Shown here: piece by piece, positions 1 to 64,000 of the stretch
Numbering within the stretch: position 1 is the stretch's first letter
How the letters are laid out: the number at the start of each line of letters is the position of its first letter
From: Dysgonomonas sp. Marseille-P4361
GTDB lineage: Bacteria; Bacteroidota; Bacteroidia; Bacteroidales; Dysgonomonadaceae
DNA length: 64,000 nt
Direction: 5' to 3'
Assembly (NCBI RefSeq): GCF_900343125.1
Contig: NZ_OPYL01000001.1
Span: forward strand, 124,001 to 188,000
Program-made: the position numbers and the translations under genes
Notes under the pieces: generated by a model
Databases searched by the model: none
Seen by the model: only the letters and a program-made list of their open reading frames with translations
What the model was told of the DNA's origin: nothing

Positions 1-581
1 TAACTAAGGTTATAGAAGAGAAAACACCCTACCATGCATATGAAGACATTGAAGCGTGCATAGAAAACACGTTTCATAAAAGCAGACAATTAAATAAAAC
101 GAATAAATTACTCTTCAAGCTGACAAACTATTTTGGTGCACAAAGAATACTCGAAATAGGAGCCGGAATGGGTATTAACTCTTTATGCCTTACTGCATCG
201 TCTAAAAATATTAAGTGTATTTCTGTAGAGACAACTAAACAAAAATACCTAGAAGCAAAAAAACTCTACCAACAATGGAATAGAGATATAACCTTAATCA
301 CGGAAGGGCTTCCTCAACTAACAGAAAAACAAGACTGTATATTTATAAATCTTACCGAATTAAATAATTATCCTACTGAATTAAACCAATACCTTTTAAA
401 TCTGTCTTATGATAAAACCTTCATAATAGTGAAAGGTATTCGAACAAACAGACGGCATCAGATGTTATGGAGAGAAATCAAAGAAATAGAATCTCGCACT
501 GCTGCACTAGATTTGTTCAACATAGGGATTGTTTTTTTTGATCCGGCACTATATAGATGGGATTATAAAATCAGTTTTTAG
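1..581 (+). CDS. Class I SAM-dependent methyltransferase (5' truncated by window)
   Basis: The reading frame is open from the first bases of the window (frame of base 3), so the first in-frame ATG at 168 is internal and the true start lies upstream. The translation of the early part contains RILEIGAGMG, a glycine-rich SAM-binding motif I, placed about 48 codons into the visible frame. The rest looks like a small Rossmann methyltransferase, with an acidic residue after motif I (ISVET) and a C-terminal part resembling O-methyltransferases. The substrate cannot be told. It is followed 12 bases later by the adenosyltransferase gene and may share its transcript. Confidence 0.7.
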   Translation, partial: TKVIEEKTPYHAYEDIEACIENTFHKSRQLNKTNKLLFKLTNYFGAQRILEIGAGMGINSLCLTASSKNIKCISVETTKQKYLEAKKLYQQWNRDITLITEGLPQLTEKQDCIFINLTELNNYPTELNQYLLNLSYDKTFIIVKGIRTNRRHQMLWREIKEIESRTAALDLFNIGIVFFDPALYRWDYKISF

Positions 582-593
582 AAGAATAACGAA

Positions 594-1154
594 ATGAAAA
601 AAAGTTCAATTTACACAAAAACAGGAGATAAAGGCATGACCTCTCTAGTAGGGGGGAAACGTGTAGCAAAAGCACATGTAAGGCTGGATGCCTATGGTAC
701 AACCGATGAACTCAACTCTTTCGTTGGATCATTGATTGAGAAGATAGAAGACGAACACGACCTAGAAATACTATCTTATATACAACATAAGCTCTTCACA
801 GTAGGATCATATCTGGCTACCGAAACAGAAGCTATTCCACCAAAAGCAGCGAGTATTATAACAGACAAAGATATAACTCTCCTTGAAAGTGAAATGGATA
901 AAATAGACAGTACCCTACCTCCATTAAGACAATTCGTTCTGCCCGGAGGAAGCGAGTCTGCGGCAAGGGCTCATATATGCAGAACTGTCTGTCGCAGAAC
1001 AGAACGCTGCATTTATCGTGTAAAAGAAGAATTCCCTGTTGATGATCTGATACTTATGTTTGTAAATAGGCTATCTGACTACTTTTTCTTACTGGCAAGA
1101 AAGGAATGCAACAAGCAAGGAAAAGAAATATTTTGGAATCAGGCTTTGATATAA
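594..1154 (+). CDS. Cob(I)yrinic acid a,c-diamide adenosyltransferase, PduO type
   Basis: The 186-residue product should transfer the adenosyl group of ATP to cob(I)alamin to make coenzyme B12, in the cytoplasm. The N-terminal TKTGDKGMTSLVGGKRV is the family's ATP-binding signature, and the later LPGGSESAARAHICRTVCRRTER segment carries the conserved Arg/Glu active-site helix. Length and helical layout fit a complete PduO/MMAB-type enzyme. The start is the first ATG after the upstream methyltransferase stop. No other B12 gene is next to it, so it is probably a stand-alone salvage enzyme. Confidence 0.93.
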   Translation: MKKSSIYTKTGDKGMTSLVGGKRVAKAHVRLDAYGTTDELNSFVGSLIEKIEDEHDLEILSYIQHKLFTVGSYLATETEAIPPKAASIITDKDITLLESEMDKIDSTLPPLRQFVLPGGSESAARAHICRTVCRRTERCIYRVKEEFPVDDLILMFVNRLSDYFFLLARKECNKQGKEIFWNQALI

Positions 1155-1174
1155 GAAATATTATTCTATTTTTG
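1146..1174 (+). promoter_or_regulatory. Bacteroidota-type promoter for the DUF2795 gene
   Basis: TTG at 1146-1148 is followed after 18 bases by TATTTTTG (1167-1174), matching the Bacteroidota TAnnTTTG -7 element. It lies about 50 bases before the ATG at 1223 and overlaps the end of the preceding gene. Confidence 0.55.
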
Positions 1175-1222
1175 CGAAAACATAAAACGAATTTAACAGA
1201 TAATTAATTAAACTAAAATACT

Positions 1223-1444
1223 ATGTACTGGACTTTAGAACTAGCATCAAAACTGGAAGATGCACCATGGCCTGCAACAAAAGAGGAGTTGATTGATTAT
1301 GCGCAACGCTCTGGCGCTCCTCTTGAAGTAATCGAAAATCTTCAGGAGTTAGAAGACGATGAAGAAGTTTTTGACACAATTGAAGACATTTGGCCAGACT
1401 ACCCTAGCAAAGAAGACTTCTTCTTTAACGAAGACGAGTATTAG
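1223..1444 (+). CDS. DUF2795 domain small acidic protein
   Basis: A 73-residue acidic protein. Its core (aromatic N-terminus, then PWPATKEELIDYAQRSGAP and EVIENLQELED) matches the small DUF2795 family common in Bacteroidota, whose function is unknown. The C-terminus is very rich in Asp and Glu. It has its own upstream promoter-like sequence and is followed by a strong hairpin, so it is probably monocistronic. Confidence 0.85.
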   Translation: MYWTLELASKLEDAPWPATKEELIDYAQRSGAPLEVIENLQELEDDEEVFDTIEDIWPDYPSKEDFFFNEDEY

Positions 1445-1488
1445 TATCAAAAAGACTTAAAAATCCTCAAAGTAAGGCTTATACAAAG

Positions 1489-1526
1489 GAGATTAGGGTA
1501 ACAAATAATACTCTAATCTCTTTTTT
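1489..1526 (+). terminator. Intrinsic terminator, overlapping a competing hairpin
   Basis: GAGATTAG (1489-1496) pairs perfectly with CTAATCTC (1513-1520), followed directly by six T residues. It ends the DUF2795 transcript. Its left arm is shared with a second, longer inverted repeat (1493-1505 with 1546-1558). Confidence 0.75.
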
Positions 1527-1558
1527 ACACCCTTTTTTCACTATGTTTGTTACCCTAA
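1493..1558 (+). promoter_or_regulatory. Mutually exclusive hairpins (possible attenuator)
   Basis: TTAGGGTAACAAA (1493-1505) and TTTGTTACCCTAA (1546-1558) form a perfect 13-bp inverted repeat around a 40-base loop. The left arm overlaps the left arm of the terminator stem, so the two folds exclude each other. This geometry is typical of attenuators. Whether transcription reading into the gene at 1652 uses it is an inference. Confidence 0.4.
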
Positions 1559-1651
1559 ACGCATCCCTTTTAGATATTTAGCCTTATATAAACGATAAAA
1601 CGAATCACTCTGGAAACACAAAAATTCAGTCATATAAGAGGAGGAAAAGCA

Positions 1652-2137
1652 TTGGAAATTATTCTTATTATTGTACTAATGGCCGTATCTGCCCTTGCTA
1701 TTTTCCTTATCATCGAAGACAATGTCTCCTTTTGGTCGGCAGTATCTATGATTTTGGCTTTGGGAATATTTATTTGGTTAGCCAACAAGTGCTACAAACC
1801 TACTTTTACAGATATATACTTTTCTGAAACAGGCATAGTCAGCAAAACAAACTTTGAATCAGAAGAATTAAGCTTGAATGATATAAAAGGGATCTATTTC
1901 CTTCGAGTCCCATACAAAAACGCTAAAATAGAGACCTACTCTCCCTCTAACCTACCGCCTAAAGACTCTCTGATAGTGATTGGCAATATTAAATACTTCG
2001 ATGGAGCGCATTTTTTTGGATTATTAGGTTCGGGAAGTATTCTACACGACTCCTTCTCTAAAGGCTATACAAGTATACAGTACAGAAAAAAGCTCGATCC
2101 TGTATTAGATTATTATTACAAGAAGATAAGATCATAG
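1652..2137 (+). CDS. Small membrane protein with PH-like cytoplasmic part (STM3941-like)
   Basis: 161 residues with two hydrophobic helices near the N-terminus (about 2-20 and 26-44), then a soluble beta-rich part (FSETGIVSKTNFESEELSLNDI) like the bacterial PH-type domains of STM3941-like proteins. The start is taken as TTG at 1652 because AGAGGAGG stands 6-8 bases upstream, a rare strong Shine-Dalgarno for this phylum, and no ATG occurs upstream in frame. ATG at 1679 is the alternative but would trim the first helix. Function unknown. Confidence 0.65.
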   Translation: MEIILIIVLMAVSALAIFLIIEDNVSFWSAVSMILALGIFIWLANKCYKPTFTDIYFSETGIVSKTNFESEELSLNDIKGIYFLRVPYKNAKIETYSPSNLPPKDSLIVIGNIKYFDGAHFFGLLGSGSILHDSFSKGYTSIQYRKKLDPVLDYYYKKIRS

Positions 2138-2189
2138 AATAAGATCTCTATAACAGAACATTATTCATAAATTTTAGAGAGTTAAGCTC

Positions 2190-2219
2190 TTGTATATTTT
2201 AGAAATATACCTATCTTTG
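2190..2219 (+). promoter_or_regulatory. rplS promoter
   Basis: TTG at 2190-2192, a 19-base spacer and TATCTTTG at 2212-2219 match the Bacteroidota housekeeping promoter consensus exactly. The leader to the ATG at 2296 is about 70 bases. Confidence 0.8.
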
Positions 2220-2295
2220 CATCCGCTTAGCGTAATCTCTGACGAGAGAGACTCGTGTATATTGCGTATATTAACAATAAAACCATCATAGAATC

Positions 2296-2655
2296 ATGGA
2301 TTTAATTAAAGTTGCAGAAGCTGCATTCGCTACAGGAAAAGAGCACCCAAGCTTCAAAAGTGGTGACACTGTTACTGTTGCTTACCGTATCAAAGAGGGT
2401 AACAAAGAACGTGTACAGTTATACCGTGGTGTTGTTATCAAAATCGCTGGTCATGGCGACAAAAAACGTTTTACAGTACGTAAAATGTCTGACAACATCG
2501 GAGTTGAAAGAATTTTCCCTATCGAATCACCATTCATCGACAGTATTGTTGTGAACAAAGTAGGTAAAGTACGTCGTGCTAAACTTTATTACCTTCGTAG
2601 CCTTACAGGTAAGAAAGCCAGAATCAAAGAAAAAAGAGTTAACACTAAAGCTTAA
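2296..2655 (+). CDS. rplS: 50S ribosomal protein L19
   Basis: A 119-residue basic protein containing the L19 signatures [27 protein letters not shown] and [26 protein letters not shown]19 sits at the 30S-50S interface of the ribosome. Length is normal for the family. It stands alone here, with its own consensus promoter and terminator, rather than in the trmD/rimM operon seen in many other phyla. Confidence 0.98.
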
Positions 2656-2686
2656 TCTTTTTTCGACGTTGTACGAAAAGATACAG

Positions 2687-2710
2687 AAAAGCCTGCATAA
2701 GCAGGCTTTT
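2687..2710 (+). terminator. rplS intrinsic terminator
   Basis: AAAAGCCTGC (2687-2696), loop ATAA, GCAGGCTTTT (2701-2710): a perfect 10-bp stem ending in T residues, 31 bases after the rplS stop codon. Confidence 0.9.
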
Positions 2711-2829
2711 CTTGTTTTAATCAGACGTCTATCTATTTTTTCTGAATGATTCGTCTTTTACATTAAAAACAGAAGAAATTCTTGTTATCTTTAGCTTTTC
2801 GTTTTTCATACTACTGTAACCCTGACATT

Positions 2830-4848
2830 ATGAATAAAATAAAGTTCCTTTTACTATTAGTTAGTTCATTATTATTCACCAATTTAGCCACTCTATTTGC
2901 CCAAAAGAACAGAGAGCTTGTAAAACCATTCGTCGGCACTGCAGGCGACAACGGACAAGTAGATCCTGCCGCTTGTGTACCCTACGGCATGATACGTATT
3001 GCTCCTGATTCTGATCCCAGAACACATGTTGGTTACGACTATGAGGTAACTAAAATATCTGGTTTTTCGATCAATCGCATCTCGGGAATCGGCTGTAGTG
3101 GTGCAGGAGGAAACTTAAGTATAAAGCCAGCTTTGAAAGAAACAGATATAAGCATTGATAAAAGCTACGAACTTGCATCTCCGGGATATTATACCGCATT
3201 GCTTGACAATACTATAAAAACTGAGTTTACTGCAACAAGTAACGTAGCCTTTGAGGTCTTTCATTACCCAATATGGAAGGATGCATTTATGTATATTAAT
3301 TTTGCATCTTCTTTTACCAAAGTTATTGATGTAAAATATGACGTTATTTCCGACAACGAAATTCAAGGATATGTCCATGCCGGAAATACCTGCGACCATG
3401 GAGCATATAAACTCTTTTTTAATATAAGAACAAACAAAACATTTACAGTAAAAACAAAAGGCGAACAAGATGTAGAATTATCATTCAGCACAACAGAAAT
3501 TAAACCTGTTGAAGTTAGAATAGCAGTATCTCCTATCGACTACGAAGCTGCTAGAATGGAAAACGAGAATGTCAAACTCTTAACATTCGAGCAAGTAAAA
3601 AAACAAGCTGAATCCGCTTGGGATAATATACTATCAAGAGTGGAAACGAAAGGAGGAACAGAAGAAGATCGTATTTTATTTTACACGTCTCTATACAGAG
3701 TATTCCTTAGCCCGGCAAATGTTACATCTCCGGATGGTCGTTTTTTGGCTACAGATGGGAATGTTTACCCAAAAGAAGATTTCGATTATTACAGCTCTTG
3801 GTCTATGTGGGACAGCTACCGCACAAAATTTCCATTAATAACTCTACTGGACACAAAAAGAATGCGAGATATCTCTAACTCTCTATGCAATCTGTTTATA
3901 TACGGAAAGAGGGACTGGGCGACAGATTTCGAATCTACTCCAACTGTTCGCACAGAGCATACAATCGCAGTTTTGTTAGATGCACAAAACAAAGGCATCC
4001 CTACTATCAAGTTAGAAAAGGCTTATGAAGGGATGAAAAAAGAGATGGAAAGCCTTCCTACAGAACGTCCCGATCAGGTTCTTGAAACAAGTATCGACTG
4101 GTGGGCAATGGCTAAAATTGCTGAAATATTAGGAAAAACGGATGATGCTAAACTGTATAGTGAGAAATCAAAAAATGCATTTATAGAAACATGGAATAAA
4201 GACTTTAAGAATGTAGATGAATCATTCACTAAAATGAAAGGCAGCGGTCTTTATCAAGGAACACGCTGGCAATACCGATGGGCTCTGCCTCAATACCTAG
4301 ACTACATGACAGAAAGCCTTGGTAAAGAAAAAATCATAGAAGAACTGGACTATTACTTCACAAACAACCTTTTCAATCAGAGCAACGAAGTAGGTCTACA
4401 TGCTCCATTCATTTACAATAGATTGGGAGAGTATGAAAAAGCCCAGAAGCATGTGAGAAGAATAGTGAAAGAAGATCTGGAACACAGATATGGAGGCAAT
4501 GCCGAATACCCTCAGCCATATGTTGGCAAACCTTTCAAGGCTGCATTCAAAGGTTTCATGCCCGAAATGGACGAGGATGACGGCACAATGGGAGCTTGGT
4601 ACGTTTTCACTGCTATGGGATTATATCCTCTTGTAGTGGGAGAACCTTGGTATGAAATAACTTCTCCGTTTTTTGATGAAATAACCATAAAACTAGATAA
4701 CGGAAAGAAGTTTACAATCAAAACGAAAAATAGAAAATCACCTGATGCTATTATCAAGCAGGCTAGGTTTAACAAGAATATACTGACAGATTTCAGAATT
4801 AACCACAACGACATAATGAAAGGTGGCACACTGGAACTAGAGTATTAA
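2830..4848 (+). CDS. GH92 family alpha-mannosidase, secreted
   Basis: About 672 residues from the ATG at 2830. This start is preferred over the upstream in-frame ATG at 2782 because it gives a clean signal peptide (KIKFLLLLVSSLLF, cleavage after LFAQ). Family GH92 motifs are clear: VKPFVGTAGDNGQVDPAACVPYGM near the N-terminus, ISGFSINRISGIGCSG, and the C-terminal catalytic region EMDEDDGTMGAWYVFTAMG. GH92 enzymes are calcium-dependent inverting exo-alpha-mannosidases trimming host or plant glycans, usually in the periplasm. No susC/susD pair is adjacent, so it is not in a visible utilization locus. It ends 14 bases before hflX. Confidence 0.9.
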   Translation: MNKIKFLLLLVSSLLFTNLATLFAQKNRELVKPFVGTAGDNGQVDPAACVPYGMIRIAPDSDPRTHVGYDYEVTKISGFSINRISGIGCSGAGGNLSIKPALKETDISIDKSYELASPGYYTALLDNTIKTEFTATSNVAFEVFHYPIWKDAFMYINFASSFTKVIDVKYDVISDNEIQGYVHAGNTCDHGAYKLFFNIRTNKTFTVKTKGEQDVELSFSTTEIKPVEVRIAVSPIDYEAARMENENVKLLTFEQVKKQAESAWDNILSRVETKGGTEEDRILFYTSLYRVFLSPANVTSPDGRFLATDGNVYPKEDFDYYSSWSMWDSYRTKFPLITLLDTKRMRDISNSLCNLFIYGKRDWATDFESTPTVRTEHTIAVLLDAQNKGIPTIKLEKAYEGMKKEMESLPTERPDQVLETSIDWWAMAKIAEILGKTDDAKLYSEKSKNAFIETWNKDFKNVDESFTKMKGSGLYQGTRWQYRWALPQYLDYMTESLGKEKIIEELDYYFTNNLFNQSNEVGLHAPFIYNRLGEYEKAQKHVRRIVKEDLEHRYGGNAEYPQPYVGKPFKAAFKGFMPEMDEDDGTMGAWYVFTAMGLYPLVVGEPWYEITSPFFDEITIKLDNGKKFTIKTKNRKSPDAIIKQARFNKNILTDFRINHNDIMKGGTLELEY

Positions 4849-4862
4849 GTATAATATACTAT

Positions 4863-6083
4863 ATGAAAGATTTTGTAATATCTGAATCAAAAAATAAAGA
4901 AGCCGTTCTTGTGGGACTTATTACACAAGAACAAAACGAAGAACAAGTAAAAGAATACTTGGACGAGCTTGCTTTCCTTGCCGAAACAGCAGGAATTGCT
5001 CCCGGTAAGAAGTTTACTCAGAAACTAGATAAGCCTAACCCTGTTACTTTTGTAGGAACAGGAAAATTACAAGAGATAAAGCAATACATGGAAGATAACG
5101 AACTAGACCTCGTTATTTTCGATGATGAGCTTTCTCCTAAACAGATCAGAAATATTGAAAAAGAACTACAAGTAAAGATTCTGGATAGAACCAGTTTAAT
5201 TCTAGACATCTTTGCAATGCGTGCCCAAACTGCCTATGCTAAAACTCAGGTAGAGTTGGCTCAATATCAATATGTATTACCTCGACTTACCCGTTTATGG
5301 ACTCACTTAGACCGTCAGCGAGGAGGGGGAGCAATGATGCGTGGCGTAGGGGAAACTCAGCTAGAAACTGACCGTCGTATTGTTACCGACAAAATAGCGA
5401 AGCTAAAAGAAGATTTAAAGGGTATAGACAAACAAATGGCCTCGCAACGAAAGAATAGAGGCAAGATGGTTCGTGTAGCTCTGGTAGGATATACTAATGT
5501 AGGAAAATCGACATTGATGAACCTCCTTAGTAAATCGGAAGTCTTTGCCGAAAACAAGCTTTTCGCTACGCTGGACACCACTGTACGCAAGGTCATAATC
5601 GACAACCTACCATTCCTGCTATCTGATACTGTAGGATTTATCAGAAAGCTACCAACAAACCTTGTTGAATCGTTCAAATCAACATTGGATGAAGTACGTG
5701 AGGCTGATCTGCTACTGCATGTAGTGGATATCTCTCATCCTAACTTTGAGGAACAGATAGAGATTGTAAATAAAACGTTGTTGGAAATTGACAAAGAAGA
5801 AAAACCTACAATTCTTATCTTTAACAAGGCTGATGCCTTCACCTACAAACCGAAAGACGAAGACGACCTGACCCCTAGGACAAAGGAAAATGTCTCTCTT
5901 GACGAGTTGAAGCAATCGTGGATGAACAAGATGCACGATGATTGTATCTTCATTTCAGCTAAACAAAAAATGAATATTGATGAATTGAAAAGTATGCTCT
6001 ATGAAAGAGTAAAAGCAATTCACATCGCGCGTTATCCTTACAACGATTTCTTGTTTCAAAAGTACGAGGAAGATGTAGAGTAA
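4863..6083 (+). CDS. hflX: GTPase HflX
   Basis: 406-residue ribosome-splitting GTPase. Visible motifs: the HflX N-terminal domain with the glycine-rich segment RQRGGGAMMRGVGETQLETD, P-loop VALVGYTNVGKSTL, switch I threonine in ATLDTT, G3 DTVGF, and G4 FNKAD. The protein rescues stalled or hibernating ribosomes. It is the first gene of a tightly spaced set with prmC, recX and comF (gaps of 6 and 14 bases, then an overlap or 19-base overlap with comF), an arrangement suggesting cotranscription. Confidence 0.96.
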   Translation: MKDFVISESKNKEAVLVGLITQEQNEEQVKEYLDELAFLAETAGIAPGKKFTQKLDKPNPVTFVGTGKLQEIKQYMEDNELDLVIFDDELSPKQIRNIEKELQVKILDRTSLILDIFAMRAQTAYAKTQVELAQYQYVLPRLTRLWTHLDRQRGGGAMMRGVGETQLETDRRIVTDKIAKLKEDLKGIDKQMASQRKNRGKMVRVALVGYTNVGKSTLMNLLSKSEVFAENKLFATLDTTVRKVIIDNLPFLLSDTVGFIRKLPTNLVESFKSTLDEVREADLLLHVVDISHPNFEEQIEIVNKTLLEIDKEEKPTILIFNKADAFTYKPKDEDDLTPRTKENVSLDELKQSWMNKMHDDCIFISAKQKMNIDELKSMLYERVKAIHIARYPYNDFLFQKYEEDVE

Positions 6084-6089
6084 AATAAG

Positions 6090-6926
6090 ATGCAACAAGC
6101 AATAGCATACATAAAAGAATCTTTAAAAACGTATTATCCCGAAAGTGAAATTTCGGGATTTATACGTATTATAATAGAACATCTCACAAAACAATCCTAC
6201 CCGCTTGCTTTGATCTATGATAAAGATTTAACTCCAGATCAAACAGAGCATCTGTCATTTATTCTGAAACGATTAAAGAGATATGAACCCATCCAATACA
6301 TTCTAGAAGAAACGGAGTTTTTCGGACTACCATTCTTTGTAAATGAAGGAGTATTGATTCCCAGACCCGAAACCGAAGAACTAGTTGAGATCATTCTGAA
6401 CGAAAATCAAAAATCGGAATTAAACATTCTCGATATAGGTACTGGAAGCGGAGCTATTGCGATTGCCTTAGCTAAGTATATGAACAAAGTATCATTATCT
6501 GCATGGGATTTTTCGCAGAAGGCACTGGATGTAGCGATCACAAATGCAAAGACCAATGAGATTAGAATTGACTTTAGATTAGTAGATGTGCTTAAAGAGT
6601 ACCCAAAAGATCAAAAATTTGATATCATTGTAAGTAATCCGCCCTATATAGAAGAAAAAGAGAAAGGTGCAATGGAACAGAATGTGTTGGCTTACGAACC
6701 TCATTCGGCGTTATTCGTTCCCGACAATGAAGCCTTATTATTCTATGAGCGGATAGCTGATATTGCGCTCGATCTCCTTTCTGAAAAGGGAAAACTTTAT
6801 TTCGAGATCAATCAGGAAAAAGGGACAGAAACTGTACAAATGTTAAAGCAAAAAGGCTTTGTCAATATTGTACTCCTGCAAGACCTAAACAAGAATGACC
6901 GGATGGTAAGAGCCACTCGTCTTTAA
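6090..6926 (+). CDS. prmC: Peptide chain release factor N5-glutamine methyltransferase
   Basis: 278 residues. It methylates the glutamine of the GGQ motif in release factors using SAM. Motifs: IPRPETEELVE (linker preceding the catalytic domain), ILDIGTGSGAIAIALAK (motif I) and the diagnostic VSNPPYIEE (NPPY, motif IV). The N-terminal helical substrate-recognition domain is present (about residues 1-75). It begins 6 bases after hflX. Confidence 0.96.
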   Translation: MQQAIAYIKESLKTYYPESEISGFIRIIIEHLTKQSYPLALIYDKDLTPDQTEHLSFILKRLKRYEPIQYILEETEFFGLPFFVNEGVLIPRPETEELVEIILNENQKSELNILDIGTGSGAIAIALAKYMNKVSLSAWDFSQKALDVAITNAKTNEIRIDFRLVDVLKEYPKDQKFDIIVSNPPYIEEKEKGAMEQNVLAYEPHSALFVPDNEALLFYERIADIALDLLSEKGKLYFEINQEKGTETVQMLKQKGFVNIVLLQDLNKNDRMVRATRL

Positions 6927-6940
6927 AACAGATTAATAAC

Positions 6941-7426
6941 ATGAAACTCTCAGAACCACAAGCGCTAAATAGAATCGCAGGCTATTGTTCCAGAGCGGAA
7001 CGATGCGAATACGATGTGCGTAAAAAGCTAGTTTCCTGGGAGCTGTCAGGCGAAGAGATTGAACGTATTGTGAAACGATTGAAGCAAGAACGTTTCTTGG
7101 ATGATTCTCGTTTTGTTAAGAGTTTTATAAACGACAAACTAAAATTCAACAAATGGGGAAAAACAAAGATTATTTTCGAACTACGTAAACGAAACATACA
7201 AGAATCTATCTACTCTCCTATTTTCGACGAAGTGTCTGGTGACGAGTTTGAGAAACAATTGATGCATATTCTCTCTATCAAAGCAAAGTCGGTCAAGGGT
7301 AAAAATGATTATGAGAAGAAAACCAAACTGATCCGTTTCGCTTTAGGTCGTGGTTTTTCTATGGATTTAGTGATCAAGTGTGTTGACAAACTACTGGGAG
7401 GAGACTATGAGGAATATATTACATGA
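6941..7426 (+). CDS. recX: Regulatory protein RecX
   Basis: 161-residue helical protein with RecX repeats: CSRAERCEYDVRKKLVSW, IVKRLKQERFLDDSRFVKSF and WGKTKIIFELRKRNI. RecX family proteins bind RecA filaments and limit their activity. It overlaps the start region of comF in another frame, consistent with translational coupling in the operon. It lies away from recA, as usual in Bacteroidota. Confidence 0.9.
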   Translation: MKLSEPQALNRIAGYCSRAERCEYDVRKKLVSWELSGEEIERIVKRLKQERFLDDSRFVKSFINDKLKFNKWGKTKIIFELRKRNIQESIYSPIFDEVSGDEFEKQLMHILSIKAKSVKGKNDYEKKTKLIRFALGRGFSMDLVIKCVDKLLGGDYEEYIT

Positions 7427-8096
7427 CTTCTTCGGACTATTTTTCCCCGACTTATGCCCAGTCTGTAGAACAAGGTTGAGCGAAGGCGAACAGTATATCT
7501 GTACAGATTGCCTATTACTTCTGCCTAAAACAAATTTCCACTTGCAACCAGAAAATCGTCTGGAACAATTCTTCGCAGGACGTATCCCATTCCAACGCAT
7601 AGCTGCATATGCTTACTTCATAAAGGATGGCAGTATCCAGCAGATTATACACGAGTTAAAATACAATCATAACCCAAAGATTGGTCATTTTATAGGACAA
7701 CTTAGTGGAGAGAACATAAAAGGGAGCGAGTTTATTTCAGCTATTGATGTACTTGTACCCGTTCCTCTGCATCCTAAAAGAGAAAAAGAAAGAGGATATA
7801 ATCAGTCTTACGAGATATGTAAAGGCATATCAGAAACGACAGGCATACCGGTAGATAATACTACTTTGATAAGGGCTGTTAATAATCCTTCGCAAACAAA
7901 AAACTCTCGTTTCGACCGCTGGAAGAATGTAGAGAATATTTTCACGATCACCGATCCAAGCATCTTTCAAAACAAGCATATCCTGCTGATAGATGATGTG
8001 ATAACGACCGGATCTACTCTGGAATCGTGTGCAAAAGAAGTTCTAAAATGTGAGAATAGTAAAGTTAGTATCTTTGCTGTTGGTACTGCTAATTAG
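7407..8096 (+). CDS. ComF-family phosphoribosyltransferase-like protein
   Basis: About 229 residues from the ATG at 7407, chosen because a GGGAGGAG sequence precedes it. An in-frame ATG at 7380 would lie deeper inside recX. The N-terminus has a four-cysteine zinc finger (LCPVC and ICTDC). The C-terminus has the PRPP-binding loop ILLIDDVITTGSTL. ComF proteins are linked to DNA uptake in competent bacteria, but many Bacteroidota carry them with unknown role. It ends 6 bases from the convergent dioxygenase gene. Confidence 0.9.
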   Translation: MRNILHDFFGLFFPDLCPVCRTRLSEGEQYICTDCLLLLPKTNFHLQPENRLEQFFAGRIPFQRIAAYAYFIKDGSIQQIIHELKYNHNPKIGHFIGQLSGENIKGSEFISAIDVLVPVPLHPKREKERGYNQSYEICKGISETTGIPVDNTTLIRAVNNPSQTKNSRFDRWKNVENIFTITDPSIFQNKHILLIDDVITTGSTLESCAKEVLKCENSKVSIFAVGTAN

Positions 8097-8102
8097 AGTC
8101 CT

Positions 8103-8942
8103 TTATTCATTGTTACTGATAATGAAAGAAGTCATACTTAATGACCCCGCAATTACTTTATCGTTAAAAAACTGAACAGTTTCATTCTGCTTTTTTAAGC
8201 CTAAAATGTATAACATCGGAATATAATGCTCTAATGTTGGAATCGCTAACTTTGCGCTTTTGTGCAACGAATCGAAAGAAGTTAGCGCTTTATAATTATT
8301 GTCTACTATTTGTTTTTTCTGGATCATATTAATTTCAAAAGCCCAATCATAACCATGTTCTTGATTGAAATCATTTTCTTTTATATTCAGTAGTCTGAGG
8401 TTATGTATCATATTCCCACTACCTATGACAAGAACTCCTTTGGATCGAAGGAATGATAGTTGTTTTCCCAAATCGTAGTGCCAGGAAGTATCTTTGAAAT
8501 GATCTAAACTTATTTGTATAACGGGTATATTAGCCCCTGGATACAGATGCTTGAGGACCGACCATGTTCCATGATCTAAGCCCCATTCATCCGACTCTTT
8601 TATATGATAGTCTGTAACATTATCAGTTATTTCTCTAGCAAGACTCGGATCTCCTGGAGCAAGATATTCTTGCATATATAATTCCTTGGGGAAACCATAA
8701 AAATCGTGTATTGTCTTTGGTGAAAGCTCCCCTGTAACATATGTGCCTCGTGTTTCCCAATGAGCAGATATACAGACAACAGCAACAGGCTTAGGCAATC
8801 CTTTACTAACATTTCTCCAAGTGTTTGTAAACTCGTTTTCTTCTAAAGCATTCATAGGACTTCCATGCCCGATAAACATACATGGCATTATATCAGTAGA
8901 TGCAAGGGAGAAAGATTGTCTATATAAATTATCTAGAGTCAT
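8103..8942 (-). CDS. ygiD: LigB-type extradiol ring-cleavage dioxygenase (4,5-DOPA dioxygenase, YgiD-like)
   Basis: 279 residues. PCMFIGHGSPMNALE near the N-terminus carries the first metal-binding His; SAHWETRG and the GLDHGTWSVLKHLYP segment supply the others, and IGSGNMIHNLR is the typical C-terminal signature of the DODA/YgiD branch of class III extradiol dioxygenases. These use Fe(II) or Zn(II) and open catecholic rings. The physiological substrate here is unknown. Convergent with comF. Confidence 0.88.
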   Translation of the reverse strand: MTLDNLYRQSFSLASTDIMPCMFIGHGSPMNALEENEFTNTWRNVSKGLPKPVAVVCISAHWETRGTYVTGELSPKTIHDFYGFPKELYMQEYLAPGDPSLAREITDNVTDYHIKESDEWGLDHGTWSVLKHLYPGANIPVIQISLDHFKDTSWHYDLGKQLSFLRSKGVLVIGSGNMIHNLRLLNIKENDFNQEHGYDWAFEINMIQKKQIVDNNYKALTSFDSLHKSAKLAIPTLEHYIPMLYILGLKKQNETVQFFNDKVIAGSLSMTSFIISNNE

Positions 8943-9125
8943 ATTAAATAAAAATTATCTGTAAAACCAAAAACAATATTTTTTTTAGAATGAAACGTCT
9001 AATTTGACATTTTGTTCATTTCGAGCATGAAGCCTTTTTATCTGGCAAAGATCTCAAAATTAGCTTATAAGCAGCTATAGGAACTACTAATCAAGACTTA
9101 CTTCTCGCAATAAATAGTTGCACAT

Positions 9126-9944
9126 CTACAAAGACACAGAATCATCCCCTATAAACCACTCAATATCATACACTCCTAAATACTCTTCTGGGATCTTATT
9201 TATTTTCAGAGTATCGTTATTTATATATTTTACAAAGCCCGTTTGTTGTTCATCCCACCATATATGGGAGATATATTCCAGCTCATCTACATCAAAACCA
9301 TTCCATTTGTATTTATACAATTCTGCTGTAGATCCAGAATGTCCATATGTTACCCCTCTAATCAGTTTATTATCCGGATCGAAAGTAGGATTCATAAATT
9401 CATATTCAGATGTAAATGAGCCATCGCCTTTCAACAGATATACTTTATGAACATTCCTTCTGCAACAGCCATTACCCGGGTACCACATCACATCATAGTC
9501 CTTAAGACCATCTCCATTTATATCCATAATAGTATCACCAACGTAAGACATCAATGTCTGCACATAGTAGGTCTCAGGGGATAGTATTACTTGCTCGAAA
9601 GCATCTCCTTTCAATAGAAAAACATTTGTGGAAGCAATAATCTCACTCTCACATTCAACAAGTAAGTGCTTATGATTTTCTGAGAAGAGAAAACCATATT
9701 GTAATTTAACTTGTAAATCAGGACGAATGTAATCCATATTTAAAGAGTCCGGAAAAAGATATTCTGCTGAATAAAAATCTCTCTCTTTCATTTTCCCTAC
9801 TTTCTTAACAGCATCTTCCAACGCCTTCATCACAAAGAGGCTGTCTGAATTTGCAATATCAGATAACAGCTGATCCTTCGTTGATTTCGGTGAATTACAC
9901 GAGAATAACAGCAGAGAAGCAATCGCTATAATTAGTTTATTCAT
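9126..9944 (-). CDS. Secreted lipoprotein with calcium-loop-like DINGDGLKD motif
   Basis: 272 residues. The N-terminus MNKLIIAIASLLLFSCNS is a lipoprotein signal with lipobox LFSC. DINGDGLKDYDVMWYPGNGCCRR in the middle resembles FG-GAP/VCBS-type calcium loops of extracellular proteins, found once only. The remainder is not recognised. Probably anchored in the outer membrane or periplasm. Single gene between a convergent pair and hisS. Confidence 0.7.
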   Translation of the reverse strand: MNKLIIAIASLLLFSCNSPKSTKDQLLSDIANSDSLFVMKALEDAVKKVGKMKERDFYSAEYLFPDSLNMDYIRPDLQVKLQYGFLFSENHKHLLVECESEIIASTNVFLLKGDAFEQVILSPETYYVQTLMSYVGDTIMDINGDGLKDYDVMWYPGNGCCRRNVHKVYLLKGDGSFTSEYEFMNPTFDPDNKLIRGVTYGHSGSTAELYKYKWNGFDVDELEYISHIWWDEQQTGFVKYINNDTLKINKIPEEYLGVYDIEWFIGDDSVSL

Positions 9945-10124
9945 ACAAATGAGAGTTATTGATTCTATAAAGATATATATTTAATACACTCATATCCTTT
10001 TATTTATTATTTATCTATACTGAAATGATAGGTATATAAATAAGAAAAGAAGAATCTGTCACCTTTGTTACTTTTTAGTTAAAATAGAGAAGAGGTATAG
10101 ACACAAATTGTCTATTATTTTCTG

Positions 10125-10154
10125 TTGCCTCTTGGCTGAATATTTCTACCTTTG
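10125..10154 (+). promoter_or_regulatory. hisS promoter
   Basis: TTG at 10125-10127, 19-base spacer, TACCTTTG at 10147-10154: an exact Bacteroidota promoter match 30 bases before the hisS ATG at 10185. It makes the upstream in-frame ATG at 10152 impossible as the start, because that codon lies inside the -7 element. Confidence 0.8.
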
Positions 10155-10184
10155 CAGTCTAGTAAAAATTTGAATTATAAGACT

Positions 10185-11540
10185 ATGTCACAACCATCAA
10201 TTCCTAAAGGGACAAGAGACTTTTCGCCGGAAGAAATGGCGAAACGAAATTATATTTTTGATACCATTCGCGAAGTGTATAAACTATATGGATTTCGTCA
10301 GATAGAAACTCCGGCTATGGAAAATCTATCTACCTTGATGGGCAAATACGGAGAAGAAGGAGACAAACTTCTGTTCAAAATATTAAATTCGGGCGATTAC
10401 CTGAAAGGAATTTCGGATGAAGAGATTTTGGAAAGAAATACCAATCGTTTGGCAACCAAAATCAGCGAAAAAGGGCTTCGTTACGACCTTACCGTACCTT
10501 TTGCGCGCTATGTTGTAATGCATCGTAATGAAATCACATTTCCATTTAGACGCTATCAGATACAACCCGTATGGAGAGCCGATCGTCCTCAAAAAGGTCG
10601 TTACCGTGAATTTTTCCAATGCGATGCTGACATTGTAGGCTCTGACTCTTTACTAAACGAAGTTGAACTTCTACAAATTATAGATGAAGTATTTGGACGC
10701 TTCGGTATTCGCGTATGCATCAAGCTGAACAATCGCAAAATTCTTTCGGGAATCGCAGAGATTATCGGTGAAGCTGAAAAAATTGTGGATATCACTGTCG
10801 CTATCGACAAGTTGGATAAAATTGGTTTAGAGAAAGTAAACGAGGAGCTGGCTTCGAAAGGCATTTCGAAACAAGCTATTGATCTGCTTCAACCTATCAT
10901 CCTTCTTCAAGGATCGAACGAAGAAAAGATAGAAACCCTAAAAACTGTACTCAAAGCATCGGAAAAAGGTCTTGAAGGGGTTACCGAACTAGAATTTATC
11001 CTCAACAAACTAAAAGTAGTAGACATCAAATCTGAATTGGAATTAGACCTAACTCTTGCCAGAGGATTGAATTATTATACTGGAGCAATTATAGAAGTAA
11101 AAGCATTGGATGTGCAAATAGGAAGCATCACTGGTGGAGGTCGCTATGACAACCTAACCGGGATATTTGGAATGCCAGGAGTCTCTGGAGTAGGAATTTC
11201 ATTCGGAGCAGACCGTATATTCGATGTGCTAAATCAATTAGATTTATACCCGAAAGATTCTATCCAAAATACAAAAGTGCTTTTCGTAAACTTTGGAGAA
11301 AAAGAAGAAGAGTATATCCTGCCTCTCATAGCTAAGATGCGTAGAGAAAACATCTCAGCCGAGATATATCCGGAAGCTGCAAAGATGAAGAAACAAATGT
11401 CATATGCTAACTCTAACAACATCCCTTTTGTTGCGATTGTAGGAGAAAATGAAATGGCTGAACAAAAACTTACTTTAAAGAATATGGTGTCGGGAGAGCA
11501 AAAACTCTTGACAATAAATGAGTGTATAGCTGAACTATAA
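10185..11540 (+). CDS. hisS: Histidyl-tRNA synthetase
   Basis: About 451 residues beginning [13 protein letters not shown]. Class II synthetase motifs are clear: motif 1 region at the N-terminus, motif 2 in [20 protein letters not shown], the histidine-specific [14 protein letters not shown], and motif 3 in [15 protein letters not shown]. The C-terminal anticodon-binding domain follows (about residues 355-451). Attaches histidine to tRNA-His. The start is fixed by the promoter position. Monocistronic, closed by a bidirectional terminator. Confidence 0.97.
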
Positions 11541-11558
11541 AACACTCTACAGATATTT

Positions 11559-11595
11559 AAATAGGAGATACTTAAAATATAAGTATCTCCTATTT
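11559..11595. terminator. Bidirectional terminator between hisS and rhamnosidase gene
   Basis: A perfect 15-bp inverted repeat, AAATAGGAGATACTT (11559-11573) with its complement at 11581-11595. It ends in T-rich sequence on plus and A/T-rich sequence on minus, so it can serve both convergent genes. Confidence 0.85.
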
Positions 11596-11617
11596 CTTTC
11601 ATTAAAACTCCCCTCGC

Positions 11618-14347
11618 TTATTCCGACTGAAGAGTATATTTTCCTGAGCCAAGCTTTACTGTTAATACATTGTCTACCTCATTTACAGAATGTACTCCAG
11701 GCTGATCGGTAGCAAGTTTAACTTTAAACTTAGAAGGCAATTTGACCGTTGCAGTAGTATTTACAGGAATAGTTATACTCCACGACAATTTATCACCATC
11801 TCGTTTCCAAGAGCTTTCAATCCTTCCATATGGAGAATCATAATGCGCATTTACATGATTAAGCTTTTCGGGGAAAACAGGTTCCATCAGAATCTTTTTG
11901 AAACCGACAGAAGAAGGATCATTCTTTATTCCTGCTAAATCTTCATAGAACCAGATAAGTAAATCTCCCAAAAGCATTACATGATTTCTTGAGTTCATAG
12001 CAGGATCGGCGGTATCTCCATTCCAAAGTTCCCAAATTGTAGTTGCTCCGTTCTTGATCATATATCCCCATGAAGGGTAAGTCTCGTTTGTTGCTATTTT
12101 GTAAGCAAGTTCTAAGTTACCGTGTTCTGTAAGTCCTCTCATAAGATGTTGAATACCCAAAACACCCGCACTAACATGTCCTTTGCAATCTCCTTCCGTT
12201 TTCTCTACAATATTAGCAAAGACCTTTTCTTCGTATCCGTCAGGAACCAGCCCCAGTTGAAGTGACAGCATATTTGCCGTTACGGTATTGTTATCATATT
12301 GAGCGGTTTCCGCATTGAAGTATTTCTTATTATACTCTTCTTTCATTGTTGCTGCTATACTTGCAAATTCTTTTGCATCCTCTGGATAGCCATTCATATT
12401 AGCAAATTTCTCCATCAGTTGCAGGATACTATAAAATACAGTTGTTCCCAATACCGGTCCTGCTGTCTTACGGGATGGATCTACCGAGTGAATTAATTCC
12501 GGTGATTCTGGAGGCATACACCAATCTCCATAAGTATCACGAGGCATCACTCCATCAACCATATAATTGTCTACCATATGATTTACCCAACGTTTCATTG
12601 TAGGATACCTTTTCTTGATTGAAGTATCATCTCCAAACTGCTGATATAACATATCTGCGACATAGAAATAGGCTGCTGGCCAAGTTACATCATCATGCCA
12701 GATAGTCCAATATCGAGGAGAGACTACAGATATACTGCCATTCTCATTCATTGACTCTTCGATATCTACTAACCATTTATTATAAAGTAATGCATTGTCA
12801 AAAATAAAACTTTCCCCATAAGCACCTGTAGTACGGTCTCCTAACCACCCTAGACGCTCATCTCTTTGAGGACAATCGGTAGGCATACCTCTGTAATTAC
12901 CTCGAATACCCCAGTATGCATTTTTATGAATCTTGTTAAGAACTTCCTCTGAACTTTCAAAGGATCCAATCGTAGACATTTCATCATAAACAACCTTACC
13001 GACAAAATCAGCAACAGTTGGTTCTTTCTCTAAGCCTGAGATTTCTATAAAACGGAAACCATGATATACAAACAATGGTTCCCATGTGAATTGTCCGTCT
13101 TTAGCAGGAGTATACACATCTGTAACAAGAGCTCCACGCATATTATCTAAATATAATTCAGTACCATTATCTTTCAACACCTCAGCAAAGCGCATTGATA
13201 TTGGCTGGTCTTTCTTCCCATACAGTTTCACTTGCTGAAGACCAACCATATTCTGCCCCATATCTACAATATATCGTCCCTCGCCTACCGACTTTACAGA
13301 TAAAGGTTTTATCTCTTCCATCACTTTCAGACTTGGCGATAATTGAGCGGTAAGCTTACCTTTAGGAGCTTCCATTATTTCAGCCTTTTGCCAAGTTGAG
13401 GCATCGTACCCCTTTTCTGTCCAGCTTCCTAACTCTAGGCGGGCATCGTATTTTTCGCCATCAAATTCATTATTTTCTGTTATAGGTCCTTTGTTTGTTG
13501 CCATCCACGACTCGTCACTAACGATTGTAGTCGTTTCTCCATTATCATATTCTATGTTTAATTGAGCTAAAAGACGAGGTAGACCAAAGCCCTCCATCCC
13601 TCGTTCACGCATAGTTAGATAACGTCCGTTTCCTAATGCAACACCGATGGCATTTTCCCCTTTATTTACCAGGGATGTTACATCATATGTTAAATAAGGA
13701 GCAGAAGCATCATACCAAGTAGGAAGCGGACCAAACACATCGTTTCCTACAGTTTTACCATTGATATAACATGTAGAAGACCCTAAACCAGACACATAGA
13801 GTGTTGCTCGTATAGGTTTCGCTTCAGACTTAAATTCTTTTCGAAGATAGCGTGCAGGAAGAATTGTTCTATTATCTACAACTTTCAGATTTTCGTTATC
13901 ATTCAAACCAATCCATTTCGCTTTCCAATCCAAATCATTTAGTAAAGCCATAGACCAGTACTGAACATCACTTTTGCCTTCATCGCCAGTATTTGTCCAT
14001 ACGGAAACACGCCAATAATATTTTTGTCCAGATTTAAGGTCAGGGCCATCATAGCTTAAAAGTATAGATTTATCGGACTGAACTTTACCTGAGTTCCAAA
14101 CTAAAGAGACTCCTTCTTTCAAGTCCTTTTCTGAAGAGGCAACCTCAATCTGATAAGCTGTTTGAACTACATCAGTTTTATTGCTCGTTAATTTCCAAGA
14201 GAATCTTGGATGCAAAGAAGAAACACCTTCAGGGTTCACATACATTTCAGTTCGTACATCTGTTAAGTTGATTGCTTTTTCGGTAGAAACAGAGCATCCA
14301 CTGATTATTAAAATCAGGAGGAATAAGACAATTGTTTTCTTTAGCAT
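11618..14347 (-). CDS. GH78 alpha-L-rhamnosidase, lipoprotein
   Basis: 909 residues. The N-terminus ends in lipobox ISGC, so the enzyme is probably lipid-anchored. An Ig-like N-terminal domain with WNSGKVQSDKS is followed by the N-terminal rhamnosidase domain (YVSGLGSSTCYINGKTVG). The (alpha/alpha)6 catalytic domain has the GH78 signature TDCPQRDERLGWLGD and later WELWNGD. A C-terminal beta domain closes it. GH78 enzymes release terminal alpha-L-rhamnose from plant glycans by inversion. It stands alone, with no transporter nearby, convergent with hisS. Confidence 0.93.
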   Translation of the reverse strand: MLKKTIVLFLLILIISGCSVSTEKAINLTDVRTEMYVNPEGVSSLHPRFSWKLTSNKTDVVQTAYQIEVASSEKDLKEGVSLVWNSGKVQSDKSILLSYDGPDLKSGQKYYWRVSVWTNTGDEGKSDVQYWSMALLNDLDWKAKWIGLNDNENLKVVDNRTILPARYLRKEFKSEAKPIRATLYVSGLGSSTCYINGKTVGNDVFGPLPTWYDASAPYLTYDVTSLVNKGENAIGVALGNGRYLTMRERGMEGFGLPRLLAQLNIEYDNGETTTIVSDESWMATNKGPITENNEFDGEKYDARLELGSWTEKGYDASTWQKAEIMEAPKGKLTAQLSPSLKVMEEIKPLSVKSVGEGRYIVDMGQNMVGLQQVKLYGKKDQPISMRFAEVLKDNGTELYLDNMRGALVTDVYTPAKDGQFTWEPLFVYHGFRFIEISGLEKEPTVADFVGKVVYDEMSTIGSFESSEEVLNKIHKNAYWGIRGNYRGMPTDCPQRDERLGWLGDRTTGAYGESFIFDNALLYNKWLVDIEESMNENGSISVVSPRYWTIWHDDVTWPAAYFYVADMLYQQFGDDTSIKKRYPTMKRWVNHMVDNYMVDGVMPRDTYGDWCMPPESPELIHSVDPSRKTAGPVLGTTVFYSILQLMEKFANMNGYPEDAKEFASIAATMKEEYNKKYFNAETAQYDNNTVTANMLSLQLGLVPDGYEEKVFANIVEKTEGDCKGHVSAGVLGIQHLMRGLTEHGNLELAYKIATNETYPSWGYMIKNGATTIWELWNGDTADPAMNSRNHVMLLGDLLIWFYEDLAGIKNDPSSVGFKKILMEPVFPEKLNHVNAHYDSPYGRIESSWKRDGDKLSWSITIPVNTTATVKLPSKFKVKLATDQPGVHSVNEVDNVLTVKLGSGKYTLQSE

Positions 14348-14541
14348 AGTATTAAATATTTAGTTACATAAAAGGAAGGCGGGCATTATCTCATAAAAAT
14401 AGAAAGAATATTTGAATCAAGGAGCAAATGCAACTGTTTTATTTATAGTGTTTTTTAACATATATAACCCATCTATTGGATAGATGCTTTTTATGAAATT
14501 ATTCTTATAAAGTTTAAGTATATCTACGAATTCATATTAAA

Positions 14542-14570
14542 AAGAAGCGCGCTTAAAAGCGCGTTTCTTT
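14542..14570. terminator. Terminator of the DUF4377 lipoprotein gene
   Basis: AAGAAGCGCGCTT (14542-14554) and its near-complement ending at 14570 form a strong GC-core hairpin with T-rich tail on the minus strand, placed just after the minus-strand gene that ends at 14572. Confidence 0.75.
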
Positions 14571-14571
14571 A

Positions 14572-14979
14572 TTAAGAGCCTACGGAATCCGTAGATATCG
14601 AATCTATCGGGATCGAATCAGTTATCTCTTCCTTTACCGGAATTTGTGGGAGATTTTCTGAAGTTTTCTGCTCTTTCGAAATTTCCTTAATCAGCGTATA
14701 TTTCAACGCAGACTGATCAGCAGCTGGACTTTCAATCTTTTCCACCTTAACTTCCAATACGTATTCATAACCATGTTCATAATTAAATCCTTCTATCGTA
14801 CTATAAAAGAATTCCCAGTCTGTTTGACCGGCTTTCTTTACAAGAAGGCATTTCATCGGCATAACTCCTACACAATCACCTTGCTCTGAGGCTACTGTCA
14901 TTTTCTCTGTTACTCCACTATTGCAAGCTCCAAAAAGTAAGGCAATAGAAGATAGTAACAACACAATACTTTTTCTCAT
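14572..14979 (-). CDS. DUF4377 domain lipoprotein
   Basis: 135 residues with lipoprotein signal (lipobox FGAC). The core from KMTVASEQGDCVGV to YVLEVKVEKIES matches DUF4377, a short beta domain often next to META/HslJ domains in secreted proteins, with the characteristic paired cysteines and WEFFY-I-GF-Y-GYEY pattern. The C-terminus is an acidic Ser/Thr-rich tail. Function unknown. Confidence 0.8.
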   Translation of the reverse strand: MRKSIVLLLSSIALLFGACNSGVTEKMTVASEQGDCVGVMPMKCLLVKKAGQTDWEFFYSTIEGFNYEHGYEYVLEVKVEKIESPAADQSALKYTLIKEISKEQKTSENLPQIPVKEEITDSIPIDSISTDSVGS

Positions 14980-15114
14980 AATCTTTGTTTTAGGTAATAC
15001 TTCTACTATTTTTCAACAACTAGTAAATGATATTGTTTCATTATTTAACAATATATTCGATTTCATTTTATCAATAGCTTACATTTCATTGTTCCATTAA
15101 ATATAAAAAAGACG

Positions 15115-15122
15115 TACCTTTG
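15115..15122 (+). promoter_or_regulatory. Probable mnmE promoter -7 element
   Basis: TACCTTTG matches TAnnTTTG and lies 24 bases before the mnmE ATG. The nearest upstream TTG (15089-15091) gives a 23-base spacer, longer than usual, so the -33 element is uncertain. Confidence 0.5.
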
Positions 15123-15145
15123 ATATTGAATTAAATAATATCCTC

Positions 15146-16540
15146 ATGCAAGAAAGAAATATAATAGCAGCCATATCAACTCCTCCCGGTATAGGAGGTA
15201 TAGCGGTAATCCGTTTATCTGGTAAAGGATGTATAGAGCTTACTGATACTGTTTTCAAATCGGTGTCAGAGAAAAAGCTTTCGGAGCAGAAAGCCAATAC
15301 TATACATTTTGGTGCTATTATAAAAGATGATGCTATTTTAGATGAAGTTTTGATAAGCATTTTTAAAGCACCTCATTCATTTACAGGCGAAGATGTTATT
15401 GAGATTTCTTGTCATGGATCAATATTTATACAACAAAATATCTTACAACTATTGATTTCTGAGGGAGCTAGATTAGCCTTACCCGGAGAGTTTACTCAAC
15501 GAGCTTTTCTGAATGGAAAGATGGACCTTTCTCAAGCCGAATCAGTTGCTGATCTAATTGCGTCTTCATCTGCAGCAACACATCGTTTGGCGATGAATCA
15601 GATGCGTGGTGGCTTTAGCAACAAACTCATAGAGCTACGTACAGAACTTTTAAACTTCTCTTCGTTGATAGAACTAGAATTAGATTTTTCGGAAGAAGAT
15701 GTAGAGTTTGCAAATAGAAGCCATCTGAATGAATTAGTTTACGATATAGAAAAACATATAGAGGATCTAACAAATTCTTTCAGTGTAGGAAACGCGGTGA
15801 AGAATGGTATTCCTGTAGCTATAGTAGGAGAGACGAATGCGGGTAAATCTACTTTATTAAATTTGTTACTACAAGAAGAGAAAGCGATCGTATCAGACAT
15901 CCATGGAACAACCCGCGATGTTATTGAGGATACGGTAAACATACAAGGACTGACCTTCCGCTTTATCGATACAGCCGGAATTAGAGAGACCGAAGATGAG
16001 ATAGAAAGCATTGGTATAGAGCGCACCTTCAAAAAACTAGAACAAGCATCTATCGTATTGTGGATGATTGATGCTACAACCGAAAACAAGCATATCGAAG
16101 AACTAGCAAACAAGATTTTATCCCACGTAACGGATCAAAAACTTGTTCTTGTTTTCAACAAAATAGATATTGTAGGTTGTGGTGTAGTAATGGATAATAA
16201 ACGCACTTTACTAGAAGACCTCATTCCTGAAAGAATCTTCATCTCAGCTAAATATGAGGAAGGCGTTGCCGACTTACAAAACAAGCTTGTAGAGATGGCT
16301 AACATTCCCGAGATAGGGGAACAAGACATCATAGTCACCAATATCAGACATTACGAAGCTCTCAACAATGCTCTTACTGCCATCCGTCGTGTATCGGAAG
16401 GACTTGACCTAAATTTATCAGGGGACTTCTTAGCTCAGGATATTCGAGAGTGCATGTACTATCTTGGAGAAATAACAGGACAAATATCCACAGATGAAAT
16501 TCTCGGAAATATATTTAGCAAGTTTTGTATCGGTAAATAA
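15146..16540 (+). CDS. mnmE: tRNA modification GTPase MnmE
   Basis: 464 residues. With MnmG it installs the carboxymethylaminomethyl group on uridine 34 of certain tRNAs. The N-terminal THF-binding domain starts IIAAISTPPGIGGIAVIRLSG. The inserted G domain has VGETNAGKSTLLN, the TTRD switch and DTAGIRE. The C-terminus is the invariant FCIGK, so the gene is full length. Confidence 0.98.
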   Translation: MQERNIIAAISTPPGIGGIAVIRLSGKGCIELTDTVFKSVSEKKLSEQKANTIHFGAIIKDDAILDEVLISIFKAPHSFTGEDVIEISCHGSIFIQQNILQLLISEGARLALPGEFTQRAFLNGKMDLSQAESVADLIASSSAATHRLAMNQMRGGFSNKLIELRTELLNFSSLIELELDFSEEDVEFANRSHLNELVYDIEKHIEDLTNSFSVGNAVKNGIPVAIVGETNAGKSTLLNLLLQEEKAIVSDIHGTTRDVIEDTVNIQGLTFRFIDTAGIRETEDEIESIGIERTFKKLEQASIVLWMIDATTENKHIEELANKILSHVTDQKLVLVFNKIDIVGCGVVMDNKRTLLEDLIPERIFISAKYEEGVADLQNKLVEMANIPEIGEQDIIVTNIRHYEALNNALTAIRRVSEGLDLNLSGDFLAQDIRECMYYLGEITGQISTDEILGNIFSKFCIGK

Positions 16541-16576
16541 ACCAAGAAAACAAATACCCCGTAAATAAAACATAGC

Positions 16577-16603
16577 ATCTCTTCTAAAAGAAGAGATTTC
16601 TGA
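16577..16603 (+). terminator. Possible mnmE terminator
   Basis: ATCTCTTCT (16577-16585) pairs with AGAAGAGAT (16589-16597) 37 bases after the mnmE stop. The T tract behind it is weak. Confidence 0.4.
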
Positions 16604-16690
16604 TTGTAGAACTTCTCTCATCAGGTCATTTATGCCCTCCTCTTTTGGGCTAAATAATAGTTGAAATCATATCGATATGCGAAAGTATTC

Positions 16691-17110
16691 TCAAACTTTA
16701 CTTTTCCATATCTGTAATCCTCCAAGCAAATATAATACACCGATTCCCAAGGCACACAAGGAGAATAATAAATGATACCATATAAAAGAGGATTCGAATC
16801 CAATATTTATTACCGAACCCACTATTCCTCTAACAAGATAAATAGCAGCTATAGTAAAAACGCCCAATTTCAGAAAGGGTAATTTCTTTACTATTCCCGC
16901 TGCTGATAATCCATATAATCCGAAAATAAGGAAAAAAATAGCGACAAAGACAGTCATGGCAGTAGGAAGTAAAGGATGTATTTCTGCATTTCTCTGCATA
17001 TTTTCACCAACTCCAGTATAATCATACATTTCTTGAGCCCAAAATAGTCCTACAACATGAGCAATAGCTATCAGTATATTGATATACCCCCCTAATCTAA
17101 GTAGTTTCAT
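16691..17110 (-). CDS. Four-helix membrane protein of unknown function
   Basis: 139 residues with four hydrophobic segments (about 8-24, 50-70, 80-98, 112-133). No catalytic motif is seen. Similar short four-TM proteins are common in Bacteroidota and unnamed. The gene is divergent from the next gene (17193) across 82 bases. Confidence 0.6.
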   Translation of the reverse strand: MKLLRLGGYINILIAIAHVVGLFWAQEMYDYTGVGENMQRNAEIHPLLPTAMTVFVAIFFLIFGLYGLSAAGIVKKLPFLKLGVFTIAAIYLVRGIVGSVINIGFESSFIWYHLLFSLCALGIGVLYLLGGLQIWKSKV

Positions 17111-17192
17111 ATTGAAATATTTTGTATTCTTAAAGGTAAGTAATTTCCTCCTTGTATAATAAAATATAGCCTCTATTTACTACCTTCGCCAC

Positions 17193-17870
17193 ATGTTGAG
17201 ATTAATTCTAAAAACAAGTAAACGCGTATTAATAGGAATTATAGCATTTGTTCTACTCTATTTCTTCTTGGGGTATTGCTGTTCGCGTATTATTATTTCA
17301 GAAGAAAAAGACACACCTAAGGAAATTCCCATTTTTATAAAAACAAATGGTAAGCACACAGATATAGTTGTACCAGCCAACAATGAAATAAAGCATTGGA
17401 GTAGAGATATTCCTTATGAAAATAATGTCTCGCAAGACACAATATACAATTATCTTGCTTTTGGTTGGGGAGATAAAGGTTTTTTTATTGACATGCCTAC
17501 ATGGGATGATTTAACCTTTAAGTTAGCATTTAAAGCTGCTTTTTGGCTTGGCACAACTGCTATGCACACTACTTATTACAGAGACATGGTAGAATCAGAA
17601 GACTGTCGAAAGATTATGATAAGCAAACAACAATACGAAGATCTCGTCTTTTTTATATCGGAGAAGTTTGAACGAGATTCAGAGGGCAATTTTATAAACA
17701 TCAAGACAGATGCTACCTATGGTGATACAGATGCTTTTTATGAAGCTAAAGGTCGCTACAATCTGTTTTACTCTTGTAATACATGGGCTAATGCTGCTTT
17801 AAAAGCCTGCGGACAGAAGCATTGCCTTTGGACATTCTTTGATGATCCTATATTTTTGATATATAAATAA
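17193..17870 (+). CDS. DUF2459/TIGR02117 family protein
   Basis: 225 residues. One N-terminal membrane anchor (about 12-30) is followed by the family pattern FIKTNGKHTDIVVP, YLAFGWGDKGFFIDMPTWDDLT, AMHTTYY and FYEAKGRYNLFYSCNTWANAALKACG. A Cys/His pair in FYSCNTW suggests a papain-like (NlpC-type) fold, but that is inference; the family has no proven activity. It is the last host gene before the prophage and is intact. Confidence 0.8.
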   Translation: MLRLILKTSKRVLIGIIAFVLLYFFLGYCCSRIIISEEKDTPKEIPIFIKTNGKHTDIVVPANNEIKHWSRDIPYENNVSQDTIYNYLAFGWGDKGFFIDMPTWDDLTFKLAFKAAFWLGTTAMHTTYYRDMVESEDCRKIMISKQQYEDLVFFISEKFERDSEGNFINIKTDATYGDTDAFYEAKGRYNLFYSCNTWANAALKACGQKHCLWTFFDDPIFLIYK

Positions 17871-17944
17871 AGGAAATCAAAATTTCTTTTTCTCTATCTA
17901 ATATTAATTTCACTACAACTCAACAATATCTATATTAATAGCAA

Positions 17945-17969
17945 AGGTTGCCATTTTTTTATGACAACC
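17945..17969. terminator. Host hairpin next to the prophage boundary
   Basis: AGGTTGCCAT and ATGACAACC flank seven T residues, giving a 9-pair stem with one mismatch. In the uninterrupted chromosome it would lie between two convergent genes (17870 and 51454) and may have ended one or both. Confidence 0.4.
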
Positions 17970-17970
17970 C

Positions 17971-17978
17971 CTATTATA
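17971..17978. repeat. Candidate target-site duplication, low-coordinate side
   Basis: CTATTATA occurs here and again at 51420-51427 in the same orientation, on the two sides of the prophage. Mu-like elements duplicate 5 bases, so the true duplication would be a 5-mer inside this 8-mer. In AT-rich DNA an 8-base match could still be chance. Confidence 0.5.
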
Positions 17979-17980
17979 AT

Positions 17981-18023
17981 CGCGCAAACATTTTGCGACT
18001 GATTCTGCAATCAAAATGCGACT
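17981..18023. repeat. Prophage low-coordinate end: transposase-binding-like repeats
   Basis: TGCGACT occurs at 17994-18000 and 18017-18023 (23-base spacing), with a weaker CGCGCAAAC at 17981. The GCGAC core recurs, inverted, at the other prophage end (51363-51400). Repeated short sites near both ends are what MuA-family transposases bind. The phage stretch from here to 18141 holds no gene. Confidence 0.5.
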
Positions 18024-18074
18024 AAAAAAGTCAATTTTGTAAGTGATTAATAAATAACTATTTAATTGCAAAAT

Positions 18075-18115
18075 AATAGCGCAAAAGCTTATCAGATTCA
18101 AGTCTTTGCGCTATT
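18075..18115. terminator. Terminator of the minus-strand late operon
   Basis: AATAGCGCAAA and its complement TTTGCGCTATT pair around an 18-base loop, with T-rich sequence on both sides. It lies 27 bases beyond the methyltransferase stop on the minus strand. Confidence 0.75.
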
Positions 18116-18141
18116 TTTATAGTTTTAAAATGGTGTAAATC

Positions 18142-19011
18142 TTAAGATGCTTTTTGCATTTCTAAGATTCTTGTAAACATCATATCAATATATTTTGATT
18201 GTGGGTTTAATCGCGTTTCGTGCGTTTTTAAGACCGCATTTTCAAAAGGATTATTGATATTGTGATTAACGTTTAACCATTCGCAAAGCTCAATTAAAGA
18301 ACTCTTATTTGACGTAAAGAAAATAAAATTACTTTGATTAAGCACATTTATAACGTTTAAAAAGTCGGCAAGCTTCCAATATTGGTCGGAAAGATACGTT
18401 TTTGTATCAGTCGTTAAATATGGCGGGTCAACAACAAGCAAAACGCCTGGAACATCTTTATATTGATTAAATAGCTCCAAATAATCACACTTTACAATCT
18501 CTAATCCGTGCAAATAATCAGACGCTTTAACGTCGTAATTGCTTTGCTTTACGTTATTGTATAACGTTGAGGCTTTGAGCTCGTCGAAACTGGTTACATA
18601 GTTAGCTGAAAAGAGCAACGACGACGACAAAGTAATGTAATCGACAAAGCCTTTTCTTTCTTCTTTCTCAACTCTAGCAATAACATGACTTTTATAAGCC
18701 TCGTTTATACGCTTTTCTCGCGGGCAATCTTTTAAAATGACTCTTATGTCGCTCAATAGGTTGTTAGTTGCGACAACGGCTTGCAAACGCTTCGCATAGC
18801 CGTCGTAATCATTATAAATAACTTTACAACCTGGTAAAACTCGTTTAGCCGTGTGAGAAAGCAAGCCTGAGCCGCCGAATAGGTCGACAATGACCTTTAT
18901 ATCCTGGCTTTGGCTCAGCTCCTTTAATGTGCCGACAAATGGCTCGACAAAATTACGTTTTTGCCCCTGGAAAGGTAAGGGCGCAACTTTGTATCGTTTT
19001 AATATATTCAT
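18142..19011 (-). CDS. D12-class DNA adenine N6-methyltransferase (Dam/M.DpnII-like)
   Basis: 289 residues. Motif I is DLFGGSG (43-49) and the catalytic motif is DPPY (195-198), in the alpha-class order of D12 adenine methyltransferases. The N-terminal PFQGQKRNFV segment matches the usual start. It is the last gene of the late operon at the extreme end of the prophage, the position where Mu carries mom, so it likely modifies phage DNA against restriction. The recognition sequence cannot be read from the protein. GATC is typical for this class and is nearly absent from this prophage. Confidence 0.85.
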   Translation of the reverse strand: MNILKRYKVAPLPFQGQKRNFVEPFVGTLKELSQSQDIKVIVDLFGGSGLLSHTAKRVLPGCKVIYNDYDGYAKRLQAVVATNNLLSDIRVILKDCPREKRINEAYKSHVIARVEKEERKGFVDYITLSSSLLFSANYVTSFDELKASTLYNNVKQSNYDVKASDYLHGLEIVKCDYLELFNQYKDVPGVLLVVDPPYLTTDTKTYLSDQYWKLADFLNVINVLNQSNFIFFTSNKSSLIELCEWLNVNHNINNPFENAVLKTHETRLNPQSKYIDMMFTRILEMQKAS

Positions 19012-19020
19012 TTCAAATTT

Positions 19021-21630
19021 TTATTTTAAAGCCTCTAAAACTGCGCCAGTCATTCCGTCAGCAATTTGATAATAACCCTCTGTGCGTGGGTGAACATCAT
19101 TGTTCGCCATCAAAAGCGTTTCTTCGTACCTACTTGCAACCTTTTGTTCAATTAACGGATAACCGTAAAATCTATCCATCGCAAAGCCGCTTTGTGAAAT
19201 GATTACACCCTCATAATTTGCGAATGTTTCAACCGCTTTTTTGCTGAAATTGAAAATATTATAGCGTAACATATTGCGGCTTGTAGACCTCAAATCACTA
19301 TTTCGGGATTTAGGCAAGCAAAAAACTACTTTTCCGTTTGGATTGTCAGCAATAAAAGCGTCAATGATTTTCTTTGCATTATTAACAACTGTATTTATTT
19401 GCGAGCTTGTAAACAATACTCCCGAAAGGTCATTAATTCCGCAATCCATTGTCAAAACATCTATTTTTTCATCACTTGTAAGCCCTAAAACTTCAGTGCG
19501 ATAATATCCGAAATTCAAAACGCCTACGCCCTCGTTATCCTTTAATACCGAATAGTTTATTTTATCAACCGATGTAACGGTCAAAGTCGGGTTACTACTA
19601 CTTGTAGGCTTTAATATTGCGGGAAACGTTGTCGGCGGTGTAAATGCGTTCCAATGGTAGCCGATAGCATAACCCGTGCCGTCTACGTTAATTTTCCATC
19701 GGTGTATCAACATGATAGCGTTATTCACATTATCAAAATAATAGCCTCTAAATTTGTAAATATTGCTTGTATCTAAGTTCGGGTCTACACCCTCAAAATT
19801 AAATCTGTAAGCTGTATCACCATTTGCAAAGAAGCTATACGTTTTACCCGTTCTTGCTTCGTTTTTGTACGGCGAGGGGTGATGTGAGCCTAAAAATAGA
19901 GGTGTAACCCCGCTACATTCTGCTAGGTTTAATTGAAGTTGTTTCGTTACGTCTGCCGTGTCGTCGCTTGTGCTATCACCAATACAAATAATAGTTTTTT
20001 CAACATCGGGGCAAACGGCATCAACGACAACAAGTTTACTTGTTAGCGTTTTAACAACATTACCGCTTTTGTCTAACATTCTGAGCGAAAAATCAAACTC
20101 GCCAACATCGGCGGTTGTCGGTGTAAATCGAAAAGAGCGTTTATCCATTGCGCCTTTTGCGCACTCAGTATCGAACATAAACGGCGGTTGCCCATTGCCA
20201 TATTCAGGACAAAGTATAAAAGTGTCATAATACAGATTAAACTCTTTGCCTACTACTGCGTACATTTTAGGCGGCAAAAAAGCATCATAAACATTACTTG
20301 TTATTTCTTTTGTCCTCTTATAGAGTCGGATATTCTCGTTGTTGTCTTTATTGAATACACTAGCCGAAAGACCGCTATAAACAAACCATTGCGACTGTAC
20401 ATTTGCGGCGGGCGCAAAGTTTGTATCGACACAAATTATACCGTAAACATTCTCGACATATTGCACCCCATTTTTAGGAACGTTAAAAGATGCTACACTT
20501 ACAGCCTCGTCGCTAGTCCATCTATTCTTAGAACTCCATATATGAATATTCAGACTAGAGTCGCTAACATTAACAATCGTAAAACTGTAAAATAAATTCG
20601 GGTTATAAACTATATTAAGCTCTAAGCCCAAAATAAACTTACGCCATTGTTCGACTGTCATACTTGTACTGTCCCGAATTGATTTATCAAACGGGTTATA
20701 TTCTCTATCAGATATAGGGCTTTTTGTTGCAAGCTGTTTATTTGTTTCTGATAGCTGATTTTGAGCCTTAAACAATCTAATGTTTTCGCTATTATCGGCA
20801 TTAAATACTTTTGAGGACAACCCCGCATAAGCAGCCCATTGCGACTCTAACGATGATGCGGGCGCAAAGTTTGTATTAATAACAATAGAGCCGTAATCGT
20901 TAGTAATACCAACAACACCCGCTCCCGCAACTTGAAAAGTTGCTACTGTTTTAGCGTTTTGGTTTGTCCATCTATTCTCAGAGGAATAAATATTAACAGC
21001 AATGTAGTTGCTTGTTTTAACAACAATAGCGGGGCTGTAAAACAAATTCGGGTTATACTCTATATTAAGCTCTAAGCCCAAAATAAAGTTACGCCATTGC
21101 TCAACGGGCATTGCCGCACTTCCTTGTATTGTCGATATAAAAGGATTGTCGGCGGTTTGCTTTTGTAACAAGTCTTTTTTACGCACACCGTCCAAATAGA
21201 CAACTTGTTTTGTATTTATCCATTTATCTAGCCCTATATCATACTTGAAAATATAAGGGTCGCCATTCTCATTTTTTTGGTCGAGGACAAAATAAGAGTC
21301 TTTATCTCGTTTGGGCTTTGTTTCTAGGTCTGCAATATTAAGAGCGTCACCCATCGGGTTAAAACCAGCAACAACACTTGCCAAATCCTCTTTAGAGGCT
21401 TTTGTTTCTTCTAATTGAGTTACTTTTGCATTTGTTTGGTTTAAAGCTACTTTTTCGGCTTTTTCATTGTCCAGTTTCAAAAGGTCGTCATTGAGCCCCA
21501 AAATATTATTTTTCTGTATGCGGCTAGACCTATGATAGAAAGAGTCCATAAAGTCTCCAAAGTCCGCGCCGTTCGGCTCTTTGTCGTCGGCAAACTTGCC
21601 CTTAAGTTCGTTTATATCTTTAATTGCCAT
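19021..21630 (-). CDS. Tail fibre protein with tandem repeat domains and C-terminal SGNH hydrolase
   Basis: 869 residues. The N-terminus (1-160) is coiled-coil-like and probably binds the baseplate. Residues about 162-290 and 312-440 are a tandem duplication (each with VEQWRxFILGLELNI, YNPNLFYS, NRWT, TNFAPA, SENIRL/NENIRL). The C-terminal domain is SGNH/GDSL-like: CIGDST gives Ser 553, CGINDLSG is block III, and DVHP near residues 845-848 gives Asp and His. It probably binds and deacetylates a surface glycan during adsorption. The leader carries the phased AGTATTTAAAC-like repeats. Confidence 0.85.
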   Translation of the reverse strand: MAIKDINELKGKFADDKEPNGADFGDFMDSFYHRSSRIQKNNILGLNDDLLKLDNEKAEKVALNQTNAKVTQLEETKASKEDLASVVAGFNPMGDALNIADLETKPKRDKDSYFVLDQKNENGDPYIFKYDIGLDKWINTKQVVYLDGVRKKDLLQKQTADNPFISTIQGSAAMPVEQWRNFILGLELNIEYNPNLFYSPAIVVKTSNYIAVNIYSSENRWTNQNAKTVATFQVAGAGVVGITNDYGSIVINTNFAPASSLESQWAAYAGLSSKVFNADNSENIRLFKAQNQLSETNKQLATKSPISDREYNPFDKSIRDSTSMTVEQWRKFILGLELNIVYNPNLFYSFTIVNVSDSSLNIHIWSSKNRWTSDEAVSVASFNVPKNGVQYVENVYGIICVDTNFAPAANVQSQWFVYSGLSASVFNKDNNENIRLYKRTKEITSNVYDAFLPPKMYAVVGKEFNLYYDTFILCPEYGNGQPPFMFDTECAKGAMDKRSFRFTPTTADVGEFDFSLRMLDKSGNVVKTLTSKLVVVDAVCPDVEKTIICIGDSTSDDTADVTKQLQLNLAECSGVTPLFLGSHHPSPYKNEARTGKTYSFFANGDTAYRFNFEGVDPNLDTSNIYKFRGYYFDNVNNAIMLIHRWKINVDGTGYAIGYHWNAFTPPTTFPAILKPTSSSNPTLTVTSVDKINYSVLKDNEGVGVLNFGYYRTEVLGLTSDEKIDVLTMDCGINDLSGVLFTSSQINTVVNNAKKIIDAFIADNPNGKVVFCLPKSRNSDLRSTSRNMLRYNIFNFSKKAVETFANYEGVIISQSGFAMDRFYGYPLIEQKVASRYEETLLMANNDVHPRTEGYYQIADGMTGAVLEALK

Positions 21631-21662
21631 TTTAATACTATTTAATCAGTGTTTAAATACTG
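21631..21662 (-). repeat. Phased AT-rich leader repeat, copy 1
   Basis: Read on minus, AGTATTTAAAC, ACTGATTAAAT and AGTATTAAA follow one another with 11-base phasing directly before the tail fibre ATG. Related arrays stand before the genes starting at 30252, 36623 and 44196. Confidence 0.6.
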
Positions 21663-21664
21663 GT

Positions 21665-22570
21665 TTATCTCACTTTGATAATTTTTGCAAAAACAATAAA
21701 AGGGGGTCTGTTTTCGTGGGGCTCGTCATTACCTATATCTTTGATAGTAGCGTCGTCCCAGCGCTGATTTGTCATATTACCCACATTATATTCTTTGTCG
21801 GGGGTTTCTTGGTCTACACTTCCAGGTGTACCCAGTTCGCTAACATCAGCCGCGCGAGCTGATAGCTTATTGAATATGTTATTATTTGCTGGATTGTGTC
21901 GAGGCATTTCGCCGATTGTTAGTTTATGTTTTTCTTCGCCTCCAGTATTACCAATTTGCGCATAATCATCAGTTCCACTATAACCGACTGAAAATAAACC
22001 GCCAGTATTTGGTAGTTTAAAAGTATTCAAACCGTCACCGCCAAAAGTAACGCCGATAGTTTCGTAAAGCTCTCTATATTCGCTTATTGGTAAATCGCGC
22101 CCATCGCATAACATATAATCAGTCGGAACTTTACCAGGTGAGCCAGCCCATTCTTTTATAGTTCCTGGAGCATCGCCAGCTATATCTTTAATGATTTTAT
22201 AGAGTTCTGTATTTGATTTTATTTGCTCAAACTCGCTCCAGCTATACTCGCCAGCGTCCGAAAACTTCGCAATACGGTTTATATAAGTTTCGGGATAAAC
22301 CACATTGTGAGCCGTAACATCTTGTCGGGTTTCTACAATGGCTATCTTATCCTTTTTAGCCGAGCCCTCAAAGGGTATTATTTCGCCGTTTATCACTATC
22401 ACGCCGTCGCTTACTGTATCTTTATCGCCGAGCTCGCAACCCGAAAGAATATAGTTTTTACCTCCCAAGCCCGCGAGCTTAGCAACCAAAAGCGTCATAT
22501 CTTGCATTTTTGCCAAAGCCTGGCGGTATTGTGGGAACTTATCGCCACTATAAAAATTTATCTTATTCAT
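21665..22570 (-). CDS. Tail collar-domain fibre protein
   Basis: 301 residues. The segment MLCDGRDLPISEYRELYETIG with KLPNTGGLFSVGY is a phage tail collar domain, typical of short or long tail fibre tips (Mu gpS-like position). The C-terminus ends RPPFIVFAKIIKVR, the classic RPPxxxxxxIIKI ending of collar fibres. Upstream it overlaps the baseplate-associated gene by 8 bases. Confidence 0.88.
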   Translation of the reverse strand: MNKINFYSGDKFPQYRQALAKMQDMTLLVAKLAGLGGKNYILSGCELGDKDTVSDGVIVINGEIIPFEGSAKKDKIAIVETRQDVTAHNVVYPETYINRIAKFSDAGEYSWSEFEQIKSNTELYKIIKDIAGDAPGTIKEWAGSPGKVPTDYMLCDGRDLPISEYRELYETIGVTFGGDGLNTFKLPNTGGLFSVGYSGTDDYAQIGNTGGEEKHKLTIGEMPRHNPANNNIFNKLSARAADVSELGTPGSVDQETPDKEYNVGNMTNQRWDDATIKDIGNDEPHENRPPFIVFAKIIKVR

Positions 22571-23051
22571 ATACTATACGATATTTTTTTGATGCTAATT
22601 TGTGATTATTGAGTAATTGACCGAGCGATTTAATTTCGTTATCTGATAGGCTAAACCCTTTTGGGAGTACTATATCAAAGTCGGCAACGGTTGCGCCTAT
22701 TTTTCCATCATCAACCCACAAGCTGAGCATACCGTCGTCGTTTATTAATATGGCTTTATCTGTTACCTCGTCGAAAAGGAAAAAGTCGTCGTAATTGATA
22801 GGCGCGTCGCGTATAAAGATGCGACGGTCGTAGTAGTCGTAGGCGTTATTTATCATTGCCTCCATATAACAGACTTGCGAATTTACGCTGGTGTCTATCG
22901 CTCTGGTGTATGCGTCGAATTGTCTAAGTATAACAGTAAGCGGGCGCACCATCGCATCGGCAAAGGCAACTATTGCCTTTTGTCTGAGTAACGACGGCAA
23001 AAGGTAAACGACCAGGCGCGAAAAGCTTATGTTATAATAGTTCTTATTCAT
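22563..23051 (-). CDS. Baseplate-to-fibre protein in the Mu gp48/P2 gpI position
   Basis: 162 residues, no recognised motif. It lies between the baseplate J gene and the collar fibre, exactly where Mu encodes gp48 and P2 gpI, and overlaps both neighbours by 8 bases. A role in joining fibres to the baseplate is inferred from position only. Confidence 0.55.
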   Translation of the reverse strand: MNKNYYNISFSRLVVYLLPSLLRQKAIVAFADAMVRPLTVILRQFDAYTRAIDTSVNSQVCYMEAMINNAYDYYDRRIFIRDAPINYDDFFLFDEVTDKAILINDDGMLSLWVDDGKIGATVADFDIVLPKGFSLSDNEIKSLGQLLNNHKLASKKYRIVYE

Positions 23052-23904
23052 TTGGTATAAAGTTTAATATCAAATCTTTGTCGGCTATCTGATAATAGCC
23101 CGCATAAGGAATACTCCGCGCATTGATAGGTCTAAAATTTACCAGTGTACCGTAACGGCTCGACGCCTGGATAAGCTCGGCGATTTCTACGCCGTCAACG
23201 ACTTGCAACTTATCGACTAAAGACTGATTGTAATAAAAGCCGTTAAATGCTAAATTGCTTATATAATTACGGATTGCGTCTTGCACTGGTGTATCGCCCG
23301 ACCCGTCTAAACGTTTGCCCTCACTGTCTAAAATCAAAGGGTTATAATAAATATCCATTTCCAGGCGTAAGTCGTCGGCTGGTGAGTTAATAATGGATAT
23401 GCGCACACCCGCATCTTTTACACGTCCCATATAAGCCGTAAGAGCGACGAGCTCCGCACTTTTTATCGGTTGTTTTATGCCACCGTTATCGGTTGCTACT
23501 TTCAGATATAAGATACTTTGGTCGCTCGCCTCGATAGCCGCCGCAAATTTGACGACACGCGCCGCCTCTATTTGTTCGGTCGTCAGTGCCGAGTTATCGT
23601 ATTGGTCGCTTTCGCTTATCAGTTCGTGCCCGAATTGAAACTCTTTTGCACGCGTGGCGTACCAGTTCGGCGTATGGGCTTTATTATTTTTCAATATGCT
23701 CAGTATATCAATTTTAAACTGGTCGAAAACTTTATATACCAGCGATATAGCCGTCGCCACACAAAAGAAAAATATATTTTCCAGCGATACGGTCGAGAAT
23801 TGCTCCTCAAAGCTTTTGCCCGGCTGGAGGTCGTAACGCTCTTTTATGGTTTCGTTAGCCATAAACGCGTCAGTTATTTGCTTTTTTATCTCTGCTATTG
23901 TCAT
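23044..23904 (-). CDS. Baseplate J-like protein (Mu gp47 equivalent)
   Basis: 286 residues. The pattern of an N-terminal helical part, SELVALTAYMGRVKDAGVRI and the C-terminal GVEIAELIQASSRYGTLV matches the gpJ/gp47 baseplate wedge family. Proteins of this family form the wedge around the tail hub in contractile tails. It overlaps the gp48-like gene and the spanin gene by a few bases. Confidence 0.85.
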   Translation of the reverse strand: MTIAEIKKQITDAFMANETIKERYDLQPGKSFEEQFSTVSLENIFFFCVATAISLVYKVFDQFKIDILSILKNNKAHTPNWYATRAKEFQFGHELISESDQYDNSALTTEQIEAARVVKFAAAIEASDQSILYLKVATDNGGIKQPIKSAELVALTAYMGRVKDAGVRISIINSPADDLRLEMDIYYNPLILDSEGKRLDGSGDTPVQDAIRNYISNLAFNGFYYNQSLVDKLQVVDGVEIAELIQASSRYGTLVNFRPINARSIPYAGYYQIADKDLILNFIPNE

Positions 23905-24431
23905 ATAAATTTGCGTATTATAGGTGCAAGCTTGCGAATAATGAGTATTACAAAACCGATGAATAAAGAAGCGGCAACGCTAAGCCCCAAAACTTGTAAA
24001 AACGTAAAGCCTTTTTTCTCTTTTGTCTTTTCCGAGCCCTCAAACTTCGATTTATCTTTGCTTTGGTCTGTCAGTTCAGATCGTCCCGTCTCATTCGTTT
24101 GTATCGTTGTCGAGTCTGTCTCCAGCTCGTTAGTTTCTTGCTCCAGGTCTATATTGGTTTCGCTCTTTTTGGGACGCTCGCCCGTTTCGGGGTCGATTGG
24201 TTTATCGGTGTCATATTCTACGTGGTTAAGCTTTATTTTTAGCTTTTCGTTGATTGCTTTTTGCAATGCCTGGCTGACTACCTGGTCGAGCGTTGAGCTG
24301 TCAATCAAAGAGATATTATTCTCTATATTTCTTTGCTCTTTTTGCTTTGTGTCGCTTGTCATATCTTTAGGAGCTCGGCAACCCACCAGGATAACCGAAA
24401 GCAATAACAGTATATAAATAGCTCGTTTCAT
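23901..24431 (-). CDS. Probable unimolecular spanin (u-spanin)
   Basis: 176 residues with a lipoprotein signal at the N-terminus (LVGC, lipid-attached Cys 18), a long charged, low-complexity periplasmic part (about 20-140), and one C-terminal transmembrane helix (about 144-165) with a basic tail. A protein lipidated in the outer membrane and anchored at its other end in the inner membrane is the definition of a u-spanin, which fuses the two membranes as the last step of lysis. It directly follows the amidase and holin genes. Confidence 0.75.
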   Translation of the reverse strand: MKRAIYILLLLSVILVGCRAPKDMTSDTKQKEQRNIENNISLIDSSTLDQVVSQALQKAINEKLKIKLNHVEYDTDKPIDPETGERPKKSETNIDLEQETNELETDSTTIQTNETGRSELTDQSKDKSKFEGSEKTKEKKGFTFLQVLGLSVAASLFIGFVILIIRKLAPIIRKFI

Positions 24432-24841
24432 TAGTCAAACGTTTTTAGTTCGTTTTTTACATTGAATGACGGGCACGCCTTATTTGCGAACTCATTATGC
24501 CCGTGAACGGTCGCCCCTGGATATTTCGCTTTGAGCTCCTTAACCAGCTTGATAAGCGCCTCTCTTTGTGCGTCGGTGCGGGTATCTTTAGGCTTTTCGC
24601 TTGCATCCAGCCCGCCGATATAGCAAATACCGATAGAGTTTGCATTTTGTCCGAGTGTGTGAGCGCCGATTTCTGACTCTGGGCGACCAAGCTCGACCGT
24701 ACCGTCTAATAGTATTACATAGTGATAACCCACACCCTTAAAGCCCCTTTGTTTGTGCCAGGCGTCAATATCTTTAACTGTGAATTTTTGCCCCTCTTTT
24801 GTAGCTGAGCAATGCAATATTATTTTAGTTATCTTTCTCAT
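24431..24841 (-). CDS. Endolysin: N-acetylmuramoyl-L-alanine amidase
   Basis: 136 residues, amidase_2/T7-lysozyme-like. Zinc ligands are His 10 (IILHCSA), His 115 (HGHNEFA) and Cys 123 (KACPSF). GVGYHYVILLDG and IGAHTLGQNANSIGICYIGG are conserved family segments. It has no signal peptide, so it depends on the adjacent holin. It overlaps the holin gene by 17 bases and touches the spanin gene. Confidence 0.93.
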   Translation of the reverse strand: MRKITKIILHCSATKEGQKFTVKDIDAWHKQRGFKGVGYHYVILLDGTVELGRPESEIGAHTLGQNANSIGICYIGGLDASEKPKDTRTDAQREALIKLVKELKAKYPGATVHGHNEFANKACPSFNVKNELKTFD

Positions 24842-25358
24842 TATTGCCCTCCATTTCTTCGTTAATACTCGGTTTTTCGTTTAATAAAATATCGCTAAGC
24901 GGTACGTTTAAATGACGCTCGGCTTTATTGACCATAACACGTTGCAAAGCGTGAGCGAGTTTATTATCATTCTCTGAGCTCCAGTTTTCCAGGATAGACC
25001 AAAGCTGATAAAAAAGGAAAAAGCCAACAACAACACGCACGCCCATATCCGAGTCTTTGATGATATATACATCTACATAGTTACCCAGTATAATAGCCGT
25101 AAACGCTATTATCATAGTGTACATGACGCGGTACTTATACTCGCTTTTAAACTTGCCGTCCGCTCTGTCGGGGTGTTTTTTATGTACCCGACGCGCCAGG
25201 CTATAAGCCGACCAAATATCTAAAACCGTAGCAATGAGACACGGGATAAAAAAAGGGGTTGCCGAGTCAATCGCGACCAGTAGCCCTCCAGCTATACTGG
25301 TGATATACTGCAAAAGCTTTGAGCCTATATATTCAAGTATTTTTTTTGCCGTTTCCAT
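24825..25358 (-). CDS. Phage holin family membrane protein
   Basis: 177 residues with about four hydrophobic helices (14-28, 32-52, 76-95, 104-120) and the segment WSILENWSSEN that is typical of the Bacteroidota/Firmicutes phage holin family. The C-terminal third is hydrophilic. With the amidase and spanin it makes a complete lysis cassette, lying unusually inside the baseplate gene block. Confidence 0.8.
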   Translation of the reverse strand: METAKKILEYIGSKLLQYITSIAGGLLVAIDSATPFFIPCLIATVLDIWSAYSLARRVHKKHPDRADGKFKSEYKYRVMYTMIIAFTAIILGNYVDVYIIKDSDMGVRVVVGFFLFYQLWSILENWSSENDNKLAHALQRVMVNKAERHLNVPLSDILLNEKPSINEEMEGNNEKDN

Positions 25359-25362
25359 TCTT

Positions 25363-25650
25363 TTAACCCACTATAAAGTCTATACCTATTGTCATGTTTC
25401 CGATACCCCGACGCCTTACGCGAGTCGTTCCAGTGTCGGAGCTGGCGGGGTTTATATCGTTGCGCTCGTAATAGTTTACGATGCGTTTGTTTTCTATTGC
25501 TACGGGCGTTATTTGCGTCCCTGGCTTTAAGTTTTCGGTCGGCGACACATTGTTAAGGACTGCCAGCTCAAAAAGAGCCTCAATCCCGCCCGCGTGCTTT
25601 ACCGCCACGTCGCCCAGCCATTGTCCTTGGGTACTCTCAATATTGCGCAT
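25363..25650 (-). CDS. LysM-like small tail protein
   Basis: 95 residues. GQWLGDVAVKHAGGIEALFELAVLNNVSPTEN followed by LKPGTQI is a LysM-like fold of the tail protein X type, which attaches near the baseplate hub. The C-terminal tail is short and polar. It overlaps the baseplate wedge gene by 14 bases. Confidence 0.7.
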   Translation of the reverse strand: MRNIESTQGQWLGDVAVKHAGGIEALFELAVLNNVSPTENLKPGTQITPVAIENKRIVNYYERNDINPASSDTGTTRVRRRGIGNMTIGIDFIVG

Positions 25651-25969
25651 TGACTTCTATATTTAATTTGTCACTTTGCCCGTTAGTTATCTCCAGGTGA
25701 TTAACTCGAAAGCCGTCCGCCTCTAGTTGCTCCCTTATTTTATGCTTATACAGTAGTGCGTCGCTGGATAAAAGCATCGAACTGACACCCACGCCGACCG
25801 TCGGCTTTTCTTTCATTTCGCCAGGGTGCATATAAATTATAATTGCCTGGTTTTGCATCTGAACATCACCGATAACCAGCCCGCCAGTTATCAGCCCCAG
25901 GCTGTCGCGGGTTACTTTGATATTTAGGTCGCCCGTTTCTTCGTTTACTGTTATACCCGTTCCTCTCAT
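25637..25969 (-). CDS. Baseplate wedge protein (Mu gp46/gpW-like)
   Basis: 110 residues. Position between the spike gene and the downstream baseplate genes, its length, and the helix-turn pattern KHKIREQLEADGFRVNHLEI fit the gp46/gp25/gpW baseplate family that joins sheath and baseplate. It overlaps the spike gene's end by 4 bases. Confidence 0.65.
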   Translation of the reverse strand: MRGTGITVNEETGDLNIKVTRDSLGLITGGLVIGDVQMQNQAIIIYMHPGEMKEKPTVGVGVSSMLLSSDALLYKHKIREQLEADGFRVNHLEITNGQSDKLNIEVNAQY

Positions 25970-26526
25970 TGCTTTACTTTTTTATTTTCCAGGTCGCCCG
26001 TTTTAGTCAGTATAATCGGTTGCCCAGCCCAGGTACTTATAGCACCTTTAAGAGCCGCCCCGCCGTCGTTTGGTGTGGGCATCCAGGCTTTCAGTATATT
26101 TTTCAACTGGTTTATCTGATTTTCCAGCGCGTTAATTTTCTTTGTCACGTCGTCCAGCTTCACCAGACCGCCCAGCTTGCCGCCATTGAGGACAACGCCA
26201 TCTTTATCTATCAATACGCCCATATCGCCGATTGTAAGCTCGACGCTGGCGAGTGTATCCGAAGCTAACACGCATAAATTATTGAGGTCGCCCGAAAGCG
26301 AGCCCACCAGTACAAAACTGTCTACCGCTGGCGTAAGCAAAAGCGTTTCGTCACGCTGGGTCGTCGTCGGCGTAAGCCTAACGTCGGGTAACTCCAGACC
26401 GTCAATTTTCACCGTGCAAGTGTCGCCCTGGACGCTTACGACCTGAGCCGAGAAAAAGACCAGCCCGCCGCGATTTTTTCCGACTATATCGCCCAGTAAT
26501 TGCGCTATTTGTGCCCGTTTATTCAT
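25966..26526 (-). CDS. Baseplate spike/assembly protein (gpV/gp45-like)
   Basis: 186 residues. An N-terminal OB-fold-like segment (FSAQVVSVQGDTCTVKIDGLELPDVRL, then DSFVLVGSL) and a beta-rich middle (IGDMGVLIDKDGVVLNGG) match gp45/gpV spike proteins. These form the trimeric tip that pierces the outer membrane. A coiled coil follows (about 126-145). It sits between the hub gene and the wedge gene, in Mu order. Confidence 0.8.
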   Translation of the reverse strand: MNKRAQIAQLLGDIVGKNRGGLVFFSAQVVSVQGDTCTVKIDGLELPDVRLTPTTTQRDETLLLTPAVDSFVLVGSLSGDLNNLCVLASDTLASVELTIGDMGVLIDKDGVVLNGGKLGGLVKLDDVTKKINALENQINQLKNILKAWMPTPNDGGAALKGAISTWAGQPIILTKTGDLENKKVKQ

Positions 26527-27509
26527 TAGCTTGCTGTTTTATCACTTATTACAAGTCGTTTTCCTAAATCGACGGCACGCACACCGCCCGACTCGTCGAA
26601 CGTTGTTTTTACGCCAGTAACGTAATATGTACCCTCTTTATACTCATAATCTTTGTCGATAATCTTCGCGCTCCAGGTAGGCTCGACAAATGGAATTAGC
26701 CAGGTTTTTACATTGCCCTCATAGCCCGTGTATGACTTATATTTGAGCTGGTTATCCGCCATTTTCTGCAAAGCTTCTTTTGATACTGGGAACTTAACCT
26801 CGATTGTATCAACATCGCCGCCAGCTTTGCCAGCCGTTGCCTTTATTTTCTTGCCGTCTATACCCACACCGTTAGCCACGACCAAAAGCAAACGGTCGCT
26901 TTCATTTCGATACTTGAGGTCTGATTCTTCAATATTCACGGCAAAGTCATAGACCACGTCGCCGCCTTTCTGAGTATAGGGCGGGTGTATATTCAGCTTA
27001 TTGTTATCTGTTATATAGATTTGTCCTTTTGTGGCGTCCTTTAGCTTGCTGAGAGCATTATAAACAGTATCATTCGGGCTTATGGTGAACTTATCGAAAT
27101 AATGACTTTCCGAGTCTATCGTACAATCCAGCTCAAAGCTTAACGCCTGAGCGCAATAAGAGGCGACGTCCTTAACCTTGCATTTGGTAAACACTTTCGG
27201 GCTTATCTCTTTGCGGGTTAAATACATGCTATCTTCGCAATTTATTGTAAGGCTGTCGTCGTCGGTGTCGATACGCTGGACGTAGCCCTCGAACTCAGTC
27301 ACCAGCTCGCCGTCGTACCCCAATTTAACCAAGACGCTATCGCCCGCCTTTATATATTTTTCGTGGTCCAACGATTGATTATATACCACACCAGGCAAGA
27401 CAATAACAGCCGTTTGCGTCAGTAGGTCGACGGACTTTTCAATCTCGACCGACTGGAGCAAGCCCAGCTTGTAAGAGCCTATTTGTATGTAGTAATTCAT
27501 ATCAAACAT
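26526..27509 (-). CDS. Baseplate hub protein (Mu gpP/gp44, gpD-like)
   Basis: 327 residues. Order and content match the gp44/gpD hub family, which forms the trimeric hub under the tape measure: an N-terminal barrel with GDSVLVKLGYDGELVTEFEGYV, VASYCAQALSFELDC, and a C-terminal barrel with YEYKEGTYYVTGVKT. Adjacent to the DUF6046 gene (2 bases) and the spike gene (overlap). Confidence 0.82.
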   Translation of the reverse strand: MFDMNYYIQIGSYKLGLLQSVEIEKSVDLLTQTAVIVLPGVVYNQSLDHEKYIKAGDSVLVKLGYDGELVTEFEGYVQRIDTDDDSLTINCEDSMYLTRKEISPKVFTKCKVKDVASYCAQALSFELDCTIDSESHYFDKFTISPNDTVYNALSKLKDATKGQIYITDNNKLNIHPPYTQKGGDVVYDFAVNIEESDLKYRNESDRLLLVVANGVGIDGKKIKATAGKAGGDVDTIEVKFPVSKEALQKMADNQLKYKSYTGYEGNVKTWLIPFVEPTWSAKIIDKDYEYKEGTYYVTGVKTTFDESGGVRAVDLGKRLVISDKTAS

Positions 27510-27510
27510 T

Positions 27511-28020
27511 TTACTTAACTTCTATAAAAAGGTTATAACTGTCGTCGCTCAGCGCCGTAAGGCTATAATTTTGCACGTTTTCGCCCTTGCTGAATGGGAG
27601 CGAATAACTTTCGATAACTAAATAGTTTACATTTAGCAAGCTGAGTAATTCGTTTTTTATCTTTATTGCCCGCCGTTGCGTTATTACTTGTCTGAGCTTT
27701 TGTACTTCGGTCGCTGGGTATTTGGTGAGGTCGGCGTTTACAAATGTGCCCTCAATCATTATTTTTATATCACCCTCAGCCCATCGCTCCTTAATAGAGC
27801 CTCGCCCCTCGGACTTTGCGACGTTACGCTTTACAATCACGTTTTCGCCTTGCACCGAAATTAAAGGCTCATAAGGCAATAGCCACTCCGAGTCGTCGGG
27901 CAAATAGAAAGTAAAAGGCATTACCATAGCCACCGTTTGCCCGCTTTCGACCAGCTCCTTAACTTCGCGAAGTATAACGTCGCTACGTCTGAATAAAGGG
28001 TTTAAAGGTTGTATAGCCAT
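27511..28020 (-). CDS. DUF6046 tail protein (Mu gpN/gp43 position)
   Basis: 169 residues. The MAIQPLNPLFRRSDVIL start, VMPFTFYLPDDSEWLLPYEPLISV and EGTFVNADLTKYP match DUF6046, a Bacteroidota phage tail family. It is in the place where Mu encodes gpN, between the tape measure and the hub, so a distal tail/initiator role is inferred. Confidence 0.7.
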   Translation of the reverse strand: MAIQPLNPLFRRSDVILREVKELVESGQTVAMVMPFTFYLPDDSEWLLPYEPLISVQGENVIVKRNVAKSEGRGSIKERWAEGDIKIMIEGTFVNADLTKYPATEVQKLRQVITQRRAIKIKNELLSLLNVNYLVIESYSLPFSKGENVQNYSLTALSDDSYNLFIEVK

Positions 28021-28023
28021 GTT

Positions 28024-29784
28024 TTAGAGATTTGCTTGCGTCATTAATAACCCGCGCACGATTTCATCTTGTATTATTTCTCTGATTTTCTGCGCACCCT
28101 CACGCACATTATTAGCGTTTATAGTCATGTTATTACCCATTTCGCCGATAGTCAGCGTTATATGTGTCGTTTTAGAGCCACCCGTCGCGATACTGTTAGC
28201 CGCCGCACCCGAAGCGCTACCGCCCCCAGTTCCGCCCGTGCCTCCAGTTCCGCCGCCACCGCCCGTGCTGTCACCATCGCCAGCCATGCCAGGAATACCA
28301 GCCGACGAAATACCGAGCTTTGATTTTAAGCTATTAGCTACATCACTAAAAGAGGTTTCATTTACACGAAGTTTAAAGACCTCCATTTCTGACATTTGCT
28401 TAGCCAGGTCGCCAAGTTTGCCTTGCGTGTCGGCTATCTCTTTAGCCCTGGCGTTGCGTTCAGCCTCCAGTTTTGCGAGTCCAGCGTTTGCGGCGTCCTT
28501 ATTCCATAGCGATTGCACCTTATACCAGCCTTTCTCTATGACTTCAAAGCCAGTTAAGAAAGCGTCTTGTACTTTAAGCCATATAAGGGTTACGGCGGTT
28601 TTAAAGAGCTCAAACCCAAGTTTGCACATTTTCAGCACATTGTCCCAGGTTTCGCCCCAGCCGTCAATTTTGACAATCAGAAAAGCAATTAAAGCAATGA
28701 GCGCCACAACGCCCGCAATAATCAGCCCGACGGGGTTAAGCGACATAATAACGTTTAATATACCTTGCGCCACCGCCCAGGCTTTCGTCGCCACCGTTAC
28801 AAGTCCGATAACAACGTTATAAGCCGCTATGGCTGTCGTTATAAAAATGATTATTGAGCCTAAAATCTTATTTTGATTATACCATCGCTCCAGCTTACCG
28901 ACTACCTTATCAATGAAAGCGCCCGAATCGGATAAGAGCAAAATAAAGTTTTGCATAACTGGCAATATGTAAGGTTGCATCCAGTTATAAAACTGTACCA
29001 GCTTGTCATTGATTAGAGAAAAGCCAAGATTTGCCAAGCCTCCGACCTCTTTACCCATTCGCTCAGACATGCCGTAAAACTGCCCTCCCTCTTTAGTTGC
29101 ATTTTGGAAAGCCTGGGCGACCATATCCGCCGATATTTTACCCTTGCCCATTTCGTCTTTCAGCACGCCGACACTTTTACCCGTGTCTTTCGACATTTGT
29201 AAAAGCGGGTTAAAGCCCGCGTTTATCATTTGGTTAAGGTCTTGCCCCATCAGTTGCCCCGTTGCCGACATTTGCGAAAAGGCGAGCGACAAAGAGTCCA
29301 GTTTGTTTCTGTCGCCCATTGCTATTTCGCCGATAGCCTTAAGGTTTGGCATTATTCGTTCCTGGGCTACACCAAAGCCCGCCATTGTTTGCACTGCCGC
29401 GCTTAAGCCAGCTTTTCCGTAAGTCGTCTTTTTGGCGTAGGCGTCTATATTATCAATCATACGGCGGGCGTTTTCTTCGCCTCCAAACAAGACCTCAAAC
29501 GACGCCCCCCGCATTTCTTCGTCGATACCCAGCTTAAGGGCTCGACCTCCTACGACCCCAGCAATAGTGAGCGGGTTGAATATATACTGAGCAAAAGGGA
29601 TATTTTTAAAGAGGTTAGTAAATGAGTTCCTTAAGTTATTTAAGGGTGTGCGGTCTAATTGCCGTACCTGGTTGCGTAGGTTTTGCACACGGTTTGACGC
29701 ATCGACAAGCCCGCCACCAACACGGCGAAGCGTACCCGATACTCTGTCGCGCAACTCAATAACGTATGTAAATAAATTACTCAT
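28024..29784 (-). CDS. Tail tape measure protein
   Basis: 586 residues. The TMP-type domain SFEVLFGGEENARRMIDNIDAYAKKT, LSAAVQTMAGFGVAQERIMPNL and LNQMINAGFNPLLQMSKDTG is typical. Hydrophobic helices occupy about 310-375, and a glycine-rich stretch near residues 500-530 precedes the C-terminal domain. Length sets the tail length. The ATG overlaps the stop of the frameshift extension of the chaperone gene. Confidence 0.9.
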   Translation of the reverse strand: MSNLFTYVIELRDRVSGTLRRVGGGLVDASNRVQNLRNQVRQLDRTPLNNLRNSFTNLFKNIPFAQYIFNPLTIAGVVGGRALKLGIDEEMRGASFEVLFGGEENARRMIDNIDAYAKKTTYGKAGLSAAVQTMAGFGVAQERIMPNLKAIGEIAMGDRNKLDSLSLAFSQMSATGQLMGQDLNQMINAGFNPLLQMSKDTGKSVGVLKDEMGKGKISADMVAQAFQNATKEGGQFYGMSERMGKEVGGLANLGFSLINDKLVQFYNWMQPYILPVMQNFILLLSDSGAFIDKVVGKLERWYNQNKILGSIIIFITTAIAAYNVVIGLVTVATKAWAVAQGILNVIMSLNPVGLIIAGVVALIALIAFLIVKIDGWGETWDNVLKMCKLGFELFKTAVTLIWLKVQDAFLTGFEVIEKGWYKVQSLWNKDAANAGLAKLEAERNARAKEIADTQGKLGDLAKQMSEMEVFKLRVNETSFSDVANSLKSKLGISSAGIPGMAGDGDSTGGGGGTGGTGGTGGGSASGAAANSIATGGSKTTHITLTIGEMGNNMTINANNVREGAQKIREIIQDEIVRGLLMTQANL

Positions 29785-30252
29785 TTTTACCAGCTTCTTG
29801 TTTTCTTATATATTCCAGTGTTTTAATGTGCATTGCCCATTCGTCATCGGTTAGCGTGTCGGGGTCAATGCACATGTAGTAGCGTAGTTGTCCGTCCAGT
29901 ATGCGGATATCTTCGCGCTTTTCGTCGACCTCCGCTAACCTTAAAGCTTTTCCAGCTCGGCTTCTTTAACCTGGATTAAGTCGCCTACTTTACCCACCGC
30001 CGCCATAAATAGGTCGTCGTCGGTTTTTATCTCAGTATCACCGCCGAGCCAGCAATTTTCCAGTATTGCTTCTGAGCCGCCCATAATATCGCCTTTCGAT
30101 ATTTTTGTCATTGCCAGCGAAAGCGTGCGGCGGTCGGGTTTTCTCAGGTAAGCCGTTTTGTCCTCAATAGTGAGTTTATGCACGGTTTTATACTTTTCTT
30201 TCCAGCCCTCTATTTGTTCGGGCGTCGGGTTTGTTATATTCTCTTTTGCCAT
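29777..30252 (-). CDS. Tail assembly chaperone, long form by -1 ribosomal frameshift
   Basis: The zero-frame ORF stops at 29941, but the -1 frame stays open from the slippery heptamer GGAAAAG (29947-29953) to a stop at 29777-29779. It adds 56 residues and gives a product of about 158. The added part has no ATG near its start. Its stop overlaps the tape measure ATG (ATGAGTAA). Lambda G/GT and Mu gp41 chaperones use the same device at this place; lambda's site is GGGAAAG. Confidence 0.7.
29941..30252 (-). CDS. Tail assembly chaperone, short form (Mu gp41-like)
   Basis: 103 residues, acidic and helical. It lies between the tail tube and tape measure genes, as gpG and gp41 do. The sequence has KLTIEDKTAYLRKPDRRTLSLAM and a helical C-terminus. 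It probably coats the tape measure protein during tail tube polymerisation. The leader carries the phased AT-rich repeats. Confidence 0.75.
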   Translation of the reverse strand: MAKENITNPTPEQIEGWKEKYKTVHKLTIEDKTAYLRKPDRRTLSLAMTKISKGDIMGGSEAILENCWLGGDTEIKTDDDLFMAAVGKVGDLIQVKEAELEKL

Positions 30253-30285
30253 TTTAAAAACTGTTTAAATGCTGTTTAATACTGA
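30253..30285 (-). repeat. Phased AT-rich leader repeat, copy 2
   Basis: On minus: AGTATTAAAC, AGCATTTAAAC, AGTTTTTAAA in direct succession, ending at the chaperone ATG. It is near-identical to the array at 36590-36622. Confidence 0.65.
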
Positions 30286-30714
30286 TTAAGCCGCGATAAT
30301 ATCCAGCGCCACAAATGGGAGCTCTATTTCCATGAACTTATCGCCTTGCGCCATCTTTTCTTCAATATCCGTGAACTCAGCGCCCAGGATTGTAACGACG
30401 CGTATCTTTGCCGAATTTTCGGGCGTATATGCCACGATTATATCGACTTTAATATCCAGTAGGGACAAAGAGCCCGCCGCCGTCTTAAGCGCTATAATTT
30501 CGCTTTGCGTGAAAGTGAGCGAGCCTGAGTAAGTCTTGTTACCTCGCTGAATACTTCGCGGTTTGTTTCCTTTGGCGTGTAGGGGCTCTTTTTCCTGGCT
30601 CTCTTTGTAGTTTACATTGCGAAAGCCTTTTATATCAATACCGCCGACGTTAAGGCTAATATCAGCCCATTCGTACTCGCGTCCGTTGATTAGAAATAAA
30701 TCACTTAATGCCAT
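30286..30714 (-). CDS. Tail tube protein
   Basis: 142 residues. A beta-barrel pattern with INGREYEWADISLNVGGIDIKGFRNVNY and the C-terminal MEIELPFVALDI matches the tail tube family of Mu-like phages in Bacteroidota. It directly follows the sheath gene, as in other contractile tails. Confidence 0.82.
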   Translation of the reverse strand: MALSDLFLINGREYEWADISLNVGGIDIKGFRNVNYKESQEKEPLHAKGNKPRSIQRGNKTYSGSLTFTQSEIIALKTAAGSLSLLDIKVDIIVAYTPENSAKIRVVTILGAEFTDIEEKMAQGDKFMEIELPFVALDIIAA

Positions 30715-30718
30715 ACTT

Positions 30719-31915
30719 TTAACTTTGTTGTGTTACTTCAAAACCGAGTAATACGGTTATATACTTAGAATAGCCGTGCGGACGGATGCGAAGCTCAGCG
30801 CTCACCTTGTTTGTAGCCAGCACGTTTACGGTGCGGTCTATTGTACATTTTACGCCTCGGTCGGTCGTATCTTTCGGATTGGTAGAAAGTTCGCCGTTTG
30901 CCGTCATATTGGTAACGATAGCGTTTTCGACTGCCAGCTCGAACGAACGGGCGGTTGTCTCTATCATTGTGCCGTCAGCATTTACGGGTATTTCATCGAG
31001 TAGTTTTTCTATCAGTACCGCATAAGCAATACGATAGGCTTTATCAATCACGCGGCGGCGTGTCAACTGGTTATAGTCGTCAGTCGCTTGCGTTGCCAGG
31101 GGGTCGTCAGAAATGAAGTAACCCGACCGACCGACTAACGTGCGAAAAGTGATATAACCCTTATCGTGTAAGGTTTCAACGTCTGCAACTTCGACCGCCT
31201 TATCACCCGCATACATAGCCAGCACGTTAAGCGCACCATCAGCCACTCGCCCGATATTTCGTTGTACTGGCGATATCGCCACTCGCCCAGCAATTAAGCC
31301 GATAGCCTGGTTTGCCGAGCCTGGAGCTCCAGCTCCGATAACAACACCCACACGGTTATAATTTTGCTTGCGCATATCTTCGAGCGCTTCGGGGTCGCCG
31401 TTATAATTGAGCCCGTCGATAATCACGAAAATAGGAGCAAATCGCGTCTCAGTCGCCCAGTCGCCCAACGTTTCAGCGTTAAGCTTTGCCGCTTCCAGGT
31501 CGTCGTCCAGTCCTTTAGTGATTGTCGGGTTTTCGCCAGCTTTTGCGGTAATGAATAGCCCGCGCACTTCACCGTTTAGCGACTCAATAACATTGCGGGC
31601 GTAGGGGTTGTCGTAATCCAATACATCCGACATTTTCAGCGTATCGGGATAACCGACGATATAAGTTTTAGTACCCTCTTTTGCTTCAGTGTAAAAGTGC
31701 TTTACAAGCTGGTATATTTCGGGGTTATTTTCCGAATCAATACCCAGGCTCTCCAGGTCGCCAGCTTTACGCAATGGGTAAGTTTTAGCCAGGTCGAATT
31801 TATCGGCAACGGCAACCGCACCCACTACGATAAGACAAAGCAGACCGTCAGCGCTGGCGATAGCTTGCCCCAGCGCCCCGTTGCCGTAATCTATTTTAAC
31901 ATTAGGTAGTCCCAT
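30719..31915 (-). CDS. Tail sheath protein (DUF2586)
   Basis: 398 residues. Family features: MGLPNVKIDYGNGALGQ start, a nucleotide-binding-like DGLLCLIVVGAV, AIGLIAGRVAISPVQRNIGRV and the C-terminal sheath domain with LDEIPVNADGTMIE and AELRIRPHGYSKYI. DUF2586 proteins replace the classic gpL sheath in Bacteroidota Mu-like phages. This makes the virion a myovirus with a contractile tail. Confidence 0.85.
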   Translation of the reverse strand: MGLPNVKIDYGNGALGQAIASADGLLCLIVVGAVAVADKFDLAKTYPLRKAGDLESLGIDSENNPEIYQLVKHFYTEAKEGTKTYIVGYPDTLKMSDVLDYDNPYARNVIESLNGEVRGLFITAKAGENPTITKGLDDDLEAAKLNAETLGDWATETRFAPIFVIIDGLNYNGDPEALEDMRKQNYNRVGVVIGAGAPGSANQAIGLIAGRVAISPVQRNIGRVADGALNVLAMYAGDKAVEVADVETLHDKGYITFRTLVGRSGYFISDDPLATQATDDYNQLTRRRVIDKAYRIAYAVLIEKLLDEIPVNADGTMIETTARSFELAVENAIVTNMTANGELSTNPKDTTDRGVKCTIDRTVNVLATNKVSAELRIRPHGYSKYITVLLGFEVTQQS

Positions 31916-31917
31916 TT

Positions 31918-32553
31918 TTATAAATCGCTTTTTGTTCTTTTAATAACCGCTTTGTTTTCAAGCTTTATCGCGTGTTGCTTCGCGTCGTTCTCAGCCGTAA
32001 AAGGTGTACAATCAGCCGTGAAATAAAGCTCCTTAAAGTTTCGTTTGGCGAATAGCTTGTGAGCTACCTCGTCAATCTTGTTTTTGTCGCTTTCTGTCAG
32101 CCTGGCTCTGTACTCAGCCTGGCTTGTTTCGTACTCGGCTTTTTCGTTTTGGATAAGCTCGTTAATAGCTTCGCGCAACTCGTCGTCATTCAGCCCGTCG
32201 GGGTTTATATCCAGCTCACAATCGGCGATAAGTTGCTCCAGGGCGTCGCGTCTTAACATATCCATAGGCACTTCAAAAAAGATTACACCCTCCACGTTTA
32301 CAAAGCGACCGACTATTTGATTGTCAAGTTCACCCCTTGGCGTTTCAGTTGCTTCGCCTTTTGTTTCAGCACCCAGGCTCTCAGCCATTGCCCCTTGCTG
32401 GTCGTTATTGTTATTGATTTCGTCAGCTTTGGTTGCTGTCTGTACCGCCTCGACTTGTTTTTGTTCGGCTTTCTTTTCGTCGGTTGCCACCACGTCATTA
32501 ACTTGTTTATCCACTGGAGCATCACTTGTTTTTTTATTTGGTTTGTTTGCCAT
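31918..32553 (-). CDS. Head-proximal protein in the Mu gp35 position
   Basis: 211 residues. The first 85 are Lys/Glu/Gln/Asn-rich low complexity; the rest has VNVEGVIFFEVPMDMLRRDALEQLIADC and GLNDDELREAINELI, a helix-extended-loop-helix (SAP/HeH-like) pattern seen in Mu-like gp35 proteins. It sits between the major capsid and sheath genes. Head completion role is inferred. Confidence 0.55.
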   Translation of the reverse strand: MANKPNKKTSDAPVDKQVNDVVATDEKKAEQKQVEAVQTATKADEINNNNDQQGAMAESLGAETKGEATETPRGELDNQIVGRFVNVEGVIFFEVPMDMLRRDALEQLIADCELDINPDGLNDDELREAINELIQNEKAEYETSQAEYRARLTESDKNKIDEVAHKLFAKRNFKELYFTADCTPFTAENDAKQHAIKLENKAVIKRTKSDL

Positions 32554-32624
32554 TTTGATAACTTGTTTTAGAAGCTACTAGCCGACCGTTTTACCTATCG
32601 GCTAGTATCTTATTGTTTTATTTC

Positions 32625-33479
32625 TTACTCTTTGTTGTCGCTATAAATAGCGCCGCATGCGTTCTTAGTCAAAGGCATAGCCACGAAACGAACTTGTGCG
32701 CCTACCAGGTTACCGCGATAAGTAGCAAAGTGTCTTTCGGCTTCCGCTATAACAGACCCGCGAGCTCGCAATGTTCTAGGCTTATAAAAAGCGAATGAGC
32801 TAGGGTTGCCGTCAGCCGCACCGTAAGGTTTCTTTTCGCCCGTTGCTGCGTCGTAAGTAGGGTTTGCCGTATGTGAGTAGATTTTAAAGCCGTCGATTTC
32901 TTTGTCGCTCATCATAGCTTTGTAAAGCTTCATGTTCTCATTTTTCAAGTCTTTTTTATGCTGAGGACAAAGCACGATAACGCGCCCATCTTCGGGGATA
33001 TTTGCGTCGTCAAATGCAAGCGATAGGTTTGTTATATCTTCATAAGTTAAAGCCTTATAGCCTTGCGCATTTGGAGCGCCCGTTGTTTTTAATACGGGTG
33101 TCTCTATTGTATGCTTTTGAGGTGATAAACTGAAAGCGCCCGACTTAGAACACTTAGAGCGTAACGCATTGACGTGTTGCCCCATCACGGACTTAGTCTT
33201 TTTATAATCGACGTTCAAGTCCTCTACATTGGTTATGTGGGTCGGTTTGGTGTCGAATGTGGAAAGTGTCGCGGTTATCTTATTGTCCTCTCTTTGTACG
33301 GGTACAAGCGGATAAACGGTGTTGTTTTCCAATACTTCGGGGTCAGCTCCGATTTCTGCCAGGTTAATAGTGTCATATTTAACCATGTGGTCGTAATCTG
33401 TCAACTCATTTAACCACGAGTCGTCGGGATAAAAGAGGTCAAGAAATACAGCTAAAAATAAATGTACTGCGTATGCCAT
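32625..33479 (-). CDS. Major capsid protein
   Basis: 284 residues. It directly follows the protease/scaffold gene and has the Bacteroidota Mu-like capsid features: VMGQHVNALRSKCSKSGA, LSLAFDDANIPEDGRVIVLCPQHKKDL, EIDGFKIYSHTANPTYD and RGNLVGAQVRFVAMPLTKNACGAIYSD. An HK97-type fold is expected from the family. The 70-base gap to the next gene may add a terminator or promoter, but none is clear. Confidence 0.82.
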   Translation of the reverse strand: MAYAVHLFLAVFLDLFYPDDSWLNELTDYDHMVKYDTINLAEIGADPEVLENNTVYPLVPVQREDNKITATLSTFDTKPTHITNVEDLNVDYKKTKSVMGQHVNALRSKCSKSGAFSLSPQKHTIETPVLKTTGAPNAQGYKALTYEDITNLSLAFDDANIPEDGRVIVLCPQHKKDLKNENMKLYKAMMSDKEIDGFKIYSHTANPTYDAATGEKKPYGAADGNPSSFAFYKPRTLRARGSVIAEAERHFATYRGNLVGAQVRFVAMPLTKNACGAIYSDNKE

Positions 33480-33495
33480 AATTGAAAATGTTTGT

Positions 33496-33957
33496 TTACT
33501 GTTTGTTTTGGAACTCGGTTAATAATCTCTCGTATTCTTTCGGATTGTCAGCTCTCAGCTTTTCAAGTCCGCGCGGGTCGTCTTGCGACCATTTCAAATA
33601 GTCCCAGCCAGCACGATCGCCAGTTGTTAAATTTGTTCTTTTGGTTAGGTCGTTTAACGAAGTGCCAGCCTGGGCGGGCTTTTTGTCAATCAAAGCCTTA
33701 ACCTTGTCAAAGTTTAAGAGCGCCAGTTCGCGTTGGTCTGCGACCTCGTCTTGCGTCAGTTTGCCGTCTTTTACAGCCTGCGACAAATACGTGTCGATTT
33801 CCGCCTCTTTTAGCTTCTTATTTTCTTTTTCTAGCTTGTCGATTTCTGTGTCCTTTTCAGCAACGGCGAGTTCAATTTCCTTTGCTGTCGGATTAACTGA
33901 CAAACCAAGACTCTGACGGGTTGCCGCCGTCAATACGATAGTGTCTTTTTCGTCCAT
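33496..33957 (-). CDS. Nested scaffold protein from an internal start (Mu gpZ-like)
   Basis: An in-frame ATG at 33957 begins a 153-residue product identical to the scaffold part. Its first 13 bases, ATGGACGAAAAAG, equal those of the full gene's start, and both are preceded by A-rich sequence. Phage Mu makes its scaffold gpZ from the same kind of start inside gene I. Confidence 0.6.
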   Translation of the reverse strand: MDEKDTIVLTAATRQSLGLSVNPTAKEIELAVAEKDTEIDKLEKENKKLKEAEIDTYLSQAVKDGKLTQDEVADQRELALLNFDKVKALIDKKPAQAGTSLNDLTKRTNLTTGDRAGWDYLKWSQDDPRGLEKLRADNPKEYERLLTEFQNKQ

Positions 33958-34452
33958 TTGTTTACTGTTTTTGTTGTTATTGGAATTATTAAAACTTAGT
34001 TTGAATTGCTCGAAGCTTATCTCTTCGCGTTTTTCGTTATATAGGCGTACCGCTCCAGGGTCGGAGGGTATGGGCGTCACACTGGCTTCGATAAGCTCCC
34101 AGTCGGTAAGCACATAGTCGTCGCCAATTTGCTCCATTTTGTAAGGAATAAGACCGATAGATGCACCTTTTAAAAAGCCCTCTTTGACCTTGCGGGCTAT
34201 TTCTGCGGCGGCGGGGTCGCCCATATCGAACACGGGCTTCGCTTTCATTTGCACGTTTTCCAGGCGGCGATTTTCCCATCGCCCGATAACTTGTTTTGTA
34301 TCGTGGTCGTATAGCATTACGGGGTTATTGTCGAAACGCTCATAACGCCCGCCAGCCAGGTCGACGCGAAAGCCTTTTGTATTTATTCGGCTACCATCCG
34401 AAAGGGTAAAATCTTTCTCGTCCTGGGTTGCTCCTTTTACTTTTTCGTCCAT
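33496..34452 (-). CDS. Prohead protease with scaffold tail (Mu gpI-like)
   Basis: 318 residues. The N-terminal half is an S78-type prohead protease: DNNPVMLYDHDTKQVIGRWE (catalytic His), KVKEGFLKGASIGLIP (Ser) and WELIEASVTPIPSDPGAV. An Asn-rich linker (155-164) leads to a coiled-coil scaffold (166-318). It is the first gene of the minus-strand late operon, divergent from the terminase operon across 134 bases. Confidence 0.85.
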   Translation of the reverse strand: MDEKVKGATQDEKDFTLSDGSRINTKGFRVDLAGGRYERFDNNPVMLYDHDTKQVIGRWENRRLENVQMKAKPVFDMGDPAAAEIARKVKEGFLKGASIGLIPYKMEQIGDDYVLTDWELIEASVTPIPSDPGAVRLYNEKREEISFEQFKLSFNNSNNNKNSKQMDEKDTIVLTAATRQSLGLSVNPTAKEIELAVAEKDTEIDKLEKENKKLKEAEIDTYLSQAVKDGKLTQDEVADQRELALLNFDKVKALIDKKPAQAGTSLNDLTKRTNLTTGDRAGWDYLKWSQDDPRGLEKLRADNPKEYERLLTEFQNKQ

Positions 34453-34586
34453 TGCTTTTTGTTGAATTATAGAGCAAAGTAACCGACCAAAAAAGAGGCT
34501 ACAAAAAACATCCGTCAGAATGGCATATCTTTTTTATATTCAATTATATAAGCCTCAATTTTGCGTTAAATATTAATGCTTTTTAG
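34453..34586. promoter_or_regulatory. Divergent late promoter region
   Basis: 134 non-coding bases between the divergent protease (minus) and terminase (plus) operons, so both late promoters should lie here. No full TTG/TAnnTTTG pair is seen on either strand, as expected if a phage activator is needed. TTACTTTG on minus is the closest -7 match. Confidence 0.5.
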
Positions 34587-35033
34587 ATGGCTAAAACACC
34601 AAAAACAGACACAAAAAAAAAGAACGCAAAAGCGCTCTTTCTGACGGGGCAATATCAGCAAAAAGAAATTGCCGAGCTGGTCGGCGTTACGGTACAAACG
34701 ATTAGCCGATGGGTTAATACTGAGAAATGGGACTTAGAGCTCGCCAGCTTGACAATAACAAAGGAAAAACAGCTCGCCCGATATTATGCTCAGATAAACG
34801 AGATTAACGAGGCTATATCTATGCGTGACCCAGGGCAACGCTTCGCAAACAGTAAAGAGGCTGATACATTACTTAAGTTGTCGAGCGCCGCCCAAAAGCT
34901 GGAAAGTGAAACGGGCGTGCGTGAAATAGTGGACGTCTCAATCGGCGTGCTCGAATGGGTGCGAGGCTTCGACCCCGAAAAAGCTAAGGAGTTAAGCGAG
35001 CTTTTCGACGGCTACATAAAAACTAAATTGTAA
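34587..35033 (+). CDS. Terminase small subunit-like HTH protein
   Basis: 148 residues. Residues 14-45 (ALFLTGQYQQKEIAELVGVTVQTISRWV) form a helix-turn-helix typical of small terminases in this phage group. The rest is helical, ending in an oligomerisation-like segment. Its stop overlaps the large subunit ATG (TAATG). It probably recognises phage DNA for packaging. Confidence 0.8.
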   Translation: MAKTPKTDTKKKNAKALFLTGQYQQKEIAELVGVTVQTISRWVNTEKWDLELASLTITKEKQLARYYAQINEINEAISMRDPGQRFANSKEADTLLKLSSAAQKLESETGVREIVDVSIGVLEWVRGFDPEKAKELSELFDGYIKTKL

Positions 35034-36589
35034 TGGCAAAGGTAGCAGACAAACAAGCTTTTAACGAATGGGAGGCGTACCGCGAAGCTCTCAAACGTTC
35101 GACGGTTGTAGATATTACCGAAACATACGCACAAAAACAAGCGCGTATTAAGATGCTGGAGGCTGACGACGAGGCGTGGTTTGCTTACTATTTGCCTATG
35201 TATAACCAGTACGAGCCCGCACCGTTCCATAAACGCTCAACAAAGCGAATACAAGGCAAGCCAGGAAACGAGGTAAAAGGCGAAGCGCGCGAGCGTTGTT
35301 TGCGTGGTGAGTGGTTTGAAGTGGACGCCTGGGCGCGTGAGCTTGCCAAGTCAACGCAAGCGATGAAAAACGTGCTAAAATTAACACTTACGGGCAAGAA
35401 AAAGAACGTTATCATGGTGTCGAACTCTGAGGATAACGCTAAACGTCTTTTAGAGCCTTACCGTGCTAACCTGGATAGTAACCAGCGTATAATAAACGAC
35501 TACGGCTTGCAAAAGTCTTTTAAATGGAAAGATACCGAGTTTAAAACGCGCAAAGGCATTTCTTTTCGGGCGGTCGGAGCAGACCAAAGCCCGCGCGGTA
35601 CTCGTAACGATGCGGCACGACCAGACGTTATTCTGATTGACGATATAGACACCGACCAGGATTGCCGAAACCCCGAAATAATAAAGAAGCGGGTCGATTG
35701 GATATTCGGGGCGCTCATACCTACGCGGGCGGTTAATATTCCTTTGCTGGTGCTGGTGTGTGGTAATATTATAGCCGAGTATTGCTGTGTAACCGAGCTT
35801 ATGAAAAAAGCCGACTTTGTGGATATTGTCAACATACGCACAAACGGCAAAAGCTCATGGGAGGCAAAAAACAGCGAAGAAGATATCGACCGCGTGCTCA
35901 GTACAATATCTTACGCGGCGGCTCAAACGGAGTATTTTAACAACCCACAAACCGAGGGGCGCGTCTTTAAAAAATTGAACTGGGGCAAAGTACCACCGCT
36001 CCGAGAACTGGAGCAACTTATCGTTTATGCCGACCCCAGCCCGTCGAGCCGTGAGGTTAAAAATAATTCTTATAAGGTCGTCGCATTAATGGGACGCGAC
36101 AAAGAGGGCGTAACCTACGTTATTAAAGCACTTTGCGAGCAAACGACAAATGCAAAGTTTGTTAACTGGTTTTATGATATTTACGAACTAACAAAGGGCT
36201 ATAATGTGTATTACTACATTGAGAATAACAGCCTACAAGACCCATTTTATCAAGACGTATTTATCCCGTTATTCAAAGAGATAGGACGCTCAAAGGGTTA
36301 CATCGTACCCATACGCCCCGACGCCCGCAAGAAACCCGACAAATTTACACGTATTGAGGGCACATTAGAGCCAGCTAACCGCCTGGGCTTGCTGATATTC
36401 AACGAACGCGAAAAGGATAACCAGCACATGCAAACAGTGGTCGAACAGTTCGGCGTTGTTTCGCCTACCTACAAAGGAGCGATGGACGCCCCCGACTGTA
36501 TAGAGGGAGGCTATAAGATACTAGACGAAAATTTGGCAAAACGCCAGGGCACATACAGAACACAACGGCGAAGCTCGCGACGCTATTAA
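35033..36589 (+). CDS. Terminase large subunit
   Basis: 518 residues. ATPase: Walker-A-like ARELAKSTQ, Walker B VILIDDID. Nuclease: Asp in IVYADPSPSS, then YYIENNSLQDPF and the acidic/basic PIRPDARKKPDKFTRIE. It packages headfuls of DNA, which in Mu-like phages include flanking host DNA. It overlaps the small subunit by one base. Confidence 0.92.
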   Translation: MAKVADKQAFNEWEAYREALKRSTVVDITETYAQKQARIKMLEADDEAWFAYYLPMYNQYEPAPFHKRSTKRIQGKPGNEVKGEARERCLRGEWFEVDAWARELAKSTQAMKNVLKLTLTGKKKNVIMVSNSEDNAKRLLEPYRANLDSNQRIINDYGLQKSFKWKDTEFKTRKGISFRAVGADQSPRGTRNDAARPDVILIDDIDTDQDCRNPEIIKKRVDWIFGALIPTRAVNIPLLVLVCGNIIAEYCCVTELMKKADFVDIVNIRTNGKSSWEAKNSEEDIDRVLSTISYAAAQTEYFNNPQTEGRVFKKLNWGKVPPLRELEQLIVYADPSPSSREVKNNSYKVVALMGRDKEGVTYVIKALCEQTTNAKFVNWFYDIYELTKGYNVYYYIENNSLQDPFYQDVFIPLFKEIGRSKGYIVPIRPDARKKPDKFTRIEGTLEPANRLGLLIFNEREKDNQHMQTVVEQFGVVSPTYKGAMDAPDCIEGGYKILDENLAKRQGTYRTQRRSSRRY

Positions 36590-36622
36590 TCAGTATTAAA
36601 CACTATTTAAACAGTTATAAGC
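36590..36622 (+). repeat. Phased AT-rich leader repeat, copy 3
   Basis: AGTATTAAAC, ACTATTTAAAC and AGTTATAAGC follow one another directly up to the ATG at 36623. The first 20 bases match the array at 30253-30285 almost base for base, though the downstream genes differ. Confidence 0.65.
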
Positions 36623-37102
36623 ATGTTTTTAGAGATTGACGAATTAAGGTCGGTAATGTACAGTTACCAGCTTGAAACAATAATAGAGAACGACAACACT
36701 ATCGCGGTTATGGCGATAGAGTCCGCCGTCTCCGAAATGAAAAGTTACCTAAACCCCAGCAACCAAAAGCAATGGCAAGACGGACGACCGCAATACGACG
36801 TCGATAAGATATTCAGCGCCCAGGGCGGCGACCGTGACGCACTTATCCTGGAGCTATGCAAGGATATAGCGCTCTATCGTGTTTGTCGGTTGTCGAATGT
36901 AGATATAATACACGAACACGTTAAAGAACGTTACGACCGAGCTATCGACTGGCTCGAAAAGGTTGCGGGCGTAGGTAATCACAAAGGCACGCCGACAATA
37001 ACGCCAAACTTACCAACAATAAAAACTGACGAGGGCGAGACTGGATCGTCAGCAAAGAAACTTTTTAGATATGGCAGTCGCCCCAAGTTTAACCACGAAT
37101 AA
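36623..37102 (+). CDS. Mu gp36-like protein (DUF1320)
   Basis: 159 residues. Pattern FLEIDELRSVMYSYQLETII, helical AVMAIESAVSEMKSYLNP, ALILELCKDIALYRVCRLSNVD and CRLS matches the gp36/DUF1320 family of Mu-like phages, thought to join head and tail. In Mu the gene follows the capsid gene; here it lies between terminase and portal. Confidence 0.75.
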   Translation: MFLEIDELRSVMYSYQLETIIENDNTIAVMAIESAVSEMKSYLNPSNQKQWQDGRPQYDVDKIFSAQGGDRDALILELCKDIALYRVCRLSNVDIIHEHVKERYDRAIDWLEKVAGVGNHKGTPTITPNLPTIKTDEGETGSSAKKLFRYGSRPKFNHE

Positions 37103-37113
37103 AATAAAGTCTT

Positions 37114-38349
37114 ATGATTAAGCAGTTTCTAAACCGACAAATAGCAACACTGAGCGCCAAACTCGGCAACACTCAAAGCATAGCAAGCCACAAACCCAGG
37201 TTTGCACCTCAGACCGTGCGCAAGTCTGTAAGCCAAACCGTGCGCGATATTGCAGACTTAAGACGAGCCCGTGAGCTGGCATTGTCAGCTCAGAATCCGA
37301 AACAATACCTTTTGCAAGGTATCTACACGGATATAATGGACGACGCCCACCTTACCTCTCAAATAATGAATCAAAGGGAGCAAACAATCGCGGCGGGCTT
37401 TGAAATGCAGACACCCGACAAAAAGCTCGACGAGAAAATGACGGCTATAATAAACGAGCTCCCATTTATGCAAGACTTATTCGGGCAAATAATAGATAGT
37501 GAGTATTTCGGTTATTCGCTGGTCGAGTTGTCAGTCGAAAGCGGCGTACAAAAAGCCACATTGATAGACCGCCGAAACGTAGTTCCCGACTTTGGGCGAT
37601 TTTATGATGATTACACCTACGACAATTATATCGAGTACCGCCAAGCTAAGGAGTACGGGCGCTGGTTACTGGAGTTCAACGCTGAGCACCTAGGCATCTT
37701 AAATAAAGCCGTACCGCACGCGTTATTCAAAAAGTTTGCGCAGTCGTGCTGGTCTGAACTTTGCGAAATTTACGGCATACCGCCCCGCGTAATGAAAACA
37801 GACACACGCAACCCCGATATGCTGGATAATGCCGAAAAAATGATGCGCGATATAGGGGCGGCGGCGTGGTTTATTATTGATAGTACCGAGGAGTTCGAGT
37901 TCGCCCAGGGCGTCAGTACAAACGGCGACGTTTATAATAACCTCATACGCTTGTGTAATAACGAAATGAGCATGCTCGTTTCGGGGGCGATAATCGGGCA
38001 AGACACCAAGAACGGCAACGAAAGCAAGGAAAAGGTAAGCGTCGATATAGCAGACAATCGCGTGCAAGCTAATAACCGCATGATTGAAAACTATATGAAT
38101 AGTCTTGTTATACCAGCACTGGGACGCATCGGCTGGATACCATTAACCAACTCGAAATTTAAGTTTTCAGCCGCCGAGGACTTAGACAAGCTTTTCGATA
38201 TGACGGTTAAAATAATGCCTCATAAGAAAGTGTCGGACGAATGGATAAAAGAAAAATTCGGGATTGAGGTCGAGGGCGACCGCTTCGAGACGATACAAGC
38301 GACTGAGCCGACCAGCAACAAAGAGGGCAAAAAATTAAATTTTCAGTAG
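37114..38349 (+). CDS. Portal protein (DUF935, Mu gp29-like)
   Basis: 411 residues. DIMDDAHLTSQIMNQREQTI, the YGRWLLEFNAEHLGILNKAVPHALFKKFA segment, WSELCEIYGIPPRVMKTD and LVSGAIIGQDT are typical of DUF935 portals. It forms the dodecameric ring for DNA entry and exit. It is followed by the MuF gene, as in Mu. Confidence 0.9.
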   Translation: MIKQFLNRQIATLSAKLGNTQSIASHKPRFAPQTVRKSVSQTVRDIADLRRARELALSAQNPKQYLLQGIYTDIMDDAHLTSQIMNQREQTIAAGFEMQTPDKKLDEKMTAIINELPFMQDLFGQIIDSEYFGYSLVELSVESGVQKATLIDRRNVVPDFGRFYDDYTYDNYIEYRQAKEYGRWLLEFNAEHLGILNKAVPHALFKKFAQSCWSELCEIYGIPPRVMKTDTRNPDMLDNAEKMMRDIGAAAWFIIDSTEEFEFAQGVSTNGDVYNNLIRLCNNEMSMLVSGAIIGQDTKNGNESKEKVSVDIADNRVQANNRMIENYMNSLVIPALGRIGWIPLTNSKFKFSAAEDLDKLFDMTVKIMPHKKVSDEWIKEKFGIEVEGDRFETIQATEPTSNKEGKKLNFQ

Positions 38350-38381
38350 GTGCGGGCACGGCAACACCTAAAAAACTGACG

Positions 38382-39938
38382 TTGCACGATTATTATAATT
38401 GTACGTGCCCCGATTGCGGCGGGTACGTTGAGCCTATTGTATTGTCGGCAACCGAAGAAAGCAACCTACAAAGCGCATTTAATAAGGTTGTACGCTGGGC
38501 GTATAAAGAGAAAAAAACAGAAATTACACCCGACGACCTGGATAACCGAAACGTGCAAGGCTTGACAAACGAAATAAACAACGTTTTGCAAGACGCACTA
38601 CGCAAAGGCATTGTTTACGAGATACCCGACGAAATGATGCAACACTTTAGCAATAATGTGTATGTGTTTTCGGGTTGTAAGACTTTCGACGAGCTCCGAG
38701 CTCTGAGCGACTTACTAAAAGACGAGAAAGGCGAAATAAAGCCCTTTTCTAAGTTCTTTAAGGACGTGCGCCAGGTGCATAACAATTACAACAAAAACTA
38801 TTTAGAAAGCGAGTATCTATTCGCCACACAGTCGGCACAAATGGCGAGTAAATGGGCTGACTTTGAAAAGGACGGCGACCGTTACAATTTGCAGTACCGA
38901 ACCGCAAACGATAGCCGTGTGCGCTATGAGCATGCCGTATTGCACGATATCACGTTACCGCCAAGCGACCCGTTTTGGGCTAAATATTTTCCGCCGAACG
39001 GCTGGAGGTGTCGTTGTAATGTGGTGCAGGTCCGCGTCAATCGTTACCCAGCAACGGATAGCACAACGGCTAACGACCTGGGCGAAAAGGCGACTTATAC
39101 AGTAGGCAAAGGAGGCGTTAACACGTCGGCAATGTTTCGCTTCAATCCTGGAAAGCAAAAAATAATCTTTCCCGAAACACACCCGTATTTTAACAATAAA
39201 GAGGTTGTAAAGAAATTGAGCGAGCAAGGTAAAGCCAGCGACGCACTGATAAATTTAAAAGACTTTATCAAAGGTGACGAGCCAACCAATAACGAGGTAA
39301 AGAATATACTAAGCAAATACGCCGAGCTCAGCCCCGACGACTTTAGACAAGGGCTTGACAAAGTAGGCTTTGCAAAGTCCCGAAGCTATTTAATGCAACA
39401 TAGCATGGCATATAAACCCTCGACAAACGAATGGGTGAGGGGCTCGAAAATATCTATATCGACGCACACCTTTACAATTAAGATAGACGGCAAGCTCGAC
39501 ACCTTTAACGCGGCTGACGAGCTAAAAGGGGCGCTCGGAGCTATCAAGAAAGGCGAAAAACTGACATTTAAGCAAGAATATAGCGTCGAGTCTTTATGGC
39601 ATGAGATATTGCACGCTAAAACGAAAACAAAGCCGACCAACTTTACGAACGTTACACGGCAAGAAATGGAAACCGTTAACCAGTTTGTCGCCCGACATAC
39701 TTACGGCGATTTTTTGAAACGTTTAGGCGGTACGGCTCAGCACAAAGATAAGATATTGAGCGACGGGCTGGGTTATCAGCGACACGTTGCCGATTTCAGA
39801 AAGCTGTTAAAAGATAACGGTATAGATGAAACGAAAGCAGTCGAAGCGCTCCAACCTAAACTGTTAAGCAACTACGGCACGATAGGACGTGAAACAAAGA
39901 AGTTTATAAATGAAAACAAGAAGAAAAGCGAAGATTAA
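38382..39938 (+). CDS. MuF-type head morphogenesis protein with C-terminal HExxH domain
   Basis: 518 residues. The MuF part (about 40-270) has RYNLQYRTANDSRVRYEHAVLHD, PPSDPFWAKYFPPNGWRCRCNV and ETHPYF. A zinc-ribbon-like CTCPDCG opens the protein. The C-terminal part (about 330-518) has WHEILH (407-411), a zincin-type HExxH. MuF proteins often carry variable effector domains, so a virion-borne protease is plausible. Start is TTG at 38382; no ATG or GTG lies upstream in frame. Ends in a 4-base overlap with a convergent minus-strand gene. Confidence 0.78.
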   Translation: MHDYYNCTCPDCGGYVEPIVLSATEESNLQSAFNKVVRWAYKEKKTEITPDDLDNRNVQGLTNEINNVLQDALRKGIVYEIPDEMMQHFSNNVYVFSGCKTFDELRALSDLLKDEKGEIKPFSKFFKDVRQVHNNYNKNYLESEYLFATQSAQMASKWADFEKDGDRYNLQYRTANDSRVRYEHAVLHDITLPPSDPFWAKYFPPNGWRCRCNVVQVRVNRYPATDSTTANDLGEKATYTVGKGGVNTSAMFRFNPGKQKIIFPETHPYFNNKEVVKKLSEQGKASDALINLKDFIKGDEPTNNEVKNILSKYAELSPDDFRQGLDKVGFAKSRSYLMQHSMAYKPSTNEWVRGSKISISTHTFTIKIDGKLDTFNAADELKGALGAIKKGEKLTFKQEYSVESLWHEILHAKTKTKPTNFTNVTRQEMETVNQFVARHTYGDFLKRLGGTAQHKDKILSDGLGYQRHVADFRKLLKDNGIDETKAVEALQPKLLSNYGTIGRETKKFINENKKKSED

Positions 39939-40213
39939 GCCTCTATTTGCTCGTAGTCAAACCCGCGCACATATTCGTCGTGCATTTCGGGTATTTGAGC
40001 CCATAGCTCGGAGGCGTCCTGGTTGCGGTATTCCAGTAATAGGGCGGTATCAAATATGGCTTTGTCTTGTGGTACTTTTTGCATGTAAACTTCTTTCGTC
40101 ATTTCTCCAGCGTAGCCAAGTGCTCCTGAAGTAACGAAAGAGTAAAAGCCGATAGCCTTAAGCTCGTCGGACGTAGGGTTATAATCAAAAATAGTTTTCA
40201 TACAATAAGCCAT
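39935..40213 (-). CDS. Small antisense-oriented gene in the late plus operon
   Basis: 92 residues (or 88 from the second Met at 40201), acidic, not recognised: MKTIFDYNPTSDELKAIGFYSFV. Codon use is like its neighbours and the space is otherwise empty, so it looks like a real gene. It faces the MuF gene (4-base overlap at the stops) and is divergent from the gpG gene. TATTTTTG (40219-40226, minus) may be its -7 element, favouring the second Met. Its place next to the MuF C-terminal domain would suit an immunity protein, which is speculation. Confidence 0.6.
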   Translation of the reverse strand: MAYCMKTIFDYNPTSDELKAIGFYSFVTSGALGYAGEMTKEVYMQKVPQDKAIFDTALLLEYRNQDASELWAQIPEMHDEYVRGFDYEQIEA

Positions 40214-40240
40214 TTTTACAAAAATACTAATTTATTTAAT

Positions 40241-40723
40241 ATGAGCGACTTTATAAACAATATTTTAAAAGATTTAAAGGTCGATTTAACGGAGGCTTTC
40301 GACCGAAATTTCGAGCGCAAGGCTTTTTTCAGTGGCGCACCCTGGAAACCAACCAAGCGCCCAGTATCGCGCGGCTCGCTTTTGGTGCGTAGCTCAGCAA
40401 TGCGCAATTCGATAAAGTCCGAGATAAAAGCCGAAAGCCTGGTCTTTAGCTCGTCAAAGCCGTACACCGCCATACACAATGAGGGGGGCACAATCAATAT
40501 GCCGCCCCGTAAACAGATTTTACACTTTGATAGAAAGGGACGTTTCAGCAAGAACAATAAAAGGGCATCGTACGGACAAAAGGCAAACGTACGCGGGTAC
40601 TCTGTCAATATACCGCAACGCCAGTTTATCGGCGACGCTCCCGAAGTAAATAAAATAATTCGTGAAGTGGCAACCGAAAACGTAAGCGAAGCAATAAAAA
40701 GGCTTTTTTCAAACCGCAAATAA
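40241..40723 (+). CDS. Virion morphogenesis protein (Mu gpG-like)
   Basis: 160 residues. Segments APWKPTKRPVSRGSLLVRSSAMRNSI, KPYTAIHNEGGTI and NIPQRQFIGDAPEV are the hallmark of the phage virion morphogenesis (gpG/tail completion) family. It probably completes tail-to-head joining. Follows the MuF gene as in Mu, but with an inserted antisense gene between. Confidence 0.88.
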   Translation: MSDFINNILKDLKVDLTEAFDRNFERKAFFSGAPWKPTKRPVSRGSLLVRSSAMRNSIKSEIKAESLVFSSSKPYTAIHNEGGTINMPPRKQILHFDRKGRFSKNNKRASYGQKANVRGYSVNIPQRQFIGDAPEVNKIIREVATENVSEAIKRLFSNRK

Positions 40724-40732
40724 TATATTATT

Positions 40733-41233
40733 ATGGATAGATTAATCGAAGCAATACAAGACCGCCTGGAGGCGCAAGTTCCCGAACTTCAATATATAGA
40801 CGACGACTGGGGACAAATGGACGACTATGCACAACCGCCCGTTAAATATCCGTGTGCACTTATTGAGGTGCAAGACGCTGAATATACCGACGAGGGCGAG
40901 CTCAGGCAACGAGGCGTTGTCCTGGTAACTGTAAAGCTCTATTTTATGAGGCTCAGTAATACGTCAAACCGAGCGCCGAAAAGTCAAAAGATAGAAGCTC
41001 ACAAGAACTGGGCGATATGCACAAAAGTAAACCAGGCTTTACACGGGCAAGACTTTATTAAAAACGGCTTTGCTAAATTGACGCGCAAGCGAATGAGCCC
41101 ACCCAAAAGGCAAGACGGGATATATAACCGTAATATAACTTATTCGGTCGGCTTTCTTGACGAGTCGTGCGTCCCAGTTCGCAAGACCACACCCGCAAAG
41201 CCTACCATCAAAGCGTCGATACAAACAGTATAA
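40733..41233 (+). CDS. Tail terminator-like protein (Mu gp37 position)
   Basis: 166 residues. YPCALIEVQDAEYTDEGELRQRGVVLVTVKLYF and a central alpha/beta core fit minor tail/terminator proteins that cap the tail tube. No sure family match. It is the last gene of the plus operon, ending just before a bidirectional terminator. Confidence 0.6.
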   Translation: MDRLIEAIQDRLEAQVPELQYIDDDWGQMDDYAQPPVKYPCALIEVQDAEYTDEGELRQRGVVLVTVKLYFMRLSNTSNRAPKSQKIEAHKNWAICTKVNQALHGQDFIKNGFAKLTRKRMSPPKRQDGIYNRNITYSVGFLDESCVPVRKTTPAKPTIKASIQTV

Positions 41234-41235
41234 AA

Positions 41236-41262
41236 AAAGCCTCGCATTTTTGCGGGGCTTTA
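41236..41262. terminator. Bidirectional terminator ending the plus late operon
   Basis: AAAGCCTCGCA and TGCGGGGCTTT pair across a short T loop. It lies directly after the stop at 41233 and 30 bases from the end of the convergent lipoprotein gene. Confidence 0.85.
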
Positions 41263-41292
41263 TCTTTATTTAATCAGTATTTAAACGGCGTT

Positions 41293-41730
41293 TTATTGCG
41301 GGCTAAATGCAACATCTACAAATTCAGACTCGAAAAAGTCGCTTATGTATTTTTCATAATATTGCCCTGGATATTTAGCACTTTCGACAACAACGGTCAA
41401 AGGCTTATTTTTAAACTCGGCATTTATTTTAACTTTTCCGTCAGTGCCAGTTGTTGCAGATTGGTCGGCATTTATTTTGCTTTCGCCTTTTTTATACTTA
41501 CCACCTACCTCATAGTTATAATCGTTAGATGTTCCGTTTACATCAAAGAAAAGATAAACTTTTGAGCCTTTGTCGGGATAAGTAGTTACATTGTCGCCAG
41601 CTTCTTTATAAAGCGATGTTACGGTTAAAGTTAGTTTATCACCAGTACCGCCGCCGTTATCTTCGTCGTCACTACATGAGTAAAGCCCCACCAGGGCAAG
41701 ACACATAAATAAGGTTAATAGTTTTTTCAT
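41293..41730 (-). CDS. Prophage cargo lipoprotein (moron)
   Basis: 145 residues. Lipoprotein signal MKKLLTLFMCLALVGLYSC (lipobox LYSC) followed by an Asp-rich linker SDDEDNGGG, then a beta-sandwich-like domain (KLTLTVTSLYKEAG to ADQSATTGTDGKVKINAEF). It looks like a host-type surface lipoprotein and has no phage-structural role. Probably expressed from the prophage and changing the host surface; this is inference. Confidence 0.7.
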   Translation of the reverse strand: MKKLLTLFMCLALVGLYSCSDDEDNGGGTGDKLTLTVTSLYKEAGDNVTTYPDKGSKVYLFFDVNGTSNDYNYEVGGKYKKGESKINADQSATTGTDGKVKINAEFKNKPLTVVVESAKYPGQYYEKYISDFFESEFVDVAFSPQ

Positions 41731-41761
41731 TATTATTTTATTTTTAAATTATTCCTATCTA

Positions 41762-42778
41762 TTAAAGTTCATTATATTTTTCTAGTATTTTATATGAACT
41801 GTAATAATCCATATTTTTACTTGTTATTTCTATTCTGTATTTATTATGAGAAATATATTGCAAAGAGACATTATCGCCCATAAAAATATGAGTTGCTATT
41901 TCGCCAACTTTATCGCTCCCTATTGTTTTTCTTGATTGCGCCCAATAACTAATATATAGGTTTATAATAGTATTAGCAGTGCCGTCGATAACGACTTTGT
42001 CGACAATCCAACAAGGGGCGTCAATATCTAATGTTGTAGCATAATAAGAGGGGTATTCGTTCCGTACTGTATAATAATATTTAACTTGTATGTAGTCGTT
42101 AATCTCTTTATCTATGGCAATTTTTCTTACATAATATTCTTGTATGAAGCCTAGTTTATTAATCTTTTTCGACTCGTCACCATAAGTAAAACCAACGCTT
42201 TGGAGGTACAAGCTAAACCGTGTCCGTACTAATTCTTCATCCATATTTGTAAATATGGTAAAATTGCCATGTTTTACACCATTTTTTTCGCCCAACATAT
42301 CCATCGCAAAAATAAATCTGTCATAAGGTCTTTCTTTGCTATTAAACTGTTTTGATATTTTCTCGTTCCGCTCTTTTGTTTCTTCTTTAAAAATACTGTC
42401 GCGTCGAAAAGCTTCTTTTTCATACTTTTCTCGTCTAGCTCGGTCTTGCGATGCTAATAAATCTAGCTGAGTTTTATATTCTTTTTGGTAGCAATCCACA
42501 CAAATATTATATAATTTAGCTTTCTCACGAGCCTTCTCAATATACTGACTAGGGTCAGATAGTCGGGAAATATGTTTTCCACTATTCAGTGCTTCGTTGT
42601 TTTCATCCAAATAAGTCTCAATTAAAGCAATGAAACCATCTCCTTTTTTATATAATTGCTGTTTTTGCTTGCTCGTCATTCTATATTTTGTATCCAAATT
42701 ATCTTGTGCAATAATCGACAAAGAAAAACAAGACACAAGGAGCAATAATATTGTTTTCATAAATATTCTTATTTTCAC
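41762..42778 (-). CDS. Secreted protein of unknown function (moron)
   Basis: 338 residues. Signal peptide about 1-25 (TILLLLVSCFSLSIIAQ). A charged helical segment follows (100-150), then a beta-rich C-terminal half. Not recognised. It is AT-rich compared with the phage genes around it, suggesting recent acquisition. It lies with the lipoprotein gene between the early operon terminator and the late operon end. Confidence 0.65.
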   Translation of the reverse strand: MKIRIFMKTILLLLVSCFSLSIIAQDNLDTKYRMTSKQKQQLYKKGDGFIALIETYLDENNEALNSGKHISRLSDPSQYIEKAREKAKLYNICVDCYQKEYKTQLDLLASQDRARREKYEKEAFRRDSIFKEETKERNEKISKQFNSKERPYDRFIFAMDMLGEKNGVKHGNFTIFTNMDEELVRTRFSLYLQSVGFTYGDESKKINKLGFIQEYYVRKIAIDKEINDYIQVKYYYTVRNEYPSYYATTLDIDAPCWIVDKVVIDGTANTIINLYISYWAQSRKTIGSDKVGEIATHIFMGDNVSLQYISHNKYRIEITSKNMDYYSSYKILEKYNEL

Positions 42779-42837
42779 TGGTTAAAGCTATAAATATTTT
42801 TTTCTCAATCCTAATCGGACTTACTAAAATCAAATAA

Positions 42838-42858
42838 AGCCCCGATTTCGCGGAGCTC
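42838..42858 (-). terminator. Early operon terminator
   Basis: On minus, AGCTCCG and CGGGGCT pair (one G-U) around CGAAAT, followed by TTATTT. It lies just after the last small early gene and before the cargo genes. Confidence 0.6.
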
Positions 42859-42863
42859 TATTT

Positions 42864-43097
42864 TTAAAATTCTAATTCTAATACTAATTGATTGTGAGTA
42901 ACTTCTTTCATTTCTTTTTTAACATCTGTACCCATAATGCGCCAAAATGTGCGCTCGCTCATGGGATAAACTTTAGTTATATGCTGTCGATAAGCTTGCG
43001 CCTTTGATTTGCTTTGATTTCCTGGCTCATAGTATTTATCGACCATTTCTTGCACTAATTCATATAGACGTAGTTTATTAATGTTCTTTTTTGCCAT
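42864..43097 (-). CDS. Small early protein, HTH-like
   Basis: 77 residues, basic: LYELVQEMVDKYY and MSERTFWRIMGTDVKKEM suggest two helices of a DNA-binding type (SERTFWRIM reads like a recognition helix). It is the last gene of the early operon, where Mu encodes Mor, so a late-gene activator role is conceivable but unproven. Confidence 0.5.
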   Translation of the reverse strand: MAKKNINKLRLYELVQEMVDKYYEPGNQSKSKAQAYRQHITKVYPMSERTFWRIMGTDVKKEMKEVTHNQLVLELEF

Positions 43098-43173
43098 AAG
43101 TCCCGAAAATTTTATTTACTTTTGTAATAGCCACTTACAAAGCTCTTTTTCGTTTCCAGGACGTTAGGGGCTT

Positions 43174-43413
43174 TTATTTTTTTTGCGAGTACACTATATT
43201 CATATCGTCAATAGCTCTATACATTCGCCAAAAACCCGTTAACTCATTCCGTGCACTTGCTGGGTTTAGAGTCAAATAAAAGGCTATTACGCGCACTATC
43301 TTTGATAAATAATACAAGACTAACCCGACAGCATGAAAAGTCAGCACATAGAGCACAGAAAGCGCCCATAATACAAACGACTTTGATAATTGTTTAATTC
43401 TATTCTTTTTCAT
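43174..43413 (-). CDS. Small membrane protein, early region
   Basis: 79 residues from MKKNRIKQL at 43413. One or two hydrophobic helices (KSFVLWALSVLYVLTFHAVGLVLYY). The start at 43413 is 6 bases past the stop of the upstream gene; the longer ORF from 43503 would overlap that gene widely. Function unknown. Confidence 0.55.
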   Translation of the reverse strand: MKKNRIKQLSKSFVLWALSVLYVLTFHAVGLVLYYLSKIVRVIAFYLTLNPASARNELTGFWRMYRAIDDMNIVYSQKK

Positions 43414-43418
43414 TGTTT

Positions 43419-43721
43419 TTACTTTTCTGTTTGATAAATAACTCCCATACCCAGTTCGTAAGCGATATTGTGCTCCAGTCTTGCTCCTTTGCTGTTTTCC
43501 CAAGTCTTAAGCATATAAATACAGTCACAGTCCAAAAGTGCCTTTATATCCGCTCTCATGTGAGCCGCCCAGGGTGCGTCTTTTTCTTCACCATTATTAA
43601 ATGGGTTTACGACCTCGAAATTTTGGCTTTGTAGTTCTATTTCTTTTTTGTTAAACATTTCCTTTGCCTCGTCGTATGGTAGGCTACTAATTGCCCCCGA
43701 TATGTAAACTTTAATCTTCAT
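43419..43721 (-). CDS. DUF4406 protein, nucleoside 2-deoxyribosyltransferase-like
   Basis: 100 residues. KVYISGAISSLPYDEAKEMF, the central PWAAHMRADIKALLDCDCIYML and NSKGARLEHNIAYELGM match DUF4406, related to nucleoside deoxyribosyltransferases; the Glu in ARLEHNIA aligns with their catalytic Glu. It may act on nucleotides during phage growth. Function of phage members is not established. Confidence 0.85.
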   Translation of the reverse strand: MKIKVYISGAISSLPYDEAKEMFNKKEIELQSQNFEVVNPFNNGEEKDAPWAAHMRADIKALLDCDCIYMLKTWENSKGARLEHNIAYELGMGVIYQTEK

Positions 43722-43728
43722 TACTTTA

Positions 43729-44196
43729 TCAAACTTTTATTACTAATATTCCGTTCTTACATACTATTATCTTTCTAGCTTCAAAAGTGCCGACACCCTC
43801 GCAAACTTCGCACGTATCTAGTTCGGGCGGCGCTAAGCCGAGCCAGTCCTCAAATACTACGACTTTACCCGACCCGTTACAGTTAGGACAACAAAAATTG
43901 CGCACCTCTATATTTTCGGGGGCTGTAGTGTTACTTGCTCTTAAGTGTTTTACTTTGTCCCATACTGCCATTATTTGCGGGTCTTTAACTTCGATAGCGT
44001 CATTAACAACATTTACCGAGTTCAATATCGTTGAATGGGTGCGACCGTTTAGTCGTCCTATTTTCGAGTAAGAATACCCACTTTGATACATGAGCCAATA
44101 GTAAACGTGGCGGGCAACCGCCGTACTATTTGTACGGCTACGCCCTAAAACCTCGCTCTCTTTAATGCCTAGTATCTTGCAAAACTCTGTAATCAT
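43729..44196 (-). CDS. DnaA domain IV-like protein with zinc ribbon
   Basis: 155 residues. Residues about 20-70 (ARHVYYWLMYQSGYSYSKIGRLNGRTHSTILNSV) match the DnaA C-terminal origin-binding helix-turn-helix, with RTHSTI in place of the DnaA RDHTTV signature. The C-terminus has two DnaJ-like CxxCxGxG motifs (CPNCNGSG and CEVCEGVG). No ATPase domain is present. It may bind DnaA-box-like sites in phage or host DNA. Its leader carries the phased repeats. Confidence 0.75.
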   Translation of the reverse strand: MITEFCKILGIKESEVLGRSRTNSTAVARHVYYWLMYQSGYSYSKIGRLNGRTHSTILNSVNVVNDAIEVKDPQIMAVWDKVKHLRASNTTAPENIEVRNFCCPNCNGSGKVVVFEDWLGLAPPELDTCEVCEGVGTFEARKIIVCKNGILVIKV

Positions 44197-44222
44197 TGTT
44201 TAAAGACTGTTTAAATAGTTAT
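44197..44222 (-). repeat. Phased AT-rich leader repeat, copy 4
   Basis: On minus, ACTATTTAAAC followed by AGTCTTTAAAC ends at the ATG at 44196. It is the two-unit form of the array, overlapping the end of the small membrane gene. Confidence 0.6.
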
Positions 44223-44337
44223 TAACCACATTCAAAAACCAAAGAGAAAACCATACCAGCAACACCCAAAACACCGCACTACCTATCAGAATACCCGACC
44301 AGGTAAAAATCACCGTTTTGTTTAGCCTTATTTTCAT
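44200..44337 (-). CDS. 45-residue membrane protein
   Basis: A short ORF starting in a 4-base ATGA overlap with the Gam stop codon, which is good evidence of coupled translation. It encodes a basic N-terminus (MKIRLNKT) and one hydrophobic helix (about 9-36) rich in Trp. Function unknown. A role as a small lysis or membrane-active protein is possible. Confidence 0.6.
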   Translation of the reverse strand: MKIRLNKTVIFTWSGILIGSAVFWVLLVWFSLWFLNVVNNYLNSL

Positions 44338-44852
44338 TCGCTTGTCTCTTTTTTAAGCTCAATGTAAAATGTTTCATCTTGCACCACTTCGACGCCGTAA
44401 TCTTTCATTTTTGCCGCCATGCCCTCTTTATCGCGGTCGGCGATAAGTTTTTCTTTGTCAAGTTCAACCGTTTTACGCACATACTCAGGCGCTAATTTTT
44501 CTAAAAGCTTAGCGACGGCTTTTTGTGTAAAGCCTTTGAGTGTTTTAATCTTTGGCGTACCCATACGAAAGCCGATAGTACCGTGCGTTAGCTCGACGCT
44601 CTTTTTCTTCGAGAACTGAGTCTCTTTGTTTTCCAGTGCGTAAGCTTGCACCAGGTCGAACGCTTCGCTTTTCTCAGCCTCCAGCTTCGCCAGCTCGTCG
44701 GCTTTCTCGTCGCGTAATTTTGTGAATTTGACATCCAGGTCGGCGTTAATCTTTGTGATGCTGGCGTCAGCTTTTGCGTATGCCGCCAACGCGTCGTTCA
44801 TTTTCTCGTCTGAAATGTTCGTCAATACTGTTTTCTTTGCTCTCTTTGCCAT
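44334..44852 (-). CDS. gam: Host-nuclease inhibitor Gam
   Basis: 172 residues. Coiled-coil N-terminus (KINADLDVKFTKLRDEKADELAKLEAEK), then the Gam core VELTHGTIGFRMGTPKIKTLKGF and YVRKTVELDKEKLIADRD. Mu Gam is Ku-like: it binds double-strand DNA ends and blocks exonucleases. It lies in the early operon as in Mu. Confidence 0.92.
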   Translation of the reverse strand: MAKRAKKTVLTNISDEKMNDALAAYAKADASITKINADLDVKFTKLRDEKADELAKLEAEKSEAFDLVQAYALENKETQFSKKKSVELTHGTIGFRMGTPKIKTLKGFTQKAVAKLLEKLAPEYVRKTVELDKEKLIADRDKEGMAAKMKDYGVEVVQDETFYIELKKETSE

Positions 44853-44864
44853 ATCTATACTATT

Positions 44865-45056
44865 TTAAATTATATATTCGGGTTTACTGTAATCGACTGA
44901 GGGGCTTTCGCCGTTCATCTGACATCGTTTTATCTTCAATGCGTTATAATTGCCAACTAAGAGCGACCATGTAGCCATCGGCAAAGGCTGAGACAACAAC
45001 GCCTCCAGGTCGGCGATACGCTTTTCTACTTCTGTAATTGTTAGTTTCTTTTTCAT
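44865..45056 (-). CDS. Small early protein, unknown
   Basis: 63 residues: a short coiled-coil start (ITEVEKRIADLEALLSQ) and a polar C-terminus. No recognised family. Supported by tight spacing (12 bases to gam, 11 to the upstream gene). Confidence 0.5.
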   Translation of the reverse strand: MKKKLTITEVEKRIADLEALLSQPLPMATWSLLVGNYNALKIKRCQMNGESPSVDYSKPEYII

Positions 45057-45067
45057 AGGGTTGTTTT

Positions 45068-45520
45068 TTAGCTGTCTGCAATACTTTCTAAGAGCGCATC
45101 CGCCCAGGCGTTATGTGTGGCGGCGTTCTTTTCGCCAAACCGTCGATAAAGAGCTTTAAGCGTCATAAGGTCTATATCGTTGAATCGGTTTACATTTGCC
45201 GCCTTACATGCCACGCGCTTAACGTAGTCGGTGTCGGGCTTATACTTTCGGCGCTCCAGGTTTGAAAATATCGCCGCTATCAATCTTTTGCGGGCTTTAT
45301 CCAAGTTCGGATCGTCGGCTCTTTTCTTTTGGCTTAAGTCTCGGCGCATTTGCTGGTAAGCTCGCGGGTACTTAGCGTACAATTCGACCAGGCTATCAGT
45401 TTTACCGTTTGAGTAATCAAATACAAGCGCCTTGCGCACCTCGTCTCTATCTTCGTTGCCTTGTATATTTCGCATATAAGCGAATAGCCAGGCGTGCGGG
45501 TTATTAGTTTTTGTTGTCAT
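45068..45520 (-). CDS. Early phage protein in the GemA region, unknown
   Basis: 150 residues, basic and helical. RKRLIAAIFSNLERRKY and DIDLMTLKALYRRFGEKNAATHNAWADALL give a weak resemblance to phage regulatory GemA-type proteins, which also occur near gam. I would not assign it. The 3-base gap to the upstream gene suggests coupling. Confidence 0.5.
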   Translation of the reverse strand: MTTKTNNPHAWLFAYMRNIQGNEDRDEVRKALVFDYSNGKTDSLVELYAKYPRAYQQMRRDLSQKKRADDPNLDKARKRLIAAIFSNLERRKYKPDTDYVKRVACKAANVNRFNDIDLMTLKALYRRFGEKNAATHNAWADALLESIADS

Positions 45521-45522
45521 TG

Positions 45523-45825
45523 TTAAAAAGGGTATAGGGTTATATCAACTATTTTAGACATGTGCACTCCAGTATCATTTTTTGATTTTGTACCGTCTTT
45601 TTTCACTTTGTAAAAGCAACACCACACATCTAGGTTATTACGAAAAGCCGAAACTTTTAAATGACGGAAAAAGCCATCGAAACATTTACCGTCCGCCGTT
45701 TCTACTCTGTATTTGCAATTAACAGTCAAATCGTATTTTTTCGTAAAGTCCTCTAAAACGAAGTTTATCGTTTTGCTTAAGTCTTGTAACCTCAGACTAA
45801 AATTGTGTTTATAAATCTTTGTCAT
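45523..45825 (-). CDS. Small early protein, unknown
   Basis: 100 residues, basic, beta-rich (YRVETADGKCFDGFFRHLKVSAF and VDITLYPF). No family recognised. It is placed tightly between the second ATPase gene and the next early gene. Confidence 0.5.
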   Translation of the reverse strand: MTKIYKHNFSLRLQDLSKTINFVLEDFTKKYDLTVNCKYRVETADGKCFDGFFRHLKVSAFRNNLDVWCCFYKVKKDGTKSKNDTGVHMSKIVDITLYPF

Positions 45826-45835
45826 ATCTCAATCT

Positions 45836-46519
45836 TTATATTTCGTAATACTCTCTCGCTTTTGTCTCGCTTATCACTATCTCACCACTGCCACCGTATC
45901 GGCTCTTTTTTACAAAGGCTTTGAAACCTTTTACCAGCATACACACGTTAGCGTCGTAGTAGATAGCTTGCGCCAGTGCGCCTTTGGGGTTGAGCCCGTC
46001 GGCATGTGATAACCAAATGAAAAGCTTATCGGGAAAATCATTAACAAAAGCCTTGTATTGCATCGGCGTAAGTCCCGTGTATTGCACCGAGTCGATAAAA
46101 AGCACATCGGGCGAACGTTTCATCTTTAGACGGATGCGTAGCTCGTCGATGCTCTCTTTATCCAGGAGGTCAAACCAGCCCGCAACGTCCGACATACCCG
46201 TGCGGATATATGCGTCTTGTATCGACGCCGACAAGCCCTCTTCGATTGAATCATAAGCCGTACGATAGTATATTTCATTCTTTTTTGTTTTATGCTTTAC
46301 TATTTGGCTCAGATGTTTACCGAACTGCATACAAAGGCTAGTTTTACCCTCGCCACTACCGCCGTAGATTAGCCAAGACCCTTTTAATTCGGGCAACCCG
46401 ATAGCATCTTTCCATTTATCCGTTATAGGCACGGTTTGTGGTCGATAGCTCAAAACATCGGACACCGAAAGAGCCCGTTTTAATTTTGTCGCTTTTTTAT
46501 TATCGTTTGCCTCAATCAT
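45836..46519 (-). CDS. Second early P-loop ATPase (RecA/AAA_24-like)
   Basis: 227 residues. Walker A GGSGEGKT (53-60), Walker B VLFID (139-143), and a later WLSHADGLNPKGALAQAIYYDANVCM segment typical of RecA-fold ATPases acting on DNA. Mu has no counterpart between B and gam. It may help recombination or replication of phage DNA. Distinct from the MuB protein upstream in length and motifs. Confidence 0.78.
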   Translation of the reverse strand: MIEANDNKKATKLKRALSVSDVLSYRPQTVPITDKWKDAIGLPELKGSWLIYGGSGEGKTSLCMQFGKHLSQIVKHKTKKNEIYYRTAYDSIEEGLSASIQDAYIRTGMSDVAGWFDLLDKESIDELRIRLKMKRSPDVLFIDSVQYTGLTPMQYKAFVNDFPDKLFIWLSHADGLNPKGALAQAIYYDANVCMLVKGFKAFVKKSRYGGSGEIVISETKAREYYEI

Positions 46520-46551
46520 TCAATTATCGTTCAAAAGGTGTTTAATTTTGA

Positions 46552-47436
46552 TTATTTGCCACTTTTACGGGCTTTCTTGATGTTCGCCTTTGTTAGCTTC
46601 TTAACTCGTCGTAAATCGCTCTCACAATCGTTTATTATACTTTGTAAAACTTCGTTGCTAGTCAAACCATTTGCGGTGCATATACCCGCTATATCTTCGT
46701 ACGTGTTGCCTGGCAACTCAATAAAGCGGCGACCTACACGGCTATATATCTCGTTATATCCTTTTCGCTTGTTTTTAACCCCTTTATCTATTCGTTTTTC
46801 CAGGTAGTCAGTAGCCATCAGCACCAAGCCGCAATAGTCCTCCAGTTGATTGTAAAGCGTGATAAAGAAGTAAAGCACCTGGTCGCTCAATTTGTCAGCT
46901 TCGTCCAGGATAAGGAGCGGGCATTCTTTCGATTTTAGAGTCTTAACCGCACGGTGCACCAGTTGATTAACCGAGCCCGACGTATCTTCGCCCATCACCT
47001 CCAGCAATTCCAGCATAAACGTTTTTCTATTCCAATACTCGGAGCAAACCAGGTGATAAGCGTTTGCGTTTTCTTTTACATATTTCTGAGCCGTCCCAGT
47101 CTTACCGCATCCAGCGTGCCCGATAATTGCATGTACACCGCTTTCGCCTTGTATATCGCTTTGTGCATCGTTCAAAAGAGCGTAAAGCATATTATAAACC
47201 GTTGTACGTGTAATTACCCAGCTTTCAGCCGCAAAGCCTATTTGCGCGGCTACGTTGCGCCACATTTCGTCGGCGATTAAGTCCCATTTACCGTTCTCAG
47301 GCGTACCCGTTAGTATATTCGATACCGTAGTGGCTGATACATTTCTTAAAGTCCTGGCGGCTTTATTTTGTCCGCCTACACGTTCGCAATAGCTTTTAAA
47401 AGCTTCTTTTATTTGCTGTTTAAGTAATTCATTCAT
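46552..47436 (-). CDS. MuB-like transposition target ATPase
   Basis: 294 residues. N-terminal helix-turn-helix (NKAARTLRNVSATTVSNILTG), Walker A GHAGCGKT (106-113) and Walker B LLILDEAD (174-181), AAA+ fold. MuB selects target DNA, activates the transposase and gives target immunity. It directly follows the transposase gene (22-base gap), as in Mu. Confidence 0.9.
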   Translation of the reverse strand: MNELLKQQIKEAFKSYCERVGGQNKAARTLRNVSATTVSNILTGTPENGKWDLIADEMWRNVAAQIGFAAESWVITRTTVYNMLYALLNDAQSDIQGESGVHAIIGHAGCGKTGTAQKYVKENANAYHLVCSEYWNRKTFMLELLEVMGEDTSGSVNQLVHRAVKTLKSKECPLLILDEADKLSDQVLYFFITLYNQLEDYCGLVLMATDYLEKRIDKGVKNKRKGYNEIYSRVGRRFIELPGNTYEDIAGICTANGLTSNEVLQSIINDCESDLRRVKKLTKANIKKARKSGK

Positions 47437-47458
47437 AATATTTTATTTTTAATTGTTT

Positions 47459-49450
47459 TTAAAATAGGTCGTATATATCTTGCGGTTTCGCCTTGCGTTT
47501 TTCAGCTTGTTTTTTCAGTATATCGGCGGGACTGGGCTCAATGCTTTTGCGTCCAGCATCTATGTTTCTTATGTTTTTGTGTTGTCCCTGGCTGTCGGTA
47601 AGTACAAGTTTTGCCAGTGTGCCGTTTAGTTGTGGGTTATCCTCTAGGAACTCGCGCACGGTGTCACCAGTTTCGCCTCTAAAGTCAGTTACATAGTCCA
47701 CAACCTCGTCGTTAAATCTATTCATGCGCGCAAGCTCTGAGGCGTCGCCGTCGGTGCGGTCTTTTAACGCCATCGGTTGTATGTGCTTTTTTTCCAATAC
47801 AAAGCGGAGCGTTTCGTCGTCGTTTATAGCCAATACGCGGTCGGTGTCGGCTGGGTCGTACATAACAGACCACTGAGTCGAAGCAAAACGACGGAACGCC
47901 AGGTCGAAACAGTCAAAAGATTGTCTTATCCCTTTAATGGTTACGTGTAAACCGTCGCCTTGCATTAAGTTTTTGCGACCCGTTGACTCGCCAAAGTGAT
48001 ATAAATAACTTTCGTACGATAGCTCGATTTTATTCTCGTCTTTTGTCTCAGCCCACAATCTCAGATATTCGTCGCGTTTTTCCTGGCGTTCCTTTTCGAT
48101 AATAAGTTCAACCATTGCACATACCCCATCATAGTCGGGAAAGTGTTTTTTATATTTGTTCAAAAACTCGATGTTTGGTTGTTTGTCCTTATTCGACGTA
48201 ATACCAAAGCCCGACCAGTTAGGCTGGAGCTGACAATATGTTTTATTCAGATAACCGAAATACGGCTCTATTATCTTTGCCTTTGCGTTCTTCGCACGGG
48301 CGGGCGTTACGTGTTTACCCATAGCCGCATAAAGAGGCGTTAAGGCTTTAATTGCGTAGCGGTCGGCTTGTATTTGGTGCGTACGGTACATCTTGCCAAA
48401 TAGTTCGGAGGTGTGGCGTGCCGCATTGCGTAAAGCCGCCTTTATTAGTTCGGGGCTTTCGTGTGTACCCACTGCGTAACCTATCGGATATTTACAGCAT
48501 GGGTCTAACACTACGACAACCGTCGGGCGATTATGATAAGTTATTGTTTTACCGTTGTGCTTTTGATAAAGGAGTTCTACGTCCCAGCCGTCAAGCGTCC
48601 AAAAATAAAGCGGGTTTTGTGGCGCTTTACGTTTGGCTTGCATCATTTTAGTATTGTACATAGCCACCGAGCCACGACGTCCCGAAAATATTTCTAAATC
48701 GTATTTATCTCTGTAACGGGCGATAGTGTGCCCCGTTATTTTCTGCCAGCCCGCACCCTCAGCCACTTGATTATAAAGCCTTGCGATACGCTCATTGTCA
48801 AAATTGCGCGGGTCGCCTAAAAGCTCAATTATTAAGCTTTCTTTTACATTGTCGTCCACTTTAGCCGCGTGCTGGTTAGTAAAATTCTTATGTATAAGGC
48901 TTTCTAAACCCTCTTTTTTGTAAAGGTTAAATCTATCTCTCAGCCTGGCTGGATAAGCGGGCAAAGTGTGAGGGTACACGGTACGGTCTAAGGCTTGCAC
49001 ATACTTGTTTATGCTCTCCCAGGTGCGCGACATTTTACCGCCCTTTACTTTCTTTGGGGCTACCTTATCAGCGATAAGTCGCTTTATAGCATCCAATATG
49101 CGCGCATTATTAAAATACTCTATACGTGTTTGTTTTGGCAAATATCGCCCGTCGCTCAGTCTGTAATTTTCAAAGAAATTGTTTGCCTCAGTGCTGGGGG
49201 CGATATATTCGTCCAATAGATTAAGTTGTACAATCTCGTAAGGGTCGCCGCCGATTTTCTCTTTTACGAGTTCCTTAAATCGGTCGGGCATACTATCATA
49301 AGACACCAGCGCTGGAGTATTGCGACTGGCGCGACGTACAACGTATATTTGTTTACGTTTTGCGAGTGCCTTATAATTGTCTAATGTTAGAATATCATTT
49401 TCCACTAACCAACTAGCCGAAACGCAAAGTAAATTTTTGTAATATTCCAT
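47459..49450 (-). CDS. MuA-like DDE transposase
   Basis: 663 residues, the size of MuA. An N-terminal HTH region (about 10-60) and middle DNA-binding domains lead to the RNase H-like core: Asp 287 (TLDGWD), Asp 363 (QADRY) and Glu 395 (IIEPYFG), the DDE triad with spacing like MuA. A C-terminal region for MuB/ClpX contact follows. Start MEYYKNLLCVSASWL matches known Bacteroidota MuA forms. It drives integration and replicative transposition. Confidence 0.95.
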   Translation of the reverse strand: MEYYKNLLCVSASWLVENDILTLDNYKALAKRKQIYVVRRASRNTPALVSYDSMPDRFKELVKEKIGGDPYEIVQLNLLDEYIAPSTEANNFFENYRLSDGRYLPKQTRIEYFNNARILDAIKRLIADKVAPKKVKGGKMSRTWESINKYVQALDRTVYPHTLPAYPARLRDRFNLYKKEGLESLIHKNFTNQHAAKVDDNVKESLIIELLGDPRNFDNERIARLYNQVAEGAGWQKITGHTIARYRDKYDLEIFSGRRGSVAMYNTKMMQAKRKAPQNPLYFWTLDGWDVELLYQKHNGKTITYHNRPTVVVVLDPCCKYPIGYAVGTHESPELIKAALRNAARHTSELFGKMYRTHQIQADRYAIKALTPLYAAMGKHVTPARAKNAKAKIIEPYFGYLNKTYCQLQPNWSGFGITSNKDKQPNIEFLNKYKKHFPDYDGVCAMVELIIEKERQEKRDEYLRLWAETKDENKIELSYESYLYHFGESTGRKNLMQGDGLHVTIKGIRQSFDCFDLAFRRFASTQWSVMYDPADTDRVLAINDDETLRFVLEKKHIQPMALKDRTDGDASELARMNRFNDEVVDYVTDFRGETGDTVREFLEDNPQLNGTLAKLVLTDSQGQHKNIRNIDAGRKSIEPSPADILKKQAEKRKAKPQDIYDLF

Positions 49451-49473
49451 AATCTTAAATCTTTTTTTGTTGT

Positions 49474-49534
49474 AAGTGTGGGCGGAATCGAACCGCCGAC
49501 GCTTTACCGCTCTAACCTACTGAGCTACACACTC
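49474..49534 (-). ncRNA. tRNA-like structure lacking most of its anticodon arm
   Basis: On minus: acceptor GAGTGTG pairs with CACACTT; TA; D-arm GCTC/GAGC with AGTAGGTTA loop; only 11 bases (GGTAAAGCGTC) in place of anticodon arm and variable loop; then T-arm GGCGG-TTCGATT-CCGCC. Total 61 bases, about 12 short of a tRNA. It sits in the leader of the transposase gene, 23 bases before its ATG, and overlaps the stop of the gene upstream. It cannot decode. It may be a processing site or a relic. Confidence 0.7.
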
Positions 49535-49722
49535 GCCTTTACTTGCTTTTTTACTTCGTTCTCTGTTAGATAGCACGGCACGCCGTTAAAGTGTCTTTTC
49601 TTCGGGTGACAAGGGATAAAGAGGTATTTGTCGCCGCTCATGCCGTAATACATCATTGTCGCTTTGTGTTGCTGATTTTCACAGTTATACACATTGTCAA
49701 TTTTTAAATCTTTTACATTCAT
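49525..49722 (-). CDS. Small early protein, unknown
   Basis: 65 residues, no recognised family: VKDLKIDNVYNCENQQHKATMMYYG and FIPCHPKKRHF. It overlaps the upstream regulator gene by 4 bases and its stop TAG lies within the tRNA-like structure (acceptor/D-arm junction). Confidence 0.6.
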   Translation of the reverse strand: MNVKDLKIDNVYNCENQQHKATMMYYGMSGDKYLFIPCHPKKRHFNGVPCYLTENEVKKQVKASV

Positions 49723-49928
49723 AGCGTTACCTTTGTTTCACGGTTAATAATTTCTAATACATCGCAAGCATCTTTTACTATCTTTCTAGCTAATTCGGTA
49801 TTTCGTTCTCTCTCTCCAGTTAATACCATGCGCACATATTCAGTTGAACACTTGTGTTTACGCGCGATAACTGCGATTTTTAAATCTTTTAATTCGTCGG
49901 AGTTGAAAATTTTTGTTTGCATAATCAC
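49719..49928 (-). CDS. Cro/Ner-like regulator
   Basis: 69 residues. DLKIAVIARKHKCSTEYVRMVLTGERER is a helix-turn-helix like small phage regulators. It is the first gene of the early operon, divergent from the repressor across the operator region, the place of ner in Mu and cro in lambda. It probably represses its own operon or the repressor promoter. Confidence 0.7.
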   Translation of the reverse strand: MIMQTKIFNSDELKDLKIAVIARKHKCSTEYVRMVLTGERERNTELARKIVKDACDVLEIINRETKVTL

Positions 49929-49954
49929 AACAATTTGTATTTTTATTGTTTACT

Positions 49955-49984
49955 TTGTTCTTAACATCGCAACAAATATATTTA
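49955..49984 (+). promoter_or_regulatory. Repressor promoter
   Basis: TTG at 49955-49957, 19-base spacer, TATATTTA (49977-49984), one base off the consensus -7. It overlaps the early promoter -7 element head-on and borders operator O1, so the two promoters cannot be used at once. Confidence 0.55.
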
Positions 49985-50000
49985 GAAATTTCTAAACAAG
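49973..50000 (-). promoter_or_regulatory. Early (lytic) promoter
   Basis: On minus, TATATTTG (49973-49980) is a perfect -7 element, and a TTG stands 20 bases upstream. The spacer contains the 16-bp operator palindrome O1, so repressor bound there must block RNA polymerase. Confidence 0.65.
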
Positions 50001-50035
50001 CAAAGAAATATCTAAATTATTTAGAATATTCTAAA
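49981..50035. promoter_or_regulatory. Operator array O1-O3
   Basis: O1 TTTAGAAATTTCTAAA (49981-49996) and O3 TTTAGAATATTCTAAA (50020-50035) are perfect 16-bp palindromes; O2 AAAGAAATATCTAAA (50002-50016) is a degenerate copy. Centres lie about 20 and 19 bases apart, about two helical turns, so dimers could bind on one face of the DNA. Confidence 0.8.
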
Positions 50036-50038
50036 CTA

Positions 50039-50740
50039 ATGGAGGTAAATAATCGGATAAAAGAGTTTTGCTCTTGGTACTCAAAAGAAAACAAGATTAC
50101 ACAAAAAGAGCTTTCGGGTCTTGTTGACATATCTAGTAGTCAGTTAAGCTCTATTATTAACGGACGAGACAAAGTCGGCTTGTTAATAGTTGAGAAATTT
50201 CTAAACTTGGATACTCGTTTAGATGCGAATTGGCTAATAACTGGAAAAGGTGAAATGTTGAAAGAGTACGACAAAAACTCTCAAACAGTTTTTAAACTTA
50301 AAACTGACTACAATTTAAATAATCAGTTTATACCGCTTTATGAGATTGACGCATCGGCGGGTCTTATAACCTTATTTGATAGCCAAATAACACAAAACCC
50401 AGTAGGAGAAATAAGCATACCAAACGCCCCTAAATGCGACGGGGCGCTATATGTGCGTGGCGATAGCATGTACCCGATATTAAAATCGGGCGATATAGTA
50501 GCGTATAAGACAATACACGACCCGAATAATATTTTTTGGGGCGAAATGTATTTAATAGATATTGACGTCGAGGGTGAACAATACCTCACTATAAAATATA
50601 TTCAACGCTCAGACAAAGGCGACGACTATGTTTATTTAGTAAGCCATAACGGAAACCACCAGCCCGTTCACATACTAAAGTCTAATATCAGAGCCTTAGC
50701 CCTTGTAAAAGCAAGTATTCGTTATAACAGTATGGGATAA
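50039..50740 (+). CDS. S24-family phage repressor (LexA/CI-like)
   Basis: 233 residues from the ATG at 50039. The longer ORF from 49946 runs through promoter and operators and is rejected. N-terminal HTH (ITQKELSGLVDISSSQLSSIING); C-terminal S24 domain with an Ala-Gly cleavage site (DASAG, about 107-108), catalytic Ser 143 (GDSMYP) and Lys 186 (LTIKY). The Ser-Lys dyad suggests RecA-stimulated self-cleavage, so SOS induction, unlike the Mu c repressor. Confidence 0.88.
   Translation: MEVNNRIKEFCSWYSKENKITQKELSGLVDISSSQLSSIINGRDKVGLLIVEKFLNLDTRLDANWLITGKGEMLKEYDKNSQTVFKLKTDYNLNNQFIPLYEIDASAGLITLFDSQITQNPVGEISIPNAPKCDGALYVRGDSMYPILKSGDIVAYKTIHDPNNIFWGEMYLIDIDVEGEQYLTIKYIQRSDKGDDYVYLVSHNGNHQPVHILKSNIRALALVKASIRYNSMG
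50193..50206 (+). promoter_or_regulatory. Extra operator copy inside the repressor gene
   Basis: AGAAATTTCTAAAC at 50193-50206 repeats bases 49984-49997 of O1 exactly, including the full AGAAATTTCT core. It lies about 155 bases into the coding sequence. Confidence 0.5.
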
Positions 50741-50753
50741 AAGATTATAAATT

Positions 50754-50921
50754 ATGAAAAGGAAAACGGGTAAAACAATAGGTGTCATTTTTGCAATATT
50801 ATTTTCAATTATTGCGCTCATTCTTATTTTAGTCAATCAGTATGCGTTTGGTATTATAATCTTGCTTTTTGGAGCTCTTATTTCTGTCGGTTTGATTAAA
50901 AACAAGAATTACACAGACTGA
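50754..50921 (+). CDS. 55-residue two-helix membrane protein
   Basis: A short ORF 13 bases after the repressor stop: basic N-terminus (MKRKTGKT) and two hydrophobic helices (about 9-28 and 31-47). Probably cotranscribed with the repressor and so made in the lysogen; a superinfection-exclusion role would fit but is unproven. Confidence 0.5.
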   Translation: MKRKTGKTIGVIFAILFSIIALILILVNQYAFGIIILLFGALISVGLIKNKNYTD

Positions 50922-50981
50922 AAACATATAAATACCTATCATTTAAACTATTACATGTATTAAATAAATTCCATAAGGGGT

Positions 50982-51140
50982 ATGATAACTGTAATTTTAG
51001 CGGTTTTAGTGTTCTTTTTCGTTGTTATGTATCTTTATGATGCCCTTAAAAGTCGGTATTCTGTCCCCCCATTTGTCCCCCCATTTGTCCCTTTTAAGTC
51101 AAAAAAGCCATATTTTGCACGTTTTAGGGCAAGTGATTAA
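50982..51140 (+). CDS. 52-residue membrane protein with VPPF repeats
   Basis: One N-terminal helix (about 2-19), then a short repeat VPPFVPPFVPF and a basic tail. DNA repeats underlie the protein repeats (CCCCATTTGTC units). It is the last ORF before the phage end. Weak evidence for expression beyond its position downstream of the repressor. Confidence 0.4.
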   Translation: MITVILAVLVFFFVVMYLYDALKSRYSVPPFVPPFVPFKSKKPYFARFRASD

Positions 51141-51362
51141 ATAGTGTTTTAATGGTGTTTTATTAGTATTTTATCAAAGTCATTTAAACGGTCGCACCCG
51201 CGTTTTAAACAGTTCTCGCCTATGTTTACACCCAAAAACAACAAAAGAGGCTATAAAGCCCCTCCATTTTCGTCCCCAGTTAATACTGAGTTAACATATA
51301 ATTCGCATTATGTTTGCTCACCTCATCACCCACAAAACAAGGCTAACTCCTTTATTTATAAG

Positions 51363-51400
51363 TGTTCGCGTTCAGTTTGTCGCGTTCAGAGTTTGTCGCC
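51363..51400. repeat. Prophage high-coordinate end: transposase-binding-like repeats
   Basis: Read inward on minus, GCGACAAACTCTGAAC, GCGACAAACTGAAC and GCGAACAC follow one another. The GCGAC core and an ACTCTG/ATTCTG extension match the repeats at the other end, in inverted orientation, as expected for MuA-type attachment ends. Confidence 0.6.
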
Positions 51401-51419
51401 TTTTGTATTTACCCCCGTA

Positions 51420-51427
51420 CTATTATA
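51420..51427. repeat. Candidate target-site duplication, high-coordinate side
   Basis: CTATTATA, identical to 17971-17978. Removing the prophage would join the host sequence with one copy left between two convergent genes. Confidence 0.5.
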
Positions 51428-51453
51428 GATATCTTTTAAAAAAAGAAATAAAA

Positions 51454-53598
51454 TTATTCGTCTTTTTTGCAACGAACAGGGAGTAATGTTGATTTTGCTA
51501 GCTGACCTCTAGTCATTACGTCTGTTGTATATTGCATTAAGCGCCCCACTACTTGTCCCTTATTTATTACACTGCTACTCCAATAATTTGCCATCCAACC
51601 GAAGAAGCTGATGGTTCCACCTGCCTTTGTACTGGCAACACCGGGTAAAAGCAAATTGAATCCGGCTCTTGTCGTAGGAGACATTATATTAGATGTTCCT
51701 TGGGTCGGTTTAAAACGAGTACCCTCGGGTTGACTAGCAAGAAAATCTCCATATGGCTGGCACATATCTTTCATTGGAAGCCCATGTGTTAGATTTTCCC
51801 TATTTGTTGTGGTATTATTGGGATTAAATCTCTCTTCTTGATTAGGGTCTATATCCGAAGTACTACTGTAGAAGGAAGTATTGTGAATTATTTCATTTTC
51901 CAGAATAGTCCACTCTTTATCCGATGGGACATGCCATCCGTATGGGCAAATACCTTGTATCTTTGCATGATCTGTTCCTATCTCGCTAGGAAGGTCTACA
52001 TATCTGTGTCCAGTATCACCTGTTATAGGATCTGGAGCTTGTACATCAAAAATAACATCTCTATTTTTGGATATGGCTGTCCAGTTATACATATATCCAT
52101 ATCGTTGATTGCTTTGGAATACAGCATCATCATCTATGTTTGCTATTTCTGCAGCTTGGTCAGTAGGGAATACATAAGAAGGATCATAAGCTACCTCCGG
52201 AGCTGTTCCTGTTAAATATTTACGTTCCAATATGTCTCGCGCATCAATAGTAGAGCCGTCAGATCTTCTGGTATCATATTTGTCTACAGCTAAGTTATTA
52301 ATCATCCAGCGTCCTGCTGATCCAAAGTCTGCAGAGAAAAAAGTCCGTCCTCCTTGGTCTTTGTGCCATGCTATAGTGCTTATGGGATGAGCAACTCCTT
52401 CGGCAAGAGCATCTACTCCGGCTCTTACCTTCCACTCTTCTAAGGTAGGTTCTTCATTGGTACAGTTAATAAAAGTAACAACAATATCTTTTGCTCTTTT
52501 CACATCAGTGTTAGCATCCTTAAAGACCACTTCATTTTTGTGGTATTTTGGAGTTGTCTGAGGAAGATTTAATATGAACGAAAAATCTCCAGCCAAATCT
52601 TCTTTAGTACCATCATTTCTGTTAGATCCGTGCTCTACACCTATAGCAGGAGTTACGCTGACAAGGTTACCATCTTCTAATCCACGCACTTCTGTTGTCC
52701 ACTTTACATTACTTGATACAGGAAAGCTACCTTGTTTGGCACTTCCAAAATCGCTTCTGTTATAAAAAGAGTAGGTAATACTATTGACAAAATCTCCAAC
52801 TTTGATAGCATAGTTAGTTTGGTTTAATATAATCGTTTTTGGTGTTCCTGGACCACATTCATTCGGATCTGGCATATATATTAATTCCCATTGTCTACTA
52901 TACCAAGGCTTTACAGGTTTGGTTGCATTAGGTTTTATATTAGGAAAACTTATTAAGTCATCCATTGAGTTTACCTCTAAGTTATATCCATCGGAGCTGC
53001 TACCTATTGTTTTTTGCCCGTTATTGGTCCAAGGCATGGGCGAAAATAGTGTTTCGTAATTAGTATATTCCCCTTTTGTATTTAGAGTCATACCATCGCT
53101 AATAGTAGTTGCTGTAAAAGTAAAAGGAGAGGTCATTACTCTAGCATCCAATCCGCTGGGAATCTCAATAAAATCTTTAGAATAATTAGTTGAAATACTA
53201 GGTGTTCCTAAAATAGGGATATTAAGGAGTTGATTCCATCTGCTTCCATCCCAAGAATAAACTCCTTTATTAAACTTTTTATCGCAATTACTCAAATTGT
53301 ATACTGTAAGCCCTATGTGATTAAGATTTTCAGAATTCCTTTTTTCATCCGAATTATAATATTCATTAGCAACTCCACTTCCAGGTACTGTCTCGAACAT
53401 CGGATACAAAAGTGTAGGATCTGTTAGCTTTACTCTAGGAAGCATTAATCCCTTTTTAGAATTAGCACCCATAGTTGCATCTTCTTTTAAGTCCAACAGG
53501 GCTCCATCCGAGGGAGCTTCAAGGGAGCCGATTGTTACTTGAGCCTGCAGGTTGACAATAATAAATAAGCCTACAAAGAGGCTACATAGTTTAACCAT
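51454..53598 (-). CDS. Secreted FISUMP-domain (Fib_succ_major) surface protein
   Basis: 714 residues. Signal peptide about 1-19 (LFVGLFIIVNLQAQ). The N-terminal third carries a Bacteroidota fimbrial/gliding-type pattern (KGLMLPRVKLTDP); the C-terminal domain is TIGR02145/FISUMP: IQGICPYGWHVPSDKEWTILE, later GVASTKAGGTISFFGWMANYWSSS and the terminal LLPVRCKKD. It is intact and ends 27 bases from the prophage junction. Probably surface exposed; role unknown. Confidence 0.82.
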   Translation of the reverse strand: MVKLCSLFVGLFIIVNLQAQVTIGSLEAPSDGALLDLKEDATMGANSKKGLMLPRVKLTDPTLLYPMFETVPGSGVANEYYNSDEKRNSENLNHIGLTVYNLSNCDKKFNKGVYSWDGSRWNQLLNIPILGTPSISTNYSKDFIEIPSGLDARVMTSPFTFTATTISDGMTLNTKGEYTNYETLFSPMPWTNNGQKTIGSSSDGYNLEVNSMDDLISFPNIKPNATKPVKPWYSRQWELIYMPDPNECGPGTPKTIILNQTNYAIKVGDFVNSITYSFYNRSDFGSAKQGSFPVSSNVKWTTEVRGLEDGNLVSVTPAIGVEHGSNRNDGTKEDLAGDFSFILNLPQTTPKYHKNEVVFKDANTDVKRAKDIVVTFINCTNEEPTLEEWKVRAGVDALAEGVAHPISTIAWHKDQGGRTFFSADFGSAGRWMINNLAVDKYDTRRSDGSTIDARDILERKYLTGTAPEVAYDPSYVFPTDQAAEIANIDDDAVFQSNQRYGYMYNWTAISKNRDVIFDVQAPDPITGDTGHRYVDLPSEIGTDHAKIQGICPYGWHVPSDKEWTILENEIIHNTSFYSSTSDIDPNQEERFNPNNTTTNRENLTHGLPMKDMCQPYGDFLASQPEGTRFKPTQGTSNIMSPTTRAGFNLLLPGVASTKAGGTISFFGWMANYWSSSVINKGQVVGRLMQYTTDVMTRGQLAKSTLLPVRCKKDE

Positions 53599-54050
53599 TT
53601 GATCTGTTTTTTTGTGTATGACATTGAATTGAAACTGAAGTATGTATACTCTCTTAATTTAATTCAATCTTTTTGAAAGTTGTAAAGTTTATTAATCCAT
53701 TGATGTCAATTAAAAGACTTGCGACAAAGGTATTTTTATAAGGAATTTCCTGGGATTTATCTTGCAAAAAGAGGTGCTTTTTTTGCAAAAAATCAAACAA
53801 CATCCCCTTCACCCACCCTAACAACCCGCTATAAATAAGCAAATTATACACAAACACCTCAACAATAAGAATTGAGGGCTTTACCATGATGTTCTATTTT
53901 GCAGTTCTTATTATTCATTTTGTATCTAGTTTTCTAGCATCACTTATTTTAACAAAACATGTAAACTCAGCTTGAAATTCTCGGATTATTTATGAGGTTT
54001 TATTAAATTGCGTTGTGTTGCTAATATTTATCATTAAGAACCTTTTGGAG
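53599..54050. other. 452-base gap without a supported gene
   Basis: AT-rich. It holds the possible promoter of the gene on the left. A minus ORF (53654-53887, 77 codons) covers that promoter, has no family resemblance and is probably not a gene. Nothing else is seen. Confidence 0.5.
53724..53731 (-). promoter_or_regulatory. Possible -7 element of the FISUMP gene
   Basis: TACCTTTG on minus, about 125 bases before the ATG at 53598. No TTG at the proper distance upstream. Confidence 0.35.
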
Positions 54051-54419
54051 ATGATCGACGACCTCTATAATTATTATATTGAACAGAAAGAACCTCAGAA
54101 GAGTTGCATGTTTACTTTGAGAGATATTATTCTTGCTCAGGATAATAATATTTCAGAAACAATGAAATATGGAATGCCTTGCTTCTGTTATAAGAAAAAG
54201 ATATTTTGTTATCTCTGGACTGATAGAAAAACAGGTGAACCATACATCCTTTTTGTCGAAGGAAAACTTCTTAAGAATCGTGAATTGGAAATAGGGAGCC
54301 GTTCTCGGATGAAAATTCTAAGAATTGATCCAAACGAAGATTTACCTATAGAATTGATAAAATCTATACTAGATGAGGCATTGATGCTATACCAGAATGG
54401 AACAATAATAATTAAATGA
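54051..54419 (+). CDS. DUF1801/YdhG-like protein
   Basis: 122 residues from the ATG at 54051, which has GGAG a few bases upstream. MIDDLYNYYIEQKEP, MKYGMPCFCYKKKIFCYLW and GEPYILFVEG match DUF1801 (frataxin-like fold, iron-binding YdhG-like). Function not established. Confidence 0.75.
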   Translation: MIDDLYNYYIEQKEPQKSCMFTLRDIILAQDNNISETMKYGMPCFCYKKKIFCYLWTDRKTGEPYILFVEGKLLKNRELEIGSRSRMKILRIDPNEDLPIELIKSILDEALMLYQNGTIIIK

Positions 54420-54465
54420 TAGATGTGCCTTAACAATTAATTGGGTTTAAAATTTGTAGAAATGG

Positions 54466-55011
54466 TTAGAACTTTTGTAAGCTTTTTCCTTTTCTCATCA
54501 CCTTTAGTATGTTCTTCTTCGTTACTTGTATTGCTGGAGATAATTCACTTTCCATCATTTCGAGGGTGATTTTCAATTCTTGTTTCAGCTCGGGAATAGA
54601 ACGGCATAGTGCATAAGCTAGCTTCATACAAAGCGCTCGTGTCCCAAAAGGCTCTGTTTTCGAAATCATTCGTTCCAAACAAAAGTCTAAAAAATCTACT
54701 CGCGGAGGATTTGCTAATGGCTGTCTGTAAAGTATTGCAAGTATTAATCTGCGTTTTCCTATATGACTACATTTCAAGGCTTCATCAATCAATTCATTCT
54801 GCTTATTATGTAGCCATTTATTTTCTTCCGAAGAAAAGTGGGTCATAATCCAAGCCGATTGATAAGATATTTTATCATCTTCATCAAAAAGTAAATCGTA
54901 TAGTTCTTGCTTCCTTTTATGATCTCCTTGAATTAAGAATATCATTTCATGAATATCGTTCATGCCGATTCGTTGCGAAAGCTTAGCTCGAAAATTCATA
55001 TAAACAAGCAT
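54466..55011 (-). CDS. HEAT-like alpha-helical protein, unknown
   Basis: 181 residues (177 from the second Met, MNFRAKL, which is likely the true start). Helical pairs such as YDLLFDEDDKISYQSAWIMTHF and SHIGKRRLILAILYRQP look like HEAT repeats. It directly follows the winged-helix gene on minus with a 3-base gap, so probably the same operon. Confidence 0.6.
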   Translation of the reverse strand: MLVYMNFRAKLSQRIGMNDIHEMIFLIQGDHKRKQELYDLLFDEDDKISYQSAWIMTHFSSEENKWLHNKQNELIDEALKCSHIGKRRLILAILYRQPLANPPRVDFLDFCLERMISKTEPFGTRALCMKLAYALCRSIPELKQELKITLEMMESELSPAIQVTKKNILKVMRKGKSLQKF

Positions 55012-55014
55012 AAT

Positions 55015-56067
55015 TCATTTATCAGTAGCTTTTTTATAATGCTTTAATTTCATTTCTGCCTGAGTAAGTAGCTTTTTATTCGGCTTGAACTTATCATGCC
55101 AAAAGGTTACATCTAAATCAGTTCCCTTTGATTTCCAATTACCCATCACATGACCGTTGTATAATATAACAGGCTTAAATGTTCCGTAATTATTGAAAGC
55201 TTTGGGATAATGTTTCAAGTCCAAAACATTAGTTCTATTCTTGTAACTGATGAGATATTCGTCGTAGGCTGGAAGAAAATGAAGTATTTCGTCCTCTAAC
55301 GGAATATTATCTTTATAAGTATTATGGATATACAGTTCTGTAGAATCAAAGTAATCTTTTATCAATTCATCTTCGATCAAACCAAAAGCATGTCTGCAAT
55401 CTCTAATTGTTAATCCCGACCACCAAATGAAATCTTGTAGAGTAGCAGGTGAATGACTCATTAAATATCGTCGTGCTAATTTGGCTAATGCTTCGTCTTT
55501 GGATATGTCCTTGCTTTGAGGAGCTCTTTCGTCCAATAGTGCATATGTTTGTTTTTCTCCTTTCAATGAGCCACTACATATAATTCCTTCAGCTTCCGCC
55601 CACATCATAAAGTGGTATATATGCCTTGGAGTAGCTCCCAACCCTCCTTGCTCAAATAATTTAGCAATCTCTTCCTTTGTCTGATGGTTATTGTCTCGTA
55701 ACGTCTTCTCTAATAACCGATAACATTTTATTAAATCTTGCTCTTCAATTTTCAAATCTTTAGCATATTTCCATGCTAATTTAATTCGATCTCCTGTCAG
55801 CTTCAGAAGCCATCTGATATCTTCTGAAGAAACGAAATGCCATGTTGGACGCATGATATGAGTGCGAAGGAAGTCTCCGCGATTGAATGCGTCTTCTACT
55901 TCCTGCTCAGTACAAGACTTCAACCTGATAGCAATTGCCCATTTAGCCATAGTAAAGTCCTGAGCTTGTATTGCACCCATCCATGAAATTAATTCTTTAG
56001 GAGTATCGAACTTATGTTCTGACAATTGATGACTTGTGAGTCGTATATTTTTGATAATTGTATTCAT
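55015..56067 (-). CDS. AlkZ-like winged-helix DNA glycosylase family protein
   Basis: 350 residues. The family is HTH_42/AlkZ-like: LISWMGAIQAQDFTMAKWAI contains the QxQ pair used by AlkZ to unhook DNA crosslinks, and RTHIMRPTWHFVSSEDIRWLL follows. C-terminal beta domain with ILYNGHVMGNWK. Repair of alkylated or crosslinked DNA is likely, by family. Confidence 0.85.
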   Translation of the reverse strand: MNTIIKNIRLTSHQLSEHKFDTPKELISWMGAIQAQDFTMAKWAIAIRLKSCTEQEVEDAFNRGDFLRTHIMRPTWHFVSSEDIRWLLKLTGDRIKLAWKYAKDLKIEEQDLIKCYRLLEKTLRDNNHQTKEEIAKLFEQGGLGATPRHIYHFMMWAEAEGIICSGSLKGEKQTYALLDERAPQSKDISKDEALAKLARRYLMSHSPATLQDFIWWSGLTIRDCRHAFGLIEDELIKDYFDSTELYIHNTYKDNIPLEDEILHFLPAYDEYLISYKNRTNVLDLKHYPKAFNNYGTFKPVILYNGHVMGNWKSKGTDLDVTFWHDKFKPNKKLLTQAEMKLKHYKKATDK

Positions 56068-56372
56068 TTTAAACTAACCTTACTTATCGATTCTTTTTTA
56101 TCAGATTATATTATCTCTGTATGAATCTGAGGAGTATAAATATTTTGCAAGTCAATATCCTACTTACTATATAAATATCTGTACCTAAAGCGAGCTGTAA
56201 GGTAGCAAAAATATAACGAAGAAATAGTGTTGCATCAAATTGCAAATATGTATAATCTATGTAGCAGTTTCAAGTATGGATATAATTTTTCGAATTAAGT
56301 ACACAAAAATGGTGGAAAAACTATCAAGTTAACCACCTCCATTTATCATCAAAGAGTCAATTGAACTATTAT
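56068..56372. other. 305-base gap: terminator-like hairpin, no gene
   Basis: Near 56309-56346 a hairpin (on minus GGTGG...CCACC within AAATGG/CCATTT arms, T-rich after) probably ends the gmhA-like gene. The rest is AT-rich; it must hold the promoter of the minus gene at 56067, but no full consensus is seen. Confidence 0.4.
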
Positions 56373-56948
56373 TTAGTGTCCTAGCTTAGCTTCTATCAAT
56401 TGAATTAATATATGGATAACTTTAATATGTATCTCTTGTACTCTATCCGAAAATGGAGCTTCCGGACTAGCAATTGTTACATCTGATAGCTTTTGAAGCA
56501 TATTCTCTCCCTCTTTAGTTAATGCCACAACATTTAGGTTTAATTGCTTCGCCTTTTGAACGGCTCTAACTACATTCTCCGAATTTCCACTTGTACTGAT
56601 TGCCAATAACACATCTCCTTCACGACCTACTCCTTCCACAAAGCGAGAAAAAATTTCATCAAAAGAGAAATCATTCCCCACACATGTTAAATAAGCAGGA
56701 TCATTTATTGCTATTGCAGAATATGGCTTCCTATTTCTTCTAAATCGCCCTGTCAGTTCCTCTGCAAAGTGTGCTGCATCACATATAGACCCACCGTTAC
56801 CACATGTTATTATTTTATTCCCCTTAGCTAAACAGTCAGCCATCATTGTTGCTGCTTGTTCAATAAGCTCCGTATTTCTTGATTTATCTATGAACTTTTG
56901 TAAAACAGCCAAAGCCTCATTTAGACTATTATTTATGATCTCTTTCAT
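56373..56948 (-). CDS. gmhA: SIS-domain phosphosugar isomerase, GmhA-like
   Basis: About 191 residues from MKEIINNSLNEAL at 56948; the longer ORF from 57005 has an AT-rich unlikely N-terminus. SIS motifs: GNGGSICDAAHFAEELTGRFRRN and LAISTSGNSENVVRAVQKAK. GmhA converts sedoheptulose 7-phosphate to heptose phosphate for LPS. Its place behind two glycosidases suggests that a different phosphosugar could be the substrate. Confidence 0.82.
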   Translation of the reverse strand: MKEIINNSLNEALAVLQKFIDKSRNTELIEQAATMMADCLAKGNKIITCGNGGSICDAAHFAEELTGRFRRNRKPYSAIAINDPAYLTCVGNDFSFDEIFSRFVEGVGREGDVLLAISTSGNSENVVRAVQKAKQLNLNVVALTKEGENMLQKLSDVTIASPEAPFSDRVQEIHIKVIHILIQLIEAKLGH

Positions 56949-57083
56949 CGTCGTATATATTAAAGTATTAACATTTAAATTGTAATAAAAAATTAGATAC
57001 AGCAAGATCTCCCATCTTGCTGTATCTCAAAAAAAGAATGAATTTAAAACAACAAGTATAGTACTACCTGTTTTCATGTATGC

Positions 57084-59126
57084 TTATTTCTTATATGTAA
57101 GGATAAGAGAAGATCTTTTATCAGGCAAGGTCAATCTTAAGCCATTTTTAAGTTCTTCTCCTGTTTTCTCCACAGTTTCATTAGTATCCTGATTCGTCAC
57201 CTTATATGTATTCTTTACATCTACACCCGACAGTCTCACTGTTATAGTTTCATCCGGACTTTGTTCCCTTCTAAAAGCAACCACCACACCTGTATCGTCA
57301 GAAGACCTATGTAACTGATAAGCAAGCCAGATATCATCTGTAGTCATATCTTCATAAGAAGTCAGTGGATAATAATCTTCATAGAAATAAGGTCTCAGAT
57401 TCATAAACTCTTTAAAACACCTTTGCATCTCAGTAAACGAAGACGATCCTTCGGTTATCTTCCAATTAAATATGACTGAAGTACCTAAGCTGGAACGGAA
57501 TGTAAACTTATCACTTTTCTCTACACCCGTTCCTGTCAGTGGCAGAAAGAAATTTAGACCATAAGTATGGCTCTGATATCCTATAGGCTCACCGTAATGA
57601 TAGTCGGTACGCCACATTGGCGCACTTCTCTTCATCGATTCAAAGTCGATACGTCGTCCTCCACTGGCACAGTTATCAACTAGCGACTCAGGAAATCGTT
57701 TCAGAATATAATCCCAGAAAGCGTATAATCCTTCTATGTGACGAATCTCTCTGATACCAGTTCTTCCCGGCTCTTCATTCTCGCGCCAATAATTATCAAC
57801 CCTCATATTAAAGTCTTGACGATAATAATCGATCCCATTTTCTTCCATAAAGTCTCCAATGAACTTACAGAGCCAATCGAGCGCTTCTTTATTGCCCAAA
57901 TCAAACAAATAAGCATCTGTTCCCTTGGCGTCAAGCATATATTTTCGCAGCTCTCTACCCCAATTAGACTCTTTTATCACTCTTTCGGGTTCGAACCAAA
58001 CCATAAACTTAGCTCCGACTTCATGAACTGCATCAGATATTGGCCTCAATCCTCCCGGGAATCTCGTTTTATCTACTTCCCAGTTACCTACCGTGTTGGC
58101 CCAGTTTTTATTATTCTCTACTTGATTTGCTTTTATATACCAGCCTGCATCTAGCCAAAACACTTCCGGCACTAACTTAAAGTATTTATATCTATTAATC
58201 ATGGCAAGCGCATAGTCGGTAGTCAGACAGGTATATTCATTACAAGGATGAGGATCTCCATAATTGAAACTTGTTGATACTGGATATACTGTCGGCTTAC
58301 CATTTACCTTAGGTGCCTGATGATGAATCATGAACTGACGAAATGCATTATGTCCGATCATACGATCTTCACCTTTCCAGAATAATAAACAGATACTTGG
58401 AGTACGAATAGTCTCATTCGCCTTCAAATAAGTCTCCAACCATTTCATTCCGGAATTGAAAGAAATGCTGTTATTCGATTGTTTCTCGAACTGAGAATAC
58501 CAAGTTCCCGACCAACCAACTGCAAACATAAAACCCTGACCTGAGCCCGATTCTATATTAAAAAACGGAAATGCGTTATCTGAAGAACGTCCATCTTGAG
58601 GTGAGATTTCAAAAGATTCTCCACTCTTGAGGATTTTCTTCCGTGGATGAAAGTCTGCTTTAGATACATGAGTTCCGTCAGCATAATGTAATATTATATC
58701 ATTAGCTTCGTATTGAAAATTCATATCAATCACTTTCACCTTCTCGATTGTAGGAGAATTAGCCGATGATTCATTCGTAAAACGCAAGACCCATTCTACC
58801 GCTTTATAGCTTGGATAATATCGAACATCACAGACCACTTTCATTTTAGTCTCATTATCTTGCCAAGTATAAATATTATTGAAAATATCTTTTTCTATTT
58901 CCCCTAACATTTGAGAAGAGAACTTCCATTTCTTGATAAAATCACTAGACAATTTTCCGTCATACACAAATGAAAACGGAGGGATCTTCCCTTTTTTAAA
59001 GTTTCCTTTTACCCATTTAGAAATTTCAACTTCATCCTTTTCAAACTTAGATGTAGTTTGTCCTAATAATGGTGATGAAACAAGGAAAGCCAAAAGAAGT
59101 ATATATATGACACTGTATTTTTTCAT
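57084..59126 (-). CDS. GH36-like alpha-galactosidase, copy 2
   Basis: 680 residues, signal peptide ending LLGQ. N-terminal beta-supersandwich, then the GH36 barrel: VFWLDAGWY, GAKFMVWFEPERV, DYYRQDFNM (nucleophile Asp) and VDNCASGGRRIDFE (acid/base Asp), with a C-terminal beta domain. Alpha-galactosidase or related exo-activity on alpha-linked galactose is expected. It is a close paralogue of the gene just upstream (gap 11 bases). Confidence 0.88.
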   Translation of the reverse strand: MKKYSVIYILLLAFLVSSPLLGQTTSKFEKDEVEISKWVKGNFKKGKIPPFSFVYDGKLSSDFIKKWKFSSQMLGEIEKDIFNNIYTWQDNETKMKVVCDVRYYPSYKAVEWVLRFTNESSANSPTIEKVKVIDMNFQYEANDIILHYADGTHVSKADFHPRKKILKSGESFEISPQDGRSSDNAFPFFNIESGSGQGFMFAVGWSGTWYSQFEKQSNNSISFNSGMKWLETYLKANETIRTPSICLLFWKGEDRMIGHNAFRQFMIHHQAPKVNGKPTVYPVSTSFNYGDPHPCNEYTCLTTDYALAMINRYKYFKLVPEVFWLDAGWYIKANQVENNKNWANTVGNWEVDKTRFPGGLRPISDAVHEVGAKFMVWFEPERVIKESNWGRELRKYMLDAKGTDAYLFDLGNKEALDWLCKFIGDFMEENGIDYYRQDFNMRVDNYWRENEEPGRTGIREIRHIEGLYAFWDYILKRFPESLVDNCASGGRRIDFESMKRSAPMWRTDYHYGEPIGYQSHTYGLNFFLPLTGTGVEKSDKFTFRSSLGTSVIFNWKITEGSSSFTEMQRCFKEFMNLRPYFYEDYYPLTSYEDMTTDDIWLAYQLHRSSDDTGVVVAFRREQSPDETITVRLSGVDVKNTYKVTNQDTNETVEKTGEELKNGLRLTLPDKRSSLILTYKK

Positions 59127-59137
59127 TTCTATGTTTT

Positions 59138-61216
59138 TTAGTTAACAAGCGTATAATGCAATAGCAACGAACCCCTCGGATTATCTATCTTCAGATCAAA
59201 ACCTTCTGACAGTTCTTTTCCTGTCTTTATTACCTTGAAATCGCTATTATCTTTATTCGTTATAATATAACTCTTATCGGCTAGGACTCCACCCAGCTTG
59301 ACAGTCAGCTTATCTTCATTGCATTTCTCTCTACGGAAAGCTACAACAACACCACTTTCGTCCGAAGGCTTATGCAACTGATAGGCAACCCATATATTAT
59401 CACGGGTAATATCTTCTATGCCGACAAGCGGATAATAATCTTCGTAATAATAGGAACGTATATCTGCATATTCATTCAAACAGCTTTGCATATCAACATA
59501 AGACACATGTTTATCTGTTATCTTCCAATTGTATATCAGTGCACTACTCATACTAGAACGGAACGAATATTTATCTGTTTGCAAAATACCGGTTCCATGT
59601 AAAGGTAAAAAGTAGTTTAACCCATAAGTGTGTCCCTGATATCCATCCGGATCATCGTAATGATAATAATCACTTCTCCACAAAGGAGCGCTTCGGGATA
59701 TTGTTTCTAAATCGAGACGACGTCCTCCACTGGCACAGTTATCTATCAACATATTTGGAAATTCTTTCAATAAATCATCCCAAAAAGCATATAATCCCTC
59801 TATATGGCGAATCTCTTTAATCCCTGCACGTCCGGGCTCGTCGTTAGCTTCCCAGTAAATATCCGGCTGCATGTTAAAGTCTTGCCGATAATAATCAATT
59901 CCATTCTCATGCATCATATCAATAATCCACTTGGTCATCCATTTTCGAGCATCCTCATTTCCTAAATCAAATAGCAGATAAGTATCTTTATTGCTATTCG
60001 GAATATCCAACATCCATTCAGGGTGTTCTTCTGCCCATTGAGTTCCTCTTATTACTCTTTCTGGTTCGAACCACACCATAAATTTTGCACCTACTTTGTG
60101 TGCCTCATCCGATATTGGTTTCAATCCATTTGGGAATCGGTATTTATCAACAGTCCAATTGCCGACAGTATTAGCCCAAGTTTGTCCATTCTCGAAATTT
60201 GACGCTCCTGTATACCACCCCGCATCTAGCCAATAAACTTCGGGTACTAAGCCAAATTGAGTATATCTGCGAATCATGGCTATTGCATAGTCTGCTGTCA
60301 GACAAGAGTATTCTGTACATGGTGCCGGATCTCTATAGTTAAAACCACTAGAAAGAGGATATTTTGCAAATTTCCCGTCAATTTTCCTACTTTGATGAGC
60401 TAATACAAATCTTCTGAATTTGTTATGCCCATCAATTCGATTCTTAGAATTCCAGAACATCAAGCACATACTAGGTGTACGAATCGTCTCACCAGACTTT
60501 AAATAGCTCTCGAAACGTTTCATACCTGACTTTACAGTGATGCTTTTATCTGATTTTTTCACAAAATCACTTCCCCATGTACCAGACCAGCCAACTGCAA
60601 AAATAAAACCCTGATCAGCCGGAGACTCTATATTAAAGAAGGGAAATGCAACTTCCGATGAACGTCCTCCTTCTGGGGCTATTTGAATATTTTCACCTAC
60701 AGCCATAACTCTTGAGCGAGGATGAAAATCTGCTTTAGAGATATGATTCCCTTCTGCTGAATGAAGAATAAAATCCCCACTTTTAACATACTCAAAATCA
60801 AGGTCGATCACCTTAAGATCTGAGATCGTTTTAGAATCCCCATCCCCGATATTCGTAAAGTACAATACCCATTTTACCGCATTAAAGTCGGTATATCCAT
60901 CCACATCGCAATCAATCCTTAGTCCGGTTCGTTTACTTTCGTAAGTAAAGCGATATTTTAACACGTTGGGATCTTCACTTCTTAGCTTATTTGAGGTAAA
61001 AGACCATGATCTTATAACGTTTTTAGATTCTACTCCATCATATACAAATGAGAACGGAGGAGTTTTACCTCGGGCAAAAGTAGAGTTTATCCATTGAGAT
61101 ATTTGTACAGGATTGGCTGTATACGTTTTCTTTTGCTGAGCTGCGACCCAATCAGTACCCAATAAACCTAAAAGGAAAAGAAGTATAGTTGTATTCACCA
61201 ATAATCTTTTATACAT
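59138..61216 (-). CDS. GH36-like alpha-galactosidase, copy 1
   Basis: 692 residues, signal peptide ending VAAQ. Same motifs as its neighbour: VYWLDAGWY, GAKFMVWFEPERV, DYYRQDFNM and IDNCASGGRRLDLE. The two copies are alike throughout (for example QISQWINSTFARGKTPPFSFVYDG against EISKWVKGNFKKGKIPPFSFVYDG) yet clearly diverged, so the duplication is old. Probably they split substrates or linkages. Confidence 0.88.
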   Translation of the reverse strand: MYKRLLVNTTILLFLLGLLGTDWVAAQQKKTYTANPVQISQWINSTFARGKTPPFSFVYDGVESKNVIRSWSFTSNKLRSEDPNVLKYRFTYESKRTGLRIDCDVDGYTDFNAVKWVLYFTNIGDGDSKTISDLKVIDLDFEYVKSGDFILHSAEGNHISKADFHPRSRVMAVGENIQIAPEGGRSSEVAFPFFNIESPADQGFIFAVGWSGTWGSDFVKKSDKSITVKSGMKRFESYLKSGETIRTPSMCLMFWNSKNRIDGHNKFRRFVLAHQSRKIDGKFAKYPLSSGFNYRDPAPCTEYSCLTADYAIAMIRRYTQFGLVPEVYWLDAGWYTGASNFENGQTWANTVGNWTVDKYRFPNGLKPISDEAHKVGAKFMVWFEPERVIRGTQWAEEHPEWMLDIPNSNKDTYLLFDLGNEDARKWMTKWIIDMMHENGIDYYRQDFNMQPDIYWEANDEPGRAGIKEIRHIEGLYAFWDDLLKEFPNMLIDNCASGGRRLDLETISRSAPLWRSDYYHYDDPDGYQGHTYGLNYFLPLHGTGILQTDKYSFRSSMSSALIYNWKITDKHVSYVDMQSCLNEYADIRSYYYEDYYPLVGIEDITRDNIWVAYQLHKPSDESGVVVAFRREKCNEDKLTVKLGGVLADKSYIITNKDNSDFKVIKTGKELSEGFDLKIDNPRGSLLLHYTLVN

Positions 61217-61226
61217 AATTCTCTAT

Positions 61227-62393
61227 TTAAGCGTCTTTAATATTACCTATCTTTTTTATTCTGCTGATTAGCCAAATCATATAGATCCATACGATAATCA
61301 GCACCGCTAGAGCCGCTACCTGAGTGTTAAAACAATCTGATACTACTCCGAGTATAGGAGGGATTAAAGCTCCTCCCGAACCCCCCATTATTAATAATGC
61401 TGATATTTCATTTGCTTTAGCAGGAATACGCTTGAGCGATAATGAGAATATTATGGCAAATAAGTTGGAATAACCCAGACCAAAGACAGCAACACTGCCA
61501 AGAATTATCCACAAATTATTTGTCAGGAGCATAGCAGCTAAACCGATAGCCGCAACAAAAACACTGTATATGTAGAATTTTATTTCGGTGTATTTCAGCA
61601 AAATAATACCACCTAGGAATGCCCCTATTGTACGAGCAAAGAAATAAACACTATTTCCTAACCCTGCTTCATCCAATTCAAGGGAACAACGTTCCATTAG
61701 ATACTTAGGAAAGGTCGTATTAATACCGACATCAACGCCAACCAAAACTAAAATTCCAATGAAGAAAGTAATGATATATTTATCTTTAAAAAGTGACAGC
61801 GTATCTCCAATAGAAACACTTCTGTTCCTTTCCCCTTCTTTTATCGGGATCAGCCATAGCCAAACTAAAGCTATAAGTGACGTTACTGCATATATCGGGA
61901 AAATGAGTTTCCAACCAAAAGCCATTCCTGAAGCCCAACTGGTTAAAACAGGCCCCAGGAAAGAGCATATTGCTTTAACAAATTGCCCAAGAGTGAGTGT
62001 ACCTGTCAGCTTTTCTTTACTTACAACATTTGTTACCAATGGGTTCAGAGACACCTGTAGCAATGTATTCCCTGCTCCTATAACTGCAAAAGCAATCAAA
62101 ATGGAAACGAAATCATAAGAAATAAGAGGAATGCACAGAGCAATGATATGTAATACAAAGCTAATAAGGACAGTATTCTTCCTTCCAATTTTGTTCATCA
62201 ACATCCCTGTAGGTATTGAAAGTACCAAGAACCAAAAGAAACAAGACATCGTCAGCAAATTCGCCAATGTATCATCTAATTGAAAATCTATTTTGACATG
62301 ATTAACTGCCATGCCGATAATGTCCACAAACCCCATAACGAAGAATCCGAACATTACGGCGAAGACAGCCAATTTTGAGGATTTTCTTTCCAT
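61227..62393 (-). CDS. MFS sugar transporter
   Basis: 388 residues with about 12 hydrophobic helices. Major facilitator features: MLMNKIGRKNTVLISF between helices 2 and 3 and a central cytoplasmic loop (LIPIKEGERNRSVSIG). The type is that found in Bacteroidota carbohydrate clusters. Likely imports the sugar freed by the neighbouring secreted glycosidases. Ten bases from the GH36 gene. Confidence 0.85.
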   Translation of the reverse strand: MERKSSKLAVFAVMFGFFVMGFVDIIGMAVNHVKIDFQLDDTLANLLTMSCFFWFLVLSIPTGMLMNKIGRKNTVLISFVLHIIALCIPLISYDFVSILIAFAVIGAGNTLLQVSLNPLVTNVVSKEKLTGTLTLGQFVKAICSFLGPVLTSWASGMAFGWKLIFPIYAVTSLIALVWLWLIPIKEGERNRSVSIGDTLSLFKDKYIITFFIGILVLVGVDVGINTTFPKYLMERCSLELDEAGLGNSVYFFARTIGAFLGGIILLKYTEIKFYIYSVFVAAIGLAAMLLTNNLWIILGSVAVFGLGYSNLFAIIFSLSLKRIPAKANEISALLIMGGSGGALIPPILGVVSDCFNTQVAALAVLIIVWIYMIWLISRIKKIGNIKDA

Positions 62394-62418
62394 AGTATCT
62401 GTTTTTAGATATTTTCGG

Positions 62419-63951
62419 TTATTTCTGTCTATAAAGAACTACTGTCTGAGGCTTAAGCGTTACAGCGAGTCCGGCTTTATTGGCCTTCACCTGTTCTTTA
62501 GATTCTACCAGATTATCGCCTACAGGCAGTGCATCTTCTGCATATACATAACAATCAAACGAAGAATTAACCCCTTGATTAATAAACATAAAGCGTTCTT
62601 CTTGTTTACTACCATTAGCAAATACATATGTCCATTTTCCTTCAGTATCCTTAAAGGCTGTTCCGATGGCGAAATCTTTACCTAAATCAATAGGATAAAT
62701 TTCAGAATCCGGAGTCAAAAAGCGTGTCAATAAAGTATAAGAATAATATTGAGGACGTACTTCGTAATCTTCCTTAATGCTATTATATACATCTGGATCT
62801 GGCTTATATATTTCTTTCAGATATTTCCAAAGTCCTAACTGCTGCATTTCCTGATAACCTGCATCTTTTCCGTAATATTGATCAATCAGACTCCAATAGC
62901 TAACACCGCAAGCCCCTGAGTTCAGGAAGTTCAATACCAAACGAGTCATTAACACACCTCTTTCGTACAAATCAATATCAGTTTGTCTTGTAGCTCCCAC
63001 ACACTGATTAGAACCAAATTCGCCAACTAAATGCTTTTTACCTGCAGATGCTGCTATTGCTACATTATTCTTCTCCCAATCTTGTATTACTTTATTAGGA
63101 GTTTCGTATCCAAAAATATATGTATGTGAATTGAAAATATCTGCTTCATTTTGAAGGTTTGCAGCACAAGCCTCTAAATAAAATGTTCTTGTATCTGTAT
63201 TGTCCGATAAGTTGAATCTTATTTTATCTCGAAGTCCATCTTTTTTGAAACGGGCATCCAATACCTTTGCCATTTTCACATACTCCACCTCATCCAACAA
63301 TGGACCTCCGTCAGGCTCGTTCATTGGTGTTATTTCATTTACACATGTATAGCCTTTCGTTTCTACTAAATGTTTAATTAGTACAGAATAGTTCTCTGCC
63401 CATTCATCATAGTCTGTTGGTCCGGTTATCCACACACCAGTCTTTGTAGGGTCTGCCATAAAACATGTTTTGACATGGGCATAATCAGGGTCAAGCAAAC
63501 GAACAGACGTAGGGCATCCCCATACAACAATACACACGTCCATATTCTGTTCTTGAGCCAGATCCAATACTTTATATAAAGATTTCATTTCAGCAGATTC
63601 AAAGGTAAATTTGCTTAAATCTGTTGTATGAGGATCAGAATTATCGTTTATAGGTTCATACCACTGAGGCTGTGCCATGATTCTGAATTTCTTAATCTTC
63701 ATCGCTTTCACCCGATCAACAACAAACTGCCAATCGGATTCTTTAGAGCCATCGTTACGAGTTAAGTTCTGAGAAAAGAAGTGAGGATCAAGCTCCGCAC
63801 CCATCGCTTCCAGATTGTTAATATTCTTAGCTCCTATACTGATGTTTCCTATTGTAGGATTCTTTACTTCATTATTGCTTTCGCATGATGACAAGAAAAA
63901 GAATGCAATACTTAGGCATAAGTATACTATTACTGTTATCTTGGTTTTCAT
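62419..63951 (-). CDS. Clan-A glycoside hydrolase lipoprotein (GH30/GH5-like)
   Basis: 510 residues. Lipobox LSSC (Cys 23). A (beta/alpha)8 domain starts NLEAMGAELDPHFFSQN. Acid/base Glu 212 in PMNEPDG and nucleophile Glu 311 in LVGEFGSNQ are the clan GH-A pair. A C-terminal beta domain (about 410-510) follows. The family is nearest to GH30 or GH5 by eye; an endo-galactanase type activity would fit the GH36 neighbours, but is a guess. First gene of the minus cluster. Confidence 0.78.
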   Translation of the reverse strand: MKTKITVIVYLCLSIAFFFLSSCESNNEVKNPTIGNISIGAKNINNLEAMGAELDPHFFSQNLTRNDGSKESDWQFVVDRVKAMKIKKFRIMAQPQWYEPINDNSDPHTTDLSKFTFESAEMKSLYKVLDLAQEQNMDVCIVVWGCPTSVRLLDPDYAHVKTCFMADPTKTGVWITGPTDYDEWAENYSVLIKHLVETKGYTCVNEITPMNEPDGGPLLDEVEYVKMAKVLDARFKKDGLRDKIRFNLSDNTDTRTFYLEACAANLQNEADIFNSHTYIFGYETPNKVIQDWEKNNVAIAASAGKKHLVGEFGSNQCVGATRQTDIDLYERGVLMTRLVLNFLNSGACGVSYWSLIDQYYGKDAGYQEMQQLGLWKYLKEIYKPDPDVYNSIKEDYEVRPQYYSYTLLTRFLTPDSEIYPIDLGKDFAIGTAFKDTEGKWTYVFANGSKQEERFMFINQGVNSSFDCYVYAEDALPVGDNLVESKEQVKANKAGLAVTLKPQTVVLYRQK

Positions 63952-64000
63952 AGTCTTATATTTATATTTTTTGTTACAACGAATTAGCAGCTACTGATAG

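What the first reader, a model, noticed from the sequence alone, without database searches (positions are those of the whole stretch)
17979..51419. GATC is almost absent from the prophage, which carries a Dam-like methyltransferase
Scanning by eye I find only about four GATC sites in 33.4 kb (24079, 33615, 37044, 45310, all GATCG), where base composition would predict over a hundred. The host flanks show many (for example near 724, 808, 1024, 3068, 57450, 58350). Strong loss of one palindrome points to long selection by restriction at GATC. The prophage also ends with a D12-class methyltransferase whose usual target is GATC. Loss of sites plus methylation looks like two layers of escape. The normal host count suggests either another usual host or a host that is itself modified.
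Basis: partly seen in the sequence, partly recalled or inferred. Interest (0 to 1): 0.7.

Follow-up and report, generated by a model that had tools for sequence, protein, structure and literature searches.

The report
Prophage purged of many restriction sites
A Mu-like prophage in a Dysgonomonas bacterium has lost not only GATC but dozens of the short sequences that bacterial restriction enzymes cut, which looks like a record of the defences its ancestors met.

Summary
The GATC loss is real: 4 sites in 33,441 bases, against 124 by base composition, 63 by a Markov model and a codon-permutation mean of 72 (minimum 48). Host flanks are near expectation (97/126). But GATC is one of many: GGCC 0, CCGG 1, GGNNCC 0/63, GCWGC 2/63, CYCGRG 0/26, and 32 of 64 six-base palindromes absent (about 1 expected). 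This is broad Type II restriction-site avoidance, about as wide as in T7 and wide for a temperate phage. The Dam reading is not supported: the D12 gene belongs to a family of phage methyltransferases at the mom position, has no significant similarity to a DpnII-linked methylase, and GATC depletion is the same in 57 phages with it and 29 without (p=0.79). Its target is unknown. The present host has no detected C5-methylase, DpnII- or HaeIII-type nuclease, so other hosts probably selected for the loss. New here: a distantly related prophage in the same genome shares the avoidance profile (rho 0.64, shared DNA masked), and a third Dysgonomonas phage does so in part. A host-genus effect holds over 37 phages, but without Dysgonomonas it is not significant.

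The parts
17979..51419 (.). Mu-like transposable prophage, depleted of GATC, GGCC, CCGG and many other restriction words
   Evidence: genes
17971..17978 (+). CTATTATA, left copy of the 8-bp direct repeat flanking the prophage
   Evidence: sequence read; empty site not examined
51420..51427 (+). CTATTATA, right copy of the repeat
   Evidence: sequence read
24079..24082 (+). remaining GATC site
33615..33618 (+). remaining GATC site
37044..37047 (+). remaining GATC site
45310..45313 (+). remaining GATC site
23820..23823 (+). only CCGG site of the prophage
18142..19011 (-). D12-class adenine methyltransferase (289 aa), last gene of the phage, target unknown
   Evidence: PF02086 1.1e-7, PADLOC MTase_II 7.6e-59, phrog_56
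19021..21630 (-). 869-aa protein without family match, probably tail fibre by position; most of it shared with the co-resident prophage
   Evidence: no family; 2132 bases 96.5% identical
37114..38349 (+). Mu-type portal
   Evidence: PF06074 7.4e-65
38382..39938 (+). Mu F-like protein
   Evidence: PF04233 3.1e-12
44334..44852 (-). Gam-like end protection protein
   Evidence: phrog_491 3e-27
46552..47436 (-). AAA ATPase in the MuB position
   Evidence: PF13401 7.1e-16
47459..49450 (-). MuA-like transposase
   Evidence: phrog_310 7.3e-37; 40.6% identical to the TCUEAP3 transposase
49946..50740 (+). S24-type repressor
   Evidence: PF00717 1.2e-13

Best explanation
The prophage is a Mu-like transposable phage of Bacteroidota whose DNA has been purged of the recognition words of many Type II restriction enzymes, because its unmodified DNA repeatedly entered cells with different enzymes. 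GATC is one of these words. Shown: depletion of GATC and of many other palindromes, confined to the prophage and beyond composition and codon-usage nulls. Shown: a distantly related prophage in the same genome has nearly the same profile. Inferred: Type II enzymes of a community of hosts, not of the present host, did the selecting. Inferred: the terminal D12 methyltransferase is a separate anti-restriction layer, in the place of mom in Mu, acting on some other, unknown sequence.
For: Codon-permutation null; host flanks without the depletion; word-specific pattern with other palindromes at or above expectation; depletion of GATC, GGCC and CCGG in each of six blocks of the prophage; GGCC and CCGG also purged in the co-resident prophage (0 and 0) and the Dysgonomonas ZJ279 phage (1 and 1); profile correlation 0.64 with the co-resident prophage after masking shared DNA; no C5-methylase, DpnII- or HaeIII-type nuclease in the own genome but DpnII-type matches in 24 of 295 Bacteroidales genomes, 18 of them strong, and HaeIII-type in 8 of 295, 6 over the cut-off.
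Against: No restriction enzyme for any of the missing words was identified in a Dysgonomonas genome: neighbours of C5-methylases gave no named Type II nuclease. Profiles also carry a general word-usage signal (scrambled words correlate 0.39 on average between the two prophages). Some depleted words (CTATAG, TAATTA) have no enzyme that I can recall. CCWGG is over-represented, unexplained.
Confidence: 0.8

Rival explanations
1. One reading: selection at GATC in particular, with a Dam-like phage methylase giving a second layer at the same site.
For: GATC 4 of 63-124 expected and a D12 gene. The Paludibacter relative with a 73% identical enzyme has GATC 0/62; the co-resident prophage with a 52% identical enzyme has 14/65.
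Against: GGCC and CCGG are more depleted. A methylase acting on GATC should relax, not accompany, the loss. No significant similarity to a DpnII-linked methylase. GATC depletion is equal in carriers and non-carriers, p=0.79, with 18 of 57 carriers above 0.6.
Confidence: 0.07
2. The enzyme does methylate GATC but was acquired after the sites had been lost.
For: The gene sits at an exchangeable place (mom, D12 or other methylases in relatives), so a recent arrival is possible. GATC specificity was not measured.
Against: Sequence is far from the DpnII-linked methylase, and the nearest relative, MuA 67%, already carries a 73% identical enzyme.
Confidence: 0.08
3. The profile is inherited from the phage lineage rather than selected in the host community of Dysgonomonas.
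For: Transposase identity predicts profile similarity (coefficient 0.28); GGCC loss is common in the family. Without Dysgonomonas the genus effect is not significant (160 of 2000 permutations reach it).
Against: The best profile match is a prophage with a 23-28% identical transposase in the same genome. GATC is normal in the 61% relative (142/118) and zero in the 67% relative, where CCGG is 60/110.
Confidence: 0.2
4. Host-like word usage or structural bias against palindromes, without restriction.
For: Scrambled words also correlate between the two prophages (mean 0.39 in 30 sets); host flanks have a mild palindrome deficit (0.74).
Against: Host flanks keep GATC and CCGG; several palindromes in the phage are normal or over-represented; palindromes correlate more than any of the 30 scrambled sets (0.63 against a maximum of 0.53).
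Confidence: 0.05

Closest known systems
Restriction-site avoidance by phages (Rusinov et al. 2018, PMC6286503; passages read)
   Same: Elimination of Type II recognition words from a phage genome; GATC among the avoided sites there.
   Different: There, elimination is notably rarer in temperate than in non-temperate phages; here a temperate phage has dozens of words eliminated.
Phage T7
   Same: GATC 4/118 and 23 of 64 six-base palindromes absent in its first 33.4 kb; by summed observed/expected (0.44) it is depleted somewhat more than the prophage (0.52).
   Different: A lytic coliphage (recalled); its profile does not correlate with this one (rho -0.01).
Mu mom and the terminal modification genes of Bacteroidota transposable phages (Mu, TCUEAP3, Hankyphage p00, fF4, SuMu)
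   Same: A DNA modification gene at the right end of a transposable phage; p00, SuMu and fF4 genes are related to ours. The comparison of the terminal gene with mom is already in the fF4 paper (PMC7761591, passages).
   Different: Mom is an acetyltransferase-type enzyme (annotation); ours is a D12 methyltransferase of unknown target.
Palindrome avoidance in broad-host-range plasmids (PMC10359461; passages read)
   Same: Loss of 6-bp palindromes that grows with host range.
   Different: A phage; 4-bp words are also eliminated here, which that paper did not find for plasmids against core genes.

Membership tests
Type II restriction-site avoidance | Recognition words far below expectation with composition and codon usage held | tested here: met
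Type II restriction-site avoidance | Word-specific, not all palindromes | tested here: met
   CTTAAG 14/12, AAGCTT 23/27, GAGCTC 18/8 against 32 absent
Type II restriction-site avoidance | Matching enzyme in the host | tested here: not met
   No DpnII- or HaeIII-type nuclease and no C5-methylase in the own genome. Present elsewhere in the order (24 and 8 of 295). Only these two nuclease families were searched.
Dam / GATC-specific D12 methyltransferases | D12 domain with motifs FxGxG and DPPY (motif names recalled) | tested here: met
   PF02086 32.3 bits; FGGSG and DPPY in the alignments
Dam / GATC-specific D12 methyltransferases | Sequence similarity to a GATC system's methylase | tested here: not met
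   BLASTP E 0.095, 19 bits, to the methylase beside a DpnII-type gene in L157; one such pair compared. The NVPHG segment of L156 and L157 is missing
Dam / GATC-specific D12 methyltransferases | Methylates GATC | not testable with these tools
   Indirect only: GATC depletion equal with and without the gene family
Mu-like transposable phages | MuA-like transposase with MuB-like ATPase, Gam and Mu-type portal | tested here: met
Mu-like transposable phages | Short target duplication at the ends (5 bp in Mu, recalled) | tested here: inconclusive
   An 8-bp direct repeat flanks the prophage, but no empty site was examined
Mu-like transposable phages | Replication by transposition | not testable with these tools
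   none

The most novel reading that the evidence does not exclude
The set of missing words is a fingerprint of the restriction enzymes of a host community. Transposable phages of one host genus converge on it whatever their ancestry, so prophages can be read as an inventory of the Type II systems, perhaps including undescribed ones at words such as CTATAG or ACAGG, that circulate among Dysgonomonas and its neighbours.
Probability: 0.35. Interest if true: 0.7.

Novelty: new member of a known kind. Interest (0 to 1): 0.48.

Why it matters
Site elimination is reported as notably rarer in temperate phages; here a temperate transposable phage, and some of its relatives, have purged dozens of words. 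If the profile reflects the host community, a prophage becomes a record of which restriction systems its ancestors met, even where the present host has none of them. It also separates two things the finding had joined: the loss of GATC and the phage's own methylase.

Tried and rejected
Methylase specificity from neighbouring nucleases: 11 of 393 Bacteroidales genomes, the own one included, carry a relative at E <= 1e-20. Of 19 fetched stretches, 18 hold a relative; 16 of these have phage structural genes beside it and 2 only a partner gene known from Hankyphage. Nine neighbouring proteins scanned against Pfam and PADLOC gave no nuclease; most neighbours were not scanned. Specificity from fold: structure prediction was off; the profile against PDB sequences found nothing better than E 0.07.

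CCWGG as the methylase target: the excess is strong in the window phage and the co-resident one, but a phage with an 84% identical enzyme has 8/13 and four at 57-60% have 0 to 8 of 7 to 15 expected, so rejected.

Host restriction genes: 16 proteins beside C5-methylases of Dysgonomonas genomes and 3 from the own contig C4 gave HATPase, YhcG, NOV_C, HNH, other or no families, and no named Type II nuclease.

Genus test: the effect of shared genus on the profile (0.087) stays without near-duplicates (0.078, 0 of 2000 permutations) and with genus-level labels only (0.080, 2 of 2000), but falls to 0.033 (160 of 2000; 4 of 30 scrambled word sets reach it) without Dysgonomonas. The difference between rho 0.64 (co-resident) and 0.54 (Paludibacter) was not tested.

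Rows dropped: the genome-contig scan kept 80 of 131 relatives, of which 65 had at least 7 kb. The 57 and the 29 without the gene were compared over different regions (late 10 kb, early 13 kb). In one search, 36 of the 80 loci had a usable host label; with four further phages this gave 40, of which 3 were too short; 5 of the 37 carry family-level labels. One host side (L104) is masked and counts as zero. L084 and L085 have identical transposases and are probably one phage. The sum of 138 expected sites for 21 absent palindromes is post hoc. Yardstick phages were a hand-picked dozen with the window phage. An earlier scan of genome contigs with the single protein found none.

Full report
Observation. 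The prophage at 17979-51419 contains exactly four GATC, at the places given, all followed by G. Base composition predicts 124 and a maximal Markov model 63. With codons permuted within each of 38 phage genes, which keeps proteins and codon usage, 300 shuffles gave mean 71.8 and minimum 48. Host flanks are near expectation, 97 against 126. The limits are right: CTATTATA stands directly outside both ends.

It is not only GATC. GGCC occurs 0 times (106 expected) and CCGG once (84 expected). Of the 64 six-base palindromes 32 are absent, where about one is expected by a second-order Markov model and 1.6 on average, 7 at most, by codon permutation. In the flanks 11 are absent with 6.0 expected, which is the maximum of their shuffles (mean 5.8), so the host has a mild deficit of its own. 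Twelve of the 64 contain GATC, GGCC or CCGG; leaving these out, 21 of 52 are absent, with a summed expectation of about 138 (chosen after the fact). Degenerate words follow: GGNCC 2/77, GGNNCC 0/63, GCWGC 2/63, CYCGRG 0/26, CCRYGG 0/17, CTRYAG 1/17, CCSGG 1/39; and asymmetric ones: ACAGG 0/34, CCTTC 1/32, GAACC 2/36, CCAGA 5/35 (several of these words overlap one another). Other palindromes are untouched or over-represented (CTTAAG 14/12, AAGCTT 23/27, GAGCTC 18/8), so the effect is word-specific. GATC, GGCC and CCGG are depleted in each of six blocks along the prophage.

What the element is. It has a MuA-like transposase, an AAA ATPase in the MuB position, Gam, Mu portal, F-like protein, S24 repressor and tail genes. 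The nearest relative found is a prophage of Paludibacter sp. 221, transposase 67% identical. The genome G022, of the same genus as the window's genome, matches Dysgonomonas sp. ZJ279 by the lengths and contents of two contigs, so the host is taken to be a Dysgonomonas. The methyltransferase gene is the last gene, where Mu has mom. That place holds a mom-like gene in Elizabethkingia phage TCUEAP3, an adenine methylase without detectable similarity to ours in Winogradskyella phage Peternella and relatives of ours in Hankyphage p00, SuMu and, truncated, fF4. The fF4 paper already compares the terminal gene with mom (PMC7761591, passages).

Is the enzyme Dam-like? It has the D12 domain (32.3 bits) but no significant similarity to the methylase beside a DpnII-type gene in a Bacteroidales genome (E 0.095), and it lacks the NVPHG segment seen in two of those. 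Relatives occur in 11 of 393 Bacteroidales genomes. Of 18 copies whose surroundings were fetched, 16 lie beside phage structural genes, and nine scanned neighbours show no nuclease, so it behaves as an orphan phage enzyme; not all neighbours were scanned. GATC observed/expected has median 0.46 in 57 carriers and 0.41 in 29 transposase relatives from genomes without it, p=0.79; 10 of 57 and 5 of 29 are below 0.2, 18 of 57 and 10 of 29 at or above 0.6. A phage with an 84% identical enzyme has 17/44, those at 57% and 58% have 54/59 and 28/38, and p00 has 131/169, which do not. The simplest reading is that the gene and the loss of GATC are independent, and the target of the enzyme remains unknown.

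Where the pressure came from. The own genome has no C5-methylase and no DpnII- or HaeIII-type nuclease. Its D12 matches are the two prophage genes and a fragment, which is also its only N6_N4-type match. It has four N6_Mtase (PF02384) matches, two of them strong. DpnII-type matches are in 24 of 295 Bacteroidales genomes (18 strong, 6 weak and partial, all over the family cut-off), HaeIII-type in 8 of 295 (6 over the cut-off), C5-methylases in 14 of 25 Dysgonomonas genomes. So the present host is probably not the selecting host, and enzymes for at least two of the words exist in the order. I did not find matching enzymes within the genus, and families for other words were not searched.

Comparison of profiles. 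A second transposable prophage in the same genome (contig C4; transposase 23-28% identical) lacks GGCC and CCGG altogether, has GATC 14/65 and lacks 30 of 64 palindromes. After masking 4.4 kb of shared DNA, its profile over 52 words correlates with that of the window phage at rho 0.64, with 16 shared absences (of 21 and 22). The Paludibacter relative gives 0.54 (6 of its 7 absences shared), the Dysgonomonas ZJ279 relative 0.44 (12 of its 15 shared), host DNA 0.21, T7 -0.01. So a distant relative in the same genome matches at least as well as the nearest relative in another genus; the difference was not tested. Among 37 phages with labelled hosts, shared genus raises profile similarity by 0.087 after transposase identity and GC; 1 of 2000 label permutations and 0 of 2000 reach this, and scrambled non-palindromic words give 0.034 on average and 0.071 at most in 30 sets. 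Against a general rule: without the Dysgonomonas phages and near-duplicates the coefficient is 0.033, reached by 160 of 2000 permutations and 4 of 30 scrambled sets. The shared profile is therefore shown for Dysgonomonas phages and only suggested beyond.

How unusual. In the first 33.4 kb, or the whole if shorter, the numbers of absent palindromes (expected) are: window phage 32 (1.1), co-resident 30 (1.8), SuMu 24 (0.9), T7 23 (0.7), B40-8 22 (1.8), B124-14 20 (1.5), Paludibacter phage 16 (0.9), B3 14 (9.5), Mu 12 (5.4), p00 11 (2.2), lambda 5 (2.7), crAss001 41 (21.0). By summed observed/expected, T7 (0.44), SuMu (0.46), Mu (0.47) and the co-resident prophage (0.51) lie slightly below the window phage (0.52), and T7 has 16 six-mers at p<1e-3 against 15; the distinction of the window phage is the number of words wholly gone. 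Among 65 transposase relatives and the window phage the median palindrome observed/expected is 0.66 (host sides 0.73, n=50). Some go further: Alistipes loci L084 and L085 reach 0.11 and 0.13, with 52 and 47 of 64 palindromes absent in 8.8 and 13.4 kb. The passages read say that elimination is notably rarer in temperate phages (PMC6286503) and that palindrome loss grows with plasmid host range (PMC10359461). My searches for such loss in Mu-like or Dysgonomonas phages listed nothing on it; they cover open-licence full texts only, and listings were read as titles and starts of abstracts.

Unexplained. CCWGG is three to four times over-represented in both prophages of this genome (106/26 and 73/27; window phage 101 against a codon-permutation mean of 33, maximum 47), and CAGG is preceded by C in 106 of 118 cases. 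Displacement from forbidden neighbours may explain part of it.

Verdict. The depletion is real and much wider than reported; it is a known kind of phenomenon, wide for a temperate phage; the Dam link is not supported; the profile shared by phages of one host genus is the part worth following.

Noticed in passing
window 19019-21150: 2132 bases, most of the 869-aa gene beside the methylase, are 96.5% identical to a stretch of the otherwise distant prophage on contig C4 of the same genome: a recent exchange, probably of a tail-fibre gene, between two transposable phages.
   Followed up: partly
window 17979-51419 and the C4 prophage (L041-L043): CCWGG is over-represented (106/26 and 73/27), while it is absent from the Dysgonomonas ZJ279 phage (0/13) and depleted in several relatives.
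   Followed up: partly
L084 and L085 (Alistipes MAGs): Transposable phage early regions with almost no six-base palindromes: observed/expected 0.11 and 0.13, and no GGCC, CCGG, CATG or CTAG. The two transposases are identical.
   Followed up: no
L025 41030-41668 and relatives in L158, L159, L160, L162, L165, L170, L172, L177: A 212-aa gene with a thymidylate synthase domain (PF00303) stands beside the D12 methylase in Hankyphage and at least eight other loci, perhaps a second DNA-modification gene. The window phage shows none there.
   Followed up: partly
G000:C4:430728-431060: A 153-aa N6_N4-type methylase fragment overlapping the end of a topoisomerase gene, the only N6_N4-type match of the genome.
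   Followed up: partly
L030 31160-31624 (phage fF4): The terminal methylase of fF4 is only 154 aa and covers about half of our protein, so it looks truncated.
   Followed up: no
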